This document shows, one piece after another, positions 1 through 45,086 of a stretch of 45,086 bases of DNA; positions within the stretch are counted from its first letter, which is position 1, and every line of letters starts with the position of its first letter. The notes under the pieces are model-generated. The model did no database searches. It was not told the origin of the DNA and saw nothing but the letters and a program-made list of their open reading frames with translations. The stretch is from Lachnospiraceae bacterium. Lineage in GTDB: Bacteria > Bacillota > Clostridia > Lachnospirales > Lachnospiraceae. The stretch lies in contig SVDL01000008.1 in NCBI GenBank assembly GCA_015057835.1, positions 1 to 45,086 of the forward strand. Direction: 5' to 3'. The position numbers and the translations under genes were made by a program.

Positions 1-1588
1 TCGGAGCGTTGAACATTCTGTGGTACGGTACGGACTCATACAGTCCCTGCAGTACGCCGAAGGAGTTGCCGTGTTCGCGGATATCTTCGCCGTACATGAC
101 CATCGTCGGATCTTCGTAGAACTTGTCAAGGAGCGGCTCAAACACCGCGTCGCGCAGCGTGTAGGTCTTCATCGGGGACAGCTCTTTGCCGCTCTCGTCG
201 AGACCGAAGCGGGATTTGCGCATGATCTTCTGCATGCGGGAATTGTCCGTCTTTTTGCCGATGACTTCCGGCTCTCTGTCATCCATTTTCAGGATGTGCT
301 CATTTGAGAACATGCAGCGGGCGATGGCGTCCGGATCTTTCTGCAGATCCATGCGGGGCGTGAACTCGAGGTCGGTCGCATAGCGGAGGATATTGGTGAT
401 CTTTTCCTTGATATCCGCTTCGAACTGCTCCGTGTCTTTTTTGGACATGACGCGTTCCGCGATCATTTCCTTCTTGTAGCGGGCGATGCAGTCATTTTCC
501 ATCCACAGATCCATCTCTTCCTTGGTTCTGTAGGCGTTCTGATCCGTGACGGAGTGACCTGTGTGGCGATAGGTCAGGGTATCCAGGAAGACCGGTCCCT
601 TGTTTTCGAGCACGAGCTGTTTCTTTCTGCGGAAAGCGTCAATGACGGCAAACGGATTCAGGCCGTCGATGCGCTCCGAGTGCATCATATCTTCATTGAA
701 CGCTGCACCGACTCTGGCGAGGATCTCGTAGCCCATTGTCTCGGTCGCGGTCTGGCCGCTCATCGCGTATCCGTTGTTCATGAAGTTGAAAATGACCGGG
801 AGGCCGCCCTTATAGCCGTCTTCCCAGAGCTCCGTGAGCTGTTTCATGGTCGCGAAGTTAATGCATTCCCAGACGCAGCCGGTGGAGAGGGATCCGTCGC
901 CGGAGTTGACGACGACGATGCCCGGTTTGTGATTGACGCGCTTGTAAAGCGCCGCGCCTGCGCCGAGACCGGATGCGCCGCCGACGATCGCGTTCTGCGG
1001 ATAAATGCCGAAGGGACGGAAGAAAACGTGCATTGAGTTGCCGAGGCCGCCCGTAAAGCCGATCTCACGGCCGAAAAGCTCGCTCATGAACCCGTAAAGA
1101 ACAAAGTCAAACGCGACGTCCTTCGTATTTTCCGCCTTCGAGAATTTCTCGACCTGCGCAAGCAGTTTGCCGTCTTTGTATTCCTTCAGCGTTCTGTACA
1201 GAGTCTCGTCATCGAGCTGGCGGATCGCCTGGAAGGAGCGGGCGAGCATCTCGCCGTGGGAGCGGTGGTTGCCGAATGTAAAATCATCGGGTTCCAGCGC
1301 AAACGCCTGACCGACCGCCGCAGATTCCTGACCGATGTAGAGGTGGGCCGGACCCGTGTACTGATAATTGACGCCGTTGTAGGTCTTTACGGTGCGGACG
1401 CCCGTCAGCATCGTCTCGAACTCACGGATCGTCTGCATGTCTTTGTAGATGTTCTGCAGTTCGGATTTCTTAAACTCTTTTTTGACGTCTTTCAGCGTCT
1501 TCTGATACTGGTTCAGCTGAATGTCCGGGAAAGAAAGTGTTCCGCTCTTCCTGAGAACGGCAGGATCTAAAAACTGACTCTTTGGCAT
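1..1588 (-). CDS. Fused E1 (alpha+beta) of a thiamine-diphosphate 2-oxoacid/acetoin dehydrogenase, partial
   Basis: An open frame of 529 codons runs from ATG at 1588 off the left edge of the window, so the C-terminus is missing. The first ~400 residues are E1-alpha. A GDG at about residue 230 followed by an NN pair near 268 forms the thiamine-diphosphate site, with an NHRSHGE segment before it and a TYRHTGHS phosphorylation-type loop after it. From about residue 470 a second start-like segment (YTLRDAVFEPLL, then MYGEDIREHG) begins the E1-beta pyrimidine-binding domain, so alpha and beta are fused. The enzyme would decarboxylate a 2-oxo acid or cleave acetoin and pass the acyl group to lipoyl-E2. 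It lies 12 bp after the E2-like gene with a strong AAAGGAGG site, so the pair is one operon with E2 first. The substrate cannot be read from the sequence. No E3 gene is visible; it may lie beyond the left edge. Confidence 0.9.
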   Translation of the reverse strand, partial: MPKSQFLDPAVLRKSGTLSFPDIQLNQYQKTLKDVKKEFKKSELQNIYKDMQTIREFETMLTGVRTVKTYNGVNYQYTGPAHLYIGQESAAVGQAFALEPDDFTFGNHRSHGEMLARSFQAIRQLDDETLYRTLKEYKDGKLLAQVEKFSKAENTKDVAFDFVLYGFMSELFGREIGFTGGLGNSMHVFFRPFGIYPQNAIVGGASGLGAGAALYKRVNHKPGIVVVNSGDGSLSTGCVWECINFATMKQLTELWEDGYKGGLPVIFNFMNNGYAMSGQTATETMGYEILARVGAAFNEDMMHSERIDGLNPFAVIDAFRRKKQLVLENKGPVFLDTLTYRHTGHSVTDQNAYRTKEEMDLWMENDCIARYKKEMIAERVMSKKDTEQFEADIKEKITNILRYATDLEFTPRMDLQKDPDAIARCMFSNEHILKMDDREPEVIGKKTDNSRMQKIMRKSRFGLDESGKELSPMKTYTLRDAVFEPLLDKFYEDPTMVMYGEDIREHGNSFGVLQGLYESVPYHRMFNAP

Positions 1589-1600
1589 GGTACTCCTCCT

Positions 1601-2680
1601 TTAGGCCCGCATCGCGAGAAATGCCGGGAAATGCTCCAGCGCGTTGATAAGTTCTTCCGCTATCGAATCCACCGCGTCTCTCTCAAAAAGAGCGGTGCTG
1701 TAGACAAATGCAAGAGAGACGGTCCGGATCTCTTTGGACGACCCGTCCGGCGCATCCGCAAGTTCCCTCTTCGGGGCGCCGACACCGAGGCTCCATCCCG
1801 CCGCCGGATCCAGTGCCGGCACGTAGTACGGTGCGCCGCTCCCGGCGAAGAAGACCGGCAGTCCTCTCATCATTTCCGGATGCTGTGCCGCCGTCTTGGA
1901 GACCGCGTACAGGATCATGTCGTTTCTCGAATTGATCGCACGCCCTTCCTGCGGGAACGACAGAAGGACTTTCTCGTAATCGTAAAGGGAGCCGGCGTCG
2001 AACGTGAAGATCTTCGTCTCCACAGAATAGGCGGGAAATGCCGCCGCTTCGGGTGCCAGCGCCGCCGTCGCCGCCACGGGCATCGGGGCAAATGCACTCA
2101 CCGGAGCCGCTTCCGCAGGCTTTTCGGCTTCCGCTTTCTTCGCTTCTTCATACGCGCGGAGAATATCTTCTTCTATGATCCGTCCTTCCGGACCGGTCGG
2201 GACCACACTGCTGTAATCAAATCCGAGTTCTTCCGCCTTTGCCTTTGCTCTCGGAGAGATCGCGATCCGCTCTCCTTCCGCGCGGACAGGTGCCGCTTCC
2301 GCAGGGGCGGATTCTTTCACTGCGGGCGGGGCAGCCGGAGCTTCTGCCGATTTTTCCGCTGCTGCTTCCTGCTTCACCGGAGCGGGAGCTGCGGGAGCCG
2401 GCTCTTCTTTCGCGGCGGGTGCAGGCGCACCGTCATACGTCTCTCCTTCTTTACCGATCACGCAGACGACCGCTTCCACGTCCACTTCATCTCCTTCGGG
2501 ATAAAGCACGGCGATCACGGTGCCGTCCGCCTCCGATTCGACATCAAATACGGACTTGCTCGTTTCCATCGCAAACAGGTAATCCCCTGTCTTCACTTTA
2601 TCGCCCGGAGCGACATACCATTTGCTCAGATAGGCACTCGTCTCTGTCAGACCCTTCTGGGGCATTCTGACCTCAAACAT
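1601..2680 (-). CDS. E2-like lipoyl protein with degenerate acyltransferase domain
   Basis: 359 residues. Residues 1-77 form a biotinyl/lipoyl domain with lipoyl lysine K42 in METSKS. An Ala/Pro/Glu-rich flexible linker follows, then a peripheral-subunit (E1/E3) binding domain at about 136-175 (ISPRAKAKAEELGF), a second linker, and a shortened 2-oxoacid dehydrogenase acyltransferase-like domain at about 215-359. A normal catalytic domain is ~230 residues and ends with DHRxxDG. Here the middle is missing and the equivalent segment reads AFVYSTALFER, so the catalytic His and Asp are gone. The protein should still carry the lipoyl arm for the downstream E1 but is unlikely to transfer acyl groups to CoA by the standard mechanism. 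It is the first gene of its operon and divergent from a PrpR-type regulator. Start ATG 2680 has a GGAGG site. Confidence 0.85.
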   Translation of the reverse strand: MFEVRMPQKGLTETSAYLSKWYVAPGDKVKTGDYLFAMETSKSVFDVESEADGTVIAVLYPEGDEVDVEAVVCVIGKEGETYDGAPAPAAKEEPAPAAPAPVKQEAAAEKSAEAPAAPPAVKESAPAEAAPVRAEGERIAISPRAKAKAEELGFDYSSVVPTGPEGRIIEEDILRAYEEAKKAEAEKPAEAAPVSAFAPMPVAATAALAPEAAAFPAYSVETKIFTFDAGSLYDYEKVLLSFPQEGRAINSRNDMILYAVSKTAAQHPEMMRGLPVFFAGSGAPYYVPALDPAAGWSLGVGAPKRELADAPDGSSKEIRTVSLAFVYSTALFERDAVDSIAEELINALEHFPAFLAMRA

Positions 2681-2785
2681 ATGTGTGTTTCCTCCTTCCT
2701 GTCCGGCGCATGTTACTTTATGATGTAAGCTGATTTTATGCTACCATTTTCAGCGCTTTCCGTCCTTACCCCGCCTTATTGTTTT

Positions 2786-2802
2786 TGTTTCGGTTTGAAA
2801 CG
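2786..2802. promoter_or_regulatory. Putative operator 1 (TGTTTC-N5-GAAACG)
   Basis: Inverted repeat with 6-bp arms and a 5-bp spacer in the divergent gap between the E2-E1 operon and the PrpR-type regulator. Its centre is 60 bp from a second copy at 2846-2862. The arm-spacer-arm layout resembles sites of Fis-helix regulators such as NtrC or TyrR. Binding by the neighbouring regulator is inferred. Confidence 0.5.
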
Positions 2803-2830
2803 ATTTTTTACATTTTCTTTGATCTTGGTT

Positions 2831-2859
2831 TTGTCTTGCGAAATTTGTTTCATTATGAT
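2831..2859 (+). promoter_or_regulatory. Promoter of the PrpR-type regulator
   Basis: TTGTCT (2831-2836), 17 bp, TATGAT (2854-2859): a fair sigma-A match driving the regulator at 2957. The -10 box lies inside operator 2, which would allow autoregulation. Confidence 0.45.
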
Positions 2860-2862
2860 ACA
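2846..2862. promoter_or_regulatory. Putative operator 2 (TGTTTC-N5-GATACA)
   Basis: Second copy of the dyad in the divergent gap, one mismatch from the perfect TGTTTC/GAAACA pair. It covers the -10 box of the regulator promoter. The same two half-sites with a different spacer sequence recur at 42416-42432. Confidence 0.5.
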
Positions 2863-2956
2863 CTTCTTTCGGGCTGTTCCGGCTTCGCGAGATTGCATTT
2901 TCCGCTGATCTACCGTGATACAGTCACAGATCAAATTCATTTTCAAAGGAGTTCAC

Positions 2957-4720
2957 ATGAAGGTTCTCGCCATCGTACCCTATCCGGAACTCGGCACCCT
3001 GATCCAGGAATCCGCGGAGCGGTATCCGGACATGGAAGTGACAACATTCGTCGGCTACTACGGCAACGCAATGGCTTACCTCACCACCTACCCGAAAAAC
3101 CGGTTCGACATGATTATTTCCAGAGGCGGCACAACAGGTCTTCTTATGGAAAAAGTCAGGATTCCCGTGATCAATATCAGGCTCTCCCCCATTGATATTG
3201 TCCGTGTTCTTCTGCAGACACAGCCTCTGCAGCTCAAGACTGCCGTTATCACCTATTCCGATATAGCGGAGCTGTTCACATCCCTCGCGGAATCGCTTGG
3301 CATCGACATTTCCGTCTATCCTTTTGACACGCCTGACCGAATCGACTCATTAGTGGAGAAATGCCGCCGGGACGGCTGCCGGATCGTGATCGGCGGTGCA
3401 ATGGCAAGAGACGTCTGTCTCTCCCAGGGACTGCAGTTCTTTCTGATCTCCTCCGGTCGGGAGGCGATCGAGGAATGTCTCGCTCTCGCCCACAGAACCT
3501 ACGAGGCTGGAAAGGCCATGTCCGAGCGGGCGGATCTTTTTGAACAGCTTGCGGATCTCAACGACGCGCCGACGCTCCTCTATGACGACGCCGGATCTCT
3601 CCGTTTTGCGAACACGGCCGCATGGGCGTTGTTCGGCAGGGAAGAGCATTCCATGAAGCGGATCGAGGAGACGATCCCGATGCTGGAGAAGGAAGGGCAG
3701 CTGCATCTCGTCCAGAAGATCGGCTCCTATTACTATAAGCTGAACGGGCACCGCTTCCTGATCGACGGAAAAGCGTACTCCTCCTTTGACCTGCATTTCC
3801 GCTCCCCGGATTACCGGCCGGCCTCTTTTACACGGGTCAAAAGTCCCGCCGAGGTGGAATCCCTGATCTCCGCATGCACCTATTCGGATCTTCTTGCCGC
3901 TCCCTACGCGGAAGATCTTAAGGCCGCCGCGTCATCAGGGCTCACGGTCCACATCCGCGGTGAAGTCGGCACCAAAAAAGACCTCTTCGCACACATCGTG
4001 CACAGAGAGATCAACGGTGCTTCCTCCTTCGTGCACATTTCCTGCAGAAATGTCACCGAAAAGGGCTGGCTGACACTCCTTCGCAAATCAGCCTCCCCAC
4101 TCTACGGGACCAGCTATACCATTTTTTTCGAGGATATTGACATGCTCTCCCTGCCGATGCAGTCGGAGCTCGTTGATTATATAAGGGACACAAAACTCAC
4201 CAGCCGCCACCGCGTCATCAGCTGCGCCCACACGGATCTCTCCGAGTCGGTCGCTTCCGGTGCTTTTCACGAAGATCTTTATCTTCTACTGTCCGGCTAC
4301 ACGATCACGATGTATCCTCTGGCGGCGCGCAGAAAAGACATTCCCGCATTCCTGACACAGCTGCTCCCGGTCTACAACGATCAGTTTTCGAGATTTGTGA
4401 TCGGATTTTCCAAAGATGCCCTCTCTCTTCTCACAGCGTTTAATTGGCCGCTCAATCTCACACAGATGGAGACCACCGTCCGGCAGCTCGTGACACAGAC
4501 AGACGGCTCCTACATCTCCGCGGATTCCGTGCGCGCCGTCCTTAGAAATGCGCCGGATTTTGCTACTCTTTCCACTTTTGAGCTCTCCGGGACTCTCGAT
4601 GAGATCGAGAAGAGGATCATCACCCGGATCCTGAAAGAGGAAAATATGAACCAGAGCGCCGCCGCGAAGCGCCTCGGCATCGGGAGAAGCACGCTCTGGA
4701 GGAAACTGAACGGAAAATAG
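2957..4720 (+). CDS. PrpR-type regulator with degenerate AAA+ domain
   Basis: 587 residues. ATG 2957 is chosen over an upstream in-frame start because AAAGGAG sits 5 nt before it. Residues 1 to ~180 match the PrpR_N sensor domain (ISRGGTTGLL, IVIGGAMA), followed by a PAS-like segment (~195-290). The remnant of a sigma-54 activator AAA+ domain spans ~330-540, and a Fis-type helix-turn-helix lies at ~553-587 (NQSAAAKRLGIGRSTLWRKL). Walker A reads GEVGTKKD from residue 335, where GETGTGKE is usual. The GAFTGA loop and about 20 surrounding residues are absent; the Walker B region is FFEDID. It is therefore unlikely to remodel sigma-54 holoenzyme and may act on sigma-A promoters, as TyrR does. It is divergent from the E2-E1 operon and convergent with the TRAP genes. 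The ligand is probably a small organic acid, by family. Confidence 0.85.
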   Translation: MKVLAIVPYPELGTLIQESAERYPDMEVTTFVGYYGNAMAYLTTYPKNRFDMIISRGGTTGLLMEKVRIPVINIRLSPIDIVRVLLQTQPLQLKTAVITYSDIAELFTSLAESLGIDISVYPFDTPDRIDSLVEKCRRDGCRIVIGGAMARDVCLSQGLQFFLISSGREAIEECLALAHRTYEAGKAMSERADLFEQLADLNDAPTLLYDDAGSLRFANTAAWALFGREEHSMKRIEETIPMLEKEGQLHLVQKIGSYYYKLNGHRFLIDGKAYSSFDLHFRSPDYRPASFTRVKSPAEVESLISACTYSDLLAAPYAEDLKAAASSGLTVHIRGEVGTKKDLFAHIVHREINGASSFVHISCRNVTEKGWLTLLRKSASPLYGTSYTIFFEDIDMLSLPMQSELVDYIRDTKLTSRHRVISCAHTDLSESVASGAFHEDLYLLLSGYTITMYPLAARRKDIPAFLTQLLPVYNDQFSRFVIGFSKDALSLLTAFNWPLNLTQMETTVRQLVTQTDGSYISADSVRAVLRNAPDFATLSTFELSGTLDEIEKRIITRILKEENMNQSAAAKRLGIGRSTLWRKLNGK

Positions 4721-4765
4721 GAGGCCAATGGAGACGGTTCTTTTGGGGCCCGTCAAAGCACAAAA

Positions 4766-4793
4766 CAGCCACTGTCCGGCAAGACAGTGGCTG
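4766..4793. terminator. Bidirectional terminator between regulator and TRAP operon
   Basis: An 11-bp perfect stem (CAGCCACTGTC / GACAGTGGCTG) with a 6-nt loop, flanked by CACAAAA and TTTGTG arms. It serves the convergent genes ending at 4720 and 4821. Confidence 0.85.
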
Positions 4794-4820
4794 CATTTGT
4801 GTTTTGGGATATTGTCCGTT

Positions 4821-6122
4821 TTATGCTGCGCCGTAGATCAGGGAGACAAGGCCCGTGGTCAGGAACGGTACATATGTCAGCAGGATCAGTTCCAGGATAA
4901 GGACAGCATAGAACGGTATCGATTCCTTGATGAAGTCCTTGATCGGACACCCCGTGACGTTGCAGGTTACGAACATCAGTGTTCCCATCGGCGGAGACAG
5001 CGCTCCGATCGACATATTGAAAATGAACGCCATCGCGAAGTTGATCGGATGAATGCCGTATTCGAGAGCGATCGGATAAAGCAGCGGGACCAGGATGATC
5101 ATGATCGCGTTGCCTTCCATCAGCATACCGCAGATGAGAAGGAAAATGTTGACGAGAAGCAGGAATACATATTTGTTGCTGGTGACACCCATCATCCAGG
5201 CGGTCAGGTGCTGCGGGACCTGTTCCTTGGAAAGAACCCAGGAAAGCGCGGATGCAGCGCCGATGATCAGCATGATGGAAGAGGTGGAAAGAACAGTCTC
5301 TTTCATGCCCTGGACGAATTTCTTCCAGGTCAGCTCTTTGTAGATCAGGCCGAGGATGATCGAGTAAACGACCGCGACAGCACCGGCTTCGGTAGCCGTC
5401 ATAACGCCGATACGGATACCGCCGATGATGATGATCGGCAGGCACATCGGAGCGATGGAGCGGCGAACGATCCTTCCGGCCTCTCCCTTCGGGAGATGCT
5501 GTCCCTTCGGACGGGTCGGCTTGTAGCCTCTCTTATGGGAAATGATGGAAACCGTGATCATTTCACCGGCGCAGAGCATGATGCCGACGCCGATACCGGA
5601 AACGAACAGTTTACCGATCGAATAGTTCGCGAGGGATCCGAAAAGGATCATAGCGATTCCGGGCGGGATCAGCGGTGTGATCATGGCGGATGCTGCCGTG
5701 ACGACAGAAGCGAACGCATTGGACATGCCCTTTTCTCTCATCGGCGGAACCAGCAGTTTTGCTTCCATGGAAGCATCTGCGAGGTTGGAGCCGGAGAGAC
5801 CGCCCATGAGGGTCGACAGAAGGACGTTGACCTGCGCAAGGCCGCCCCACAGTCTTCCTGTCAGCAGGTCGCACAGTTCCATGATACGGCTTGAAACACC
5901 GGAGTGGTTCATGAATGTGCCCGCCGCGACAAAGAATGGAATCGCGAGAAGCGACGGTGCCTGAATACCGGAGATCAGTCTCTGGCCGAGGATCATGGAG
6001 TTGACGCCCGGATTCATGAAGAAATATACCGCGCTGCCCGCGATAACCGCCAGGTATACCGGGATCTTAAGGAACAAAAGAACGAGCATTACGATCAATG
6101 CAATAGCAATCGCTGTCTTCAT
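4821..6122 (-). CDS. dctM: TRAP transporter large permease DctM
   Basis: 433 residues of strongly hydrophobic sequence with about 12 membrane segments. It has the DctM-family features of the first helices (LLFLKIPVYLAVIAGSAVYFF) and the segment GLSGSNLADASMEAKLLVPPM. It is the ion-coupled channel subunit of a tripartite carboxylate/sugar-acid importer in the cytoplasmic membrane. Its ATG overlaps the DctQ stop (ATGA), so the two are translationally coupled. It is the last gene of the operon, ending at a shared terminator. Confidence 0.95.
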   Translation of the reverse strand: MKTAIAIALIVMLVLLFLKIPVYLAVIAGSAVYFFMNPGVNSMILGQRLISGIQAPSLLAIPFFVAAGTFMNHSGVSSRIMELCDLLTGRLWGGLAQVNVLLSTLMGGLSGSNLADASMEAKLLVPPMREKGMSNAFASVVTAASAMITPLIPPGIAMILFGSLANYSIGKLFVSGIGVGIMLCAGEMITVSIISHKRGYKPTRPKGQHLPKGEAGRIVRRSIAPMCLPIIIIGGIRIGVMTATEAGAVAVVYSIILGLIYKELTWKKFVQGMKETVLSTSSIMLIIGAASALSWVLSKEQVPQHLTAWMMGVTSNKYVFLLLVNIFLLICGMLMEGNAIMIILVPLLYPIALEYGIHPINFAMAFIFNMSIGALSPPMGTLMFVTCNVTGCPIKDFIKESIPFYAVLILELILLTYVPFLTTGLVSLIYGAA

Positions 6123-6649
6123 CAGTCGTACACCTCCTCTTCTTCCTCCGGTTCTTTGCCGAGGCTCAGTCCGAAGATCTCTCTCAGATAATATACGACC
6201 ATGCTGACAAGCATAAGGACGTTGCCGATCGGAACGACGCCGTATACATATTTATAGGAAACACGCAAAAGAGTTGCGATTTTATTCGTACTCACAAGCT
6301 GCATATAATAGCGGTTGCTCTGATAGATCAGATAGATCATGATGAGGAGCGAACACAGAAATGCAAAAATCTCTGCCGCCTTTTTCGCATTTCCCTTAAG
6401 AGAATCGACGATAATTTCGATCGCAACATGGGAACTGTGCCGGAAGGCAGCGCCGGCTGAAAGATACACAATCCACAGGAACAGGAAAAGCTGAAGCTCA
6501 TCAACCCAGGTGATCGGGCTGCGCATCACGTAACGCATAAAAACGTTGACTACCGTGATTCCTAGAAGCACCAACATAATAATACTGGCTACATAGATAT
6601 CAAGCGAGCCAAGGAACTTGAGCACCTTGTTCTCTTTTTTATTCTCCAT
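6122..6649 (-). CDS. dctQ: TRAP transporter small permease DctQ
   Basis: About 175 residues with four membrane helices. The family hallmarks are VFMRYVMRSPITWVDEL after helix 1 and LWIVYLSAGAAFRHSSHVAIE. An open frame continues upstream, but the start used here begins MENKKENK. It is preceded by AAAGGA and lies after the intercistronic hairpin; the upstream extension would run through the DctP stop. The C-terminus is acidic. It partners DctM and DctP. Confidence 0.93.
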   Translation of the reverse strand: MENKKENKVLKFLGSLDIYVASIIMLVLLGITVVNVFMRYVMRSPITWVDELQLFLFLWIVYLSAGAAFRHSSHVAIEIIVDSLKGNAKKAAEIFAFLCSLLIMIYLIYQSNRYYMQLVSTNKIATLLRVSYKYVYGVVPIGNVLMLVSMVVYYLREIFGLSLGKEPEEEEEVYD

Positions 6650-6674
6650 ATGCCGGTCCTTTCTTTTTAACAGA

Positions 6675-6704
6675 AGACGGCTGCCGCCAAAGCGGCGGCC
6701 GTCT
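6675..6704 (-). terminator. Intercistronic hairpin dctP/dctQ
   Basis: Stem AGACGGC-x-GCCGC / GCGGC-x-GCCGTCT with a 4-nt loop and no real U-tract. Hairpins here commonly let the binding protein be made in excess over the permeases, by attenuation or 3'-end protection. That role is inferred. Confidence 0.65.
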
Positions 6705-6746
6705 CTTATTGCGGGTTGCAAAAAGCTAGTTCTGGAAACTACCGCA

Positions 6747-7889
6747 TCAGCCGATCGCGTTGACCTGCTCGATGATGATGTCACGGAGATTCTCTCTCCA
6801 ATTCGCGGTAACTTCCGGATCGGAATACAGACCATCGACGGAATCGATGAATTTCTGCTTTTCAGCATCATCAAGCTCGATGACCTCGACGCCGTTGTCC
6901 TTCATTTCCTGGATGAACTTCTCGGTCAGTTCGACCTGTGCCTTGTTGTTGGCTTCGCCGCCGAAATCGCCGGCTTCGGTCAGCCACTGCTGCTGCTGTT
7001 CGGTCAGGCTGTTCCAGACATCGTTGCTCATGACGAACTGTGTCAGAACGAACAGGTGCTCGGTCATGGTGAGGTATTTCGCAACTTCATAATAAGTCTG
7101 GCCATAAAGAGTAGCGATCGGGTTTTCCATACCTTCGATGGTGCCCTGCTGGGTAGCTGTGTAGACATCGCCGAGAGCCATGCCGGTCGGAGCAGCGCCC
7201 ATGTATTCGAAGGTCTTGACCTGGACGACGTTCTGCGGTGTACGGATGATCATGCCGGAAAGGTCATCAAATGTGCGGACCGGTTTCACAGTCATGAGGT
7301 TGCGGACGCCGTATTCCCAGTTCGTGGTGATGACATGAAGGCCGTTCTGTGCAAGAAGGTCCATCTGCTCCTGCCACCATTCGGTCTGCGGAACTTTGTG
7401 AAGGTCGTCATAGCTTGTGAACAGATACGGAGCACCGAAGATCGACATTTCCGGAGCGCCGTAGTCGCCGAGGAAGGAACCGTCGGTAATGTACGCAACC
7501 GGTTCACCCATCTGCATCATGTCCATCGCGTCAACTTTTCCGCCGAGCTGGCTGGACGGATAAAGTTCGATCTTGATGGAGCCGTCAGAGATCTCATCGA
7601 GTTTCTCTTTCCAGGCATTGCAGCCGATATCCAGCGGCTCACCCGGGTTGTTTTCGTAACCGACCTGGATCGTGATCACATCGCCGGTCGCTTCTGTTGC
7701 AGCTTCTTCTGCCGGAGCTTCTTCTTCCGAAGCAGCTTCTTCAGCCGGAGCAGCTTCCTCTGCCGGAGCAGCTTCTTCTTTGGATTCAGCCGGAGCTTCC
7801 GCCGCGGAAGATGCAGCGCCGCCGCCGCAGGCGACGAGGCTTGCCACGCACATAACGCTCATGACAAGTGCAAGAATTTTCTTTTTCAT
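6747..7889 (-). CDS. dctP: TRAP substrate-binding lipoprotein DctP
   Basis: 380 residues. A lipoprotein signal peptide ends at LVAC (Cys ~21), followed by a ~45-residue Ala/Glu/Pro linker. The DctP domain starts at about residue 70 (ITIQVGYENNPGEPLDIGC). The carboxylate-binding arginine region is visible as GMIIRTPQN, and the motif DVYTATQQGTIEGMENP is typical. It captures an acidic substrate outside the membrane and delivers it to DctQM. It lies 128 bp after an alcohol dehydrogenase gene and is preceded by AAGGAGG. Its N-terminal region through the first part of the linker is nearly identical to that of the unrelated RbsB-type protein at 20760-21935. Confidence 0.95.
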   Translation of the reverse strand: MKKKILALVMSVMCVASLVACGGGAASSAAEAPAESKEEAAPAEEAAPAEEAASEEEAPAEEAATEATGDVITIQVGYENNPGEPLDIGCNAWKEKLDEISDGSIKIELYPSSQLGGKVDAMDMMQMGEPVAYITDGSFLGDYGAPEMSIFGAPYLFTSYDDLHKVPQTEWWQEQMDLLAQNGLHVITTNWEYGVRNLMTVKPVRTFDDLSGMIIRTPQNVVQVKTFEYMGAAPTGMALGDVYTATQQGTIEGMENPIATLYGQTYYEVAKYLTMTEHLFVLTQFVMSNDVWNSLTEQQQQWLTEAGDFGGEANNKAQVELTEKFIQEMKDNGVEVIELDDAEKQKFIDSVDGLYSDPEVTANWRENLRDIIIEQVNAIG

Positions 7890-7918
7890 TAGTTGTCCTC
7901 CTTAAAATGACATATCGC

Positions 7919-7936
7919 CACACACCCTATTGTGTG
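7919..7936 (-). promoter_or_regulatory. Leader stem-loop upstream of dctP
   Basis: Perfect dyad CACACA-N6-TGTGTG, 30 nt upstream of the dctP start. On the mRNA strand it folds as a 6-bp stem with loop AUAGGG. A near copy (loop AUAAAG) precedes the other solute-binding lipoprotein gene at 21978-21993. It may be an RNA element or an operator. Confidence 0.5.
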
Positions 7937-7957
7937 ATGGTTTCATTTTGCTGCTGC

Positions 7958-7976
7958 GGGCGGGATCATTCCGCCC
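7958..7976 (-). terminator. Intercistronic GC hairpin after the alcohol dehydrogenase
   Basis: Stem GGGCGG / CCGCCC with a 7-nt loop between the dehydrogenase stop (8018) and dctP. It has no U-tract, so it is more likely a processing or stabilising hairpin than a full terminator. Confidence 0.5.
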
Positions 7977-8017
7977 TTATTCCCGGATTTTCATTTTTCA
8001 GGAAAATGCCTTCCGGA

Positions 8018-9064
8018 TCAATAATCTTCTTCGAACGGGAAGAGAATGAATTTTCCGCCTTCTTTCTTGCGGAACATATCAAATGCCTTCTCCCAGTCCG
8101 CAAGCGGCATTCTGACGTCAGCAATCTTGTCGACTTTGACTTTGCCTCTCGCGAGAAGGTCCAGAGCCTGTTCCCAGCTGGCCTTGCGGGATCCCAGGGA
8201 TCCGGTCACGATGGGTTCTCTGTAGTTCAGAGCTTCGACGTAGAACGGGATCTCCGGTCTGCCCATGCCGATCTGTACGAAGTGGCCGCGGCGTTTGATA
8301 TTGTGAAGCGCGGAATTGATGCCGTACTGGTTGCCGGAGCATTCCAGGACGACGTCGACGCCGTATCCGCCGGTCAGCTCGTTGACGAGATCATCGAGCG
8401 GTCTTTCATTGATGTTGCAGGTATAATCCGCGCCGAGTTCCTTGGCAAGCGCAAGTCTTTCGACGTCAACGCCTGTACCGGAAACGATCACGCGCGCGCC
8501 GAAAGATTTGGCGACCTGCATGGTCATAAGACCGATCGGGCCCGGGCCGTTGACAAGGACGAGGTCCGTCGGAAGGATCGTCGCAAGATCGAATACCGCA
8601 TGGCATACGCATGCAAGCGGTTCCGTCAGTGCTGCGGAAATGTCATCGACCGTTTCCGGGATCGCATGGACGCGTTCCGCGGGAACGACAGTATAGTTGG
8701 TGAAAATGCCGTTGTACCAGTAGCCGAGAGTCTTTCTCTCACTGCAGAGATTGTAGTAGCCCTCGCGGCAGGCTTCGCATTTTCCGCAAAAAGAATAAGC
8801 GGTCTCGGAGACGACGCGGTCGCCGACTTTCCATCCCTCAACGCCTTCGCCGACTTCCGCGATGACGCCGGAGAATTCGTGTCCGGTAACGACGGGCGGG
8901 CGGACCGGAATCGCGATGTCGCTGTCATAGATGTGCAGATCGGATCCGCAGATGCCTGCTGCAACGACTTTGATCTTGATCTGGCCTGGTCCTGCCTTCG
9001 GTTCTTCGACTTCTCGGATCTCCATATTGCCGGGTTCCGGTGCGTATTTCACAAGTGCGCGCAT
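8018..9064 (-). CDS. Zinc-dependent medium-chain alcohol/polyol dehydrogenase
   Basis: 348 residues of the sorbitol/threonine dehydrogenase group of MDRs. The catalytic zinc ligands are C39 (GICGSDLHIY) and H62-E63 (TGHEFSG). The structural zinc lobe is CGKCEACREGYYNLC, and the nucleotide-binding motif is VLVNGPGPIGLM. It should oxidise a secondary hydroxyl of a polyol or sugar acid with NAD(P). ATG 9064 has AGGAGG six nt upstream. It lies between the transaldolase-like gene and dctP in one long operon, so a role in catabolism of the TRAP substrate is likely. Confidence 0.9.
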   Translation of the reverse strand: MRALVKYAPEPGNMEIREVEEPKAGPGQIKIKVVAAGICGSDLHIYDSDIAIPVRPPVVTGHEFSGVIAEVGEGVEGWKVGDRVVSETAYSFCGKCEACREGYYNLCSERKTLGYWYNGIFTNYTVVPAERVHAIPETVDDISAALTEPLACVCHAVFDLATILPTDLVLVNGPGPIGLMTMQVAKSFGARVIVSGTGVDVERLALAKELGADYTCNINERPLDDLVNELTGGYGVDVVLECSGNQYGINSALHNIKRRGHFVQIGMGRPEIPFYVEALNYREPIVTGSLGSRKASWEQALDLLARGKVKVDKIADVRMPLADWEKAFDMFRKKEGGKFILFPFEEDY

Positions 9065-9099
9065 AATTTCCTCCTATTTTTGTGTGGCTGTTTATTCCT

Positions 9100-9120
9100 C
9101 AGATCCGGTCTGCGGATCTG
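9100..9120 (-). terminator. Intercistronic hairpin between transaldolase-like and dehydrogenase genes
   Basis: Perfect 8-bp stem CAGATCCG / CGGATCTG with a 5-nt loop in the 107-bp gap. There is no U-tract, so it is probably an mRNA processing or stability structure. Confidence 0.55.
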
Positions 9121-9171
9121 TGTGATCCATTTCTGAAATCATTCTGCCGATTCATGCAGTCCGCTTCAGCA

Positions 9172-10227
9172 TCAGATCCATCTCGCGGATTTGCGGTTTG
9201 ATTTGTAGACCTCAAGCGGTGCCCAGCCTGTCTCCGTGAACTGGGAGAGGAGCTTCTGCATAACGCCGAAGGTGATGTACTCTTCCTTCTTCATGCCGTC
9301 CGGCTCATAAGCTTTGATGAACTCCGGCATCTTAAGGAGGCCTTCCATGATATCGTCTGCCACCGGCTCATTGATCCGCTCGACGCGTTCCGGATCGTCC
9401 GCAAGGACCATTTCCTGCACGCGGGTCGTGATGGAAAATGTCACATCCGCGCCGGCAAGCTGTACGAGATGGTGGGATCCGCGGAGTCCTGCCGGCATAA
9501 TGATCGCGTGATAGCCGCGCTCTTTGAAAATGCCGTAGGAGCGCTTTGCAACGGCAATGCCGGCGCTCGTGATCGTGCGCTCGTCAAGTCCGAGCTTCAT
9601 ATCGGAGGCGACATCCCTCAGATAATCGTCGATGCGGCCGACCTGCTGCACCGCGTAGCACGGAGCGACTTTCACGCCGTTTTCGATCGCTTTCTTTCTG
9701 CCTCTCTCATAGGCCTCGGCGACGTCGATCGCCTGGGCGACGGAGACATTTAATGTCGCGCAGATCGGAATGCCTTCCGATGCGATCTGTTCCATGACTT
9801 CGATGCCGGAGCGTGTCGCCGGAAGCTTGATAGCGATGTTCGGCGCCCAGGAGCGGTATCTTCTCGCCTGCGCGAGCATATTTTCATAATCGCCCGCCCA
9901 GCTCGGATTCAGCTGTCCGAGAGCGTAGCCGTGCTGTCCGTTGGTCGCTTCATAGATCGGCCACACCTGTTTCGCGGCTGATGTAGCCACCAGTTTCAGG
10001 AGAGCTTCCGCTCTCTCTACATAATCAAGATCCTGGGAGATCTGATTCACTCTCTCCTCCCAGATCTCCGGCTGCATGTTGAATGTGCGGAAGGTAAGAA
10101 CCGGATTCGTCGTGACGCCTTTTGCATGTCTCGTCAGCGCGAGTTCGATCTCATCGGGATTTCCCGAATCATGCCACCAGCGGGTAGGGGTCTCTTTTTC
10201 GAGCCAGTCAAAATAGGTATCTGCCAT
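9172..10227 (-). CDS. Transaldolase-family aldolase
   Basis: 351 residues. The start at ATG 10227 is set by AAAGGAG seven nt upstream; a longer frame reaches into the SDR gene. Class I aldolase features of the transaldolase family are present: GVTTNP at 37-42, the Schiff-base lysine K134 in AIKLPAT, and CATLNVSVAQA downstream. Such enzymes cleave or transfer a dihydroxyacetone-type unit. The context of dehydrogenases, UxaA and a TRAP importer, with no KDG kinase or KDPG aldolase nearby, suggests it cleaves a pathway intermediate, perhaps unphosphorylated. An authentic pentose-phosphate transaldolase, or a sulfosugar transaldolase (SftT-like), cannot be excluded from sequence alone. Confidence 0.85.
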   Translation of the reverse strand: MADTYFDWLEKETPTRWWHDSGNPDEIELALTRHAKGVTTNPVLTFRTFNMQPEIWEERVNQISQDLDYVERAEALLKLVATSAAKQVWPIYEATNGQHGYALGQLNPSWAGDYENMLAQARRYRSWAPNIAIKLPATRSGIEVMEQIASEGIPICATLNVSVAQAIDVAEAYERGRKKAIENGVKVAPCYAVQQVGRIDDYLRDVASDMKLGLDERTITSAGIAVAKRSYGIFKERGYHAIIMPAGLRGSHHLVQLAGADVTFSITTRVQEMVLADDPERVERINEPVADDIMEGLLKMPEFIKAYEPDGMKKEEYITFGVMQKLLSQFTETGWAPLEVYKSNRKSARWI

Positions 10228-10297
10228 GTTTACTCTCCTTTGCAGCTGCCGGTTTGCAGGGGAACCTTCTGTTTCCCTTGTCTTTGAAACTTTTTTA

Positions 10298-11044
10298 TTA
10301 TCCGCAGTACATACCGCCGTTGACGCTGATCGCCTCTCCGGTGATGAAGTCATTTTCATCCGCCGCAAGGAACGCGACCGCCTGGGCGATGTCTTCCGGC
10401 TGTCCGAGTCTTCCCAGCGGGATCCTGTCCTTCAATCCGTCGATCTGATCCTGGGTCCATGCCTTCATGATCGGGGTCTCAATAGTGCCCGGGCATACGG
10501 CATTTACCGTAATACCTCTCGGCGCGAGCTGTCTCGACATGCCGTAGGTCAGGGAAAGAATACCTCCCTTTGACGCCACATAGGACATTCCCGACGCGTA
10601 GGAGCCCATTTTGCCCGCCACGGAGGAAATATTGATGATCCTCGGATGCGGACGGCCCTCAATGTAGGGAAGTACTTTCTGTGTGCAGAAGAAAAGACCT
10701 TTCAGATTGATTCCGAGCACGAGGTCCCATTCCTTCTCGGTGACTTCTTCAATTTTATTGGAGAACATGATGCCCGCGTTGTTCACGAGGATATCGATGC
10801 CGCCCCAGACTTCGGAGGCTTCTTTCAGGCTCTCTTCAATACTTTCGATACGGGAGACGTCACAGTATCCCGCTGCCGCGGTATATCCCTGTTCCACAAG
10901 GTGCGCCGCGCTCTCCTGTGCTTTCTCCTTATTGACATCAGAGAGAAATACCTTCGCACCTCTTTTGGCAAGTTCCGTCGCGATCGCGTACCCGATTCCC
11001 TGTGCGCCGCCTGTAACAACAGCGATCCGTCCTTCTACGCCCAT
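10298..11044 (-). CDS. Short-chain dehydrogenase/reductase
   Basis: 248 residues, a classical SDR. It has the cofactor motif TGGAQGIG (11-18), NNAG (88-91) and the catalytic triad S141, Y155, K159 (SYVASK). The C-terminus ISVNGGMYCG is typical of sugar and 3-oxoacyl reductases. It is the first gene of the SDR, transaldolase-like, alcohol dehydrogenase, dctPQM operon, driven by a clear promoter at 11156-11184. It probably interconverts a keto and hydroxyl group of the imported substrate. GGAGAAATGCT precedes the ATG. Confidence 0.92.
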   Translation of the reverse strand: MGVEGRIAVVTGGAQGIGYAIATELAKRGAKVFLSDVNKEKAQESAAHLVEQGYTAAAGYCDVSRIESIEESLKEASEVWGGIDILVNNAGIMFSNKIEEVTEKEWDLVLGINLKGLFFCTQKVLPYIEGRPHPRIINISSVAGKMGSYASGMSYVASKGGILSLTYGMSRQLAPRGITVNAVCPGTIETPIMKAWTQDQIDGLKDRIPLGRLGQPEDIAQAVAFLAADENDFITGEAISVNGGMYCG

Positions 11045-11155
11045 AGCATTTCTCCTCCGTTCTTTTTTCTGCCGAATCCGCCATCTGGTCCTTTTATTCT
11101 TTGCCGGTCAATCCCGTTTTCATGCATATTTCGCAAAAGCGGCTCAGTTATAATA

Positions 11156-11184
11156 AGTATATGTGTTTAAAAAACAACTGTCAA
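11156..11184 (-). promoter_or_regulatory. Sigma-A promoter of the SDR-to-TRAP operon
   Basis: TTGACA (11179-11184), 17 bp, TATACT (11156-11161): near-consensus, with about 105 nt of leader. The putative operator at 11268-11284 is centred roughly 125 bp upstream of the expected start, a distance typical of enhancer-type regulators. Confidence 0.8.
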
Positions 11185-11267
11185 TTCTCAATGTTTTATC
11201 CAAATTTTACGAAATTCTTTTTTTGTTTCTGTTATACCGACCTACTTTTTCGGTGGTTTTGTCAAAG

Positions 11268-11284
11268 TGTTTCATTTTGCAACA
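11268..11284. promoter_or_regulatory. Putative operator 3 (TGTTTC-N5-GCAACA)
   Basis: Third copy of the one-mismatch dyad seen at 2786 and 2846, here upstream of the SDR-to-TRAP promoter. It would link the transporter operon to the PrpR-type regulator. Confidence 0.5.
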
Positions 11285-11394
11285 CCCCAAAGCGCCAGGC
11301 ATTTAAACATTATCGTATATTTGCCCAAAAAAACGTCATGCTTCTTATTCATCGAGTGCAGTCTGCGCTGACCTTTGGAGATCCCCGGAGCATT

Positions 11395-11420
11395 AAAAAA
11401 GGGAGCGGAAATCCGCTCCC
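11395..11420 (-). terminator. Terminator of the LgoD-like gene
   Basis: On the minus strand, a 9-bp stem GGGAGCGGA / TCCGCTCCC followed by six T. It lies 40 bp after the stop at 11460 and separates this gene from the SDR operon. Confidence 0.9.
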
Positions 11421-11459
11421 TGCTGTTTCTGTTTCCGTATTGACGCACAGCTCCCCGAC

Positions 11460-12491
11460 TCAGAACTTCAGAATAACCTTCAGCATCTGTCCCGCGTTCT
11501 TGTCAAACTCCTCAAACGCGCGCGGCGCCTCGTCAAAATCATAGACGTTGGTGACGATCTTGCTGATGTCGACGCGGCCTTCCTTCACGGCGTCGATGAG
11601 TTCCAGGAAATCATCCTTCAGGGCGTTTCTGGAACCGTAGATATTCAGCTCTTTCTTCTGGATCGTGGAGAACTGGAAGTCCAGGTTCTTCTTGCCGATG
11701 CCGATGACGGCGATATTTCCGCCGAATGCGCAGGCGTCGATGCAGTTCTGGAACGTGGACGGAAGACCTACGGCTTCCACCGTGACGTCAAATCCCTTGC
11801 CGTCCGTGATCTTCGCGACTTCTTCGGTGAAGTGTTCCGGAGAAGTGTTCAGGATCTTTCCGTCAAGTCCGAAATTGTCTACCGCGTAGTCGAGTTTCGC
11901 GGGAGCGACGTCGGCGATATAGACCTTCGCGCCTTTCATCTTCGCGGAGATCGCCGCGAGAACGCCGATGGTGCCGGCGCCGACAACGAGGACGAGATCC
12001 CCTTCCTGTACTTTGCAGCGCTTGATGCCGTGATAGGAAATGCAGAACGGCTCGATCAGCGTCAGTTTTTCGGGCGGAAGTCCCTTGCCGTCGTAAATGC
12101 GCTCGATCGGCATGGTGATATACTCGCAGAACGCACCGTCGCGCTGCGCGCCCATCGTCTCGTTGTGTTCACAGCAGTTGACAAGACCGTGTTCACAGGG
12201 ACGGCATTTTCCGCAGTTAAAATACGGATTGCAGGTAACGATCATGCCGGGTTTCAGGCCTTTGTCATTTTCATCGATTTCTACGATCTCCGCGGCGAAC
12301 TCGTGGCCGGGTCTGCGCGGGTATTCGCAGTAGGCGAAAGTTCCGCGATAGGTTCCGAGATCGCTTCCGCAGATGCCTACATATCTCAGTTTCAGCAGCG
12401 CCTCCCCTTCCTTGCGTACCGGGACGGGGATATCTTTCATGATCGCGGTGCCGGGCTCTGTGATCAGCACGGATTTCATCATTTCACTCAT
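11460..12491 (-). CDS. Zinc alcohol dehydrogenase resembling L-galactonate 5-dehydrogenase
   Basis: 343 residues from ATG 12491, chosen because GGAGG lies six nt upstream; the longer frame would start inside its own promoter. Catalytic zinc ligands are C41 (GICGSDLG) and H63-E64 (PGHEFAA). The zinc lobe is CGKCRPCEHGLVNCC, and the Rossmann motif is VVGAGTIGV. The segments LIEPFCISYHGIKR and KKELNIYGSRNA resemble E. coli LgoD (YjjN) as I recall it. LgoD makes D-tagaturonate from L-galactonate upstream of UxaA, and here the gene is divergent from a uxaA-like gene. The substrate could equally be another hexonate. Confidence 0.85.
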   Translation of the reverse strand: MSEMMKSVLITEPGTAIMKDIPVPVRKEGEALLKLRYVGICGSDLGTYRGTFAYCEYPRRPGHEFAAEIVEIDENDKGLKPGMIVTCNPYFNCGKCRPCEHGLVNCCEHNETMGAQRDGAFCEYITMPIERIYDGKGLPPEKLTLIEPFCISYHGIKRCKVQEGDLVLVVGAGTIGVLAAISAKMKGAKVYIADVAPAKLDYAVDNFGLDGKILNTSPEHFTEEVAKITDGKGFDVTVEAVGLPSTFQNCIDACAFGGNIAVIGIGKKNLDFQFSTIQKKELNIYGSRNALKDDFLELIDAVKEGRVDISKIVTNVYDFDEAPRAFEEFDKNAGQMLKVILKF

Positions 12492-12539
12492 TTCTTGCCT
12501 CCAATCGTATTTGTCGTTTTGTACTGCGTTTACATTTTC

Positions 12540-12560
12540 GTCAGACATTTTTATTCTGAC
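12540..12560. promoter_or_regulatory. Dyad in the LgoD-like/uxaA divergent region
   Basis: GTCAGA-N9-TCTGAC overlaps the -10 and start region of the LgoD-like gene. It could be a repressor operator or a hairpin at the 5' end of that mRNA. Confidence 0.4.
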
Positions 12561-12581
12561 TGATTCGTATTTTTTTGTCAA
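12553..12581 (-). promoter_or_regulatory. Promoter of the LgoD-like gene
   Basis: TTGACA (12576-12581), 17 bp, CAGAAT (12553-12558). The -35 box sits back to back with a TTGTCA on the other strand. Confidence 0.55.
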
Positions 12582-12601
12582 TCGCGTATTTCCGTTTTAT
12601 A

Positions 12602-12610
12602 TGGTATACT
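12602..12610 (+). promoter_or_regulatory. Extended -10 promoter of uxaA
   Basis: TGG-TATACT: an extended -10 element (TGn) with a 5/6 -10 box. It implies a leader of about 145 nt before the uxaA start. Confidence 0.5.
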
Positions 12611-12761
12611 TATTCTGTCCGTGTTTTGTTTTTTCTGAAAATTCACAGGATCTCTCCTGCAATTCTCAGAGAAGAACGCCCTCTGTAAAACCGAAAAAGC
12701 GTCTTCCGTCAGAACCGGACCGGCTCCCAGACATCCCGCATTCAACGAGTAGGATTTCATT

Positions 12762-14261
12762 ATGGCAGATCAATTATTATTCAAAATTTCACCCAAAGAC
12801 AATGTTGCAGTCGCTCTTGAAATCATTCCCTGCGGAACCGTCTGTTCCCTGGACGGGCAGGAGATCACCGTAAAAAGCGAGATTCCGTTCGGCCACAAGG
12901 TCGCGCTCACGGATATGGCGGAGGGACAGAACGTCATCAAATACGGTTATCCCATCGGCCACACGACCGCTCCCGTCGAGAAGGGGGCACACATTCACTC
13001 CCATAACCTGAAGACCAATCTCGAAGGATTCCTCGAGTACTCATACGAGCCGGACCCCGATGCGCTGAAGGCTTTCGACCAGCACCGCGAGGCGACATTT
13101 GAAGGGTACGTCCGTTCGGACGGCTCGGTCGGCATCCGCAACGAGATCTGGGTCATCCCCACCGTGGGATGCGTCGGCAAGACTGCCGAGATCCTCGCGA
13201 AACGGGCAAATGAAGAATTCGGCGGCATGACCGACGGCATTTTCTCCTACACCCATCCGATGGGATGCTCCCAGCTCTCCGAGGATCAGGTGCGCACCAT
13301 GCGCCTCATCTCCGGACTGATCCACAACCCCAACGCCGCGGGCGTTCTGGTACTCTCCCTCGGCTGCGAGAACAATAACCTCGATGTGTTCCGCCCCTAT
13401 CTCGGCGAATATGATCCCGACCGCGTAAAATTCCTGATCACACAGGACGTGGATGACGAATACGAAGCAGGCATGGCTCTTCTCAAAGAGCTTGCGGAAA
13501 ATGCCGCCGCCCAGAAACGCCAGACTGTCTCCGCCTCCCACCTCAAGATCGGCTTCAAATGCGGGGGCTCGGACGCATTTTCCGGCATCACAGCCAATCC
13601 GCTCGTCGGCCGGATCAATGACATTGTCGTCCGCTGCGGCGGCAGTACCGTCCTCACGGAAGTGCCGGAGATGTTCGGCGCCGAACAGATCCTCATGCAC
13701 CGGGCCGTCACCCGGGAAGTTTTCGAGGACGTCGTCGGACTCATCAACAATTTCAAGGGATATTACATCCGCTACGGCCAGGAGATCTATGAAAATCCGT
13801 CTCCGGGCAACAAAAAGGGCGGCATCACTACTCTGGAGGAGAAATCCCTCGGCTGCACGCAGAAAGGCGGTCTCGCACCGGTCGTCGGCGTGCTGGATTA
13901 CGGCGAGAAACTGACCAGGAACGGCTTGAATCTTCTCATCGGCCCCGGCAACGACGAGATCTCCTGCACCTCCATGGCAGCCAGCGGCGTCCAGATGATC
14001 CTCTTCACCACCGGCCGCGGCAACCCCTTCGGTTCGCTCGTTCCGACCGTCAAGGTCTCCAGCAACAGCGGCCTCGCCGCACGGAAACCGCACTGGGTCG
14101 ACTACAACGCGGGCCGGATCCTCGAGAACAGCTCTCTTGATGAGATCGGCGAAGATTTCTTCCAATACATTCTCGACGTTGCTTCCGGAAGGGTCAAAAC
14201 AAACAACGAGACCTACGGGTACCGTGAGATCTCGCTGTTCCGCGACGGGGTAGTGCTGTAA
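12762..14261 (+). CDS. uxaA: Altronate dehydratase UxaA
   Basis: 499 residues, full family length. An N-terminal SAF-type domain (~1-100, IPFGHKVALTDM) is joined to the UxaA/GarD catalytic domain (GSVGIRNEIWVIPTVGCVG, SLGCENNN, GFKCGGSDAFSG). The enzyme is an Fe-dependent dehydratase that converts D-altronate, or a related hexonate/hexarate, to the 2-keto-3-deoxy acid. It is divergent from the LgoD-like gene, which matches the L-galactonate to tagaturonate to altronate order. The tagaturonate reductase step is not obvious but could be done by the SDR or another dehydrogenase here. AGGA precedes ATG 12762. The galactarate dehydratase GarD is the main alternative. Confidence 0.9.
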   Translation: MADQLLFKISPKDNVAVALEIIPCGTVCSLDGQEITVKSEIPFGHKVALTDMAEGQNVIKYGYPIGHTTAPVEKGAHIHSHNLKTNLEGFLEYSYEPDPDALKAFDQHREATFEGYVRSDGSVGIRNEIWVIPTVGCVGKTAEILAKRANEEFGGMTDGIFSYTHPMGCSQLSEDQVRTMRLISGLIHNPNAAGVLVLSLGCENNNLDVFRPYLGEYDPDRVKFLITQDVDDEYEAGMALLKELAENAAAQKRQTVSASHLKIGFKCGGSDAFSGITANPLVGRINDIVVRCGGSTVLTEVPEMFGAEQILMHRAVTREVFEDVVGLINNFKGYYIRYGQEIYENPSPGNKKGGITTLEEKSLGCTQKGGLAPVVGVLDYGEKLTRNGLNLLIGPGNDEISCTSMAASGVQMILFTTGRGNPFGSLVPTVKVSSNSGLAARKPHWVDYNAGRILENSSLDEIGEDFFQYILDVASGRVKTNNETYGYREISLFRDGVVL

Positions 14262-14300
14262 ATAGTAATTGATACATATTCTTGTAAAGGATGATTTTGT

Positions 14301-14339
14301 AAAAAAGCATTGCGGAGCCCGGCTCTGCAATGCTTTTTT
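14301..14339 (+). terminator. uxaA terminator
   Basis: Arms GCATTGC / GCAATGC around a GC-rich loop, with six A before and six T after. It works in both directions and lies 40 bp after the uxaA stop. Confidence 0.85.
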
Positions 14340-14347
14340 GCATTACT

Positions 14348-14365
14348 TGTTTCCGATTGGAAACA
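14348..14365. repeat. Perfect 18-bp palindrome-type dyad in a convergent gap
   Basis: TGTTTCC-GATT-GGAAACA: perfect 7-bp arms. The half-sites match the putative PrpR-type operator but with one extra spacer base. It lies between two 3' ends, so its target is unclear. Confidence 0.5.
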
Positions 14366-14418
14366 TATGTGAATTCAACAATAATTGACAACAAAACAGG
14401 AGCAAAAAGCTTGTTGCC

Positions 14419-14458
14419 GGTTGACAATAATCCAATATGGTTTTGTATTATGTCAACC
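14419..14458. repeat. Long imperfect inverted repeat
   Basis: GGTTGACAATAAT and ATTATGTCAACC are complementary apart from one missing base, with a 15-nt loop. TTGACA boxes occur on both strands, and TATTAT lies 19 bp from one. It could be an operator, a structured RNA or a terminator remnant for the thymidylate-synthase-like gene ending at 14502. Confidence 0.45.
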
Positions 14459-14501
14459 ATTTCCAGAAACAGGCCTTCTATTTCCAAATCCTATGAACGC
14501 C

Positions 14502-15245
14502 TCAGCGGTTCCGCAGCACCTCAACATCCTTAAGGATGCTCTCCCGCTCTTCTTCCATGATCTCGTCCCAGCCGTCCACGTAATCCACGGTCGTGCCGTC
14601 GGGATCGTTCTCGATTCTCTTTACATAGCCGGCGATGAGTTCAAAATCTTTCTCATAGCAATGGTAGCTGTTCGCGCGGTGCACGTATTCACCGACTTCA
14701 ATACCGAGTTCATCCGCGATCTTTTTCTGCAACATAACGAGAGCAAACGCATTCATAAAAGATGCCTTCGTCGCGTCATTGGAGCGGAACAGGATCTTGC
14801 AGCAAAGCTTGTTCTCACGGATAAAATACTGGATATGCTGCAGACATGCAGGATCGTCGGATCCCATGTCGACTGCCTTGTCGCGGACAAGCATGACCGC
14901 GCGGCGCGTCGAAGGATTGCGTCGCAGTTCTTCAATAATAAATGGCAGCTGATCGGCGTAGCGCTGATGATACGTATAGGCCCAGTTTCCCTTTTCGACT
15001 TCAAAATCAAGAATGCCGTCCAGCATCTCCATCCGGTACTGTTCAAGTTCTCTCGGTCCGCCGATGAAGAGTTTGGAAATCATCGGTTCCTCGAGAGGAT
15101 GTTTCACGACCATCGTCATGGAAACTTCTTTCTGCGTCGTGTTCCAGTCCCCGCAGTCCGTGATATCGCCTTCCTTATGAAGTGCCAGAATTGCCTTGTG
15201 ATACGCCTCCGGCAGGGTGTTTCCTTCCACCAGGATCTCTCTCAT
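14502..15245 (-). CDS. Thymidylate-synthase-like protein
   Basis: 247 residues. The central and C-terminal parts fit the thymidylate synthase fold. Catalytic-type C134 lies in DDPACLQHIQYF, then LCC at 147-149, FRSNDA at 153-158 (phosphate Arg and Ser), N165 at the dUMP-recognition position, and GEYVHRANSYHCY at 185-197. The usual N-terminal RTGTG phosphate segment is absent and replaced by DWNTTQKEVSM (33-43). The histidine that follows the catalytic Cys in ThyA is a leucine here. Short homologs with this layout are known in archaea. It may methylate or hydroxymethylate a pyrimidine nucleotide, possibly not dUMP. It stands alone between convergent uxaA and a GNAT gene. The start has only a weak ribosome site. 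Confidence 0.65.
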   Translation of the reverse strand: MREILVEGNTLPEAYHKAILALHKEGDITDCGDWNTTQKEVSMTMVVKHPLEEPMISKLFIGGPRELEQYRMEMLDGILDFEVEKGNWAYTYHQRYADQLPFIIEELRRNPSTRRAVMLVRDKAVDMGSDDPACLQHIQYFIRENKLCCKILFRSNDATKASFMNAFALVMLQKKIADELGIEVGEYVHRANSYHCYEKDFELIAGYVKRIENDPDGTTVDYVDGWDEIMEEERESILKDVEVLRNR

Positions 15246-15340
15246 CGCTTTTACTCACTTTCTTTTATATATTCAAACACTTTCTATCGTGTTCACTCAT
15301 TCTCTTTTTGTGTTTACCTGTTTCTTCTTCTTGATCACCC

Positions 15341-15811
15341 TTATAAGATAAACTCCATCATCGTCTCTTTGACGCGCATTCCCATTTTTTCATAGAAATG
15401 CCGGGCGCTGTCATTTCCTTCCCAGACATTGAGCGTGACTTCGTAGCATCCCAGCCGTTTCGCCTCCTCTTTCACAAACGCGAACAGCTGCTGCCCGATC
15501 TTCATGCCGCGGGCTTTTTCGTCCACGCAAAGATCATCGATAAACATCGATGTGAACGGGATCATATTATTGGAAAATGGCTGCTCCTGGAGCGCGCAGA
15601 ACGCGTATCCCAACACCTCATCGTCATCATCCACCGCCACATAGATCGGTTTCTGATCGTCCAAGATCATCTCCGCCAGTTCATCGTCTCTGTATTTCGT
15701 TGTGCCCGGGATGAAAATATCGGGGCGGATCGAAGCATGAAGCTCCAGTACCTGTCCGAGGAGATCATTGATCTTCGGGATATCTTTTTCCAATGCTCTT
15801 CGAATCACCAT
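15341..15811 (-). CDS. GNAT-family N-acetyltransferase
   Basis: 156 residues with the GNAT pattern. An N-terminal segment reads VIRRALEKDIPKINDLL. The acetyl-CoA motif A follows (MFIDDLCVDEKARGMKIGQQL, with RGMKIG as the pyrophosphate loop), then the motif B segment NDSARHFYEKMGM. The acceptor is unknown. It lies 95 bp upstream of the thymidylate-synthase-like gene on the same strand and may be cotranscribed with it. Confidence 0.9.
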   Translation of the reverse strand: MVIRRALEKDIPKINDLLGQVLELHASIRPDIFIPGTTKYRDDELAEMILDDQKPIYVAVDDDDEVLGYAFCALQEQPFSNNMIPFTSMFIDDLCVDEKARGMKIGQQLFAFVKEEAKRLGCYEVTLNVWEGNDSARHFYEKMGMRVKETMMEFIL

Positions 15812-15930
15812 ATCTCTTTCTGTCTTTCTTATAAATGCTTACGCTGTCTTCCGCCGTCCGGCTTCCTGAAGTCTTGATCTTCTTTTTTTCTTTTGTAAAG
15901 ATAACATATTCCGCTCAAAACATAAACAGA

Positions 15931-15976
15931 AAAACAGAAGGAACCCTGCTACAACATGCAGGAATCCTTCTGTTTT
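15931..15976. terminator. Strong bidirectional terminator
   Basis: A 12-bp stem AAAACAGAAGGA / TCCTTCTGTTTT extended by CCTGC / GCAGG across a 2-nt internal loop. It ends the amidohydrolase transcript about 150 bp beyond its stop codon. Confidence 0.85.
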
Positions 15977-16040
15977 CATTTCCTGAAAATTCTTTTGCTC
16001 TGTCTGAAAGAAGTTTCGCACCGCTGATAACGTCAATATC

Positions 16041-16160
16041 CGCTAACAGTTTATAGAATTTCTTTGCGTTATTATATTCCTCTTCAAAGCTTATAGAACT
16101 TCTTCGCGTTATTGTATTCCCGCTCAAAGTTTATAGAACTTCTTCGCGTTATTGTACATC
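16041..16160. repeat. Three tandem 40-bp repeats at the amidohydrolase 3' end
   Basis: Units 16041-16080, 16081-16120 and 16121-16160 share TTATAGAA at exactly 40-bp spacing and the core CTTCGCGTTATTGTA. The right-hand unit contains the amidohydrolase stop codon and last codons (NNAKKFYKL). The other two are untranslated copies in the 3' UTR, the outermost being most diverged. Confidence 0.9.
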
Positions 16161-17050
16161 ACATCCGCCAGCTCCTCCGCGGAGAAGGTGCCGCTGTCTT
16201 CGAGGTAATCGCGGGTCATGGCGTAAGTGCTGCCGTTCAGGCCCTGCGGGAGGTCTGTGCCCCAGATGAGGCGCTTATGGCCGACAACTTCCGCCGCCGC
16301 GGCGACTGCTTTCGCGGTCTTCGGATACGGATAGTCGAATTCATGCATATTCAGCGGGATGCAGGCTGTCGAGAACCAGACATTTTCGAAGGGTTTCAGG
16401 ATTTCCAGCGCTTTGACCATATCCGGGATCCGCTCCAGCGAATTCGGCATAAACAGATGTTCCTGGATGATTTTCAGGTTCGGATATTTTGCGGCGATCT
16501 CCGCGCATTCATCCACCTGGAGGCAGTATTCGCCGAAGGAGCACATATCGAAGCTGACCGGCAGGTCTTTTTCGCTGAGATACTGATAAACTTTCTGCAT
16601 TCTGTCGGAGTTGATGCGGAAATCATCGTGATAACCGCAGACGCCGTACATACAGCTGATCTCGAACTTGAGGCCGATGACGCCGAGCTCGTCGATGAGG
16701 CGGTGCATGATCTTCTCCGCCTGGTTCGCGTAGGGATCAAAAGACCCCATTGCGTAGTAGCGGCCCGGGTATTTCTTCATGGCGTTGACGCTGTACTCAT
16801 TGTTGAGTCCGAGCAGGCCTCCCTGCATGAGAACCGCGCTCTCGATGTTGTTCTCATCCAGGATCTGCAGACAGTCTTCCGGAGTCATCCGCTCAAGGCC
16901 TTCTTCAAAGATCTGCTGCTCAAACCCGTCCGCCCAGCGGATCCTCCCGTTTCCGAGGTTGAAGCAGTCACCGTGCGGTCCGAAGCCGCGGCCGAGTACT
17001 TCCACAAGATGAACATGCGCGTCGATGACAGGTCCCGTATATTTTTTCAT
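16124..17050 (-). CDS. Amidohydrolase-2 family metal-dependent hydrolase
   Basis: 308 residues. The N-terminal metal site is VIDAHVHL (H12, H14). Further active-site segments are QEHLFMPN and the C-terminal WGTDLPQG with its conserved Asp, typical of the Amidohydro_2 (PF04909) TIM-barrel group of decarboxylases and lactonases. The likely reaction is lactone hydrolysis or decarboxylation of a ring or sugar acid; the substrate is unknown. It follows the sugar ABC operon but has its own promoter overlapping that operon's terminator. GGAGGAGG precedes the ATG. Its last 40 bp are duplicated downstream. Confidence 0.85.
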   Translation of the reverse strand: MKKYTGPVIDAHVHLVEVLGRGFGPHGDCFNLGNGRIRWADGFEQQIFEEGLERMTPEDCLQILDENNIESAVLMQGGLLGLNNEYSVNAMKKYPGRYYAMGSFDPYANQAEKIMHRLIDELGVIGLKFEISCMYGVCGYHDDFRINSDRMQKVYQYLSEKDLPVSFDMCSFGEYCLQVDECAEIAAKYPNLKIIQEHLFMPNSLERIPDMVKALEILKPFENVWFSTACIPLNMHEFDYPYPKTAKAVAAAAEVVGHKRLIWGTDLPQGLNGSTYAMTRDYLEDSGTFSAEELADVMYNNAKKFYKL

Positions 17051-17094
17051 AGAAATGCCTCCTCCATAATACGATTATTCGTTACTCCGATGAT

Positions 17095-17123
17095 ATTATA
17101 GCAAAAAACGGCTTTCCTTCCAA
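17095..17123 (-). promoter_or_regulatory. Amidohydrolase promoter embedded in upstream terminator
   Basis: TTGGAA (17118-17123), 17 bp, TATAAT (17095-17100). The -35 box lies in the loop and upper stem of the terminator of the preceding ABC operon. Confidence 0.7.
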
Positions 17124-17140
17124 CTTGAAAGGAAAGCCGT
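17101..17140 (-). terminator. Terminator of the sugar ABC operon
   Basis: A 12-bp stem ACGGCTTTCCTT / AAGGAAAGCCGT (17108-17119 with 17129-17140) followed on the minus strand by six T. It lies directly after the last permease gene. Confidence 0.9.
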
Positions 17141-17154
17141 AAATATAGCTGCTT

Positions 17155-18135
17155 TTATCTTTTCTTTTTCCTTTCGGACAGTGAGTAGACCAGAAGGACT
17201 ACCAGAATGATCACGCCGTAGATCACTTTCTTTCCGGCTTCTTCGATCTGAATCGTTGTCAGAAGAGCGGTAACAATCTGAAGGATAAGACATCCGGCGA
17301 TCGTACCGGTGTAATTTCCTTTGCCGCCCATAATAGACGTCGCGCCGAGAACAACCGAAGCCACCGACATGAGGTCGTAACCGTCACCGACGGATAGGAA
17401 CGGGCGTCCGCGGTAGCCGATCGCAACCCAGGACGCGAAACCGATAAACATGCCGCTTAAGGTGTAAACCGAGATCAGCACTCTCTTCGTATTGATGCCG
17501 GAATAATTCGCGACGGAGCGGTTCGCGCCGATCGCGACGAGCTTCCGGCCGTAATTTGTCTTCGAAATCAGGAAGATCGCGATGGCTGCCAAAAGACCCC
17601 AGAACCAGACGCCTCCCTTGATGCCGAGATAACTGGTAAGAATGAAGTTTTTCCAGGCAACCGGGGCAACGCCGCGGGGCGTTCCGGTCGTGTACAGGTT
17701 GACCACACTCTTAAGGATGTAGTTCATGGCATTGGTCATGATAATGGCGGGAATTCCGATCAGTGAGATACCGAGGCCGTTAATGAATCCGATGATGGTG
17801 CAGATCACCACCGCGAGAATCATTCCCTGGATAGTTTTGCCATCCTGGTCGAAAGCGGTAATAAGACAAACACCAAGCGTCAACGAATACTGGATTGTCA
17901 TATCAATACCGCCGGTCAGAATAACCATCGTCTGGCCGATCGCTATGATTCCCAGAATGGAGGCCATCAAAGCCAGCGTATTAATGTAATCCCAGCTTAA
18001 ATAGTTGGGCTGGACGATACAGGCCGCGACATACAGCAGGATCATGATCAGATAGACCTTGAATACCTGCGAACTCCACAGTTTCTTCAGGAAGCTGTTT
18101 CCAGATGCTTTCTTTGCGGAAGTATTATCAGCCAT
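17155..18135 (-). CDS. Sugar ABC transporter permease (RbsC type) 1
   Basis: 326 residues with about nine membrane helices, of the BPD_transp_2 family. The family region MTIQYSLTLGVCLITAF and the coupling segment AIGANRSVANYSGINTKR are visible. It forms the membrane channel together with the permease at 18128. Its ATG overlaps the stop of that gene by 8 nt (ATGGCTGA), so translation is coupled. It is the last gene of the operon. The C-terminus is basic (RKKKR). Confidence 0.93.
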   Translation of the reverse strand: MADNTSAKKASGNSFLKKLWSSQVFKVYLIMILLYVAACIVQPNYLSWDYINTLALMASILGIIAIGQTMVILTGGIDMTIQYSLTLGVCLITAFDQDGKTIQGMILAVVICTIIGFINGLGISLIGIPAIIMTNAMNYILKSVVNLYTTGTPRGVAPVAWKNFILTSYLGIKGGVWFWGLLAAIAIFLISKTNYGRKLVAIGANRSVANYSGINTKRVLISVYTLSGMFIGFASWVAIGYRGRPFLSVGDGYDLMSVASVVLGATSIMGGKGNYTGTIAGCLILQIVTALLTTIQIEEAGKKVIYGVIILVVLLVYSLSERKKKR

Positions 18136-19132
18136 TGTCCGTCACCTCCTCCTGTTTGGTAGGGGTCACTCTGCGGATACGGCTGACGGCGTAAATCGTC
18201 AATACCAGCAGAAGCATCAAACCCTGAATCGCCGTTGTGTAGTAAGATGATACCTGAAGGAACGTCAGAATACCGACGAGCAGGGACAGGATCACCGATC
18301 CGGCCACCGACGCGATATAAGTTCCCTGTCCTCCGGAGAGCAGCGCGCCGCCCATGACCACCGCCGTGATGGAGTTGACAGCGTAGCTTGCGCCGCCGGT
18401 GGCGTCGCCCGAGGAGGTCTGGGATGTCATGATAATACCGGCGCAGGCCGCGAGGATACCGCAGAAAATATACGCTTTCATTTTTGATCTCTCTACGTTG
18501 ATGCCGGAGAGGAAAGCCGAATATTCATTTCCGCCGATCGCGTAAATCGCGTGTCCCAGCCTGGAATTCCGGAAAATGCGCCATACAACCAGCGAAAACA
18601 GCAGAATGATGATGAAAGCCGTCGGAATATACTCAAATAACCGTCCGCTTAAGAATTTACTGAACGCGCGCGGGACGGTTCCTCCGGGGAGGGGGCACAC
18701 ATAAAGAGCTACTCCGGAATAAATGGAAGCTGTGGCGATCGTGACAATGATCGGCTGCAGCCGTCCGTAAACAATGGCGGCACCGTTTATAAGCCCGCAG
18801 ATGGTTCCTACCGCCAGCGTCAGTAAAATCGCGAGGGCGATTCCGAGCGGTTCTCCCGCCAGATTGATCAGCGGCTCAAACGACATCGCCAGAACACAGT
18901 TGCAAAGAATGACCGTGGGTCCGATCGACATGTCGATTCCGCCGAGCAGGATCGCGATTGTCTGCGGGAAGGAAACCACGACCAGCGTGACGCACTGATT
19001 GCAGAGAGATGTGATCCCGAACTTTGTGAAGTCGTTCTGCAGGTAAATGAACAGTCCCAGAACGATGATCATCAGAAAATAGACAAGGACAACCTCTCTC
19101 TGTTTCCTGAATGTACGCTGAAGCTTACTCAT
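18128..19132 (-). CDS. Sugar ABC transporter permease (RbsC type) 2
   Basis: 334 residues from ATG 19132; a longer frame runs back into the ATPase gene. A hydrophobic protein with the BPD_transp_2 features GGIDMSIGPTVILCNC, AIGGNEYSAFLSGINVERSKMKAY and AVVMGGALLSGGQGT. Two different permeases imply a heterodimeric channel, as in some autoinducer-2 and other sugar importers. It overlaps the ATPase stop by 8 nt (ATGAGTAA). Confidence 0.93.
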   Translation of the reverse strand: MSKLQRTFRKQREVVLVYFLMIIVLGLFIYLQNDFTKFGITSLCNQCVTLVVVSFPQTIAILLGGIDMSIGPTVILCNCVLAMSFEPLINLAGEPLGIALAILLTLAVGTICGLINGAAIVYGRLQPIIVTIATASIYSGVALYVCPLPGGTVPRAFSKFLSGRLFEYIPTAFIIILLFSLVVWRIFRNSRLGHAIYAIGGNEYSAFLSGINVERSKMKAYIFCGILAACAGIIMTSQTSSGDATGGASYAVNSITAVVMGGALLSGGQGTYIASVAGSVILSLLVGILTFLQVSSYYTTAIQGLMLLLVLTIYAVSRIRRVTPTKQEEVTDNG

Positions 19133-20651
19133 TTTCCGCACCTCCTTCCTCTCCGATACCCATGGACAGCTTAATGATCTCCGCCTCATTGATATCTTTC
19201 TCATCCAGAATTCCGGCCACCCGGCCGGCCCGGAACACTGCCACACGGTTGGAAAGAGCTATGATCTCCTCCATTTCCGTGGAATACAGCAGCACTGTCT
19301 TGCCCATATCCGCGAGGTCATTTATCGTCTTATAGATTTCCGACTTCGCGCCGATATCGATACCCTTTGTAGGGTCGGCAAGCAGGATGACCTGGGCGTC
19401 CGTAAGAAGGATTTTCCCAATGACGATCTTCTGCTGATTACCGCCGGATAGCGCGTCCGCATCGATATCCATGTTTTCGGCTTTGATATTCATGATCTCC
19501 TTCATCCGCTCGTAATCTGCCTTTTCCTTCGCGTATGACAGGATTCCGGAAGGTGACCTTCTGTCAAGCGTCATGAGCATCATGTTTTCCTTTACGGAAC
19601 GCTTCAGCATCAGGCCGTCGTTCTTGCGCTCGTCGGGAACCAGCGCCACGCTGTTTTTGATCGAACGGGCCGGCCTTGAAACATCTATTCTTTTTCCGTT
19701 AAGATACACTTCCCCTGCATCGGCGGGAGTGATTCCGAAAATCGTATTAAGGAACGGAACCTGGCCGTGTCCCTGAAGTCCGGCTATTCCCATGATCTCA
19801 CCCTTGCGGACTTTTAAGCTTGTCGGGAAGAAGCTCCCCACTCTCTCAAGCCCGCGGACTTCAAGCGCGATTTCCTCACTCGTCACTTTGTGGCGTTCCG
19901 GATAAACATCGCTGACTTTCCGGCCGACGATCCAGTTAATAATCTGTTCGTTGCTTGCCTCTCCCCAGCGGAAGGAGGCGATATAGTTGGAATCGCGGAA
20001 TACGGAACCGGCATCCGCGATCTGCGCCAGCTCACTCATACGGTGCGAGATGTATATAAGAACTCTTCCCTCTTCTTTCAGCTTGAAAATGAGGCGGAAT
20101 AAAATTTCCACTTCTTCTTTCGAGAGTGAAGAAGTCGGTTCGTCAAATATCATTACTTTGGGCTGTTTAGCGAGGGCCTTGCAGACCTCGATCAGCTGTC
20201 TTTTGGAAACCGGCAGATCGCCCGCTCTCTCCTGAGGGTCTATGTCCAGTCCCACATAGTCAAGGATTTCCTGGGTATCTTTGTAAAGCTTCTTGTAGTC
20301 AATCTGTCCGTTCTTTTTCTTCGGTTCCAATCCGAGATAGATGTTATCAGCCACGCTGAGTCCGGAAATGATAGATAACTCCTGGAACACAGCCGCAACT
20401 CCCTTGGCCGCCGCGTCGATAGGGCTGTTAAATTTCACTTCCTGTCCGTCAAGTTTGATCACAGCGCCGGGATCCGGTTCGTAAACACCGCATAAGATTT
20501 TGATCAGCGTACTCTTGCCCGCACCGTTTTCTCCCAGGATACAGTGGACCTCGCCCGCGTTGCAGGAGAGCTGCACGTTGTTCAGCGCTTTTACCACACC
20601 GAACGTCTTGCTGACGTTGGAACATTCCAGAAAGGGAACTGTATTTCCCAT
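19125..20651 (-). CDS. Sugar ABC transporter ATP-binding protein (RbsA type)
   Basis: 508 residues with two tandem nucleotide-binding domains. The first has Walker A GENGAGKST and Walker B MIFDEPTSSLS. The second has the usual degenerate Walker A (GLQGHGQ) and an ALSGGNQQKIVIGK signature, as in RbsA/MglA. It energises uptake through the two permeases. The start at 20651 follows AGGGAGA; the longer frame would cover the upstream hairpin. Confidence 0.94.
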   Translation of the reverse strand: MGNTVPFLECSNVSKTFGVVKALNNVQLSCNAGEVHCILGENGAGKSTLIKILCGVYEPDPGAVIKLDGQEVKFNSPIDAAAKGVAAVFQELSIISGLSVADNIYLGLEPKKKNGQIDYKKLYKDTQEILDYVGLDIDPQERAGDLPVSKRQLIEVCKALAKQPKVMIFDEPTSSLSKEEVEILFRLIFKLKEEGRVLIYISHRMSELAQIADAGSVFRDSNYIASFRWGEASNEQIINWIVGRKVSDVYPERHKVTSEEIALEVRGLERVGSFFPTSLKVRKGEIMGIAGLQGHGQVPFLNTIFGITPADAGEVYLNGKRIDVSRPARSIKNSVALVPDERKNDGLMLKRSVKENMMLMTLDRRSPSGILSYAKEKADYERMKEIMNIKAENMDIDADALSGGNQQKIVIGKILLTDAQVILLADPTKGIDIGAKSEIYKTINDLADMGKTVLLYSTEMEEIIALSNRVAVFRAGRVAGILDEKDINEAEIIKLSMGIGEEGGAENE

Positions 20652-20685
20652 ACTCTTTCTCCCTGCCTTCCTTATAGGATAGAGC

Positions 20686-20709
20686 AAAAGCGCCTCGAGA
20701 GGCGCTTTT
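20686..20709 (-). terminator. Intercistronic hairpin B
   Basis: Stem AAAAGCGCCTC / GAGGCGCTTTT between the binding-protein gene and the ATPase gene. Together with hairpin A it probably lowers expression of the membrane genes relative to the binding protein. Confidence 0.7.
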
Positions 20710-20721
20710 CAGTTGCTCTGC

Positions 20722-20748
20722 ATGCTGCCGGCGCACGGCCGGCAGCAT
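20722..20748 (-). terminator. Intercistronic hairpin A
   Basis: An 11-bp stem ATGCTGCCGGC / GCCGGCAGCAT with a 5-nt loop, directly after the binding-protein stop. It has no U-tract of its own and likely protects the upstream mRNA. Confidence 0.75.
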
Positions 20749-20759
20749 CGAATCATTTT

Positions 20760-21935
20760 TTACTTATCCGGGATAACATCCTCAACCTTGAGACCCCAGG
20801 TATTGTTATCGTCCGTCCATCCGCAGAAGAACGAATCGCCGGCGCCTTCTACATAGTAGTCAGCAGCATTCTCAGAAGTGAAGTACGTGCACGGAATCGT
20901 GGTGTACATCGGCGGATTCTCACCGTGCAGAGCAGCGAGGCAGACATCCACTGCAGCGCATGCGCCGTAAGGCGGAGAGTTCGTTCCGATCGCATGGAGG
21001 CCTTCCTCAACGATCAGCTGAGCAAGAAGGTTGCCCATGTCGCCCGCAAGGTAGAAATCCTGCGGATCCAGGCCGGCATTCTTGATCGCCTCGATCGCGC
21101 CCGCGCCGCCGGTGCAGCCGACGATACCGTTGATCTCGGTTCCCTTGAACGCGTTGAACGCGTTGGTCAGCTCGGTCTGGGTCGTGGCATCATCCCAGTC
21201 ACCAGTGACAGTCGTAACGACGTTGACATCCGGATACTTTTCGAGGACGTTCATATAACCTTCATAACGGCCGTTATCAACCTCTGTGCCGGCTACGCCG
21301 CGTACGATGATGATGTTTCCTTTTCCGCCCATGCCTTCGCAGACATAGTTCATCTGCAGCTCACCGAACTCAACCTGGCTGATGTTGACGGTGTAGACTT
21401 TGTCGGAAGCGACCGCGTTATCAAAACCGCAGACCGGAATGCCGCGCTCCATAGCCTCTTCGCAGACATCGATGAGAGCGGTCGGGGAGTTCGCGTTGAT
21501 GACGATCGCGTCATATCCTTTGGAGATGAAGTTGCGGACCTGATTGATCTGCGCGTCTGCTTCCGTACCGCAGCTGTCAACGACATAGTCAGCAATAACG
21601 CCTTCCTCTTTCAGCCTTTCGCAGTAAGAGGAGAACGTTTTGATCATCTGGGAACGCCATGCGTTTCCGAAATAGCCGTTCGCGAGAGCGATAACATAGC
21701 CGTCGCCGTCTGCTGCCGGTGCTTCTTCTTCCGCCGGAGCTTCTTCTTCTGCAGCTGCTTCTTCTTCGGAAGCTTCTTCCGCCGGAGCGGCCTCTTCTTC
21801 CTTCGGTTCTTCAGCAGCTTCTTCCGTCTTTTCTTCCGCCGGAGCTTCTGCTGCGCTGCTTGCTGCACCGCCGCCGCACGCTACCAGTCCGATGACCATA
21901 GCGAGGGTCAGCAGTAATGCAATCAATTTCTTCAT
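20760..21935 (-). CDS. RbsB-type sugar-binding lipoprotein
   Basis: 391 residues. A lipoprotein signal ends at LVAC (Cys ~20), and an Ala/Glu/Pro linker of about 55 residues follows. The periplasmic-binding-protein type-1 fold then begins at YVIALANGYFGNAWRSQM, with the ligand-site segments AIVINANSPTALIDV and GIPVCGFDNAV. It binds an unidentified sugar or polyol and feeds the RbsAC-type transporter. It is the first gene of the operon. The linker start (CGGGAASSAAEAPAE) is the same as in DctP although the folds are unrelated. AGGAGG lies eight nt before the ATG. Confidence 0.94.
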   Translation of the reverse strand: MKKLIALLLTLAMVIGLVACGGGAASSAAEAPAEEKTEEAAEEPKEEEAAPAEEASEEEAAAEEEAPAEEEAPAADGDGYVIALANGYFGNAWRSQMIKTFSSYCERLKEEGVIADYVVDSCGTEADAQINQVRNFISKGYDAIVINANSPTALIDVCEEAMERGIPVCGFDNAVASDKVYTVNISQVEFGELQMNYVCEGMGGKGNIIIVRGVAGTEVDNGRYEGYMNVLEKYPDVNVVTTVTGDWDDATTQTELTNAFNAFKGTEINGIVGCTGGAGAIEAIKNAGLDPQDFYLAGDMGNLLAQLIVEEGLHAIGTNSPPYGACAAVDVCLAALHGENPPMYTTIPCTYFTSENAADYYVEGAGDSFFCGWTDDNNTWGLKVEDVIPDK

Positions 21936-21949
21936 ACTTTTTCCCTCCT

Positions 21950-21965
21950 GTTACTTTATAGTAAC
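21950..21965 (-). promoter_or_regulatory. Hairpin abutting the ribosome site of the sugar-binding protein
   Basis: GTTACT / AGTAAC with a 4-nt loop ends exactly next to AGGAGG (21944-21949). It may hold the ribosome site open or control access to it. Confidence 0.4.
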
Positions 21966-21977
21966 GCTTTATTTGCA

Positions 21978-21993
21978 ACACACTTTATTGTGT
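21978..21993 (-). promoter_or_regulatory. Leader stem-loop of the sugar ABC operon
   Basis: ACACA-N6-TGTGT, on the mRNA a 5-bp stem with loop AUAAAG. It starts about 5 nt after the predicted transcription start. Counterpart of the element at 7919-7936. Confidence 0.5.
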
Positions 21994-22004
21994 ATTGTGC
22001 ACTA

Positions 22005-22032
22005 ATTGTACCAAAAATCAAAAATTGTGCAA
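22005..22032 (-). promoter_or_regulatory. Promoter of the sugar ABC operon
   Basis: TTGCAC (22027-22032), 16 bp, TACAAT (22005-22010). The expected start is near 21998, giving a leader of about 60 nt that contains two small stem-loops. Confidence 0.65.
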
Positions 22033-22064
22033 GGCATATTTTCAACAAAATGACGGCAGATCGT

Positions 22065-22742
22065 TCAGTCCTCAAACTCCGCGATAACGCTCACCTGGGA
22101 GCTGTCCAGCTGCACGATCCGGAGCGGGGCAACGACCACTCTTTTCAGCTTCTTATCCGTCTCATAGAGCGGTCCGAGATCCATATCCTCGATCCCGGTG
22201 ATGAATTTTCCGTTATAGCATCCCAGAAGCGTCTGGTGGGATTTCGGGGAAAGATCGTTTGCCGGCGATCCGATGGACAGGAAGTCGAATCCGATCGTCC
22301 TAAGATCCGGGAAATTGCTGACCAGATACTCACAGACTTCCGGGCTTAAGTACGAGCCGTGCTGCTGATAGACCTCCGGCTGTTCCTTCCGGAGCATAGT
22401 CTGGCCTGTCTTGAGAAGGAGCAGATCCGCTTTTGCGATTCTGTCCGCGTAAGGCATCAGATCTTCCGGGAAAATGCCTTCGTCCGGCCCCTTCGGCACG
22501 TCGAGAACGGCAACATTTTCAAACCAGAAATACTCGATCGGCAGTTCCGTGATCCTCGGGCCGTTCGGATTGAAATGCCACGGAGCGTCATAATGGGTCC
22601 CGCAGTGGTTCGGGAGCCTGCTCAGAAACGTGTTGCACGGGCTCGTCTCATCGATCTTTGTACACTGCGTGATTTCGATATTGGGTTCTCCGGGCCATAC
22701 AAGATGTTCGGGATTCAGAATGTAGGACAGGAATTTTTTCAT
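22065..22742 (-). CDS. Cyclase-family metal-dependent hydrolase (kynurenine-formamidase fold)
   Basis: 225 residues from ATG 22742, preferred because AGAGGT lies upstream; a TTG nine nt earlier is possible. The PF04199 signature HxGTHxDxPxH is complete (H46, T49, H50, D52, H56 in HCGTHYDAPWHF), giving the metal site. Family members hydrolyse N-formyl amides or lactams or open rings; the substrate is unknown. It is a single gene with its own extended -10 promoter, lying between the sugar ABC operon and an Ldh-family gene. Confidence 0.88.
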   Translation of the reverse strand: MKKFLSYILNPEHLVWPGEPNIEITQCTKIDETSPCNTFLSRLPNHCGTHYDAPWHFNPNGPRITELPIEYFWFENVAVLDVPKGPDEGIFPEDLMPYADRIAKADLLLLKTGQTMLRKEQPEVYQQHGSYLSPEVCEYLVSNFPDLRTIGFDFLSIGSPANDLSPKSHQTLLGCYNGKFITGIEDMDLGPLYETDKKLKRVVVAPLRIVQLDSSQVSVIAEFED

Positions 22743-22810
22743 TTCCAACACCTCTGCTGCAATACTATTCTGCTCTGAAAAACAGAAATCTCTATCAAAA
22801 ACACCCTTGT

Positions 22811-22819
22811 ATCATATCA
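22811..22819 (-). promoter_or_regulatory. Extended -10 promoter of the cyclase gene
   Basis: TGA-TATGAT: a TGn extension and a 5/6 -10 box, about 70 nt before the start codon. No good -35 box is visible. Confidence 0.5.
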
Positions 22820-22889
22820 CACGTAATACAGCTTTTCATCCTCAAAGGCATCCAAATTTTCGCATTCTTTTTTGTGAGACTTGCACATT

Positions 22890-22911
22890 GGAAACTCAAA
22901 TTTATGTTTCC
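22890..22911. promoter_or_regulatory. Dyad upstream of the cyclase promoter
   Basis: GGAAAC-N10-GTTTCC, perfect 6-bp arms about 75 bp upstream of the -10 box. The arms are in the opposite orientation to the TGTTTC-N5-GAAACA sites, so this may belong to a different regulator. Confidence 0.4.
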
Positions 22912-23001
22912 GTTTTTTGCAAATTGTACATTTTCCTTAATTCGAAGTACCCATTTCCGACCATTTCATTTCGCGTTCTGATTTCAAAAAGCAATAAAAA
23001 G

Positions 23002-23024
23002 CACAGCGGCTTAAAACCGCTGTG
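23002..23024 (-). terminator. Terminator of the Ldh-family gene
   Basis: Stem CACAGCGG / CCGCTGTG followed on the minus strand by CTTTTTATTGCTTTTT. It lies 64 bp after the stop codon. Confidence 0.85.
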
Positions 23025-23087
23025 ATGCATAGTATCTCTTTTGGGGATTCATCATTGACCCCCCTGATTTTCAAGTTCTCTGACCGG

Positions 23088-24185
23088 TCAGTCCGCCGGA
23101 TCCGCAGCCGGAAGATACTCCTCCGTATGGGTATATGCTGCAATCATCCGCATCTCCTCATAGGTTTTGTCCAGAACCGGGACGCCCTCCTTGAGGATCC
23201 GCTCTCTCGCGAGAATTTCCTTCTCTCCGTGTGTAAAGATCCGGTCCTGTCCTTCCGCCTTCGCGGAATCCCTCAGTTCCTGCATAAGAACCGACAGGCG
23301 CTTTTCGATCTCCGCCTTTTCGCCGAACATGCCGTAATCCACCGCCATGAAGAAATGGGCAATATTGGAGTGCGGCGGATTTTTGTAGACATAATTGGAA
23401 GTCGTTCCGCCGGAGAGGATCGCTGTGCAGATCTCGCAGAGCATACCGTATCCGTACCCCTTATAGCCGGAGCCCTCTTCTCCCGCTCCGCCGAGCGGAA
23501 GGATCCCTCCGCCTGATTTTGCGATAATATTCTGAAGGACGCGGCCGGCATCCGTGCATTCCCGGCCGTTTTCATCCACCGCCCAGCCCGGCCGGAGTTC
23601 TCCGGTCTTCTTCGCGTAGACCTCGAGCTTTCCTCTGGGCACTACCGTCGTCGCGCTGTCAAAGGAAAACGGTACCGGTTCCGCGGGCATCGCAAACGCG
23701 ATCGGATTGGTGCCGAGCATTGCCTGTTTCCCGAAAGTCGGCACCATGATGGCTTCCGTATTAGTCATGCAGATGCCGATCAGGCCTTCCTTCACCGCCA
23801 TTTTCGTGTAGTAGCCCGCGATCCCGTAATGATTGGAATTGCGCACCGCGACCATGCCGACGCCGGCAGTCTTCGCTTTTTCGATCGCCAGCTTCATCGC
23901 TCTGACGCCGAGGACCTGTCCCATGGCGTCATGGCCGTCGATCACGGCCGTAAGAGGCGTATCTTTCACCACTTCGGGAACAGCATGCAGATCCACCATG
24001 CCGCTTGTGATCTCGTCGTGATAGCGGATGAGCCGCTGCACGCCGTGGGATTCGATCGCGGAGAGATCCGCCGCGAGCAGCACATCGGTGATGGTGCGGC
24101 TTTCCTCCTCCGAAAAGCCGTATCCGGCAAATACTTTCTCACAGAAATCTTTCAGCGCAGCGTAATCGATCCGAAAATATCCCAT
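23088..24185 (-). CDS. Ldh-family NAD(P)-dependent oxidoreductase (malate/L-lactate dehydrogenase type 2)
   Basis: 365 residues of PF02615. Family marks are AIESHGVQRL near the N-terminus, AVRNSNHYGIAGYY in the middle, and TFGKQAMLGTNPIAFAMPA. Members reduce 2-oxo or imino acids (malate, ureidoglycolate, 2,3-diketogulonate, piperideine-2-carboxylate), and which one applies here cannot be told. GGAGGAG precedes the ATG. The HATPase-like gene ends 58 bp upstream on the same strand with no terminator between, so the two may be cotranscribed. Confidence 0.9.
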   Translation of the reverse strand: MGYFRIDYAALKDFCEKVFAGYGFSEEESRTITDVLLAADLSAIESHGVQRLIRYHDEITSGMVDLHAVPEVVKDTPLTAVIDGHDAMGQVLGVRAMKLAIEKAKTAGVGMVAVRNSNHYGIAGYYTKMAVKEGLIGICMTNTEAIMVPTFGKQAMLGTNPIAFAMPAEPVPFSFDSATTVVPRGKLEVYAKKTGELRPGWAVDENGRECTDAGRVLQNIIAKSGGGILPLGGAGEEGSGYKGYGYGMLCEICTAILSGGTTSNYVYKNPPHSNIAHFFMAVDYGMFGEKAEIEKRLSVLMQELRDSAKAEGQDRIFTHGEKEILARERILKEGVPVLDKTYEEMRMIAAYTHTEEYLPAADPAD

Positions 24186-24243
24186 AATAACTCCTCCGGG
24201 GCCGCTTTCTGTTCAAAATCTTCTGCAGATTCCTGACGACCGC

Positions 24244-24852
24244 TCAGAACGCCTTGTAGATCACCGTCTCCACGTCCGATCCGTTAATGCTCACAGTAAC
24301 CTCATCGGCAATATTGGCGACAATGGATTTTTCCAGATCATCCCACGCGTTGCTCGCTTCCGCATCCGTTTCACGGCTGCCGTCCACGCCGGATTTGTAA
24401 TCTTTCATGGACCAGGCATAGGAAACGCTCCCGGCGCGGAAACCGTTCGGGCTTCCGAAACTCATAAGACCGATCGACGCCATGGAGGGGCCGGATTCCT
24501 TCGGCAGCAGAAGTACGGCGATCATTTCGCGGATCTTACCCATGAATCCCTTCGCCGCCGCATTTTCGCGGGCGGAGGAAATGGCGATCAGTTCTTTGCG
24601 CATTTCCTGGCTGAGCTCCACGTCCGATTTCAGATGAAGCCGGAAATTCTTTCCGTCATTCTCCACCCAGAACAGAGCTTCAACGCCGCCTACGATGCCC
24701 CGCATCATACCGACCAGTTCTTCCGCGAGAAGCCGGAGACGGAGGCTCTCTTTTGCCGTGAGCCCGGCCTGTTCTCCGATTTTCTCCGTCACGTTCATCG
24801 CCCCGCTGATCCCCTCTCCGAGACTGGTTACAATGACGTTATCTGTTTTCAT
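24244..24852 (-). CDS. Uncharacterised protein, possible degenerate GHKL-type ATPase fold
   Basis: 202 residues. I do not recognise a specific family. The segment SLRLRLLAEELVGMMRGIVGG followed by a strand-rich stretch (FWVENDGKNFRLHLKSDV) resembles the N-box region of RsbW/SpoIIAB-type ATPases. The expected Asn is missing and no DxGxG box is seen, so ATP binding is doubtful. The central LLLPKESGPSMASIGLMSFGSPNG is a Gly/Ser-rich loop. AGGAGG precedes the ATG. It sits upstream of the Ldh gene. Confidence 0.5.
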   Translation of the reverse strand: MKTDNVIVTSLGEGISGAMNVTEKIGEQAGLTAKESLRLRLLAEELVGMMRGIVGGVEALFWVENDGKNFRLHLKSDVELSQEMRKELIAISSARENAAAKGFMGKIREMIAVLLLPKESGPSMASIGLMSFGSPNGFRAGSVSYAWSMKDYKSGVDGSRETDAEASNAWDDLEKSIVANIADEVTVSINGSDVETVIYKAF

Positions 24853-24967
24853 ATATTTTCCTCCTTGCGCCGTTATTCCGGGATGTCCTTCATTGCATCA
24901 GAAGTTTTTCAGCTTGCTGTTCTGTTTATTATAATTCATTTTTTGACGTTTTCCTATAAAAACATGA

Positions 24968-24989
24968 GACGGAAGAAAACTCTTCCGTC
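24968..24989 (-). terminator. Terminator after the 159-residue unknown gene
   Basis: An 8-bp stem GACGGAAG / CTTCCGTC followed on the minus strand by TCATGTTTTTA. It lies 22 bp after the stop at 25012. Confidence 0.7.
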
Positions 24990-25011
24990 CCGTCTTCTGC
25001 CATTTGGCTTT

Positions 25012-25491
25012 TCATTCTTTTTTCCAGAGAGCAGACCCGAGAAACTCCTCCCAGGCCGGAAGGCTCCGGTCTTTTGTCTCCGTTCTTGTGTACAGATTGA
25101 AATAATAAAATGTCTTGCCGGACTTCACCACATAGGATTCCCCGTACATGCCGGTACCCTGTGCCTCATACGTGTAGCGGCAGCCGGTGCCTTTTTTCCA
25201 CCCTATGTTTCTGTCGCCGAATCCCTCCGACTTGTAGCCGCAGGCCTTCATCGGCTTCCGGATCTTCGCCTCCATGCTCTTTGCGACGTCTTTCTGGCCG
25301 AGCAGAGCCGCCGCAAGGCCGCCCGCCGTCTTCCAGCCGATCGAAACGATCATATGCTTTTCGGGGTCCGAAAGGCACTCGCCGGGACCTTCTTCCAGAA
25401 AAGTCAGTTTGCTGCGCTCCTCTTCCGTCATGATCCGGAGCCCGTCCGGGCATTTCAGTTCCAGTTCCTCATTTAAAAACAGTTTTTCCAT
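25012..25491 (-). CDS. Uncharacterised soluble protein
   Basis: 159 residues from ATG 25491, chosen for GGAGG six nt upstream. There is no signal peptide or membrane segment. Composition is mixed, with several aromatic and glycine residues in the second half (GCRYTYEAQGTGMYGESYVV, TFYYFNLYTRTE) that suggest beta strands. I do not recognise the family. It follows the methyltransferase of the ABC operon and is closed by a terminator, so it could be the last gene of that unit. Confidence 0.7.
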   Translation of the reverse strand: MEKLFLNEELELKCPDGLRIMTEEERSKLTFLEEGPGECLSDPEKHMIVSIGWKTAGGLAAALLGQKDVAKSMEAKIRKPMKACGYKSEGFGDRNIGWKKGTGCRYTYEAQGTGMYGESYVVKSGKTFYYFNLYTRTETKDRSLPAWEEFLGSALWKKE

Positions 25492-25622
25492 GCCGCACCT
25501 CCGTTTCTTTATCATGCCTCATCCGGAGATGCAAATCAAGTTTTCTCATTCTCCTGTTCCCAAATAATCCCGGACAGGATTCCCGCTTTTTCATTTCAGA
25601 CAGAATCACGGATATGACTGCT

Positions 25623-26261
25623 TCATTTTCTCGCAACCAGATGCAGCCGGAACTTCTTTCCCCTCTCCAGCTTCTCCACACGCAGTCCCGCCTTTTTGCA
25701 GAAAGCGCGCACCTCATCCAGCGAATACGCGCCGACATCCCCGTGGCCGATCAGATTGGCGAGAGGCATTTCGGTGTGATTCATCAGCCACAGAATGGCT
25801 TTCGGAGCCGTGTAGTCCTGCAGGATCAGTCTTCCGCCCGGACGGAGTACGCGCTGCACACTGTCAAAGAACTTCTGCGGATTCGGATAATGGTGAAAGC
25901 TGTTCGAGCAGATAATGGCGTCAAATGAGCAGTCCTCAAACGGCAGGTTCTCGCAGTCTCCGACGACCCATTTCACACCGGCCAGATTTTTCGCTTCGGC
26001 GACCTCGATCATCCGGGGCGTAATATCAAGCCCGGTATAGTGCTTCGAAGGATCCTCCTCATAGAGCAGGGAGATCATCGGACCAGTCCCGCAGCCGCAG
26101 TCCAGAAGGTCCGAATAATTCTCTTTGGACAGCTCACCGGAAATATACGGATAGTCGTCTTTGCACATCTCATAGATGCCCGCGTGACCGCTCTCATAGA
26201 CGTCCGCCGCTTTGGTGAATTCTTTAATTGTCAGATCTTTATACTGTTTTTCTGTTTTCAT
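25623..26261 (-). CDS. Class I SAM-dependent methyltransferase
   Basis: 212 residues. The SAM site LLDCGCGTGPMI (motif I) is followed by YTGLDITPRMIEVA, the motif-II region FDAIICSNSFHHYP and RVLRPGGRLILQDY, typical of Methyltransf_11/UbiE-like enzymes acting on small molecules. It lies 67 bp after the second exporter subunit with a hairpin in the gap. Association with a siderophore-type ABC pair suggests modification or demethylation of the imported ligand; this is inference. Confidence 0.88.
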   Translation of the reverse strand: MKTEKQYKDLTIKEFTKAADVYESGHAGIYEMCKDDYPYISGELSKENYSDLLDCGCGTGPMISLLYEEDPSKHYTGLDITPRMIEVAEAKNLAGVKWVVGDCENLPFEDCSFDAIICSNSFHHYPNPQKFFDSVQRVLRPGGRLILQDYTAPKAILWLMNHTEMPLANLIGHGDVGAYSLDEVRAFCKKAGLRVEKLERGKKFRLHLVARK

Positions 26262-26298
26262 ATTGCCTTCCTGTTATCCCTGACCGGTTCCTGTTTTC

Positions 26299-26336
26299 CG
26301 GGCTGAAACGATCAGACCTGTATTTCTTTCAGCCCG
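26299..26336 (-). terminator. Hairpin overlapping the end of the second exporter gene
   Basis: A 10-bp stem CGGGCTGAAA / TTTCAGCCCG with an 18-nt loop; the stop codon of the exporter gene lies in one arm. There is no U-tract. Possible attenuator before the methyltransferase. Confidence 0.5.
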
Positions 26337-28074
26337 CCGTCTTTACCTTCCAGCTCGCCGCCTCCCGGCGCTCGCTGATGAAGTTCCGGTAGATGCCTTC
26401 CTGTTTCATAAGTTCCTCATGCGTGCCCTGCTGTACGATCTTCCCGCGGTCCACGACGAGGATCTGATCCGCATGTTCAACGGTTTTCAGGCGGTGGGCG
26501 ATCATAATGACCGTCTTCTCCGCCGTCAGCGCCCGGATCGCCTGCATGAGTTCGTTTTCATTTTCCGGATCCACATTGGCAGTGGCTTCATCGAGGAAAA
26601 TGACAGGTGCGTCTTTCATCATCGCTCTTGCGATGGAAATGCGCTGTTTCTCGCCGCCCGACAGACTCGCTCCGCCTTCTCCTATCACAGTGTCGTATCC
26701 TTCTGGAAGCGCGGAAATGAAATCGTGACAGCATGCCTTTTTTGCTGCTTCGATCACCTTCTCCAGCGGAGCGTCCGGCTGCCCGAAGCGGATATTGTTC
26801 GCGATCGTGTCATGGAACAGGTAAACGTTCTGGAACACGAAGGAGAAATTTTCCATCAGGGAATCCATGTCGTAATCTTTCACGTCCCTGCCGCCGAGCA
26901 TGACCCTGCCCTCGTCGGCATCCCAGAATCTAGCCATAAGATTGACGAGCGTCGTCTTGCCGCCGCCGGAAGGACCGACGATGGCTGTCGTAGTCTTTTC
27001 CGGAATATGAACGGAAATGCCGTCGATGACTTTCCGTTTTTCATAGGAAAACCCGATCTCCTCCGCATCAATATTCCGGTTTTCCGATACAATATTCTCT
27101 CCGGAAATGTCCATCTGCGGCGTATCCAGGATCTCCTGGGCGCGGGAAACGCTCACGTCCACGACCCGAAGAAGCGCGGAGTAATTGCCCGCCGTCTCAA
27201 GGCTCGCGTAGACGATAAACGCGGAGATCACCATCACGACGGCGTGCAGGGCATCCATTGTCCCCGAGCAGTAGAAGAAGCAGGTAAATGCGACCATGCA
27301 CACACCGGTCAGCTTCGCGATGAAGTTCTGGAAACTCATGTGCGGAATGAGCGTCATTTCCATATCCGTATTGACTTTCACATTGGCCGCGATCGCTTCA
27401 TTGAGTTCTCTGCTCTTCCTTCCTGTCAGGTGATACGCCTTTACCTCGGCCATACCCTGCAGATATTCCAGCACTTTCTCCACCAGCCGCTCATCGGAGT
27501 CGACTTTTGTGCCCGCGAGAGTTCCTGCTGCTCTCTGCAGAAAGCGGTTCACCGTAAGGAACAGGGCGAATCCGATCAAAAGCACCAGCGCGATCCTCCA
27601 GTCAAAGAAGAAGAGCATTACGATAATCAGTGACGTGGTAAGCAGTCCCTCGCAGACCATCATAATGACACGGGTGGCTACATTTTCCAGATTTTCCATC
27701 ACGTTCGTCGTTACGGAAGTGATCTGTCCGAGCGATTTTTCATTGAAATATCCCATCGGCAGATAGCGCATGTGTTCGGCGATCTCCACCCTTTTCAAGG
27801 CGCAGGTGTCATAACCGCCTTCCGTCTGCAGCATCATGCTTTTTGCCTTGACAAGACCCGCCCCGACGATGGAAAGGGCCATGATGCCGAAGGAAAGAAG
27901 AATATCCCGCACCGTCACAGTTCCGGCAAGAAGGGCCTGCACCATAACGGCGATCGCCGGTATTTTCAGAGCCTCAAAAATGGCCTGCAGCACTCCCAGA
28001 AGGATCGACACATGGAATCTGCGGCGGTTTTTCTCTCCGCAGAATTCAAAAAAGCGATTAATGATTTTAACCAT
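26329..28074 (-). CDS. Exporter-fold ABC transporter, ATP-binding/permease subunit B (siderophore type)
   Basis: 581 residues. Six membrane helices (~1-300) are fused to an ATPase domain. Walker A is VGPSGGGKTT, the signature LSGGEKQR and Walker B IFLDEATANVDPENE, all intact. The DEATxxxDPENE form is shared with YbtPQ and IrtAB, exporter-fold proteins that import ferric siderophores. It overlaps the partner gene by 8 nt and forms a heterodimer with it. The direction of transport is inferred from that motif only. Exported peptide or drug remains possible. Confidence 0.88.
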   Translation of the reverse strand: MVKIINRFFEFCGEKNRRRFHVSILLGVLQAIFEALKIPAIAVMVQALLAGTVTVRDILLSFGIMALSIVGAGLVKAKSMMLQTEGGYDTCALKRVEIAEHMRYLPMGYFNEKSLGQITSVTTNVMENLENVATRVIMMVCEGLLTTSLIIVMLFFFDWRIALVLLIGFALFLTVNRFLQRAAGTLAGTKVDSDERLVEKVLEYLQGMAEVKAYHLTGRKSRELNEAIAANVKVNTDMEMTLIPHMSFQNFIAKLTGVCMVAFTCFFYCSGTMDALHAVVMVISAFIVYASLETAGNYSALLRVVDVSVSRAQEILDTPQMDISGENIVSENRNIDAEEIGFSYEKRKVIDGISVHIPEKTTTAIVGPSGGGKTTLVNLMARFWDADEGRVMLGGRDVKDYDMDSLMENFSFVFQNVYLFHDTIANNIRFGQPDAPLEKVIEAAKKACCHDFISALPEGYDTVIGEGGASLSGGEKQRISIARAMMKDAPVIFLDEATANVDPENENELMQAIRALTAEKTVIMIAHRLKTVEHADQILVVDRGKIVQQGTHEELMKQEGIYRNFISERREAASWKVKTAG

Positions 28075-29833
28075 TGTCTTTCACCTCCATGTGCGCGTTC
28101 CACATCTTCTCATAGAGCCCGTGCTTTGCAAGGAGCTCTGCATGTTTTCCTTCCTCGCAGATCGCGCCGTTTTCGATCACATAGATCCGGTCGGCGTCCA
28201 TGACCGTGCTGAGCCTGTGAGCGATGACGATCAGGGTCTTTCCCTCCGTCAGCTTCGAGACGGAGCGCTGGATAACGGATTCATTTTCGGGATCGGTGTA
28301 AGCGGTCGCCTCGTCGAGAATGACGACCGGAGCGGCCTTCAGCATCGCCCTCGCGATGGAAATGCGCTGTCTCTCGCCGCCGGACAGATGTCCGCCCGAG
28401 GTGCCGACAACCGTCTCGTACCCGTTCTCAAGGCTCATAATGAAGTCGTGGCAGCCGCTCATCTTCGCAGCCTGCTCGACCTCTTCATCTGTCGCGGAAG
28501 GTTTTCCGAGACGGATGTTCTCCCGGACCGTCATATTGAAGAGGTAATTGTCCTGTGAAACAAACGCGACTTTATCCGCGTAGGCTTCCTGCGGAATATT
28601 CCGGATATCGGTCCCTCCAAGGGAGATGCTGCCTCCCGTCACATCCCAGAGGGATGCGATCAGACGGGCGATGGTGCTCTTGCCGCTGCCGCTCGGGCCG
28701 ACCAACGCGACGAAGCTTCCCTCGGGGATCTCCATGGAGACGCCGTGCAGGACTTCTTTTCCGCCCCCCTCTGACTGCCCGGCGCTGTAGGAAAAGCGGA
28801 CATCCTTCAGGACAAGATCATTTTTCTCCGGCGCGCCGCCTTCTTTCGGACGCTCCATTTCCGGAGCTTCCAGAATACTGCGTACTTCCCCGAAGATCGT
28901 CCCCATCGTGCGGATATCGTCGGAATAGCTCATCATCGTGACCAGCGGAGTAATGAGACCCACCGACAAAATGATCACCATGACAAAATCCTGTGCGGAG
29001 AGACTTCCGTTCCGCACGAGCAGCCCGCCGATCGGGAGGACCGATACCATCGTGGCGGGCATGAGGACCATCGCGAAGGTCATAGGCAGGATGCTGGCGC
29101 GCATCCAGTCGATGAAACTGTGCGCCGCTTCGTACGCGTCGTGAACGAAGCGCTCGTAGCTCGATTTCGTCTTGCCGAAGACCTTGATGACCTGAATGCC
29201 GTTGATATATTCTACGGCGGTATCATTGAGGGCTTTCGTCGCAGTGATCGTGTGCTGATAAAAATCGCCGCTTCCGACCATCATGAGCACATAGCAGAAC
29301 ATGCCGATCGGAACTGTGGCGAGACTCGCGAGCCCCATGCGCCAGTCGATCGTAAAAATGTAGATCACCATGATCACCGGGATCAGCAGATTCGCGGTGA
29401 ACTCCGGCACAATGTGCGCGAGCGTCGTCTCAATACTGTCGATACGCTCGATGAGCGTGTTTTTCAGGGCGCCGCTGCTCCGGGTGAGAACTTCGCCGAG
29501 CGGCATGCGTGCCAGTTTCTCCGTGCACCGCTTGCGGATCTCTCCCAGCACGGCAAAAGTCGCTCTGTGAGAGGTGGCGGTAGACAGCGCATGACACAGG
29601 ACCCGTCCGAGCCACAGTCCTGCCATGATAAGGCACCGGGTCAGATAGAAGGAAAAATCACGCTGCCCGTCCATGAGGCCGTGTACAACGCCTACTACCA
29701 CAAAATACGGCAGGACGGAGAACGCGACGCCGATCACGGCGATGATCACGCTCAAAACATATTGTCCCCCGTGATCGCCTGTCTGTCCCAGCACCCAGGC
29801 GATGGGGGATGGGGCTTTCTTTTTTGTTTCCAT
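28067..29833 (-). CDS. Exporter-fold ABC transporter, ATP-binding/permease subunit A (siderophore type)
   Basis: 588 residues. Membrane domain ~1-310, then the ATPase domain: VGPSGSGKST, LSGGERQR, VILDEATAYTDPENE. Both this and its partner keep catalytic motifs, unlike many heterodimeric drug exporters with one dead site. The ATG at 29833 has GGAGG six nt upstream. It is preceded in the operon by a 26-residue membrane peptide and, further upstream, a DtxR-like site. Confidence 0.9.
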   Translation of the reverse strand: METKKKAPSPIAWVLGQTGDHGGQYVLSVIIAVIGVAFSVLPYFVVVGVVHGLMDGQRDFSFYLTRCLIMAGLWLGRVLCHALSTATSHRATFAVLGEIRKRCTEKLARMPLGEVLTRSSGALKNTLIERIDSIETTLAHIVPEFTANLLIPVIMVIYIFTIDWRMGLASLATVPIGMFCYVLMMVGSGDFYQHTITATKALNDTAVEYINGIQVIKVFGKTKSSYERFVHDAYEAAHSFIDWMRASILPMTFAMVLMPATMVSVLPIGGLLVRNGSLSAQDFVMVIILSVGLITPLVTMMSYSDDIRTMGTIFGEVRSILEAPEMERPKEGGAPEKNDLVLKDVRFSYSAGQSEGGGKEVLHGVSMEIPEGSFVALVGPSGSGKSTIARLIASLWDVTGGSISLGGTDIRNIPQEAYADKVAFVSQDNYLFNMTVRENIRLGKPSATDEEVEQAAKMSGCHDFIMSLENGYETVVGTSGGHLSGGERQRISIARAMLKAAPVVILDEATAYTDPENESVIQRSVSKLTEGKTLIVIAHRLSTVMDADRIYVIENGAICEEGKHAELLAKHGLYEKMWNAHMEVKDNG

Positions 29834-29851
29834 TTAAAACCTCCGGATTTA

Positions 29852-29932
29852 CTAAAACAGTGCCGCAATATGATAGACAATGCAGGAAAGAAGCAATATA
29901 AGCGAGGCAAAATTTTCTGTAATCCAGGCCAT
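29852..29932 (-). CDS. 26-residue membrane peptide upstream of the ABC pair
   Basis: ATG 29932 to TAG 29852, 26 residues. The strong site GGAGGA lies eight nt upstream, better than those of many genes here. The peptide starts MAWITENF and then has one hydrophobic stretch, SLILLLSCIVYHIAALF, enough to cross a membrane. It contains one cysteine and one histidine. Its stop lies 18 bp before the exporter subunit A start, so it is the first gene of that operon. I know no named family. It could be a small regulatory or assembly subunit of the transporter or a leader peptide for translation coupling. Confidence 0.65.
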   Translation of the reverse strand: MAWITENFASLILLLSCIVYHIAALF

Positions 29933-29956
29933 TACGGATGTCCTCCTTTACTATAA

Positions 29957-29975
29957 TTAATTAACGCTAACCTCG
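29957..29975. promoter_or_regulatory. Possible DtxR/IdeR-type metal-repressor site
   Basis: 19 bp that, on the minus strand, contain AGGTTAGCGTTAATTAA. By hand count it matches the DtxR/IdeR box TTAGGTTAGCCTAACCTAA at 13 of 19 positions, with the left half best kept. It is located just upstream of the small peptide and ABC genes. Confidence 0.4.
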
Positions 29976-29979
29976 AACC

Positions 29980-30016
29980 AAAAAATAACGGCCTTACTCC
30001 CATCCTGTTATTTTTT
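29980..30016 (-). terminator. Terminator of the membrane-anchored methyltransferase gene
   Basis: Arms AAAAAATAACGG / CCTGTTATTTTTT with a 12-nt loop. The stop codon of the methyltransferase (30008-30010) lies in one arm, and the minus-strand side ends in six T. Confidence 0.7.
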
Positions 30017-30793
30017 CCCTGTTAGCAGCGCTGATCCCGAAAGACCCATCCAGCCGGCCTCTCCCTTGCGGATCCATCTGCCGTCTGTCGTGTCGATCAG
30101 TTCCGCCTTCTCGTATCCCATCTCCTTCAGCTTTGCAAGAAAAGCGTCCATGTCTCCGTATTTTCCTTTCGAGAAAATATCGTGGATCGCAAAAGTTCCG
30201 CCCTTTTTCAGAGTTCTCAGTGTCTCAAGCAGAATCGCCTGACGGTCCTTGGAGGGAATATTGTGATACACATAGTTGCTTGCCACGGCGTCAAATGTCT
30301 CATCAGCGAATGCAAGCTTTGTCGCGTCACCCTGCCGGAAGATGACATTTTCCACACCTTCCGCCTGCGCGTTGCTCTCACAGAGGGGTTTGTTAAACGA
30401 CGCATATTCTTTTCCCCAGCGGTCGATGCCTGTCACCTGTGCTTTCGGATTCCGTTTTGCGACCGCGATCGCCAGCGCGCCGCTGCCACAGCCCACATCG
30501 AGGCATTTTCCTCCTTCCGGGAGATCTACATATTCCGCGATCCCGTCGATGATCTGCTTTGACATTTTCCGTTTTCCGTTATAATCAAACGCGCGGTACA
30601 TGAGGACAGACCAGACGGACACCCCGCTGAACACAGCCCCGGCCGCGGAAAACAGAACCGTCAGAACGGTTTTTGCCGTTCCTTTGGGCATAAGCATTCC
30701 GGAAAGCAGCGCTGCGATCCACGATCCTGCGGCACTTCCCAGGAAGGAAGCTACCATGCCCTTCGGCATCCAGTTTTTATAATCGGGTTTCAT
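30008..30793 (-). CDS. Membrane-anchored class I SAM methyltransferase
   Basis: 261 residues. Two hydrophobic segments (~12-35 and ~40-63) precede a complete methyltransferase domain: CLDVGCGSGALAIAV (motif I), VTGIDRWGKEY, FDAVASNYVYHNIP and TLKKGGTFAIHDIF. The substrate is therefore probably lipid-like or membrane-associated. The C-terminal part (ELIDTTDGRWIRKGEAGWMGLSGSALLTGKK) is common to a Firmicute group of ABC-associated methyltransferases. It lies directly upstream of the peptide-ABC operon but has its own terminator. AGGAGG precedes the ATG. Confidence 0.85.
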   Translation of the reverse strand: MKPDYKNWMPKGMVASFLGSAAGSWIAALLSGMLMPKGTAKTVLTVLFSAAGAVFSGVSVWSVLMYRAFDYNGKRKMSKQIIDGIAEYVDLPEGGKCLDVGCGSGALAIAVAKRNPKAQVTGIDRWGKEYASFNKPLCESNAQAEGVENVIFRQGDATKLAFADETFDAVASNYVYHNIPSKDRQAILLETLRTLKKGGTFAIHDIFSKGKYGDMDAFLAKLKEMGYEKAELIDTTDGRWIRKGEAGWMGLSGSALLTGKK

Positions 30794-30862
30794 ACTCTTT
30801 TCCTCCTTACCATTGTGCAGGCGTCTTTTACAGTCTCCGGTCAGATATATACCGATAGATAG

Positions 30863-30896
30863 TTAGTTATATTATACTATAATAATATATATCTAA
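30863..30896. promoter_or_regulatory. AT-rich dyad at the promoter of the anchored methyltransferase
   Basis: TTAGTTATAT and ATATATCTAA arms surround a minus-strand TATAAT (30871-30876). The TTAG/CTAA ends recall metal-repressor sites. Weak evidence, as the region is over 80% A+T. Confidence 0.3.
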
Positions 30897-30924
30897 TTTC
30901 GGGATATGGCAAATGCTTTCGCAA

Positions 30925-30953
30925 TAAAAAAAGGACTGCCTTTCAGCAGTCCT
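30925..30953 (-). terminator. lysS terminator
   Basis: An 8-bp stem AGGACTGC / GCAGTCCT (30932-30953) followed on the minus strand by seven T. It lies 20 bp after the lysS stop. Confidence 0.9.
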
Positions 30954-30972
30954 CAGTTTCGTATTCATCTGT

Positions 30973-32490
30973 TTATTCCTTGATGCTTTTCATCGTCGGG
31001 AAGGCCAGTACGTCGCGGATCGTCTCCGCGCCGGTGAGAAGCATGACCATGCGGTCGATGCCGTAGCCGATTCCGCCTGTCGGCGGCATGCCGATCTCGA
31101 GGGCGTTCAGGAAGTCCTCATCGGTGGTGTTCGCTTCTTCATCGCCCTGGGCGAGCAGCGCTTCCTGCGCCTTGAAGCGCTCACGCTGGTCGATCGGGTC
31201 GTTCAGCTCGGAGTAAGCGTTGCACATCTCCCAGCCGTTCATGTACATCTCGAAGCGGAGAACTTTGCCCGGATTCTCCGGATCTTTCTTTGTGAGCGGG
31301 GAGATCTCGATCGGATGGCCGGTGATGAAGGTCGGCTGGATGAGGTGCTCTTCCACGAATTCATCGAAGAACAGATTCAGGATATCGCCGACCGCATGGC
31401 GTTCTTCGTATTCCACGCCTTTTTCCTTCGCGATCGCGCGGGCTTCTTCCAGTGTTTTGATCTCATCGAAATCGACGCCGCTGTATTTTTTGACGGCTTC
31501 AGTCATCGTCATTTTCGCGAACGGCTCGCCGAGGTCCATCTCATTTCCTTTGTAGACGATCTTCGTTGTGCCGAGCACTTCCTGCGCGACGTGGCGGTAC
31601 ATATCCTCGGTGAGCCGCATCATGCCGTTGTAGTCCGTGTATGCCTGGTAGAGCTCCATCAGGGTAAATTCCGGATTGTGCTTCATGTCGAGGCCTTCGT
31701 TGCGGAACACGCGGCCGATCTCGTAGACGCGCTCAAGACCGCCGACGATCAGGCGCTTCAGATACAGCTCCAGAGAAATACGGAGTTTCTTGTCCTCGTC
31801 CAAAGCGTTAAAGTGCGTGACGAACGGGCGGGCTGCGGCGCCGCCGGCATTTTCCACCAGCATCGGCGTCTCGACCTCGAGGAATCCCTGCGCGTCGAGA
31901 TAGCGGCGGATGGAGGAAATGATTCTGGAGCGCTTGATAAATGTATCCTTGACCTCCGGATTCATGATGAGGTCAACATATCTCTGACGGTAGCGGATAT
32001 CCGTATCGGTCAGTCCGTGGAATTTCTCCGGAAGGATCTGCAGAGACTTGGACAGGAGCGTGAGCTCTTTCGCGTGGATCGAGATCTCGCCCATTTTCGT
32101 CGTAAATACAATGCCTTTGACACCGATAATGTCACCGACGTCCATTCTCTTGAATCGCTTGTAGCTTTCCTCTCCGAGGTCGTCCCTCGCGACGTAGATC
32201 TGGATATTGCCGTCGCGGTCCTGGACATCCGCAAAGCTCGCCTTGCCCATGACGCGCTTGAGCATCATTCGGCCGGCGACGGAGACTTCTTTTCCTTCGT
32301 ACTGATCGTAGTTTTCCTTGATCTCGCGGCTGTGTGTATCCTGATCGTAAGTGACGATCTCATACGGATTCATGCCTGCTTCCACAAGCTCGGCGAGTTT
32401 CTCGCGGCGGACCCTGCGCAGCTGGTTGAGATCCTGCGTCTGTTCCTTTCCACCCTTGTTCTGTCCTTTTCCCTGCTGATTCTGTGCCAT
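30973..32490 (-). CDS. lysS: Lysyl-tRNA synthetase, class II
   Basis: 505 residues from the second ATG (32490), since AAAGGA lies eight nt before it and directly touches the first ATG. It has an N-terminal OB-fold anticodon-binding domain (~60-170) and a class II catalytic core: motif 2 around RVFRNEGLDMKHNPEFTLME and motif 3 in GGIGYGIDRMVMLLTG. It charges tRNA-Lys in the cytoplasm. The unusual N-terminal ~20 residues are Gln/Lys/Gly-rich (MAQNQQGKGQNKGGKEQTQD). It has a structured leader of its own and a terminator on both sides. Confidence 0.98.
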   Translation of the reverse strand: MAQNQQGKGQNKGGKEQTQDLNQLRRVRREKLAELVEAGMNPYEIVTYDQDTHSREIKENYDQYEGKEVSVAGRMMLKRVMGKASFADVQDRDGNIQIYVARDDLGEESYKRFKRMDVGDIIGVKGIVFTTKMGEISIHAKELTLLSKSLQILPEKFHGLTDTDIRYRQRYVDLIMNPEVKDTFIKRSRIISSIRRYLDAQGFLEVETPMLVENAGGAAARPFVTHFNALDEDKKLRISLELYLKRLIVGGLERVYEIGRVFRNEGLDMKHNPEFTLMELYQAYTDYNGMMRLTEDMYRHVAQEVLGTTKIVYKGNEMDLGEPFAKMTMTEAVKKYSGVDFDEIKTLEEARAIAKEKGVEYEERHAVGDILNLFFDEFVEEHLIQPTFITGHPIEISPLTKKDPENPGKVLRFEMYMNGWEMCNAYSELNDPIDQRERFKAQEALLAQGDEEANTTDEDFLNALEIGMPPTGGIGYGIDRMVMLLTGAETIRDVLAFPTMKSIKE

Positions 32491-32515
32491 TGAATTCATC
32501 CTTTCAAATCAAAGA

Positions 32516-32562
32516 CCCCGCAGATAGCGCCGGCGCATTCTTTCAGGAATGCCGGGAGCGGG
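32516..32562 (-). promoter_or_regulatory. Structured lysS leader
   Basis: A nested stem: inner GCATTC / GAATGC with a 6-nt loop, outer CCCGC / GCGGG. It ends about 25 nt before the lysS start. No T-box consensus was found in it. Confidence 0.5.
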
Positions 32563-32614
32563 ATTTTTGCAGTTATTACTCTTTTTATCTCTCCGTTAAA
32601 GGTTAATCGCGGAG

Positions 32615-32623
32615 ATTATAACA
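32615..32623 (-). promoter_or_regulatory. Extended -10 promoter of lysS
   Basis: TGT-TATAAT: a perfect -10 box (32615-32620) with a TGn extension and a poor -35 region. The leader is about 120 nt. Confidence 0.6.
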
Positions 32624-32666
32624 CACATTTTCCGGTTTCGGTAGAAAACATCGGGATAAAGGGCAA

Positions 32667-32699
32667 AAAAATACCGCGTCTGTCCGGCGCGGTATTTTT
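32667..32699 (-). terminator. greA terminator
   Basis: A 12-bp stem AAAAATACCGCG / CGCGGTATTTTT. The minus-strand side ends in a T-run. It lies 25 bp after the greA stop. Confidence 0.88.
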
Positions 32700-32723
32700 C
32701 ATCGGAAAATGATTTTTCTTTTC

Positions 32724-33230
32724 TTATGCAGGTTTCGGTATATTGCGTTCGATCTTGAGAACCTTGTATTCGGCTTCTCCTCCCGGCATCACGACGGTGA
32801 CGACATCCTCCACCTTCGCCCCCATCAGGGCTTTCCCCACAGGAGATTCATTGGAGATCTTTCCTGAGCGGCTGTTGGCTTCCGTCGATCCGACAATGGC
32901 AAATTCCAGTTCTTCATCGTATTCAATATCGAAAACGGTGACTCTGCAGCCAATGCCTACCGCGTCCGTGCTGACTTCCTCTTCATCGACGACTTCCGCA
33001 TGCTTCAGAATCTTCTGGATCTCCTCGATACGGGCCTCGATATCGCGCTGTTCGTCCATTGCTGCGTCATACTCTGCGTTTTCGGAAAGGTCACCCTGTT
33101 CGCGGGCTTCTTTGATCTTCTGGGAAACTTCCTTGCGCCGCACGGTGCGGAGCTCTTCCAGTTCATTTTCCAGTTTCTTCAGACCGTCATAGGTCATCAG
33201 ATTTTTCTTCTCGGTTTCCGGTGCTGCCAT
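32724..33230 (-). CDS. greA: Transcription elongation factor GreA
   Basis: 168 residues with the normal layout. An N-terminal antiparallel coiled coil (~10-85, with the acidic tip EARIEEIQKILKHAEVVD nearby) precedes the C-terminal FKBP-like domain (SNESPVGKALMGAKVEDVVTV). It rescues backtracked RNA polymerase by stimulating transcript cleavage. The residues NAEYDAAMDEQ, typical of GreA, are present. It is a single-gene unit with a consensus promoter and its own terminator. Confidence 0.97.
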   Translation of the reverse strand: MAAPETEKKNLMTYDGLKKLENELEELRTVRRKEVSQKIKEAREQGDLSENAEYDAAMDEQRDIEARIEEIQKILKHAEVVDEEEVSTDAVGIGCRVTVFDIEYDEELEFAIVGSTEANSRSGKISNESPVGKALMGAKVEDVVTVVMPGGEAEYKVLKIERNIPKPA

Positions 33231-33274
33231 TTGTTACTCTACCCTCCTCAGTGAATGGGTTATATCAAGCAAGC

Positions 33275-33302
33275 ATTATAGCATTTTGCACATAAATGTC
33301 AA
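33275..33302 (-). promoter_or_regulatory. greA promoter
   Basis: TTGACA (33297-33302), 16 bp, TATAAT (33275-33280): both boxes perfect. The leader is about 40 nt. Confidence 0.85.
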
Positions 33303-33344
33303 TGTGGCCAAAGTATTTTTTAGAAAAAATACAAAAAGAAATTC

Positions 33345-34505
33345 TTATATGCCATTGCCTGCTTCCTCAAATGGCGTGTAGGTCGTATAAATCTTCTTTA
33401 TATTCACGCCTTTTTCCGTCACCAGTTTCTGTCGGACCGTCATAAATTCCCTGTAAACAGAGAGGCCGATCACAATAAGATCCGCGCCGTCATAGTCCGC
33501 TTTCTCCGGATCGCTGATCCTCTGATCCCCGATCTTCCGGAATGCCGGGTCGACCCAGCTCACGATGTCACAGGCACCAGTCCGCTTCATTTTCCTCCAG
33601 ACCGTATCCGAAATGATCCCGGCACCGTAAAGAATGACCTTGCTGTGCAGCGGAATCCCCTCCAGATCGATCAGCAGGCTGCTGTCGCAGTTCATCCGAA
33701 CCGCTTCTTCGAAAATGCTGACGAGCTCCGGGCGGTAGTATTTTCCAAAACACTTTCTGAGAATGCACAGCTGTCCTGTCGTCGGAAAATACTCCCACTT
33801 AAGACACAGCGCCATGAAAATATTATCGATATGATTTATCGTGTCCTCCGTGATCCGGAGCGCCGCAATGTTCGGGTATTTTCTCTCATATTCAGAGGCG
33901 TCTTTGATGCTGTTCAGGTATTTGTCTCCCGTCACCGCCGATACCAGGAGGCCGCAGGCCATCTCCCTGCCTCTTGAGGGATGGGTTTGATGGAGATTCG
34001 TGTCGTGCACACAGACAACCGCTCCCTTTTTAAGATACGGAAGCACACTGAGAAAATCCAGAAGTTCGCCCGGCAGAAGATGCGCTGTATCCAGCATAAG
34101 GAAATCGTATGTTTTTCCGCTTTCCTCCAGAAATGCCGCCGCGATCGATCCCGTGTGCAGTGTCCGAGTGACGCCCCGGCTTCGGAAATACTCTTCCGCC
34201 AGCCCGTAGACATATCCGGTCGGCCGTGAGCAGTCGCCGTCGCAGTATTCCGCAAGATCGATCGATTCGATATCGCAGGGCACGGCGTCGATGTCACAAA
34301 GGCATTTTGCCATGATGACCGTCGTTGCGCCGGAATACACACCGATTTCAAGGATATGACGGGGCTTTTCCATTTTCAGCAGACCGCACAGAAAGGATGT
34401 CTCGTCCTCTCTCATCAGGGGATCATCCCATCCGCTGTCCTTAAGCATGTCATACATTTCATTTCTGGGGCCTTCATAAGGCTGTACCTGATCCCAGTAA
34501 AGCAT
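33345..34505 (-). CDS. SAM methyltransferase fused to a C-terminal Rossmann-like domain
   Basis: 386 residues. Residues ~50-190 carry a Methyltransf_24-type domain (HILEIGVYSGATTVIMA, FLMLDTAHLLPGEL, AVVCVHDTN). Residues ~290-380 form a second nucleotide-binding-like domain (KVILYGAGIISDTVWRKM, then ADLIVIGLSVYREF) resembling those attached to glycosyl- and methyltransferases of cell-surface polysaccharide. The substrate is unknown, perhaps a sugar nucleotide or glycan. It starts 4 bp after dusB with AGAGG in the dusB end, so it is the last gene of the argF-coaX-dusB unit. Confidence 0.75.
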   Translation of the reverse strand: MLYWDQVQPYEGPRNEMYDMLKDSGWDDPLMREDETSFLCGLLKMEKPRHILEIGVYSGATTVIMAKCLCDIDAVPCDIESIDLAEYCDGDCSRPTGYVYGLAEEYFRSRGVTRTLHTGSIAAAFLEESGKTYDFLMLDTAHLLPGELLDFLSVLPYLKKGAVVCVHDTNLHQTHPSRGREMACGLLVSAVTGDKYLNSIKDASEYERKYPNIAALRITEDTINHIDNIFMALCLKWEYFPTTGQLCILRKCFGKYYRPELVSIFEEAVRMNCDSSLLIDLEGIPLHSKVILYGAGIISDTVWRKMKRTGACDIVSWVDPAFRKIGDQRISDPEKADYDGADLIVIGLSVYREFMTVRQKLVTEKGVNIKKIYTTYTPFEEAGNGI

Positions 34506-34509
34506 TCAT

Positions 34510-35625
34510 TTAACCTCTCAGACTTTCTTTCCAATCCGCAAGCAGCTTCTCAAGTTCCTCATACCGGGAGAGCTCATTGGCCCCTCTCCGGACCGCTGCC
34601 GCGTTCTTTCTTCCGCTCATGTACCAGGCGACGTGTTTGCGCATCTGAAGAATTCCCATGGATTCGCCTTTTTCTTCGACCTGCATCCGGGCGTGTTCGA
34701 GGATCGTGTCACAGAGGAGGTCTGTGTCCGGAAATGAAACCTCGCCATGACCGGTATCACGAAGCGGGCCTGTGTCCCGCACAGTCCCTGAAAAAGCATC
34801 TGCTCCTGAAAATGTATCCGTCTGCCCGCGGAGAGCCGCAAGGCACTGTCCGAAGATCCAGGGATTTCCCCGGGACGCCCGTCCGATCATCACGTAATCG
34901 CAGCCGGTCTCCTTCAGCATGCGCAGCACATTTTCGGGGGAATCAGCGTCCCCGTTGCCCATCACTGGAACGGAGACCGCTTCTTTGACTCTCCGGATCA
35001 CGTTCCAGTCCGCATTTCCCGTATAGTACTGCTCCCGGGTCCTTCCATGGACAGCAATGGCAGACGCGCCGGCCTGCTCGCAGATTACCGCCAGTTTCGG
35101 TGCATTTATGTGGTCCGCGTCAAAGCCCGCCCTCATCTTCACCGTCACCGGCCTGTCCGTGGAGCGGACCACGGCCTCCACGATGCGTCCCGCGAGTTCG
35201 GGATCTCTCATAAGGGCGCTGCCCTCGTGGTTATTGACGATCTTCGGCATCGGGCATCCCATGTTGATGTCCAGGATGTCAAATGCGTACTTCCGCGAGA
35301 CATATTCCGCGGCGAGGGCCATCGTATCCGGATCCGGTCCGAAGATCTGCAGAGAGACCGGATGTTCCCCGGGATCGATGGAAATGAGCTCTTCCGTCTT
35401 TTTGTTGCCGTACTTGATCGCGTTCGCGCTGATCATTTCCATGCAGACAATACCCGCGCCACAGCGCTTCGCCAGAGTCCGGAACGGCCGGTCCGTGATG
35501 CCCGCCATCGGGGCGAGGACCAGAGGATTGTCCGGGCGCAAAGACAGGAGCGGCTCCTTTTTCGGCTGCCGCTCCCTGTTCTGATCTGTTTCGGGATGAT
35601 TCCGTGATTTTGCGGGTTCTGTCAT
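34510..35625 (-). CDS. dusB: tRNA-dihydrouridine synthase DusB
   Basis: 371 residues, longer than the usual ~320. The FMN-binding barrel opens with PLVLAPMAGITDRPFR, the catalytic Cys lies in DINMGCPMPKI, and the RNA-binding helical end contains MRKHVAWYMSG. It reduces uridines in tRNA. About 30 extra, repeat-like residues (FSGADAFSG, RDTGPLRDTG) sit between the barrel and the helical domain. The N-terminus is uncertain. ATG 35625 has no ribosome site, whereas a TTG at 35541 follows AAAGGAG and would remove 28 Gln/Arg-rich residues. Confidence 0.93.
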   Translation of the reverse strand: MTEPAKSRNHPETDQNRERQPKKEPLLSLRPDNPLVLAPMAGITDRPFRTLAKRCGAGIVCMEMISANAIKYGNKKTEELISIDPGEHPVSLQIFGPDPDTMALAAEYVSRKYAFDILDINMGCPMPKIVNNHEGSALMRDPELAGRIVEAVVRSTDRPVTVKMRAGFDADHINAPKLAVICEQAGASAIAVHGRTREQYYTGNADWNVIRRVKEAVSVPVMGNGDADSPENVLRMLKETGCDYVMIGRASRGNPWIFGQCLAALRGQTDTFSGADAFSGTVRDTGPLRDTGHGEVSFPDTDLLCDTILEHARMQVEEKGESMGILQMRKHVAWYMSGRKNAAAVRRGANELSRYEELEKLLADWKESLRG

Positions 35626-35717
35626 GGTTCTGTCTGTTCTGTCCGGTGATGCCCTGTGTTTCTGCCTGTTCCGGCTGCATGATGCGTCTTAGCCTGCTCC
35701 GGCATTCTCCGGCCGTA

Positions 35718-36485
35718 TTACCTGTTCTTCGCGTAAAGGATCTGCAGCCCCTTCAGCGTAAGCATTTCATCGTAAATGCTGATTTCGGGCAGCTCGTCCG
35801 CGATGATCTTGCCGAGACCGCCGGTTGCGACGACTCTGACATTTTCCATTTTCCATTCTTCTTTAAGCTTCTCTATAATATACCGGCAGGAGCCGATATA
35901 TCCGAATACAACGCCCGCCTGCATCGCTTCCACCGTATTTCTGGAAATGATCGTTTTCGGCTTACGAAGCTCAATATTAGGCAGCTTTGCCGCTCTCTCG
36001 GACAGCGCGTGCGCGGAAATGGAGATGCCCGGCTGAATGACGCCGGAATAATAGGTCCCGTCTTCTCCCACAAGGTCATAGGTCGTCGCGGTGCCGAAAT
36101 CGATAACGATCAGGTTGCCGCCGTATATCTCATGCGCCGCAACGGCGTCAACAATCTTGTCCGCGCCGAGCTCTTTCGGGTTGTCGATCTTGATGTGAAT
36201 GCCGGTCTTGAGGCCGGGACCCACGATGATCGGCCGGACGTTGAAATATTTGATGATCGCGCTGGTCAGCGAATGCATGATATTCGGCACGACCGAGCTC
36301 ACGATGCAGCCGTCGATCGGGGTAAGAAAATCAAATTTCTCCCTCATCAGGGTCTTCAGATGAAATCCGTATTCGTCCGACGTGCAGGTCTGTTTCGTCG
36401 TCAGACGGAACGTCCCGCACAGGGCTTCGTCATCAAAAAGTCCTACTGTAATATTGGTATTTCCTACGTCTACTGCGAGAAGCAT
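35718..36485 (-). CDS. coaX: Type III pantothenate kinase
   Basis: 255 residues from the ATG that gives the family start MLLAVDVGNTNITVGLF. The actin-fold ATPase motifs are the phosphate-1 loop DVGNTN, the adenine-side IDFGTATTYD and VVATGGLGK. The segment GADKIVDAVAAHEIYGG is also present. It catalyses the first step of CoA synthesis; type III enzymes are not feedback-inhibited by CoA. It sits 31 bp after argF and 92 bp before dusB. CoaX followed by DusB is a common Firmicute order. Confidence 0.96.
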   Translation of the reverse strand: MLLAVDVGNTNITVGLFDDEALCGTFRLTTKQTCTSDEYGFHLKTLMREKFDFLTPIDGCIVSSVVPNIMHSLTSAIIKYFNVRPIIVGPGLKTGIHIKIDNPKELGADKIVDAVAAHEIYGGNLIVIDFGTATTYDLVGEDGTYYSGVIQPGISISAHALSERAAKLPNIELRKPKTIISRNTVEAMQAGVVFGYIGSCRYIIEKLKEEWKMENVRVVATGGLGKIIADELPEISIYDEMLTLKGLQILYAKNR

Positions 36486-36516
36486 ATCTTTGCGCTCTTT
36501 CTTTCCTATTATTATC

Positions 36517-37626
36517 TCACTGCAGTTCCATGACCGGCCCGTCACCCTTTGCGCAGGGCTTGGTGATGAACGGTGCTTTTTCTTCCGGGCTGCCGCATTC
36601 CGGACCTTCGCATCCCGGTCTGCCCATCGGGTCGAAATCGTCCGGGAAGCCGCCTCTCACGATCTCCTCCGGCATCGGCTGATAGTCGCCGAGTGTTGCC
36701 ACCATCACGGCTTTGATCGTGTGCATTCTGTTCTCCGCTTCGTCAAAAACGACGGACTGTGCCGACTCGAAGACCTCTTCCGTCACTTCCTTGCCTTTGA
36801 TCGCCGGCAGGCAGTGCATGAAGATAGTAGAGCTCTTTCCGGTCTTTTTCATGAGTTCCGCGTTGACCTGATACGGTCTCAGGAGCGCTTCACGCTCCGC
36901 GGCCTTCGCCTCTTCGCCCATGGAAGCCCAGACGTCCGTATAGATCACGTCGGCGTCGCTCACCGCGTCCGTGGATTCGGAGAACAGGATCACGGAACCC
37001 GCTTCCGCTGCGTATCCGCGGCACTCCTCGACAAGCGCCGGTTCCGGCCACAGTTCTCTCGGGGCGATGATCACGAGGTCAATGCCCATTTTGCCGCAGC
37101 CGACCATAAGGGAATTGGCCATGTTATTGCGGCCGTCGCCGAGGAAGCAGAATTTCTTCCCCTTAAGTGCTCCCAGATGTTCCCTCATCGTCATGAAATC
37201 CGCGAGGATCTGTGTCGGATGGAAGTCGTCCGTGAGACCGTTCCAGACCGGGACACCGCTGTATTTCGCGAGCGCTTCCACTGTCGACTGCTTAAATCCT
37301 CGGAATTCGATGCCGTCGAACATTCTGCCGAGCACACGGGCAGTGTCTTCCACGCTCTCCTTGCTGCCGAGCTGGATATCATTTACTCCGAGATACTCCG
37401 GAAAACCGCCTTCATCCCGCGCGCCGACGGTAAACGCGCAGCGTGTCCTCGTGGAGGATTTTTCAAAGATCAGTGCAATATTTTTTCTCGCGAGCGTCGT
37501 CCCGAAAATGCCTCTTTTTTTCTTTTCCTTGAGCTTCACGGCGAGATCGAGAAGACCTTCGATCTCTTCCGGTGTGAAATCCCTGAGGGTCAGGAAGGAA
37601 CGTCCTTTGATGTTCAGTTCTGCCAT
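36517..37626 (-). CDS. argF: Ornithine carbamoyltransferase with C-terminal extension
   Basis: 369 residues against ~310-335 normally. The carbamoyl-phosphate site [15 protein letters not shown], the ornithine SMG loop (DVWASMGEE) and the catalytic FMHCLPA are all intact. It makes citrulline for arginine synthesis or runs in reverse in arginine breakdown. The last ~40 residues after the normal end (from about [11 protein letters not shown] on) add three cysteines in CEGPEC and KPCAKGD. The function of this tail is unknown; metal binding is conceivable. No other arginine gene is near. Confidence 0.93.
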
Positions 37627-37670
37627 AATGTACCTGCTTTCTTTCTATTGCACTTCATATTGCTCTAAAG

Positions 37671-38444
37671 TTACTTCACTCTTCTCTGCCGCGCCGCCTC
37701 ATACAGCAGGATTCCCGCTGCCATCGCCGCGTTCAGCGAATTGATATGTTCCGTCATCGGGATCCGGATCCTTACGTCCGCCGCTTCCGCGGCTGCCACG
37801 GTGAGCCCTTTGCTTTCATTTCCTATAAAAAAGCAGGTCCCTCCGGTGTAATCCGGAACGTCGTACACCGTCGATCCCGGAAGGTACGCCGCATAGCTGC
37901 GGATCCCGTGTTCCCAGAGCATTTCCGCAAATGCTTTTGCTTCCTTTACATAAAACACCGGCATCCGGAAAATGGATCCCATCGTCGCCCGCACGACCTT
38001 CGGATTGAAAATATCGACGCTGTCCTCCGTAAAGATCACGGCATCCGCTCCGGCCGCCTCCGCGGTCCTCAGGATCGTTCCTGCATTTCCGGGATCCTGC
38101 AGGTGCTCCGCCGCAAGGAGTAGCGGTGCTTCTTTCCGGAAGATCTCCTGCATTTTCCACGCAGGCTTCTCAAGCAGGGCGATCACCCCCTGCGGATTTT
38201 TTGTGTCGGAAATGCTTCCGAACCGGCTGTCGGCCACGACTTCGTATTCCTGTCCTCTCAGGAGATCGCCGTGCTCCTTTTGAAAGGATTCCGAGACGTA
38301 AATCGCCCGGACAGCTTCCTCCGGAACTTCCTCAAAGATCTTCAGCCCCTCAGCGGCAAAAATCCCTTCGCGGTCCCGTGCCTCCCGGCTCCGCAGGAGT
38401 TCCCGTACTTTCTTCAGTTGTGCGTTGCCGCTGCCTGTAATCAT
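37671..38444 (-). CDS. SpoU/TrmH-family rRNA 2'-O-methyltransferase
   Basis: 257 residues. An N-terminal substrate-binding domain (GIFAAEGLKIFEEV) is followed by the SPOUT knot: motif 1 QDPGNAGTILRTAEAAG, motif 2 CFFIGNESKGL, motif 3 IPMTEHINSLNAAMAAGILLYE. It methylates a ribose in 23S rRNA or tRNA. No ribosome site exists before ATG 38444. The promoter -10 box ends 6 nt before the ATG, so the mRNA may be leaderless. Confidence 0.93.
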   Translation of the reverse strand: MITGSGNAQLKKVRELLRSREARDREGIFAAEGLKIFEEVPEEAVRAIYVSESFQKEHGDLLRGQEYEVVADSRFGSISDTKNPQGVIALLEKPAWKMQEIFRKEAPLLLAAEHLQDPGNAGTILRTAEAAGADAVIFTEDSVDIFNPKVVRATMGSIFRMPVFYVKEAKAFAEMLWEHGIRSYAAYLPGSTVYDVPDYTGGTCFFIGNESKGLTVAAAEAADVRIRIPMTEHINSLNAAMAAGILLYEAARQRRVK

Positions 38445-38450
38445 GCGTAG

Positions 38451-38479
38451 ATTTTACCGCAAACCCGTTCTTTTGTGAA
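38451..38479 (-). promoter_or_regulatory. Promoter of the SpoU-family gene
   Basis: TTCACA (38474-38479), 17 bp, TAAAAT (38451-38456), then 6 nt, then ATG. Start of transcription is expected at or within a base of the A of the ATG. Confidence 0.6.
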
Positions 38480-38517
38480 GGTGGAAAGATGTTGAAATAT
38501 CATAAGGGACAAAACAA

Positions 38518-38545
38518 GGGGAGCGCGGGCTTACCACTGCTCCCC
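38518..38545 (-). terminator. Terminator of the aldo/keto reductase gene
   Basis: Stem GGGGAGC / GCTCCCC with a 14-nt loop, followed on the minus strand by TTGTTTTG. It lies about 30 bp after the stop at 38576. Confidence 0.75.
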
Positions 38546-38575
38546 CCTATTTCATGAACCGGTTTTTTATATTCC

Positions 38576-39694
38576 TCAGCCCTCGTACGCCCTTGCTTTC
38601 TCAAGCAGTTCAATAATCGGCAGATGCTGCGGGCATACGCCCTCGCACTGTCCGCACTGGACGCAGTCACTGGCTTTTCCTTTATTAAGCGTGACCATTC
38701 CGTATTCGCGGATGGTGCGGAATTCCGGGCTTCCCTTCGAGCGGTTGACGACCTTGAAGATCTCCGGGATCGGGATCTCCATCGGGCAGCCCTCCGTGCA
38801 GTAATGGCACGCCGTGCAGGGGATGGATTTGTCATCTTCGATCGCCTGCATAGCTTCTTTGATCACTTCCTGCTCATGTTCATCGAGCGGCTTGAAATCC
38901 TTCATATAGCTCAGATTATCTTCCATCTGCGCAAGACTGCTCATGCCGCTGAGAGCTGTGATGATTCCATCCTGGCTCGCGACAAAGCGGACCGCCCAGC
39001 TGGAGTAGGACATCCCGTTATTTTCGCGGTCAAATATCGCCTTCACCGCAGGAATCGGATCAGCGAGAATGCCGCCCTTGATCGTCTCCATGACCGTCAC
39101 GGGTTTTCCGTGCTTTCTGCAGATCTCCAGACACTCGCGGGAGGCAACACCCGGGTTGTCCCAGTCGGCGTAATTGATCTGAAGCTGGACAAATTCCACA
39201 TCCGGATGTGCGGTGAGCAGCTGTTCAAGAAGCTCCGGATCCGCGTGGAATGAGAATCCGTAATGCTTAATGAGTCCCTTCTCCTTCTGCTCTTTCACAA
39301 AATCCCAGAGGTGATAATTGTCATAGTTTTTGTAATTTCCTCTCTGCAGGGCGTGCAGAAGATAATAGTCAAAATAGCCCGCTCCCGTCCTTTCAAGAGA
39401 AGTGTAAAACTCCGCTTTCGCACTTTCCTCATCATGACAGAGGTCGCCGAACGCGATCAGCTTGTCCGCAAGTGTATAACTGTCACGGGGATAGCGCTCC
39501 ACCAGTGCTTTCCGGATCGCTTCCTCTGAACCCGCATATGCATAAGCTGTGTCAAAATACGTCCCGCCCGCCGCAATAAAGCGGTCGACCATCTCCGAGG
39601 TCTGCGCGACGTCGATCGTACCGTCCTCAAGCCTCGGAAGTCTCATGAGGCCGAAGCCCAGTTTAAAAGTATCTTTTCCCAAATAATCAGCCAT
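38576..39694 (-). CDS. Aldo/keto reductase with C-terminal 4Fe-4S domain
   Basis: 372 residues from the ATG preceded by AAAGGGG. The TIM-barrel AKR domain (~1-270) has GFGLMRLP, the catalytic-type FDTAYAYAGSEEAIRKAL and YTLADKL. The C-terminus carries two cysteine clusters, CTACHYCTEGCP and CVQCGQCEGVCP, which should bind two 4Fe-4S clusters. Such proteins are common in anaerobes and probably take electrons from ferredoxin-like carriers. The substrate is unknown. It is a single gene with its own terminator. Confidence 0.93.
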   Translation of the reverse strand: MADYLGKDTFKLGFGLMRLPRLEDGTIDVAQTSEMVDRFIAAGGTYFDTAYAYAGSEEAIRKALVERYPRDSYTLADKLIAFGDLCHDEESAKAEFYTSLERTGAGYFDYYLLHALQRGNYKNYDNYHLWDFVKEQKEKGLIKHYGFSFHADPELLEQLLTAHPDVEFVQLQINYADWDNPGVASRECLEICRKHGKPVTVMETIKGGILADPIPAVKAIFDRENNGMSYSSWAVRFVASQDGIITALSGMSSLAQMEDNLSYMKDFKPLDEHEQEVIKEAMQAIEDDKSIPCTACHYCTEGCPMEIPIPEIFKVVNRSKGSPEFRTIREYGMVTLNKGKASDCVQCGQCEGVCPQHLPIIELLEKARAYEG

Positions 39695-39767
39695 GTTTTC
39701 CCCTTTCACTTGTGTTGCCTGTGGAATGGAATATGCCTGTAAATCCCGGCTTTTTCACATGTCTATA

Positions 39768-39796
39768 ATTATATGGAATTTAGGCCTTTGATGCAA
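39768..39796 (-). promoter_or_regulatory. Possible promoter of the aldo/keto reductase gene
   Basis: TATAAT (39768-39773) with a weak TTGCAT -35 (39791-39796) inside the end of the CoA-ligase gene. No terminator is visible after that ligase, so read-through is also possible. Confidence 0.4.
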
Positions 39797-41450
39797 TCAG
39801 TTCCGCCGCCAGCTCCCGAAGGCCCGCTTTTTTGATCTTGTTGGAAGCGGTGCGCGGCCAGGTCTTGCTGTCGGAGAAAAAGAAGTACTGCGGGATCTGG
39901 AATTTGGCCAGATGTTCTTTGCAGAAAGCGCGGAGAACTTCCTCCGTCACGGTCTCCGGATCCGTCACGTCCACAAATGCGGCGCCCACCGCGTTGCAGC
40001 GCGGGTCAGGCACGCCGACGCATTCAACGGCGACGACGCCGGGGCAGTCCGCGATCACGCGGTCGAGGAACTGCGGGGAGACATTTTCCCCGTTGATCTT
40101 GTAAACATCGCCGTAGCGGCCGCTGAAGTACAGGTAGCCGTTGTGGTCGATCATGCCGATGTCATTGCTCCGGAACCAGCCGTCTTCGGTAAAGGAAGCC
40201 GCCGTCACTTCGGGATTCTTATAATAGCCGGGCGTCGTCTGCGGCCCGCGGTACTGGATCTCGCCCTGTTTCCCGGTTCCGAGCACTTTTCCGGTGTCGA
40301 AATCGCAGATCCGGATCTCCATCGCGGCTCCGTATTCCGGATCCGTCTCGGTGATGCCGCCCAGTTTTTTCCTGCCGTTGCAGTGCGCGGCGCTGCCGAC
40401 CATGTCCTCCGGCGAGACCATCGTCACCGAAGAAGCGCACTCGCTCATCCCGTATCCGTTGGAAAGATCGGTGACGCCCAGTACTTCCATGCCCTTCTTC
40501 CAGATCCATGTCGGGCAGTTCGTCCAGTAGGCCGCGTGCATGTCCGGCAGGTCGCCGGGCTTCAGATTGCCGTCATTAAGAAGCTTCTGGATCGTGATCG
40601 GCATGCACTGCATGTCGTTGATCCGCTTCTCCTTCATAACGGAAACAGCATAGGAAACATCAAATTTCTTTGTGAGAAATACCGCCGTCCCGGCCGCTAT
40701 CATACAGGTCATAAGGCCGCCGACATAGGCCATGACATGGTACAGCGGCACCGGCAGAAAAACTCTCCTGCCGATCTCGTAGCACCTCGTATAGGCGGTG
40801 GCGAAGGAATCCCTCATGATCATATCGTGCAGCTCGATCACGCCTTTCGGCTCCGACGTGCTTCCGGAGGTAAATAGAATATCGCACATCGAGAACGGAT
40901 CGCCGTGCTCTTTGGCATATTTATAAATATCATCGTCCGGCAGCTCTTCCGCTTCCCTCAGAATGTCCACGGAGCAGACCGTCTTGACCGCGTCTTCAAA
41001 CGGCAGTTTCTCCCCGATCCAGATAAAGCTCTTCAGGTTCGGAACCGCGTCCGGATCCAGAGAGAGACGTTCCCGCAGGACAATATACTGCGCGTCGGAA
41101 CGGGACAGAATGGAATGCAGCTGGATTCTGCCGATCGCCGGATTGACGGGGATCTTGACGGCGCCGATCGCCGCGGCGGCAAATGTCAGGAAGACAAATT
41201 CCGGACAATTTGTGAGCAGCAGGGCTACGTGATCCCCCGCCCGGACGCCGAGCGACATTAAAGCTTTTGCGTAGCGCAGGGATTCTCTGCGCACATCTTC
41301 GTAGGTAAAGACATCGTGGTCAAAGATCACGAATTCATTTTTCGGATAGCGGTCTGCTATATACAGAAACCGCTCCCAGATCGTGGCAGGGATCCATCTC
41401 GGATATAGGCGGTCCAGAGCCTGTCTGTTTTCTTCTACTGTCCCCTTCAT
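39780..41450 (-). CDS. AMP-binding acyl-CoA ligase
   Basis: 556 residues of the ANL superfamily. The A3 phosphate loop FTSGSTSEPKG, A5 GYGMSECASS, A8 SGRYGDVYKINGENVSP and the A10 lysine in ASNKIKKAG are all present. It activates a carboxylic acid to its CoA thioester with ATP. The acid is unknown; similarity of length and motifs to medium-chain, carnitine-type (CaiC) and aryl ligases is noted. AAAGGAG lies upstream of ATG 41450. The cupin and the small protein upstream on the same strand may belong to the same unit, and that unit carries a putative PrpR-type operator. Confidence 0.9.
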   Translation of the reverse strand: MKGTVEENRQALDRLYPRWIPATIWERFLYIADRYPKNEFVIFDHDVFTYEDVRRESLRYAKALMSLGVRAGDHVALLLTNCPEFVFLTFAAAAIGAVKIPVNPAIGRIQLHSILSRSDAQYIVLRERLSLDPDAVPNLKSFIWIGEKLPFEDAVKTVCSVDILREAEELPDDDIYKYAKEHGDPFSMCDILFTSGSTSEPKGVIELHDMIMRDSFATAYTRCYEIGRRVFLPVPLYHVMAYVGGLMTCMIAAGTAVFLTKKFDVSYAVSVMKEKRINDMQCMPITIQKLLNDGNLKPGDLPDMHAAYWTNCPTWIWKKGMEVLGVTDLSNGYGMSECASSVTMVSPEDMVGSAAHCNGRKKLGGITETDPEYGAAMEIRICDFDTGKVLGTGKQGEIQYRGPQTTPGYYKNPEVTAASFTEDGWFRSNDIGMIDHNGYLYFSGRYGDVYKINGENVSPQFLDRVIADCPGVVAVECVGVPDPRCNAVGAAFVDVTDPETVTEEVLRAFCKEHLAKFQIPQYFFFSDSKTWPRTASNKIKKAGLRELAAELIASKA

Positions 41451-41567
41451 AGTACTGGTATCTCCTTTAATATCTGCCGGAAGAACGCTTCTTTCATCTC
41501 CGAAATTTCCTGAAGAAGCGATCTTTCAACCGCAGGTTTTTCAAATCCTTCCCATAACCGCACAACA

Positions 41568-41594
41568 ACTCACCCTCTTACATGCAGGGTGAGT
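41568..41594. terminator. Hairpin between the small unknown gene and the CoA ligase
   Basis: A 9-bp stem ACTCACCCT / AGGGTGAGT with a 9-nt loop and a weak U-tract. It could be an attenuator in front of the ligase gene. Confidence 0.55.
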
Positions 41595-41624
41595 CGTTTG
41601 AAAATGCATCCTCGGCCGTTTAGA

Positions 41625-41888
41625 TTACCTTCTTCTGCCTGCCGGAAGGATCCTGTTCCCCGCCTCATCCGTGACGGAGAATGAGTAGTGAATGCCTCCC
41701 ATAATAGAGGAAGACCCGGCGCTGTAATTTTTCAGCATTTCCGTCCAGCAGGGATTGATCTGCATTTTGGGCGCCTCTTTGAGCGCATCCTGCGCGACAA
41801 GTTCCGAGAGGGTCAGTTCTCTGCCATTTTCCGCGCGGAATCTGATCTGAAGCGCCGAACCGTCATTCTGTGTGATCATAGACTGCAT
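41625..41888 (-). CDS. Small uncharacterised protein
   Basis: 87 residues, soluble, no recognised domain. It starts MQSMITQNDGSALQIRF and ends in a basic GRRR. AAGGGGAG lies before the ATG, and an extended -10 (TGTTATAAT, -10 box 41902-41907) lies so close that the leader would be under 10 nt. It lies 74 bp downstream of the cupin and 174 bp upstream of the CoA ligase. Confidence 0.6.
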   Translation of the reverse strand: MQSMITQNDGSALQIRFRAENGRELTLSELVAQDALKEAPKMQINPCWTEMLKNYSAGSSSIMGGIHYSFSVTDEAGNRILPAGRRR

Positions 41889-41962
41889 GTTCTCCCCTTA
41901 AATTATAACAGGTAATCCTGCCGTATAAAAGCATTAATTGACTTTTATTCAATGACTTTCGT

Positions 41963-42364
41963 TTACTTGTCTTCCGTAAATTCACACTTGTACTCAATGC
42001 TGTCATCAAACCAGGCCTCGTGGTCCTTTCTGCCCGGTGTGAAGACGTCCATCGCCTGGCAGTCTTCCAGTGCGATTCCCGTGTGCATCGCCCATGCGGG
42101 GACGTAAATGGTATCGCCCGGTTCAAGGATATGAGTCTCGCCGTCAACAGTGTACTGCATTCTGCCTTTGAAACAGATCGTAATCTGTTCCGGCGCGTGA
42201 TGGTGCTCTTTCCATGTGAAGCCTTCCGGATAATCGACCATGATGGCGCTGAAGCTGCCGTTAAAGCAGGACGGTCGCACGATGGCCGGCCTCTTTGTGC
42301 TGTCAGTTCTGTCCTGGTCGCTGTGGATGGGGGCTTCTGATAAGTCATAGTAGATCTGTTTCAT
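41963..42364 (-). CDS. Single-domain cupin
   Basis: 133 residues. The first cupin motif is visible as EHHHAPEQITICFKGRMQY (metal ligands His, His, Glu) and the second as GDTIYVPAWAMHTG (His). Layout resembles KdgF-type proteins that help linearise uronates, and many other small cupins. AAAGGA precedes the ATG. A putative PrpR-type operator lies 52 bp upstream, which would tie it to the sugar-acid cluster at the left end. Confidence 0.88.
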   Translation of the reverse strand: MKQIYYDLSEAPIHSDQDRTDSTKRPAIVRPSCFNGSFSAIMVDYPEGFTWKEHHHAPEQITICFKGRMQYTVDGETHILEPGDTIYVPAWAMHTGIALEDCQAMDVFTPGRKDHEAWFDDSIEYKCEFTEDK

Positions 42365-42415
42365 GGTTGCACGTCCTTTCTTACAATACTTGTTTTCTTT
42401 GGTTGTGTATTATGC

Positions 42416-42432
42416 TGTTTCTGTCAGATACA
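42416..42432. promoter_or_regulatory. Putative operator 4 (TGTTTC-N5-GATACA)
   Basis: Same half-sites and spacing as operator 2 at 2846, about 39 kb away, upstream of the cupin gene and next to a possible -10 box CATAAT (42409-42414). Confidence 0.5.
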
Positions 42433-42466
42433 TGCACTGTGTTTTTATATACCGTTTCTATAAATG

Positions 42467-42480
42467 CCGGCCGATGCCGG
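42467..42480 (-). terminator. Weak hairpin after the carboxyltransferase
   Basis: CCGGC / GCCGG stem with a 4-nt loop, 12 bp after the stop, followed by an A/T-rich but not T-only tail. Confidence 0.4.
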
Positions 42481-42491
42481 TGTTTTCTTTA

Positions 42492-44045
42492 TTACACCGG
42501 GAAAATGCCGTGTTTCTTGTCCCATTCCAGCACTTTTTTATTTTCGTAGAATTCCAGCATGCGGATGAGGACGCGTCTCGTCTCCTCCGGCATGATGATC
42601 ATCTCGGTGTGGAAGTACTTCGCTTTGTCGTAGGGATTTGCGAAAAGCCTGTTATACTCGGCGGCTTCTTCTTTGAGGATCTTCTGATATTTTTCCTCGT
42701 CGCCCTCAGCCTTGGCTGCCTTCAGTTCTCTCGCGAAGAGGACTTCGACAGCGCCTTCCGCGCCCATGACGTTTTCTTCGGCATTCGGCCAGCTGATCGT
42801 GCAGTCGGTCTCGAAAGTTCTCTCGCACATTGCCGCTGTCGCGCCCCCGTAGAGCTTGCGGGTCGTCAGGCGGATCTTCGGGACGGTGGCTTTGCCGTTT
42901 GCGTAAAGAACCTTTGCGCCGTGACGGATGACGCCGCCCTTCTCCTGGTTGATGCCCGGAAGGAAGCCGGGGGTGTCGGCCACATAGATCAGCGGGATAT
43001 TGAACGCGTCGCAGAGCATAATGAAACGGGCAGCTTTGTCGGAGGCGTCGATATCAAATACGCCGCCCATGAACTTCGGGTTGTTCGCAATAATGCCGAC
43101 GGATTTGCCGTTCAGTCTCGCGAAGGAAGTAATGACGTTCTTTGCCCAGAGAGGCTGATACTCAAAGAGGCTGTCCTTATCAAAAATGAGCTCGAGCACG
43201 CTGTGCGCATCATAGGACTTATTCATCGATTCCGGGACGATGTCGTTGAGCTCCGGTACAAGGGCGTCCGGATCCTGATCGCACTGATAGACAGGCGGCT
43301 TGTCCTTGCTGTTCTGCGGGAAGTAGCTGAGATATTCCCGGATCAGGCGGATGCAGTCATAGTCGTCCTTTGCCAGCGCATGGCCGACGCCGGAGACCGT
43401 GTTGTGGAATTTGCCGCTGCCGAAATTCGCGTCCGGTTCCTCGTGCGTGACCGCTTTGATGACCTTCGGGCCGGTCAGGAACATTTTACTGGTCTTATCG
43501 ACGCAGATGCAGAAATCCGTGAGTGCCGGGGAATAAGCGCAGCCGCCCGCACACGGTCCCATGATCGCAGTAACTTGCGGGATCACACCGGAGGCTTTTA
43601 CATGTTCATTGAAGAGCTCCGTCAATTCCATGACGACGCCTTCCTGCAGACGTCCTCCGGAACCGTCCTCCAGCGCTACGATCGGGACGCCGGCACGAAG
43701 GGCGCCGCGCTGGACGCGGAGCATTTTCTGACCGGTCATCTCGCCGATGGATCCGCCCATAGAAGTGAAGTCCTGCGCGTAGGCGAAAACAACTCTGCCG
43801 TCCACTTTGCCGTATCCGCAGACGAGACCATCACCCGCGACTTTTCTCTTATCCATGCCGAAATCCATTTTCCGGTGCTCGACAAAGAGGCCGATCTCCT
43901 CAAATGTACCCGGATCAAATAACAGAGACAGTCTCTCGCGGCAGGTCAGCTTGCCGGATGCGTGCTGCTTCTCGATCCGGGCGTCGCCGCCCATTTTCAT
44001 GAGTTCTTCTTTTCTCTTCAGGAAATCTTCCTGTTTTACGTTCAT
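42492..44045 (-). CDS. Acyl-CoA carboxyltransferase subunit (carboxylase/decarboxylase)
   Basis: 517 residues from the second ATG (44045), as AAAGGA lies eight nt before it. Two crotonase-like halves are seen: the N half with GGRLQEGVVMELTELF and GPCAGGCAYSPALTDF, and the C half with FMGGVFDIDASDKAARFIMLCDAF and TPGFLPG. It transfers CO2 between biotin and an acyl-CoA such as propionyl-/methylmalonyl- or glutaconyl-CoA. Biotin carboxylase, biotin carrier and sodium-pump subunits are not in the window, so carboxylase and decarboxylase roles cannot be separated. Confidence 0.93.
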   Translation of the reverse strand: MNVKQEDFLKRKEELMKMGGDARIEKQHASGKLTCRERLSLLFDPGTFEEIGLFVEHRKMDFGMDKRKVAGDGLVCGYGKVDGRVVFAYAQDFTSMGGSIGEMTGQKMLRVQRGALRAGVPIVALEDGSGGRLQEGVVMELTELFNEHVKASGVIPQVTAIMGPCAGGCAYSPALTDFCICVDKTSKMFLTGPKVIKAVTHEEPDANFGSGKFHNTVSGVGHALAKDDYDCIRLIREYLSYFPQNSKDKPPVYQCDQDPDALVPELNDIVPESMNKSYDAHSVLELIFDKDSLFEYQPLWAKNVITSFARLNGKSVGIIANNPKFMGGVFDIDASDKAARFIMLCDAFNIPLIYVADTPGFLPGINQEKGGVIRHGAKVLYANGKATVPKIRLTTRKLYGGATAAMCERTFETDCTISWPNAEENVMGAEGAVEVLFARELKAAKAEGDEEKYQKILKEEAAEYNRLFANPYDKAKYFHTEMIIMPEETRRVLIRMLEFYENKKVLEWDKKHGIFPV

Positions 44046-44157
44046 ATCATTCATCCTTTCTGAAACGCGCTTAACGCCGTTTCTGCAAACTGTTGTTAAC
44101 CTTCAGTTATAACGGTGCCATTCCTGTTGCCGGGTCGACAAAAACAATTCTTCCTTC

Positions 44158-45086
44158 TCACAGCCCGTACTCGAGGAATTCCACCTCGTGATCGTAGGTA
44201 CTGAGGCTGAAGGGCTCCGCCGTTGAGTGTTCTCCGAAATACATCCGTGTTCCGTTGTCCGGATCGGTGTACGGCTTCCATTCCGGGATATTGTCGTTGT
44301 TCGGATCGCCGGTCTTCACGAACTGGATCAGGGTCGTGTTCATGATGTCGTTCATGTAATCGAATTCCGCCGGATGCGCGTCATGCGGGTCATTCTCCTG
44401 ATTGCTCCGGAAATAGAACGGCAGATCGGAGAGATGGACCGGGCCGCGCTCGCCCTCAAATTCCCAACGGTACGCGTACGTCGGAATGCCGGCTTTCGCG
44501 AGCGCTTCCGCGAACTGCACGGATTCATTGGCATAGTTGAAGTGGTTCGTGACGTTCCGGAAGGCCTCATATTCCGCATTTTCCTTCAGCGCCGGCTCAT
44601 AATAGGCGTCAATGAGATGCTGCGCGTTGCCGCCGAACTTGGAGCGGATCGACTGCCGTCTCGCTTCCGGATCTTTGCTGGTCCGGTTCCAGAAGCCGCC
44701 GCTCTCCTCACGGGTATAACCGATGTAGACAGCGTCCAGGAAATTTGCCTTTCCTTCCGCGATATACTGCAGCGGATGTTCCTCATACACGACGCCGTCG
44801 ATCACCGGACCGTTGGAGTGTCCGTGCGTTTTTCTGTATTTTGCGGACATTTCGAGGAATTCCTCTGTCGAAACCTCAAGAAGCTTGTGCGCATCCTCGC
44901 GGGTGAGTCCGTTTGCCTCAAGAAATGCGTCGCGGATCCGGATGGCCGCATCCAGCGTCTTCATCGTATGCGCACAGCCGCTGATCATGACAGCTTTCCT
45001 GAAAAGGCCTTTCGCGAGCGGGCATGTGATGAGATTCCCGACCGATTTCGCGCCGCCGGACTGTCCCATGAGGGTGACATTTTCCG
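44158..45086 (-). CDS. Type-B carboxylesterase, C-terminal part
   Basis: The frame enters from the right edge and ends at 44158, with about 309 residues in the window. The first in-window residues, ENVTLMGQSGGAKSVGNL, are the nucleophile elbow (GQSGG, Ser nucleophile) of COesterase-family alpha/beta hydrolases. The partner Glu is likely in YTREESGGFW and the His in FEGERGPVHLSDLPF. It hydrolyses an ester of unknown acid. The N-terminal half lies outside the window, and an internal ATG at 45069 should not be taken as a start. It ends about 110 bp before the carboxyltransferase. Confidence 0.9.
   Translation of the reverse strand, partial: ENVTLMGQSGGAKSVGNLITCPLAKGLFRKAVMISGCAHTMKTLDAAIRIRDAFLEANGLTREDAHKLLEVSTEEFLEMSAKYRKTHGHSNGPVIDGVVYEEHPLQYIAEGKANFLDAVYIGYTREESGGFWNRTSKDPEARRQSIRSKFGGNAQHLIDAYYEPALKENAEYEAFRNVTNHFNYANESVQFAEALAKAGIPTYAYRWEFEGERGPVHLSDLPFYFRSNQENDPHDAHPAEFDYMNDIMNTTLIQFVKTGDPNNDNIPEWKPYTDPDNGTRMYFGEHSTAEPFSLSTYDHEVEFLEYGL

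Follow-up and report, generated by a model that had tools for sequence, protein, structure and literature searches.

Three dyads in a Lachnospiraceae sugar-acid gene cluster are probable operators of a PrpR_N regulator that apparently does not use sigma-54

TyrR is an E. coli bEBP relative that acts at sigma-70 promoters, and its sensor domain differs from that of the PrpR_N regulator described here. PrpR (TIGR02329), the sigma-54-dependent propionate activator, has the domain order PrpR_N, AAA+ and Fis-type HTH. Passages of one paper (PMC10274813) report that bEBP relatives without the GAFTGA motif, namely NtrC of Rhodobacter capsulatus and Caulobacter and VspR of V. cholerae, act at sigma-70 promoters, and that R. 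capsulatus NtrC needs ATP binding rather than hydrolysis. Passages of a survey of Clostridiales regulators (Nie 2019, PMC6615313), in which only species with a sigma-54 gene were searched and GAFTGA was checked, describe TGT-N10-12-ACA upstream sites in fifteen groups of regulators. Among the matches listed from open-licence PMC papers, none described a PrpR_N class without GAFTGA or the dyad motif reported below.

The window, a stretch of 45,086 nucleotides from a Lachnospiraceae bacterium, carries a gene cluster (Table 1) whose regulator, P0001, shares the domain order of PrpR: its PrpR_N domain (PF06506) scored 122.2 bits against a gathering score of 29.1, and an AAA+ remnant and an HTH_8 domain are present. 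It differs from PrpR in lacking GAFTGA, in reaching only 119.8 bits against the equivalog cut-off of 499.2, in the sugar and acid-sugar type genes that make up the cluster and the family's targets, and in that no RpoN was found in its genome (91% complete). The initial annotation had called the regulator PrpR-type, which holds for the PrpR_N domain but not for the equivalog score or the sigma-54 features of PrpR. The match to the TyrR model was weak (69.6 bits, cut-off 576).

GAFTGA was absent from P0001 and from 78 of 78 class members counted, a figure that is partly a selection effect, because the loci set is the best 80 of 551 relatives, picked by likeness to GAFTGA-less queries. The Walker B Asp was found in none of the 78, and the Walker A Lys is kept in 72, suggesting that the class may bind nucleotide without hydrolyzing it. 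In P0001 itself Walker A is degenerate (GEVGTKKD), and the Walker B columns retain acidic residues in swapped order, ED for DE, so that ATPase activity has likely, though not certainly, been lost; from its motifs we regard the regulator as probably ATPase-dead. The class thus resembles NtrC and VspR in lacking GAFTGA, but its Walker B Asp is gone, and PrpR_N stands in the sensor place where the passages of PMC10274813 put a receiver-type aspartate site. In a tree of 63 proteins the two classes separated cleanly with a support of 1.0, the GAFTGA-less side (37) comprising 35 of the 69 loci analysed below, L044 and the window protein, and the GAFTGA-bearing side (26) comprising 22 of 30 control loci and L022, L079, L091 and L113.

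RpoN (PF04552) had no match in the genome of the window, although at 91% completeness the assembly may lack an rpoN that the genome has; the control was found in 4 of 14 genomes. Among seven other carrier genomes RpoN was present in three and not found in four, and four of five non-carrier genomes in the same search had no match over the cut-off, suggesting that rpoN loss is common in the genus and is not tied to the regulator. Sigma-54 promoters were seen upstream of none and downstream of one of the 69 class regulators, whereas 21 of 27 GAFTGA-bearing homologs had one downstream. The two intergenic regions of the window gave no sigma-54-like match, and one, with a score of 10, lies in the intergenic region on contig C6. 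These motif and promoter comparisons point to a PrpR_N, pseudo-AAA+, Fis-HTH clade in which the use of sigma-54 has apparently been lost.

Table 1. Genes, predicted promoters and dyads in the window.
Feature	Position	Strand	Remarks
E1 dehydrogenase	2..1588	-	cut by contig end
E2-like lipoyl/E3-binding protein	1601..2680	-	
Putative extended -10 of E2-E1 operon, TGGTAGCAT (TGATAGCAT in UBA1251)	2738..2746	-	weak; by eye from alignment
Dyad 1, TGTTTCGGTTTGAAACG	2786..2802	.	between E2 and regulator; matrix 16.3, window rank 3
Predicted sigma-A promoter of regulator, TTGTCT-17-TATGAT	2831..2859	+	9/12; TATGAT inside dyad 2846
Dyad 2, TGTTTCATTATGATACA	2846..2862	.	overlaps predicted -10 (TATGAT) of regulator; matrix 20.6, window rank 1
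Regulator (P0001): PrpR_N, AAA+ without GAFTGA, Fis-type HTH	2957..4720	+	Pfam; motif comparison
TRAP transporter DctM, DctQ, DctP	4821..7889	-	
Zinc alcohol dehydrogenase	8018..9064	-	
Transaldolase-like protein (TAL_FSA)	9172..10368	-	
SDR oxidoreductase	10298..11044	-	first gene of TRAP operon
Predicted sigma-A promoter of SDR to TRAP operon, TTGACA-17-TATACT	11156..11184	-	11/12; conserved in UBA1251
Dyad 3, TGTTTCATTTTGCAACA	11268..11284	.	upstream of SDR to TRAP operon; matrix 18.0, window rank 2
Pattern match upstream of cupin	42416..42432	.	matrix -3.25, window rank 32

At one mismatch or fewer, the window contains exactly four copies of the pattern TGTTTC-N5-GAAACA, at 2786, 2846, 11268 and 42416, and all four places fall between recognised genes. 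Both points agree with the initial annotation, as does its expectation of well under one chance site in 45 kb: dinucleotide shuffles of the window gave a mean of 0.11 dyads, and none of 100 reached four. At three mismatches or fewer the enrichment was only mild (29 dyads against 18.2 expected). The whole-genome scan that it had proposed found the plain pattern at 11 places in the 2.66 Mb genome and the reversed pattern at 9, indicating a local signal with no enrichment of the plain pattern across the genome. In 20 relatives, too, carriers of the regulator did not stand out among the places listed.

We looked for the motif upstream of the regulator class. The first dyad count took 77 of the 80 loci, three being left out for having less than 300 bp upstream (L045, L067, L093), and counted the sibling and three loci with GAFTGA among them. 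The later motif analyses dropped L044, the GAFTGA-bearing L079, L091 and L113, and also L093, whose upstream region is short, which gave 75 loci; removal of six near-duplicates gave 69. The controls were 30 GAFTGA-bearing loci, of which two with short upstream regions were dropped to leave 28 for the dyad test; L199 and L200 look like duplicates, and L200 was also dropped to give the 27 used in the sigma-54 promoter comparison. In a blind search of the 69 upstream regions for spaced 4-mer pairs, TGTT-N9-AACA came first (41 regions against 0.5 expected). Matrix sites above 12 bits lie upstream of 62 of the 69 class regulators by leave-one-out scoring (shuffle rate 0.8%), the other seven falling below 12 bits. 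By contrast, none of the 28 GAFTGA-bearing homologs, all with PrpR_N, had an upstream site above 12 bits or a dyad with two mismatches or fewer, the best upstream score being 10.4. The dyad therefore follows the regulator class across related genomes. Six further relatives with no overlap with the training loci (L014 to L019) carry sites of 17 to 25 bits ahead of their regulator genes. In 1.05 Mb there were 144 sites above 12 bits, of which 116 lie within 400 bp upstream of a regulator, 26 are otherwise intergenic and 2 are in genes. By record title the dyad carriers are mostly Firmicutes, and a Treponema is among them. The layout of the dyad, TGT-N11-ACA, places inverted TGT and ACA within the range of 10-12 bp; it resembles the Clostridiales sigma-54 activator sites described in passages of PMC6615313, also in that several sites per operon are common, but unlike those activators the class had no sigma-54 promoters seen beside it.

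A ranking matrix trained on 65 of the 69 regulator-upstream regions, with the window and the sibling left out, placed dyads 2, 3 and 1 at the top of the window. Dyad 2 is identical letter for letter in the sibling UBA1251, dyad 1 has a perfect dyad as its counterpart there, and dyad 3 is conserved together with its promoter. The matrix also picked out a contig C6 site that precedes a sugar ABC importer, is conserved in UBA1251 and, by comparison with UBA1251, belongs to the same cluster about 5 kb to the left of the window; four sites in UBA1251 correspond in position to the SDR site, the regulator/E2 pair and the ABC site. Dyads 1, 2 and 3 are thus probably operators of the regulator, as had been proposed for its own gene with E2-E1 and for SDR-TRAP, and the C6 importer is a likely regulon member that lay outside the view of the initial annotation. 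As a whole, we consider it quite likely that the three window dyads and the C6 site are operators of a class regulator independent of sigma-54. The genome's other PrpR_N protein (C166) was rejected as owner of the dyad; it has no nearby site (best score -0.8).

The predicted sigma-A promoters at the regulator, SDR and ABC genes are conserved, and E2 has a weak -10 only, with no clear -35. The regulator would bind TGTTTC-ATTTT-GAAACA palindromes, with its PrpR_N domain perhaps sensing a sugar-acid-type ligand. Bound at 2846 it would cover its own -10 box, an overlap already pointed out by the initial annotation, suggesting self-repression. From upstream dyads, about 63, 123, 127 and 203 bp ahead of predicted sigma-A starts, it may activate the divergent E2-E1 operon, the SDR-TRAP operon and the ABC sugar importer; the centre of dyad 1 is about 63 bp upstream of the putative E2 start. 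The spacing of dyads 1 and 2 is 60 bp, the modal spacing in the class, where adjacent dyads are 58-63 bp apart in 20 of 53 cases, suggesting that two dimers would bind the site pair cooperatively.

Would the regulator instead be a pure repressor that activates none of its targets? The position of dyad 2 fits such a role, and a protein that has lost AAA+ function could well serve as a roadblock, but the centre of dyad 3 lies about 127 bp upstream of the predicted SDR-TRAP start and the ABC dyad about 203 bp upstream of its conserved predicted promoter, which makes simple blocking unlikely. Looping repression may operate at these two dyads; we nevertheless regard pure repression as unlikely.

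It is improbable that the dyad belongs to another transcription factor with the same targets while the PrpR_N regulator binds elsewhere. The operator assignment was made from sequence, and the HTH recognition helix of the class is nearly identical to that of the GAFTGA-bearing homologs, which lack the upstream dyad. Against this, the dyad tracks the regulator class (62 of 69 carriers, 0 of 28 homologs), and its layout fits the class of Clostridiales sites in the passages of PMC6615313 cited above.

We likewise give very little credence to the initial proposal that all four sites form one regulon. Each is one mismatch from the pattern, and three of them rank first to third, but the cupin site does not share their standing: it lacks the A/T-rich core, stands 32nd in the window, and has probably arisen by chance rather than as an operator. 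The shuffles put the chance expectation at about 0.11 matches per window. Outside the cluster the genome has six other matches, none scoring above -1.6. One match, at C77:5381 upstream of a ValRS-like gene, was rejected as an operator; it lies inside a longer inverted repeat and scores -1.6 yet recurs in the sibling (C20:1267), so that a conserved match to the pattern is not by itself an operator. A search of the sibling (G039, 69% complete) found no cupin homolog, and five other carriers gave only one, weak. The cupin check covered 23 other cupin-like places in 61 genomes. The remote homologs at L153, L154 and L157 (32-35% identity) had no consistent site: the matrix matches at L153 and L157 exceed 12 bits by little, lying downstream of the gene at L153 and about 580 and 820 bp upstream at L157, and that at L154 is 8.7 bits, about 170 bp upstream. 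The closest homolog, a 54% paralog in the same genome (L169), scored at most -2.8. The cupin was therefore rejected as a regulon member, and nothing found bears out the suggested link of it or the CoA ligase to the sugar-acid cluster.

Least credible is an ordinary sigma-54-dependent PrpR at -24/-12 promoters, for which the PrpR_N, AAA+ remnant and HTH_8 domains and the C6 match speak, but against which stand the missing GAFTGA, the degenerate Walker A, the low equivalog score, the absence of an RpoN match in the genome as assembled, and the lack of sigma-54-like matches in the window regions and of enrichment in the class.

The dyad offers a testable operator for a PrpR_N class apparently not using sigma-54. 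Since PrpR_N domain names suggest sigma-54 dependence, genome annotation could misread the class. Among predicted targets across the family the DUF1537 acid-sugar kinase is the most frequent, its domains being matched by 26 of 63 predicted target genes, linking the class to acid-sugar catabolism; the tally uses 63 of 88 candidate genes, the 25 left out being 21 copies of the regulator that begin at an earlier start codon and 4 genes that are short or sit at a contig end. We tentatively suggest, as a possibility we would not yet favour, a widespread, mostly Firmicutes clade in which a sigma-54 enhancer-binding protein turned into a sigma-A regulator, with nucleotide perhaps bound and not hydrolysed, acting from enhancer-like dyads (modal spacing 60 bp) up to about 200 bp upstream, most commonly on four-carbon acid-sugar catabolic genes. 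The finding also gives a natural series in which to study the change from a sigma-54 activator to a sigma-A regulator.

A further match in the window, at 29825, had a matrix score of 9.0, where the reversed control reached up to 7.0, and was set aside.

All four dyads that the initial annotation had placed in the window are present, and they were the only window matches to TGTTTC-N5-GAAACA at ≤1 mismatch in a pattern scan, for which the chance expectation is 0.11 per window, well under one as had been claimed. The genome-wide scan that the annotation had called for showed no enrichment, the plain pattern occurring at 11 places in the genome versus 9 for the reversed pattern, which is background. 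Therefore, what matters is the local cluster, and it would be no surprise if one of the four window dyads were a chance match.

We collected relatives of the window's PrpR_N regulator (P0001, 2957-4720) from 99 genomes and by scanning the species genome collection. In the best 80 of 551 loci, the dyad was common: with ≤2 mismatches it lay ≤400 bp upstream of the regulator at 57 of 77 loci, and the reversed pattern was found in 3 of the same 77 regions. When spaced 4-mer pairs were sought blind in 69 upstream regions, excluding the window and its sibling UBA1251 (G039), TGTT-N9-AACA came out as the top pair (41/69 observed, 0.5 expected). Seeded with this pair, and likewise built without window and sibling, a symmetric matrix settled on 65 of the 69 regions. 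In a leave-one-out test 62 of the 69 regions scored >12 bits, as did 0.8% of shuffles; the seven at ≤12 bits were L050, L051, L059, L064, L067, L085 and L116. In six relatives that do not overlap the training loci (L014-L019), the regulator is likewise preceded by sites scoring 17 to 25 bits.

The reversed control reached a maximum of 7.0 in the window. The dyad upstream of the cupin gene could not be upheld as a regulon member given its matrix score and rank (see table). Searches for cupin homologs gave none in G039 (69% complete), G014, G042, G051 or G060, and a single weak one (24%) in G057. Of a further 23 cupin-like places across 61 genomes, the nearest (54%, in the window's own genome) has no site, and two remote cupin-like places have matches just >12 bits that lie downstream of the gene or >500 bp upstream. 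The fourth-ranked match scores near the reversed-control level.

Matrix scores (bits) and window ranks of candidate sites
Position	Location	Score	Rank
2846	between E2 and regulator genes	20.6	1
11268	upstream of SDR-TRAP operon	18.0	2
2786	between E2 and regulator genes	16.3	3
29825-29841	start of ABC exporter-like gene	9.0	4
42416	upstream of cupin gene	-3.25	32
C6:43872 (other contig)	upstream of ABC sugar-importer binding protein gene	24.7	

Seven genome matches lie outside the window, and all except the one on contig C6 score ≤-1.6. In UBA1251, whose regulator (L044, the same DNA as G039) is 77% identical, the orthologous importer gene has a perfect dyad and belongs to the regulator's own cluster, past transketolase and E1. 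The left edge of the window and the right end of C6 (L146) both break inside the E1 gene, about 24 bases apart on the sibling contig; therefore, the C6 site probably lies some 5 kb to the left of the window, and the catabolic cluster runs onto C6. The sibling has seven pattern matches, four of them the conserved sites. Its match C20:1267 repeats C77:5381 of our genome (L008 1501), upstream of a ValRS-like gene. The matrix rejects C77:5381 as an operator (-1.6); it is part of a longer inverted repeat and may be an RNA hairpin in a leader instead. A perfect dyad with an A/T-rich core (TGTTTCTTATTGAAACA) occurs at G024:C53:18822, and the search of that genome gave no homolog of the regulator.

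The -10 of the regulator's predicted promoter does sit inside the first-ranked dyad, and the sibling has both without change; the half-site GATACA may be explained by this dual use. The SDR operon has a predicted promoter, TTGACA-17-TATACT, with the dyad centre ~127 bp upstream of the estimated start, and promoter and dyad are both conserved in the sibling at nearly constant spacing. For the ABC gene the predicted promoter is weaker (9 of 12, TG-extended), with the dyad ~203 bp from the estimated start, and E2 has just a weak extended -10, read by eye, with dyads ~63 and ~123 bp upstream of the estimated start. Adjacent sites in the class favour a spacing of 58-63 bp (20/53), and across all pair distances the vector strength at 10.5 bp was 0.48 (92 pairs that are not independent). 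At 5.7 turns, the 60-bp mode does not correspond to a simple integer. At 11400-11421 there is a strong inverted repeat whose T-run is on the minus strand and which could serve to terminate the zinc dehydrogenase gene ending near 11460.

P0001 carries PrpR_N, an AAA+ remnant and HTH_8. GAFTGA is missing in 78/78 class members (77 loci and P0001); the Walker A Lys is present in 72, the Walker B Asp in none and the Glu after it in 2. In a tree of 63 proteins the class is fully separate from GAFTGA-bearing homologs (support 1.0), and the dyad is absent upstream of all 28 such homologs scanned, each of which has PrpR_N (best score 10.4). Sigma-54-like promoters (score 10 or more) were found downstream of 21/27 GAFTGA-bearing homologs (expected 0.6) and upstream of 3/27 (0.5); for the class, the counts were 1/69 downstream (1.3) and 0/69 upstream (1.4). 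RpoN had no match in the window's genome, G039, G014, G057 or G051, absences limited by incomplete assemblies, and is present in G060, G042 and G095, all carriers of class members. Because 4 of 5 non-carrier genomes also lacked a match over the cut-off, RpoN loss is not specific to carriers. Action at sigma-70 promoters is reported for GAFTGA-less NtrC proteins and VspR (PMC10274813). A Clostridiales sigma-54 regulon survey, restricted to species with a sigma-54 gene, describes TGT-N10-12-ACA sites for fifteen groups (PMC6615313), a layout that our dyad, TGT-N11-ACA, fits. Direction of regulation, ligand, ATPase state and binding of P0001 are what we infer from sequence. The genome's other PrpR_N regulator (C166, L043 1390-3297), without a recognisable GAFTGA, looks like a different group and has no dyad nearby.

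Under a simple gene call based on the longest ORF, the 69 loci hold 144 matrix sites >12 bits, 142 of them intergenic and two within genes. Among 63 predicted targets scanned, each of the two domains of DUF1537, a four-carbon acid-sugar kinase, matched in 26, followed by Fe-ADH (6), Zn-ADH (6), DctP (3), DHDPS (3) and PdxA (2). The window's cluster differs from these family targets, comprising TRAP, SDR, transaldolase-like and E1/E2 genes, with transketolase halves on C6. In L147 (G060) and L148 (G014), judged by sequence starts only, operons with DUF1537-like kinase and PdxA-like genes are divergent from the regulator.
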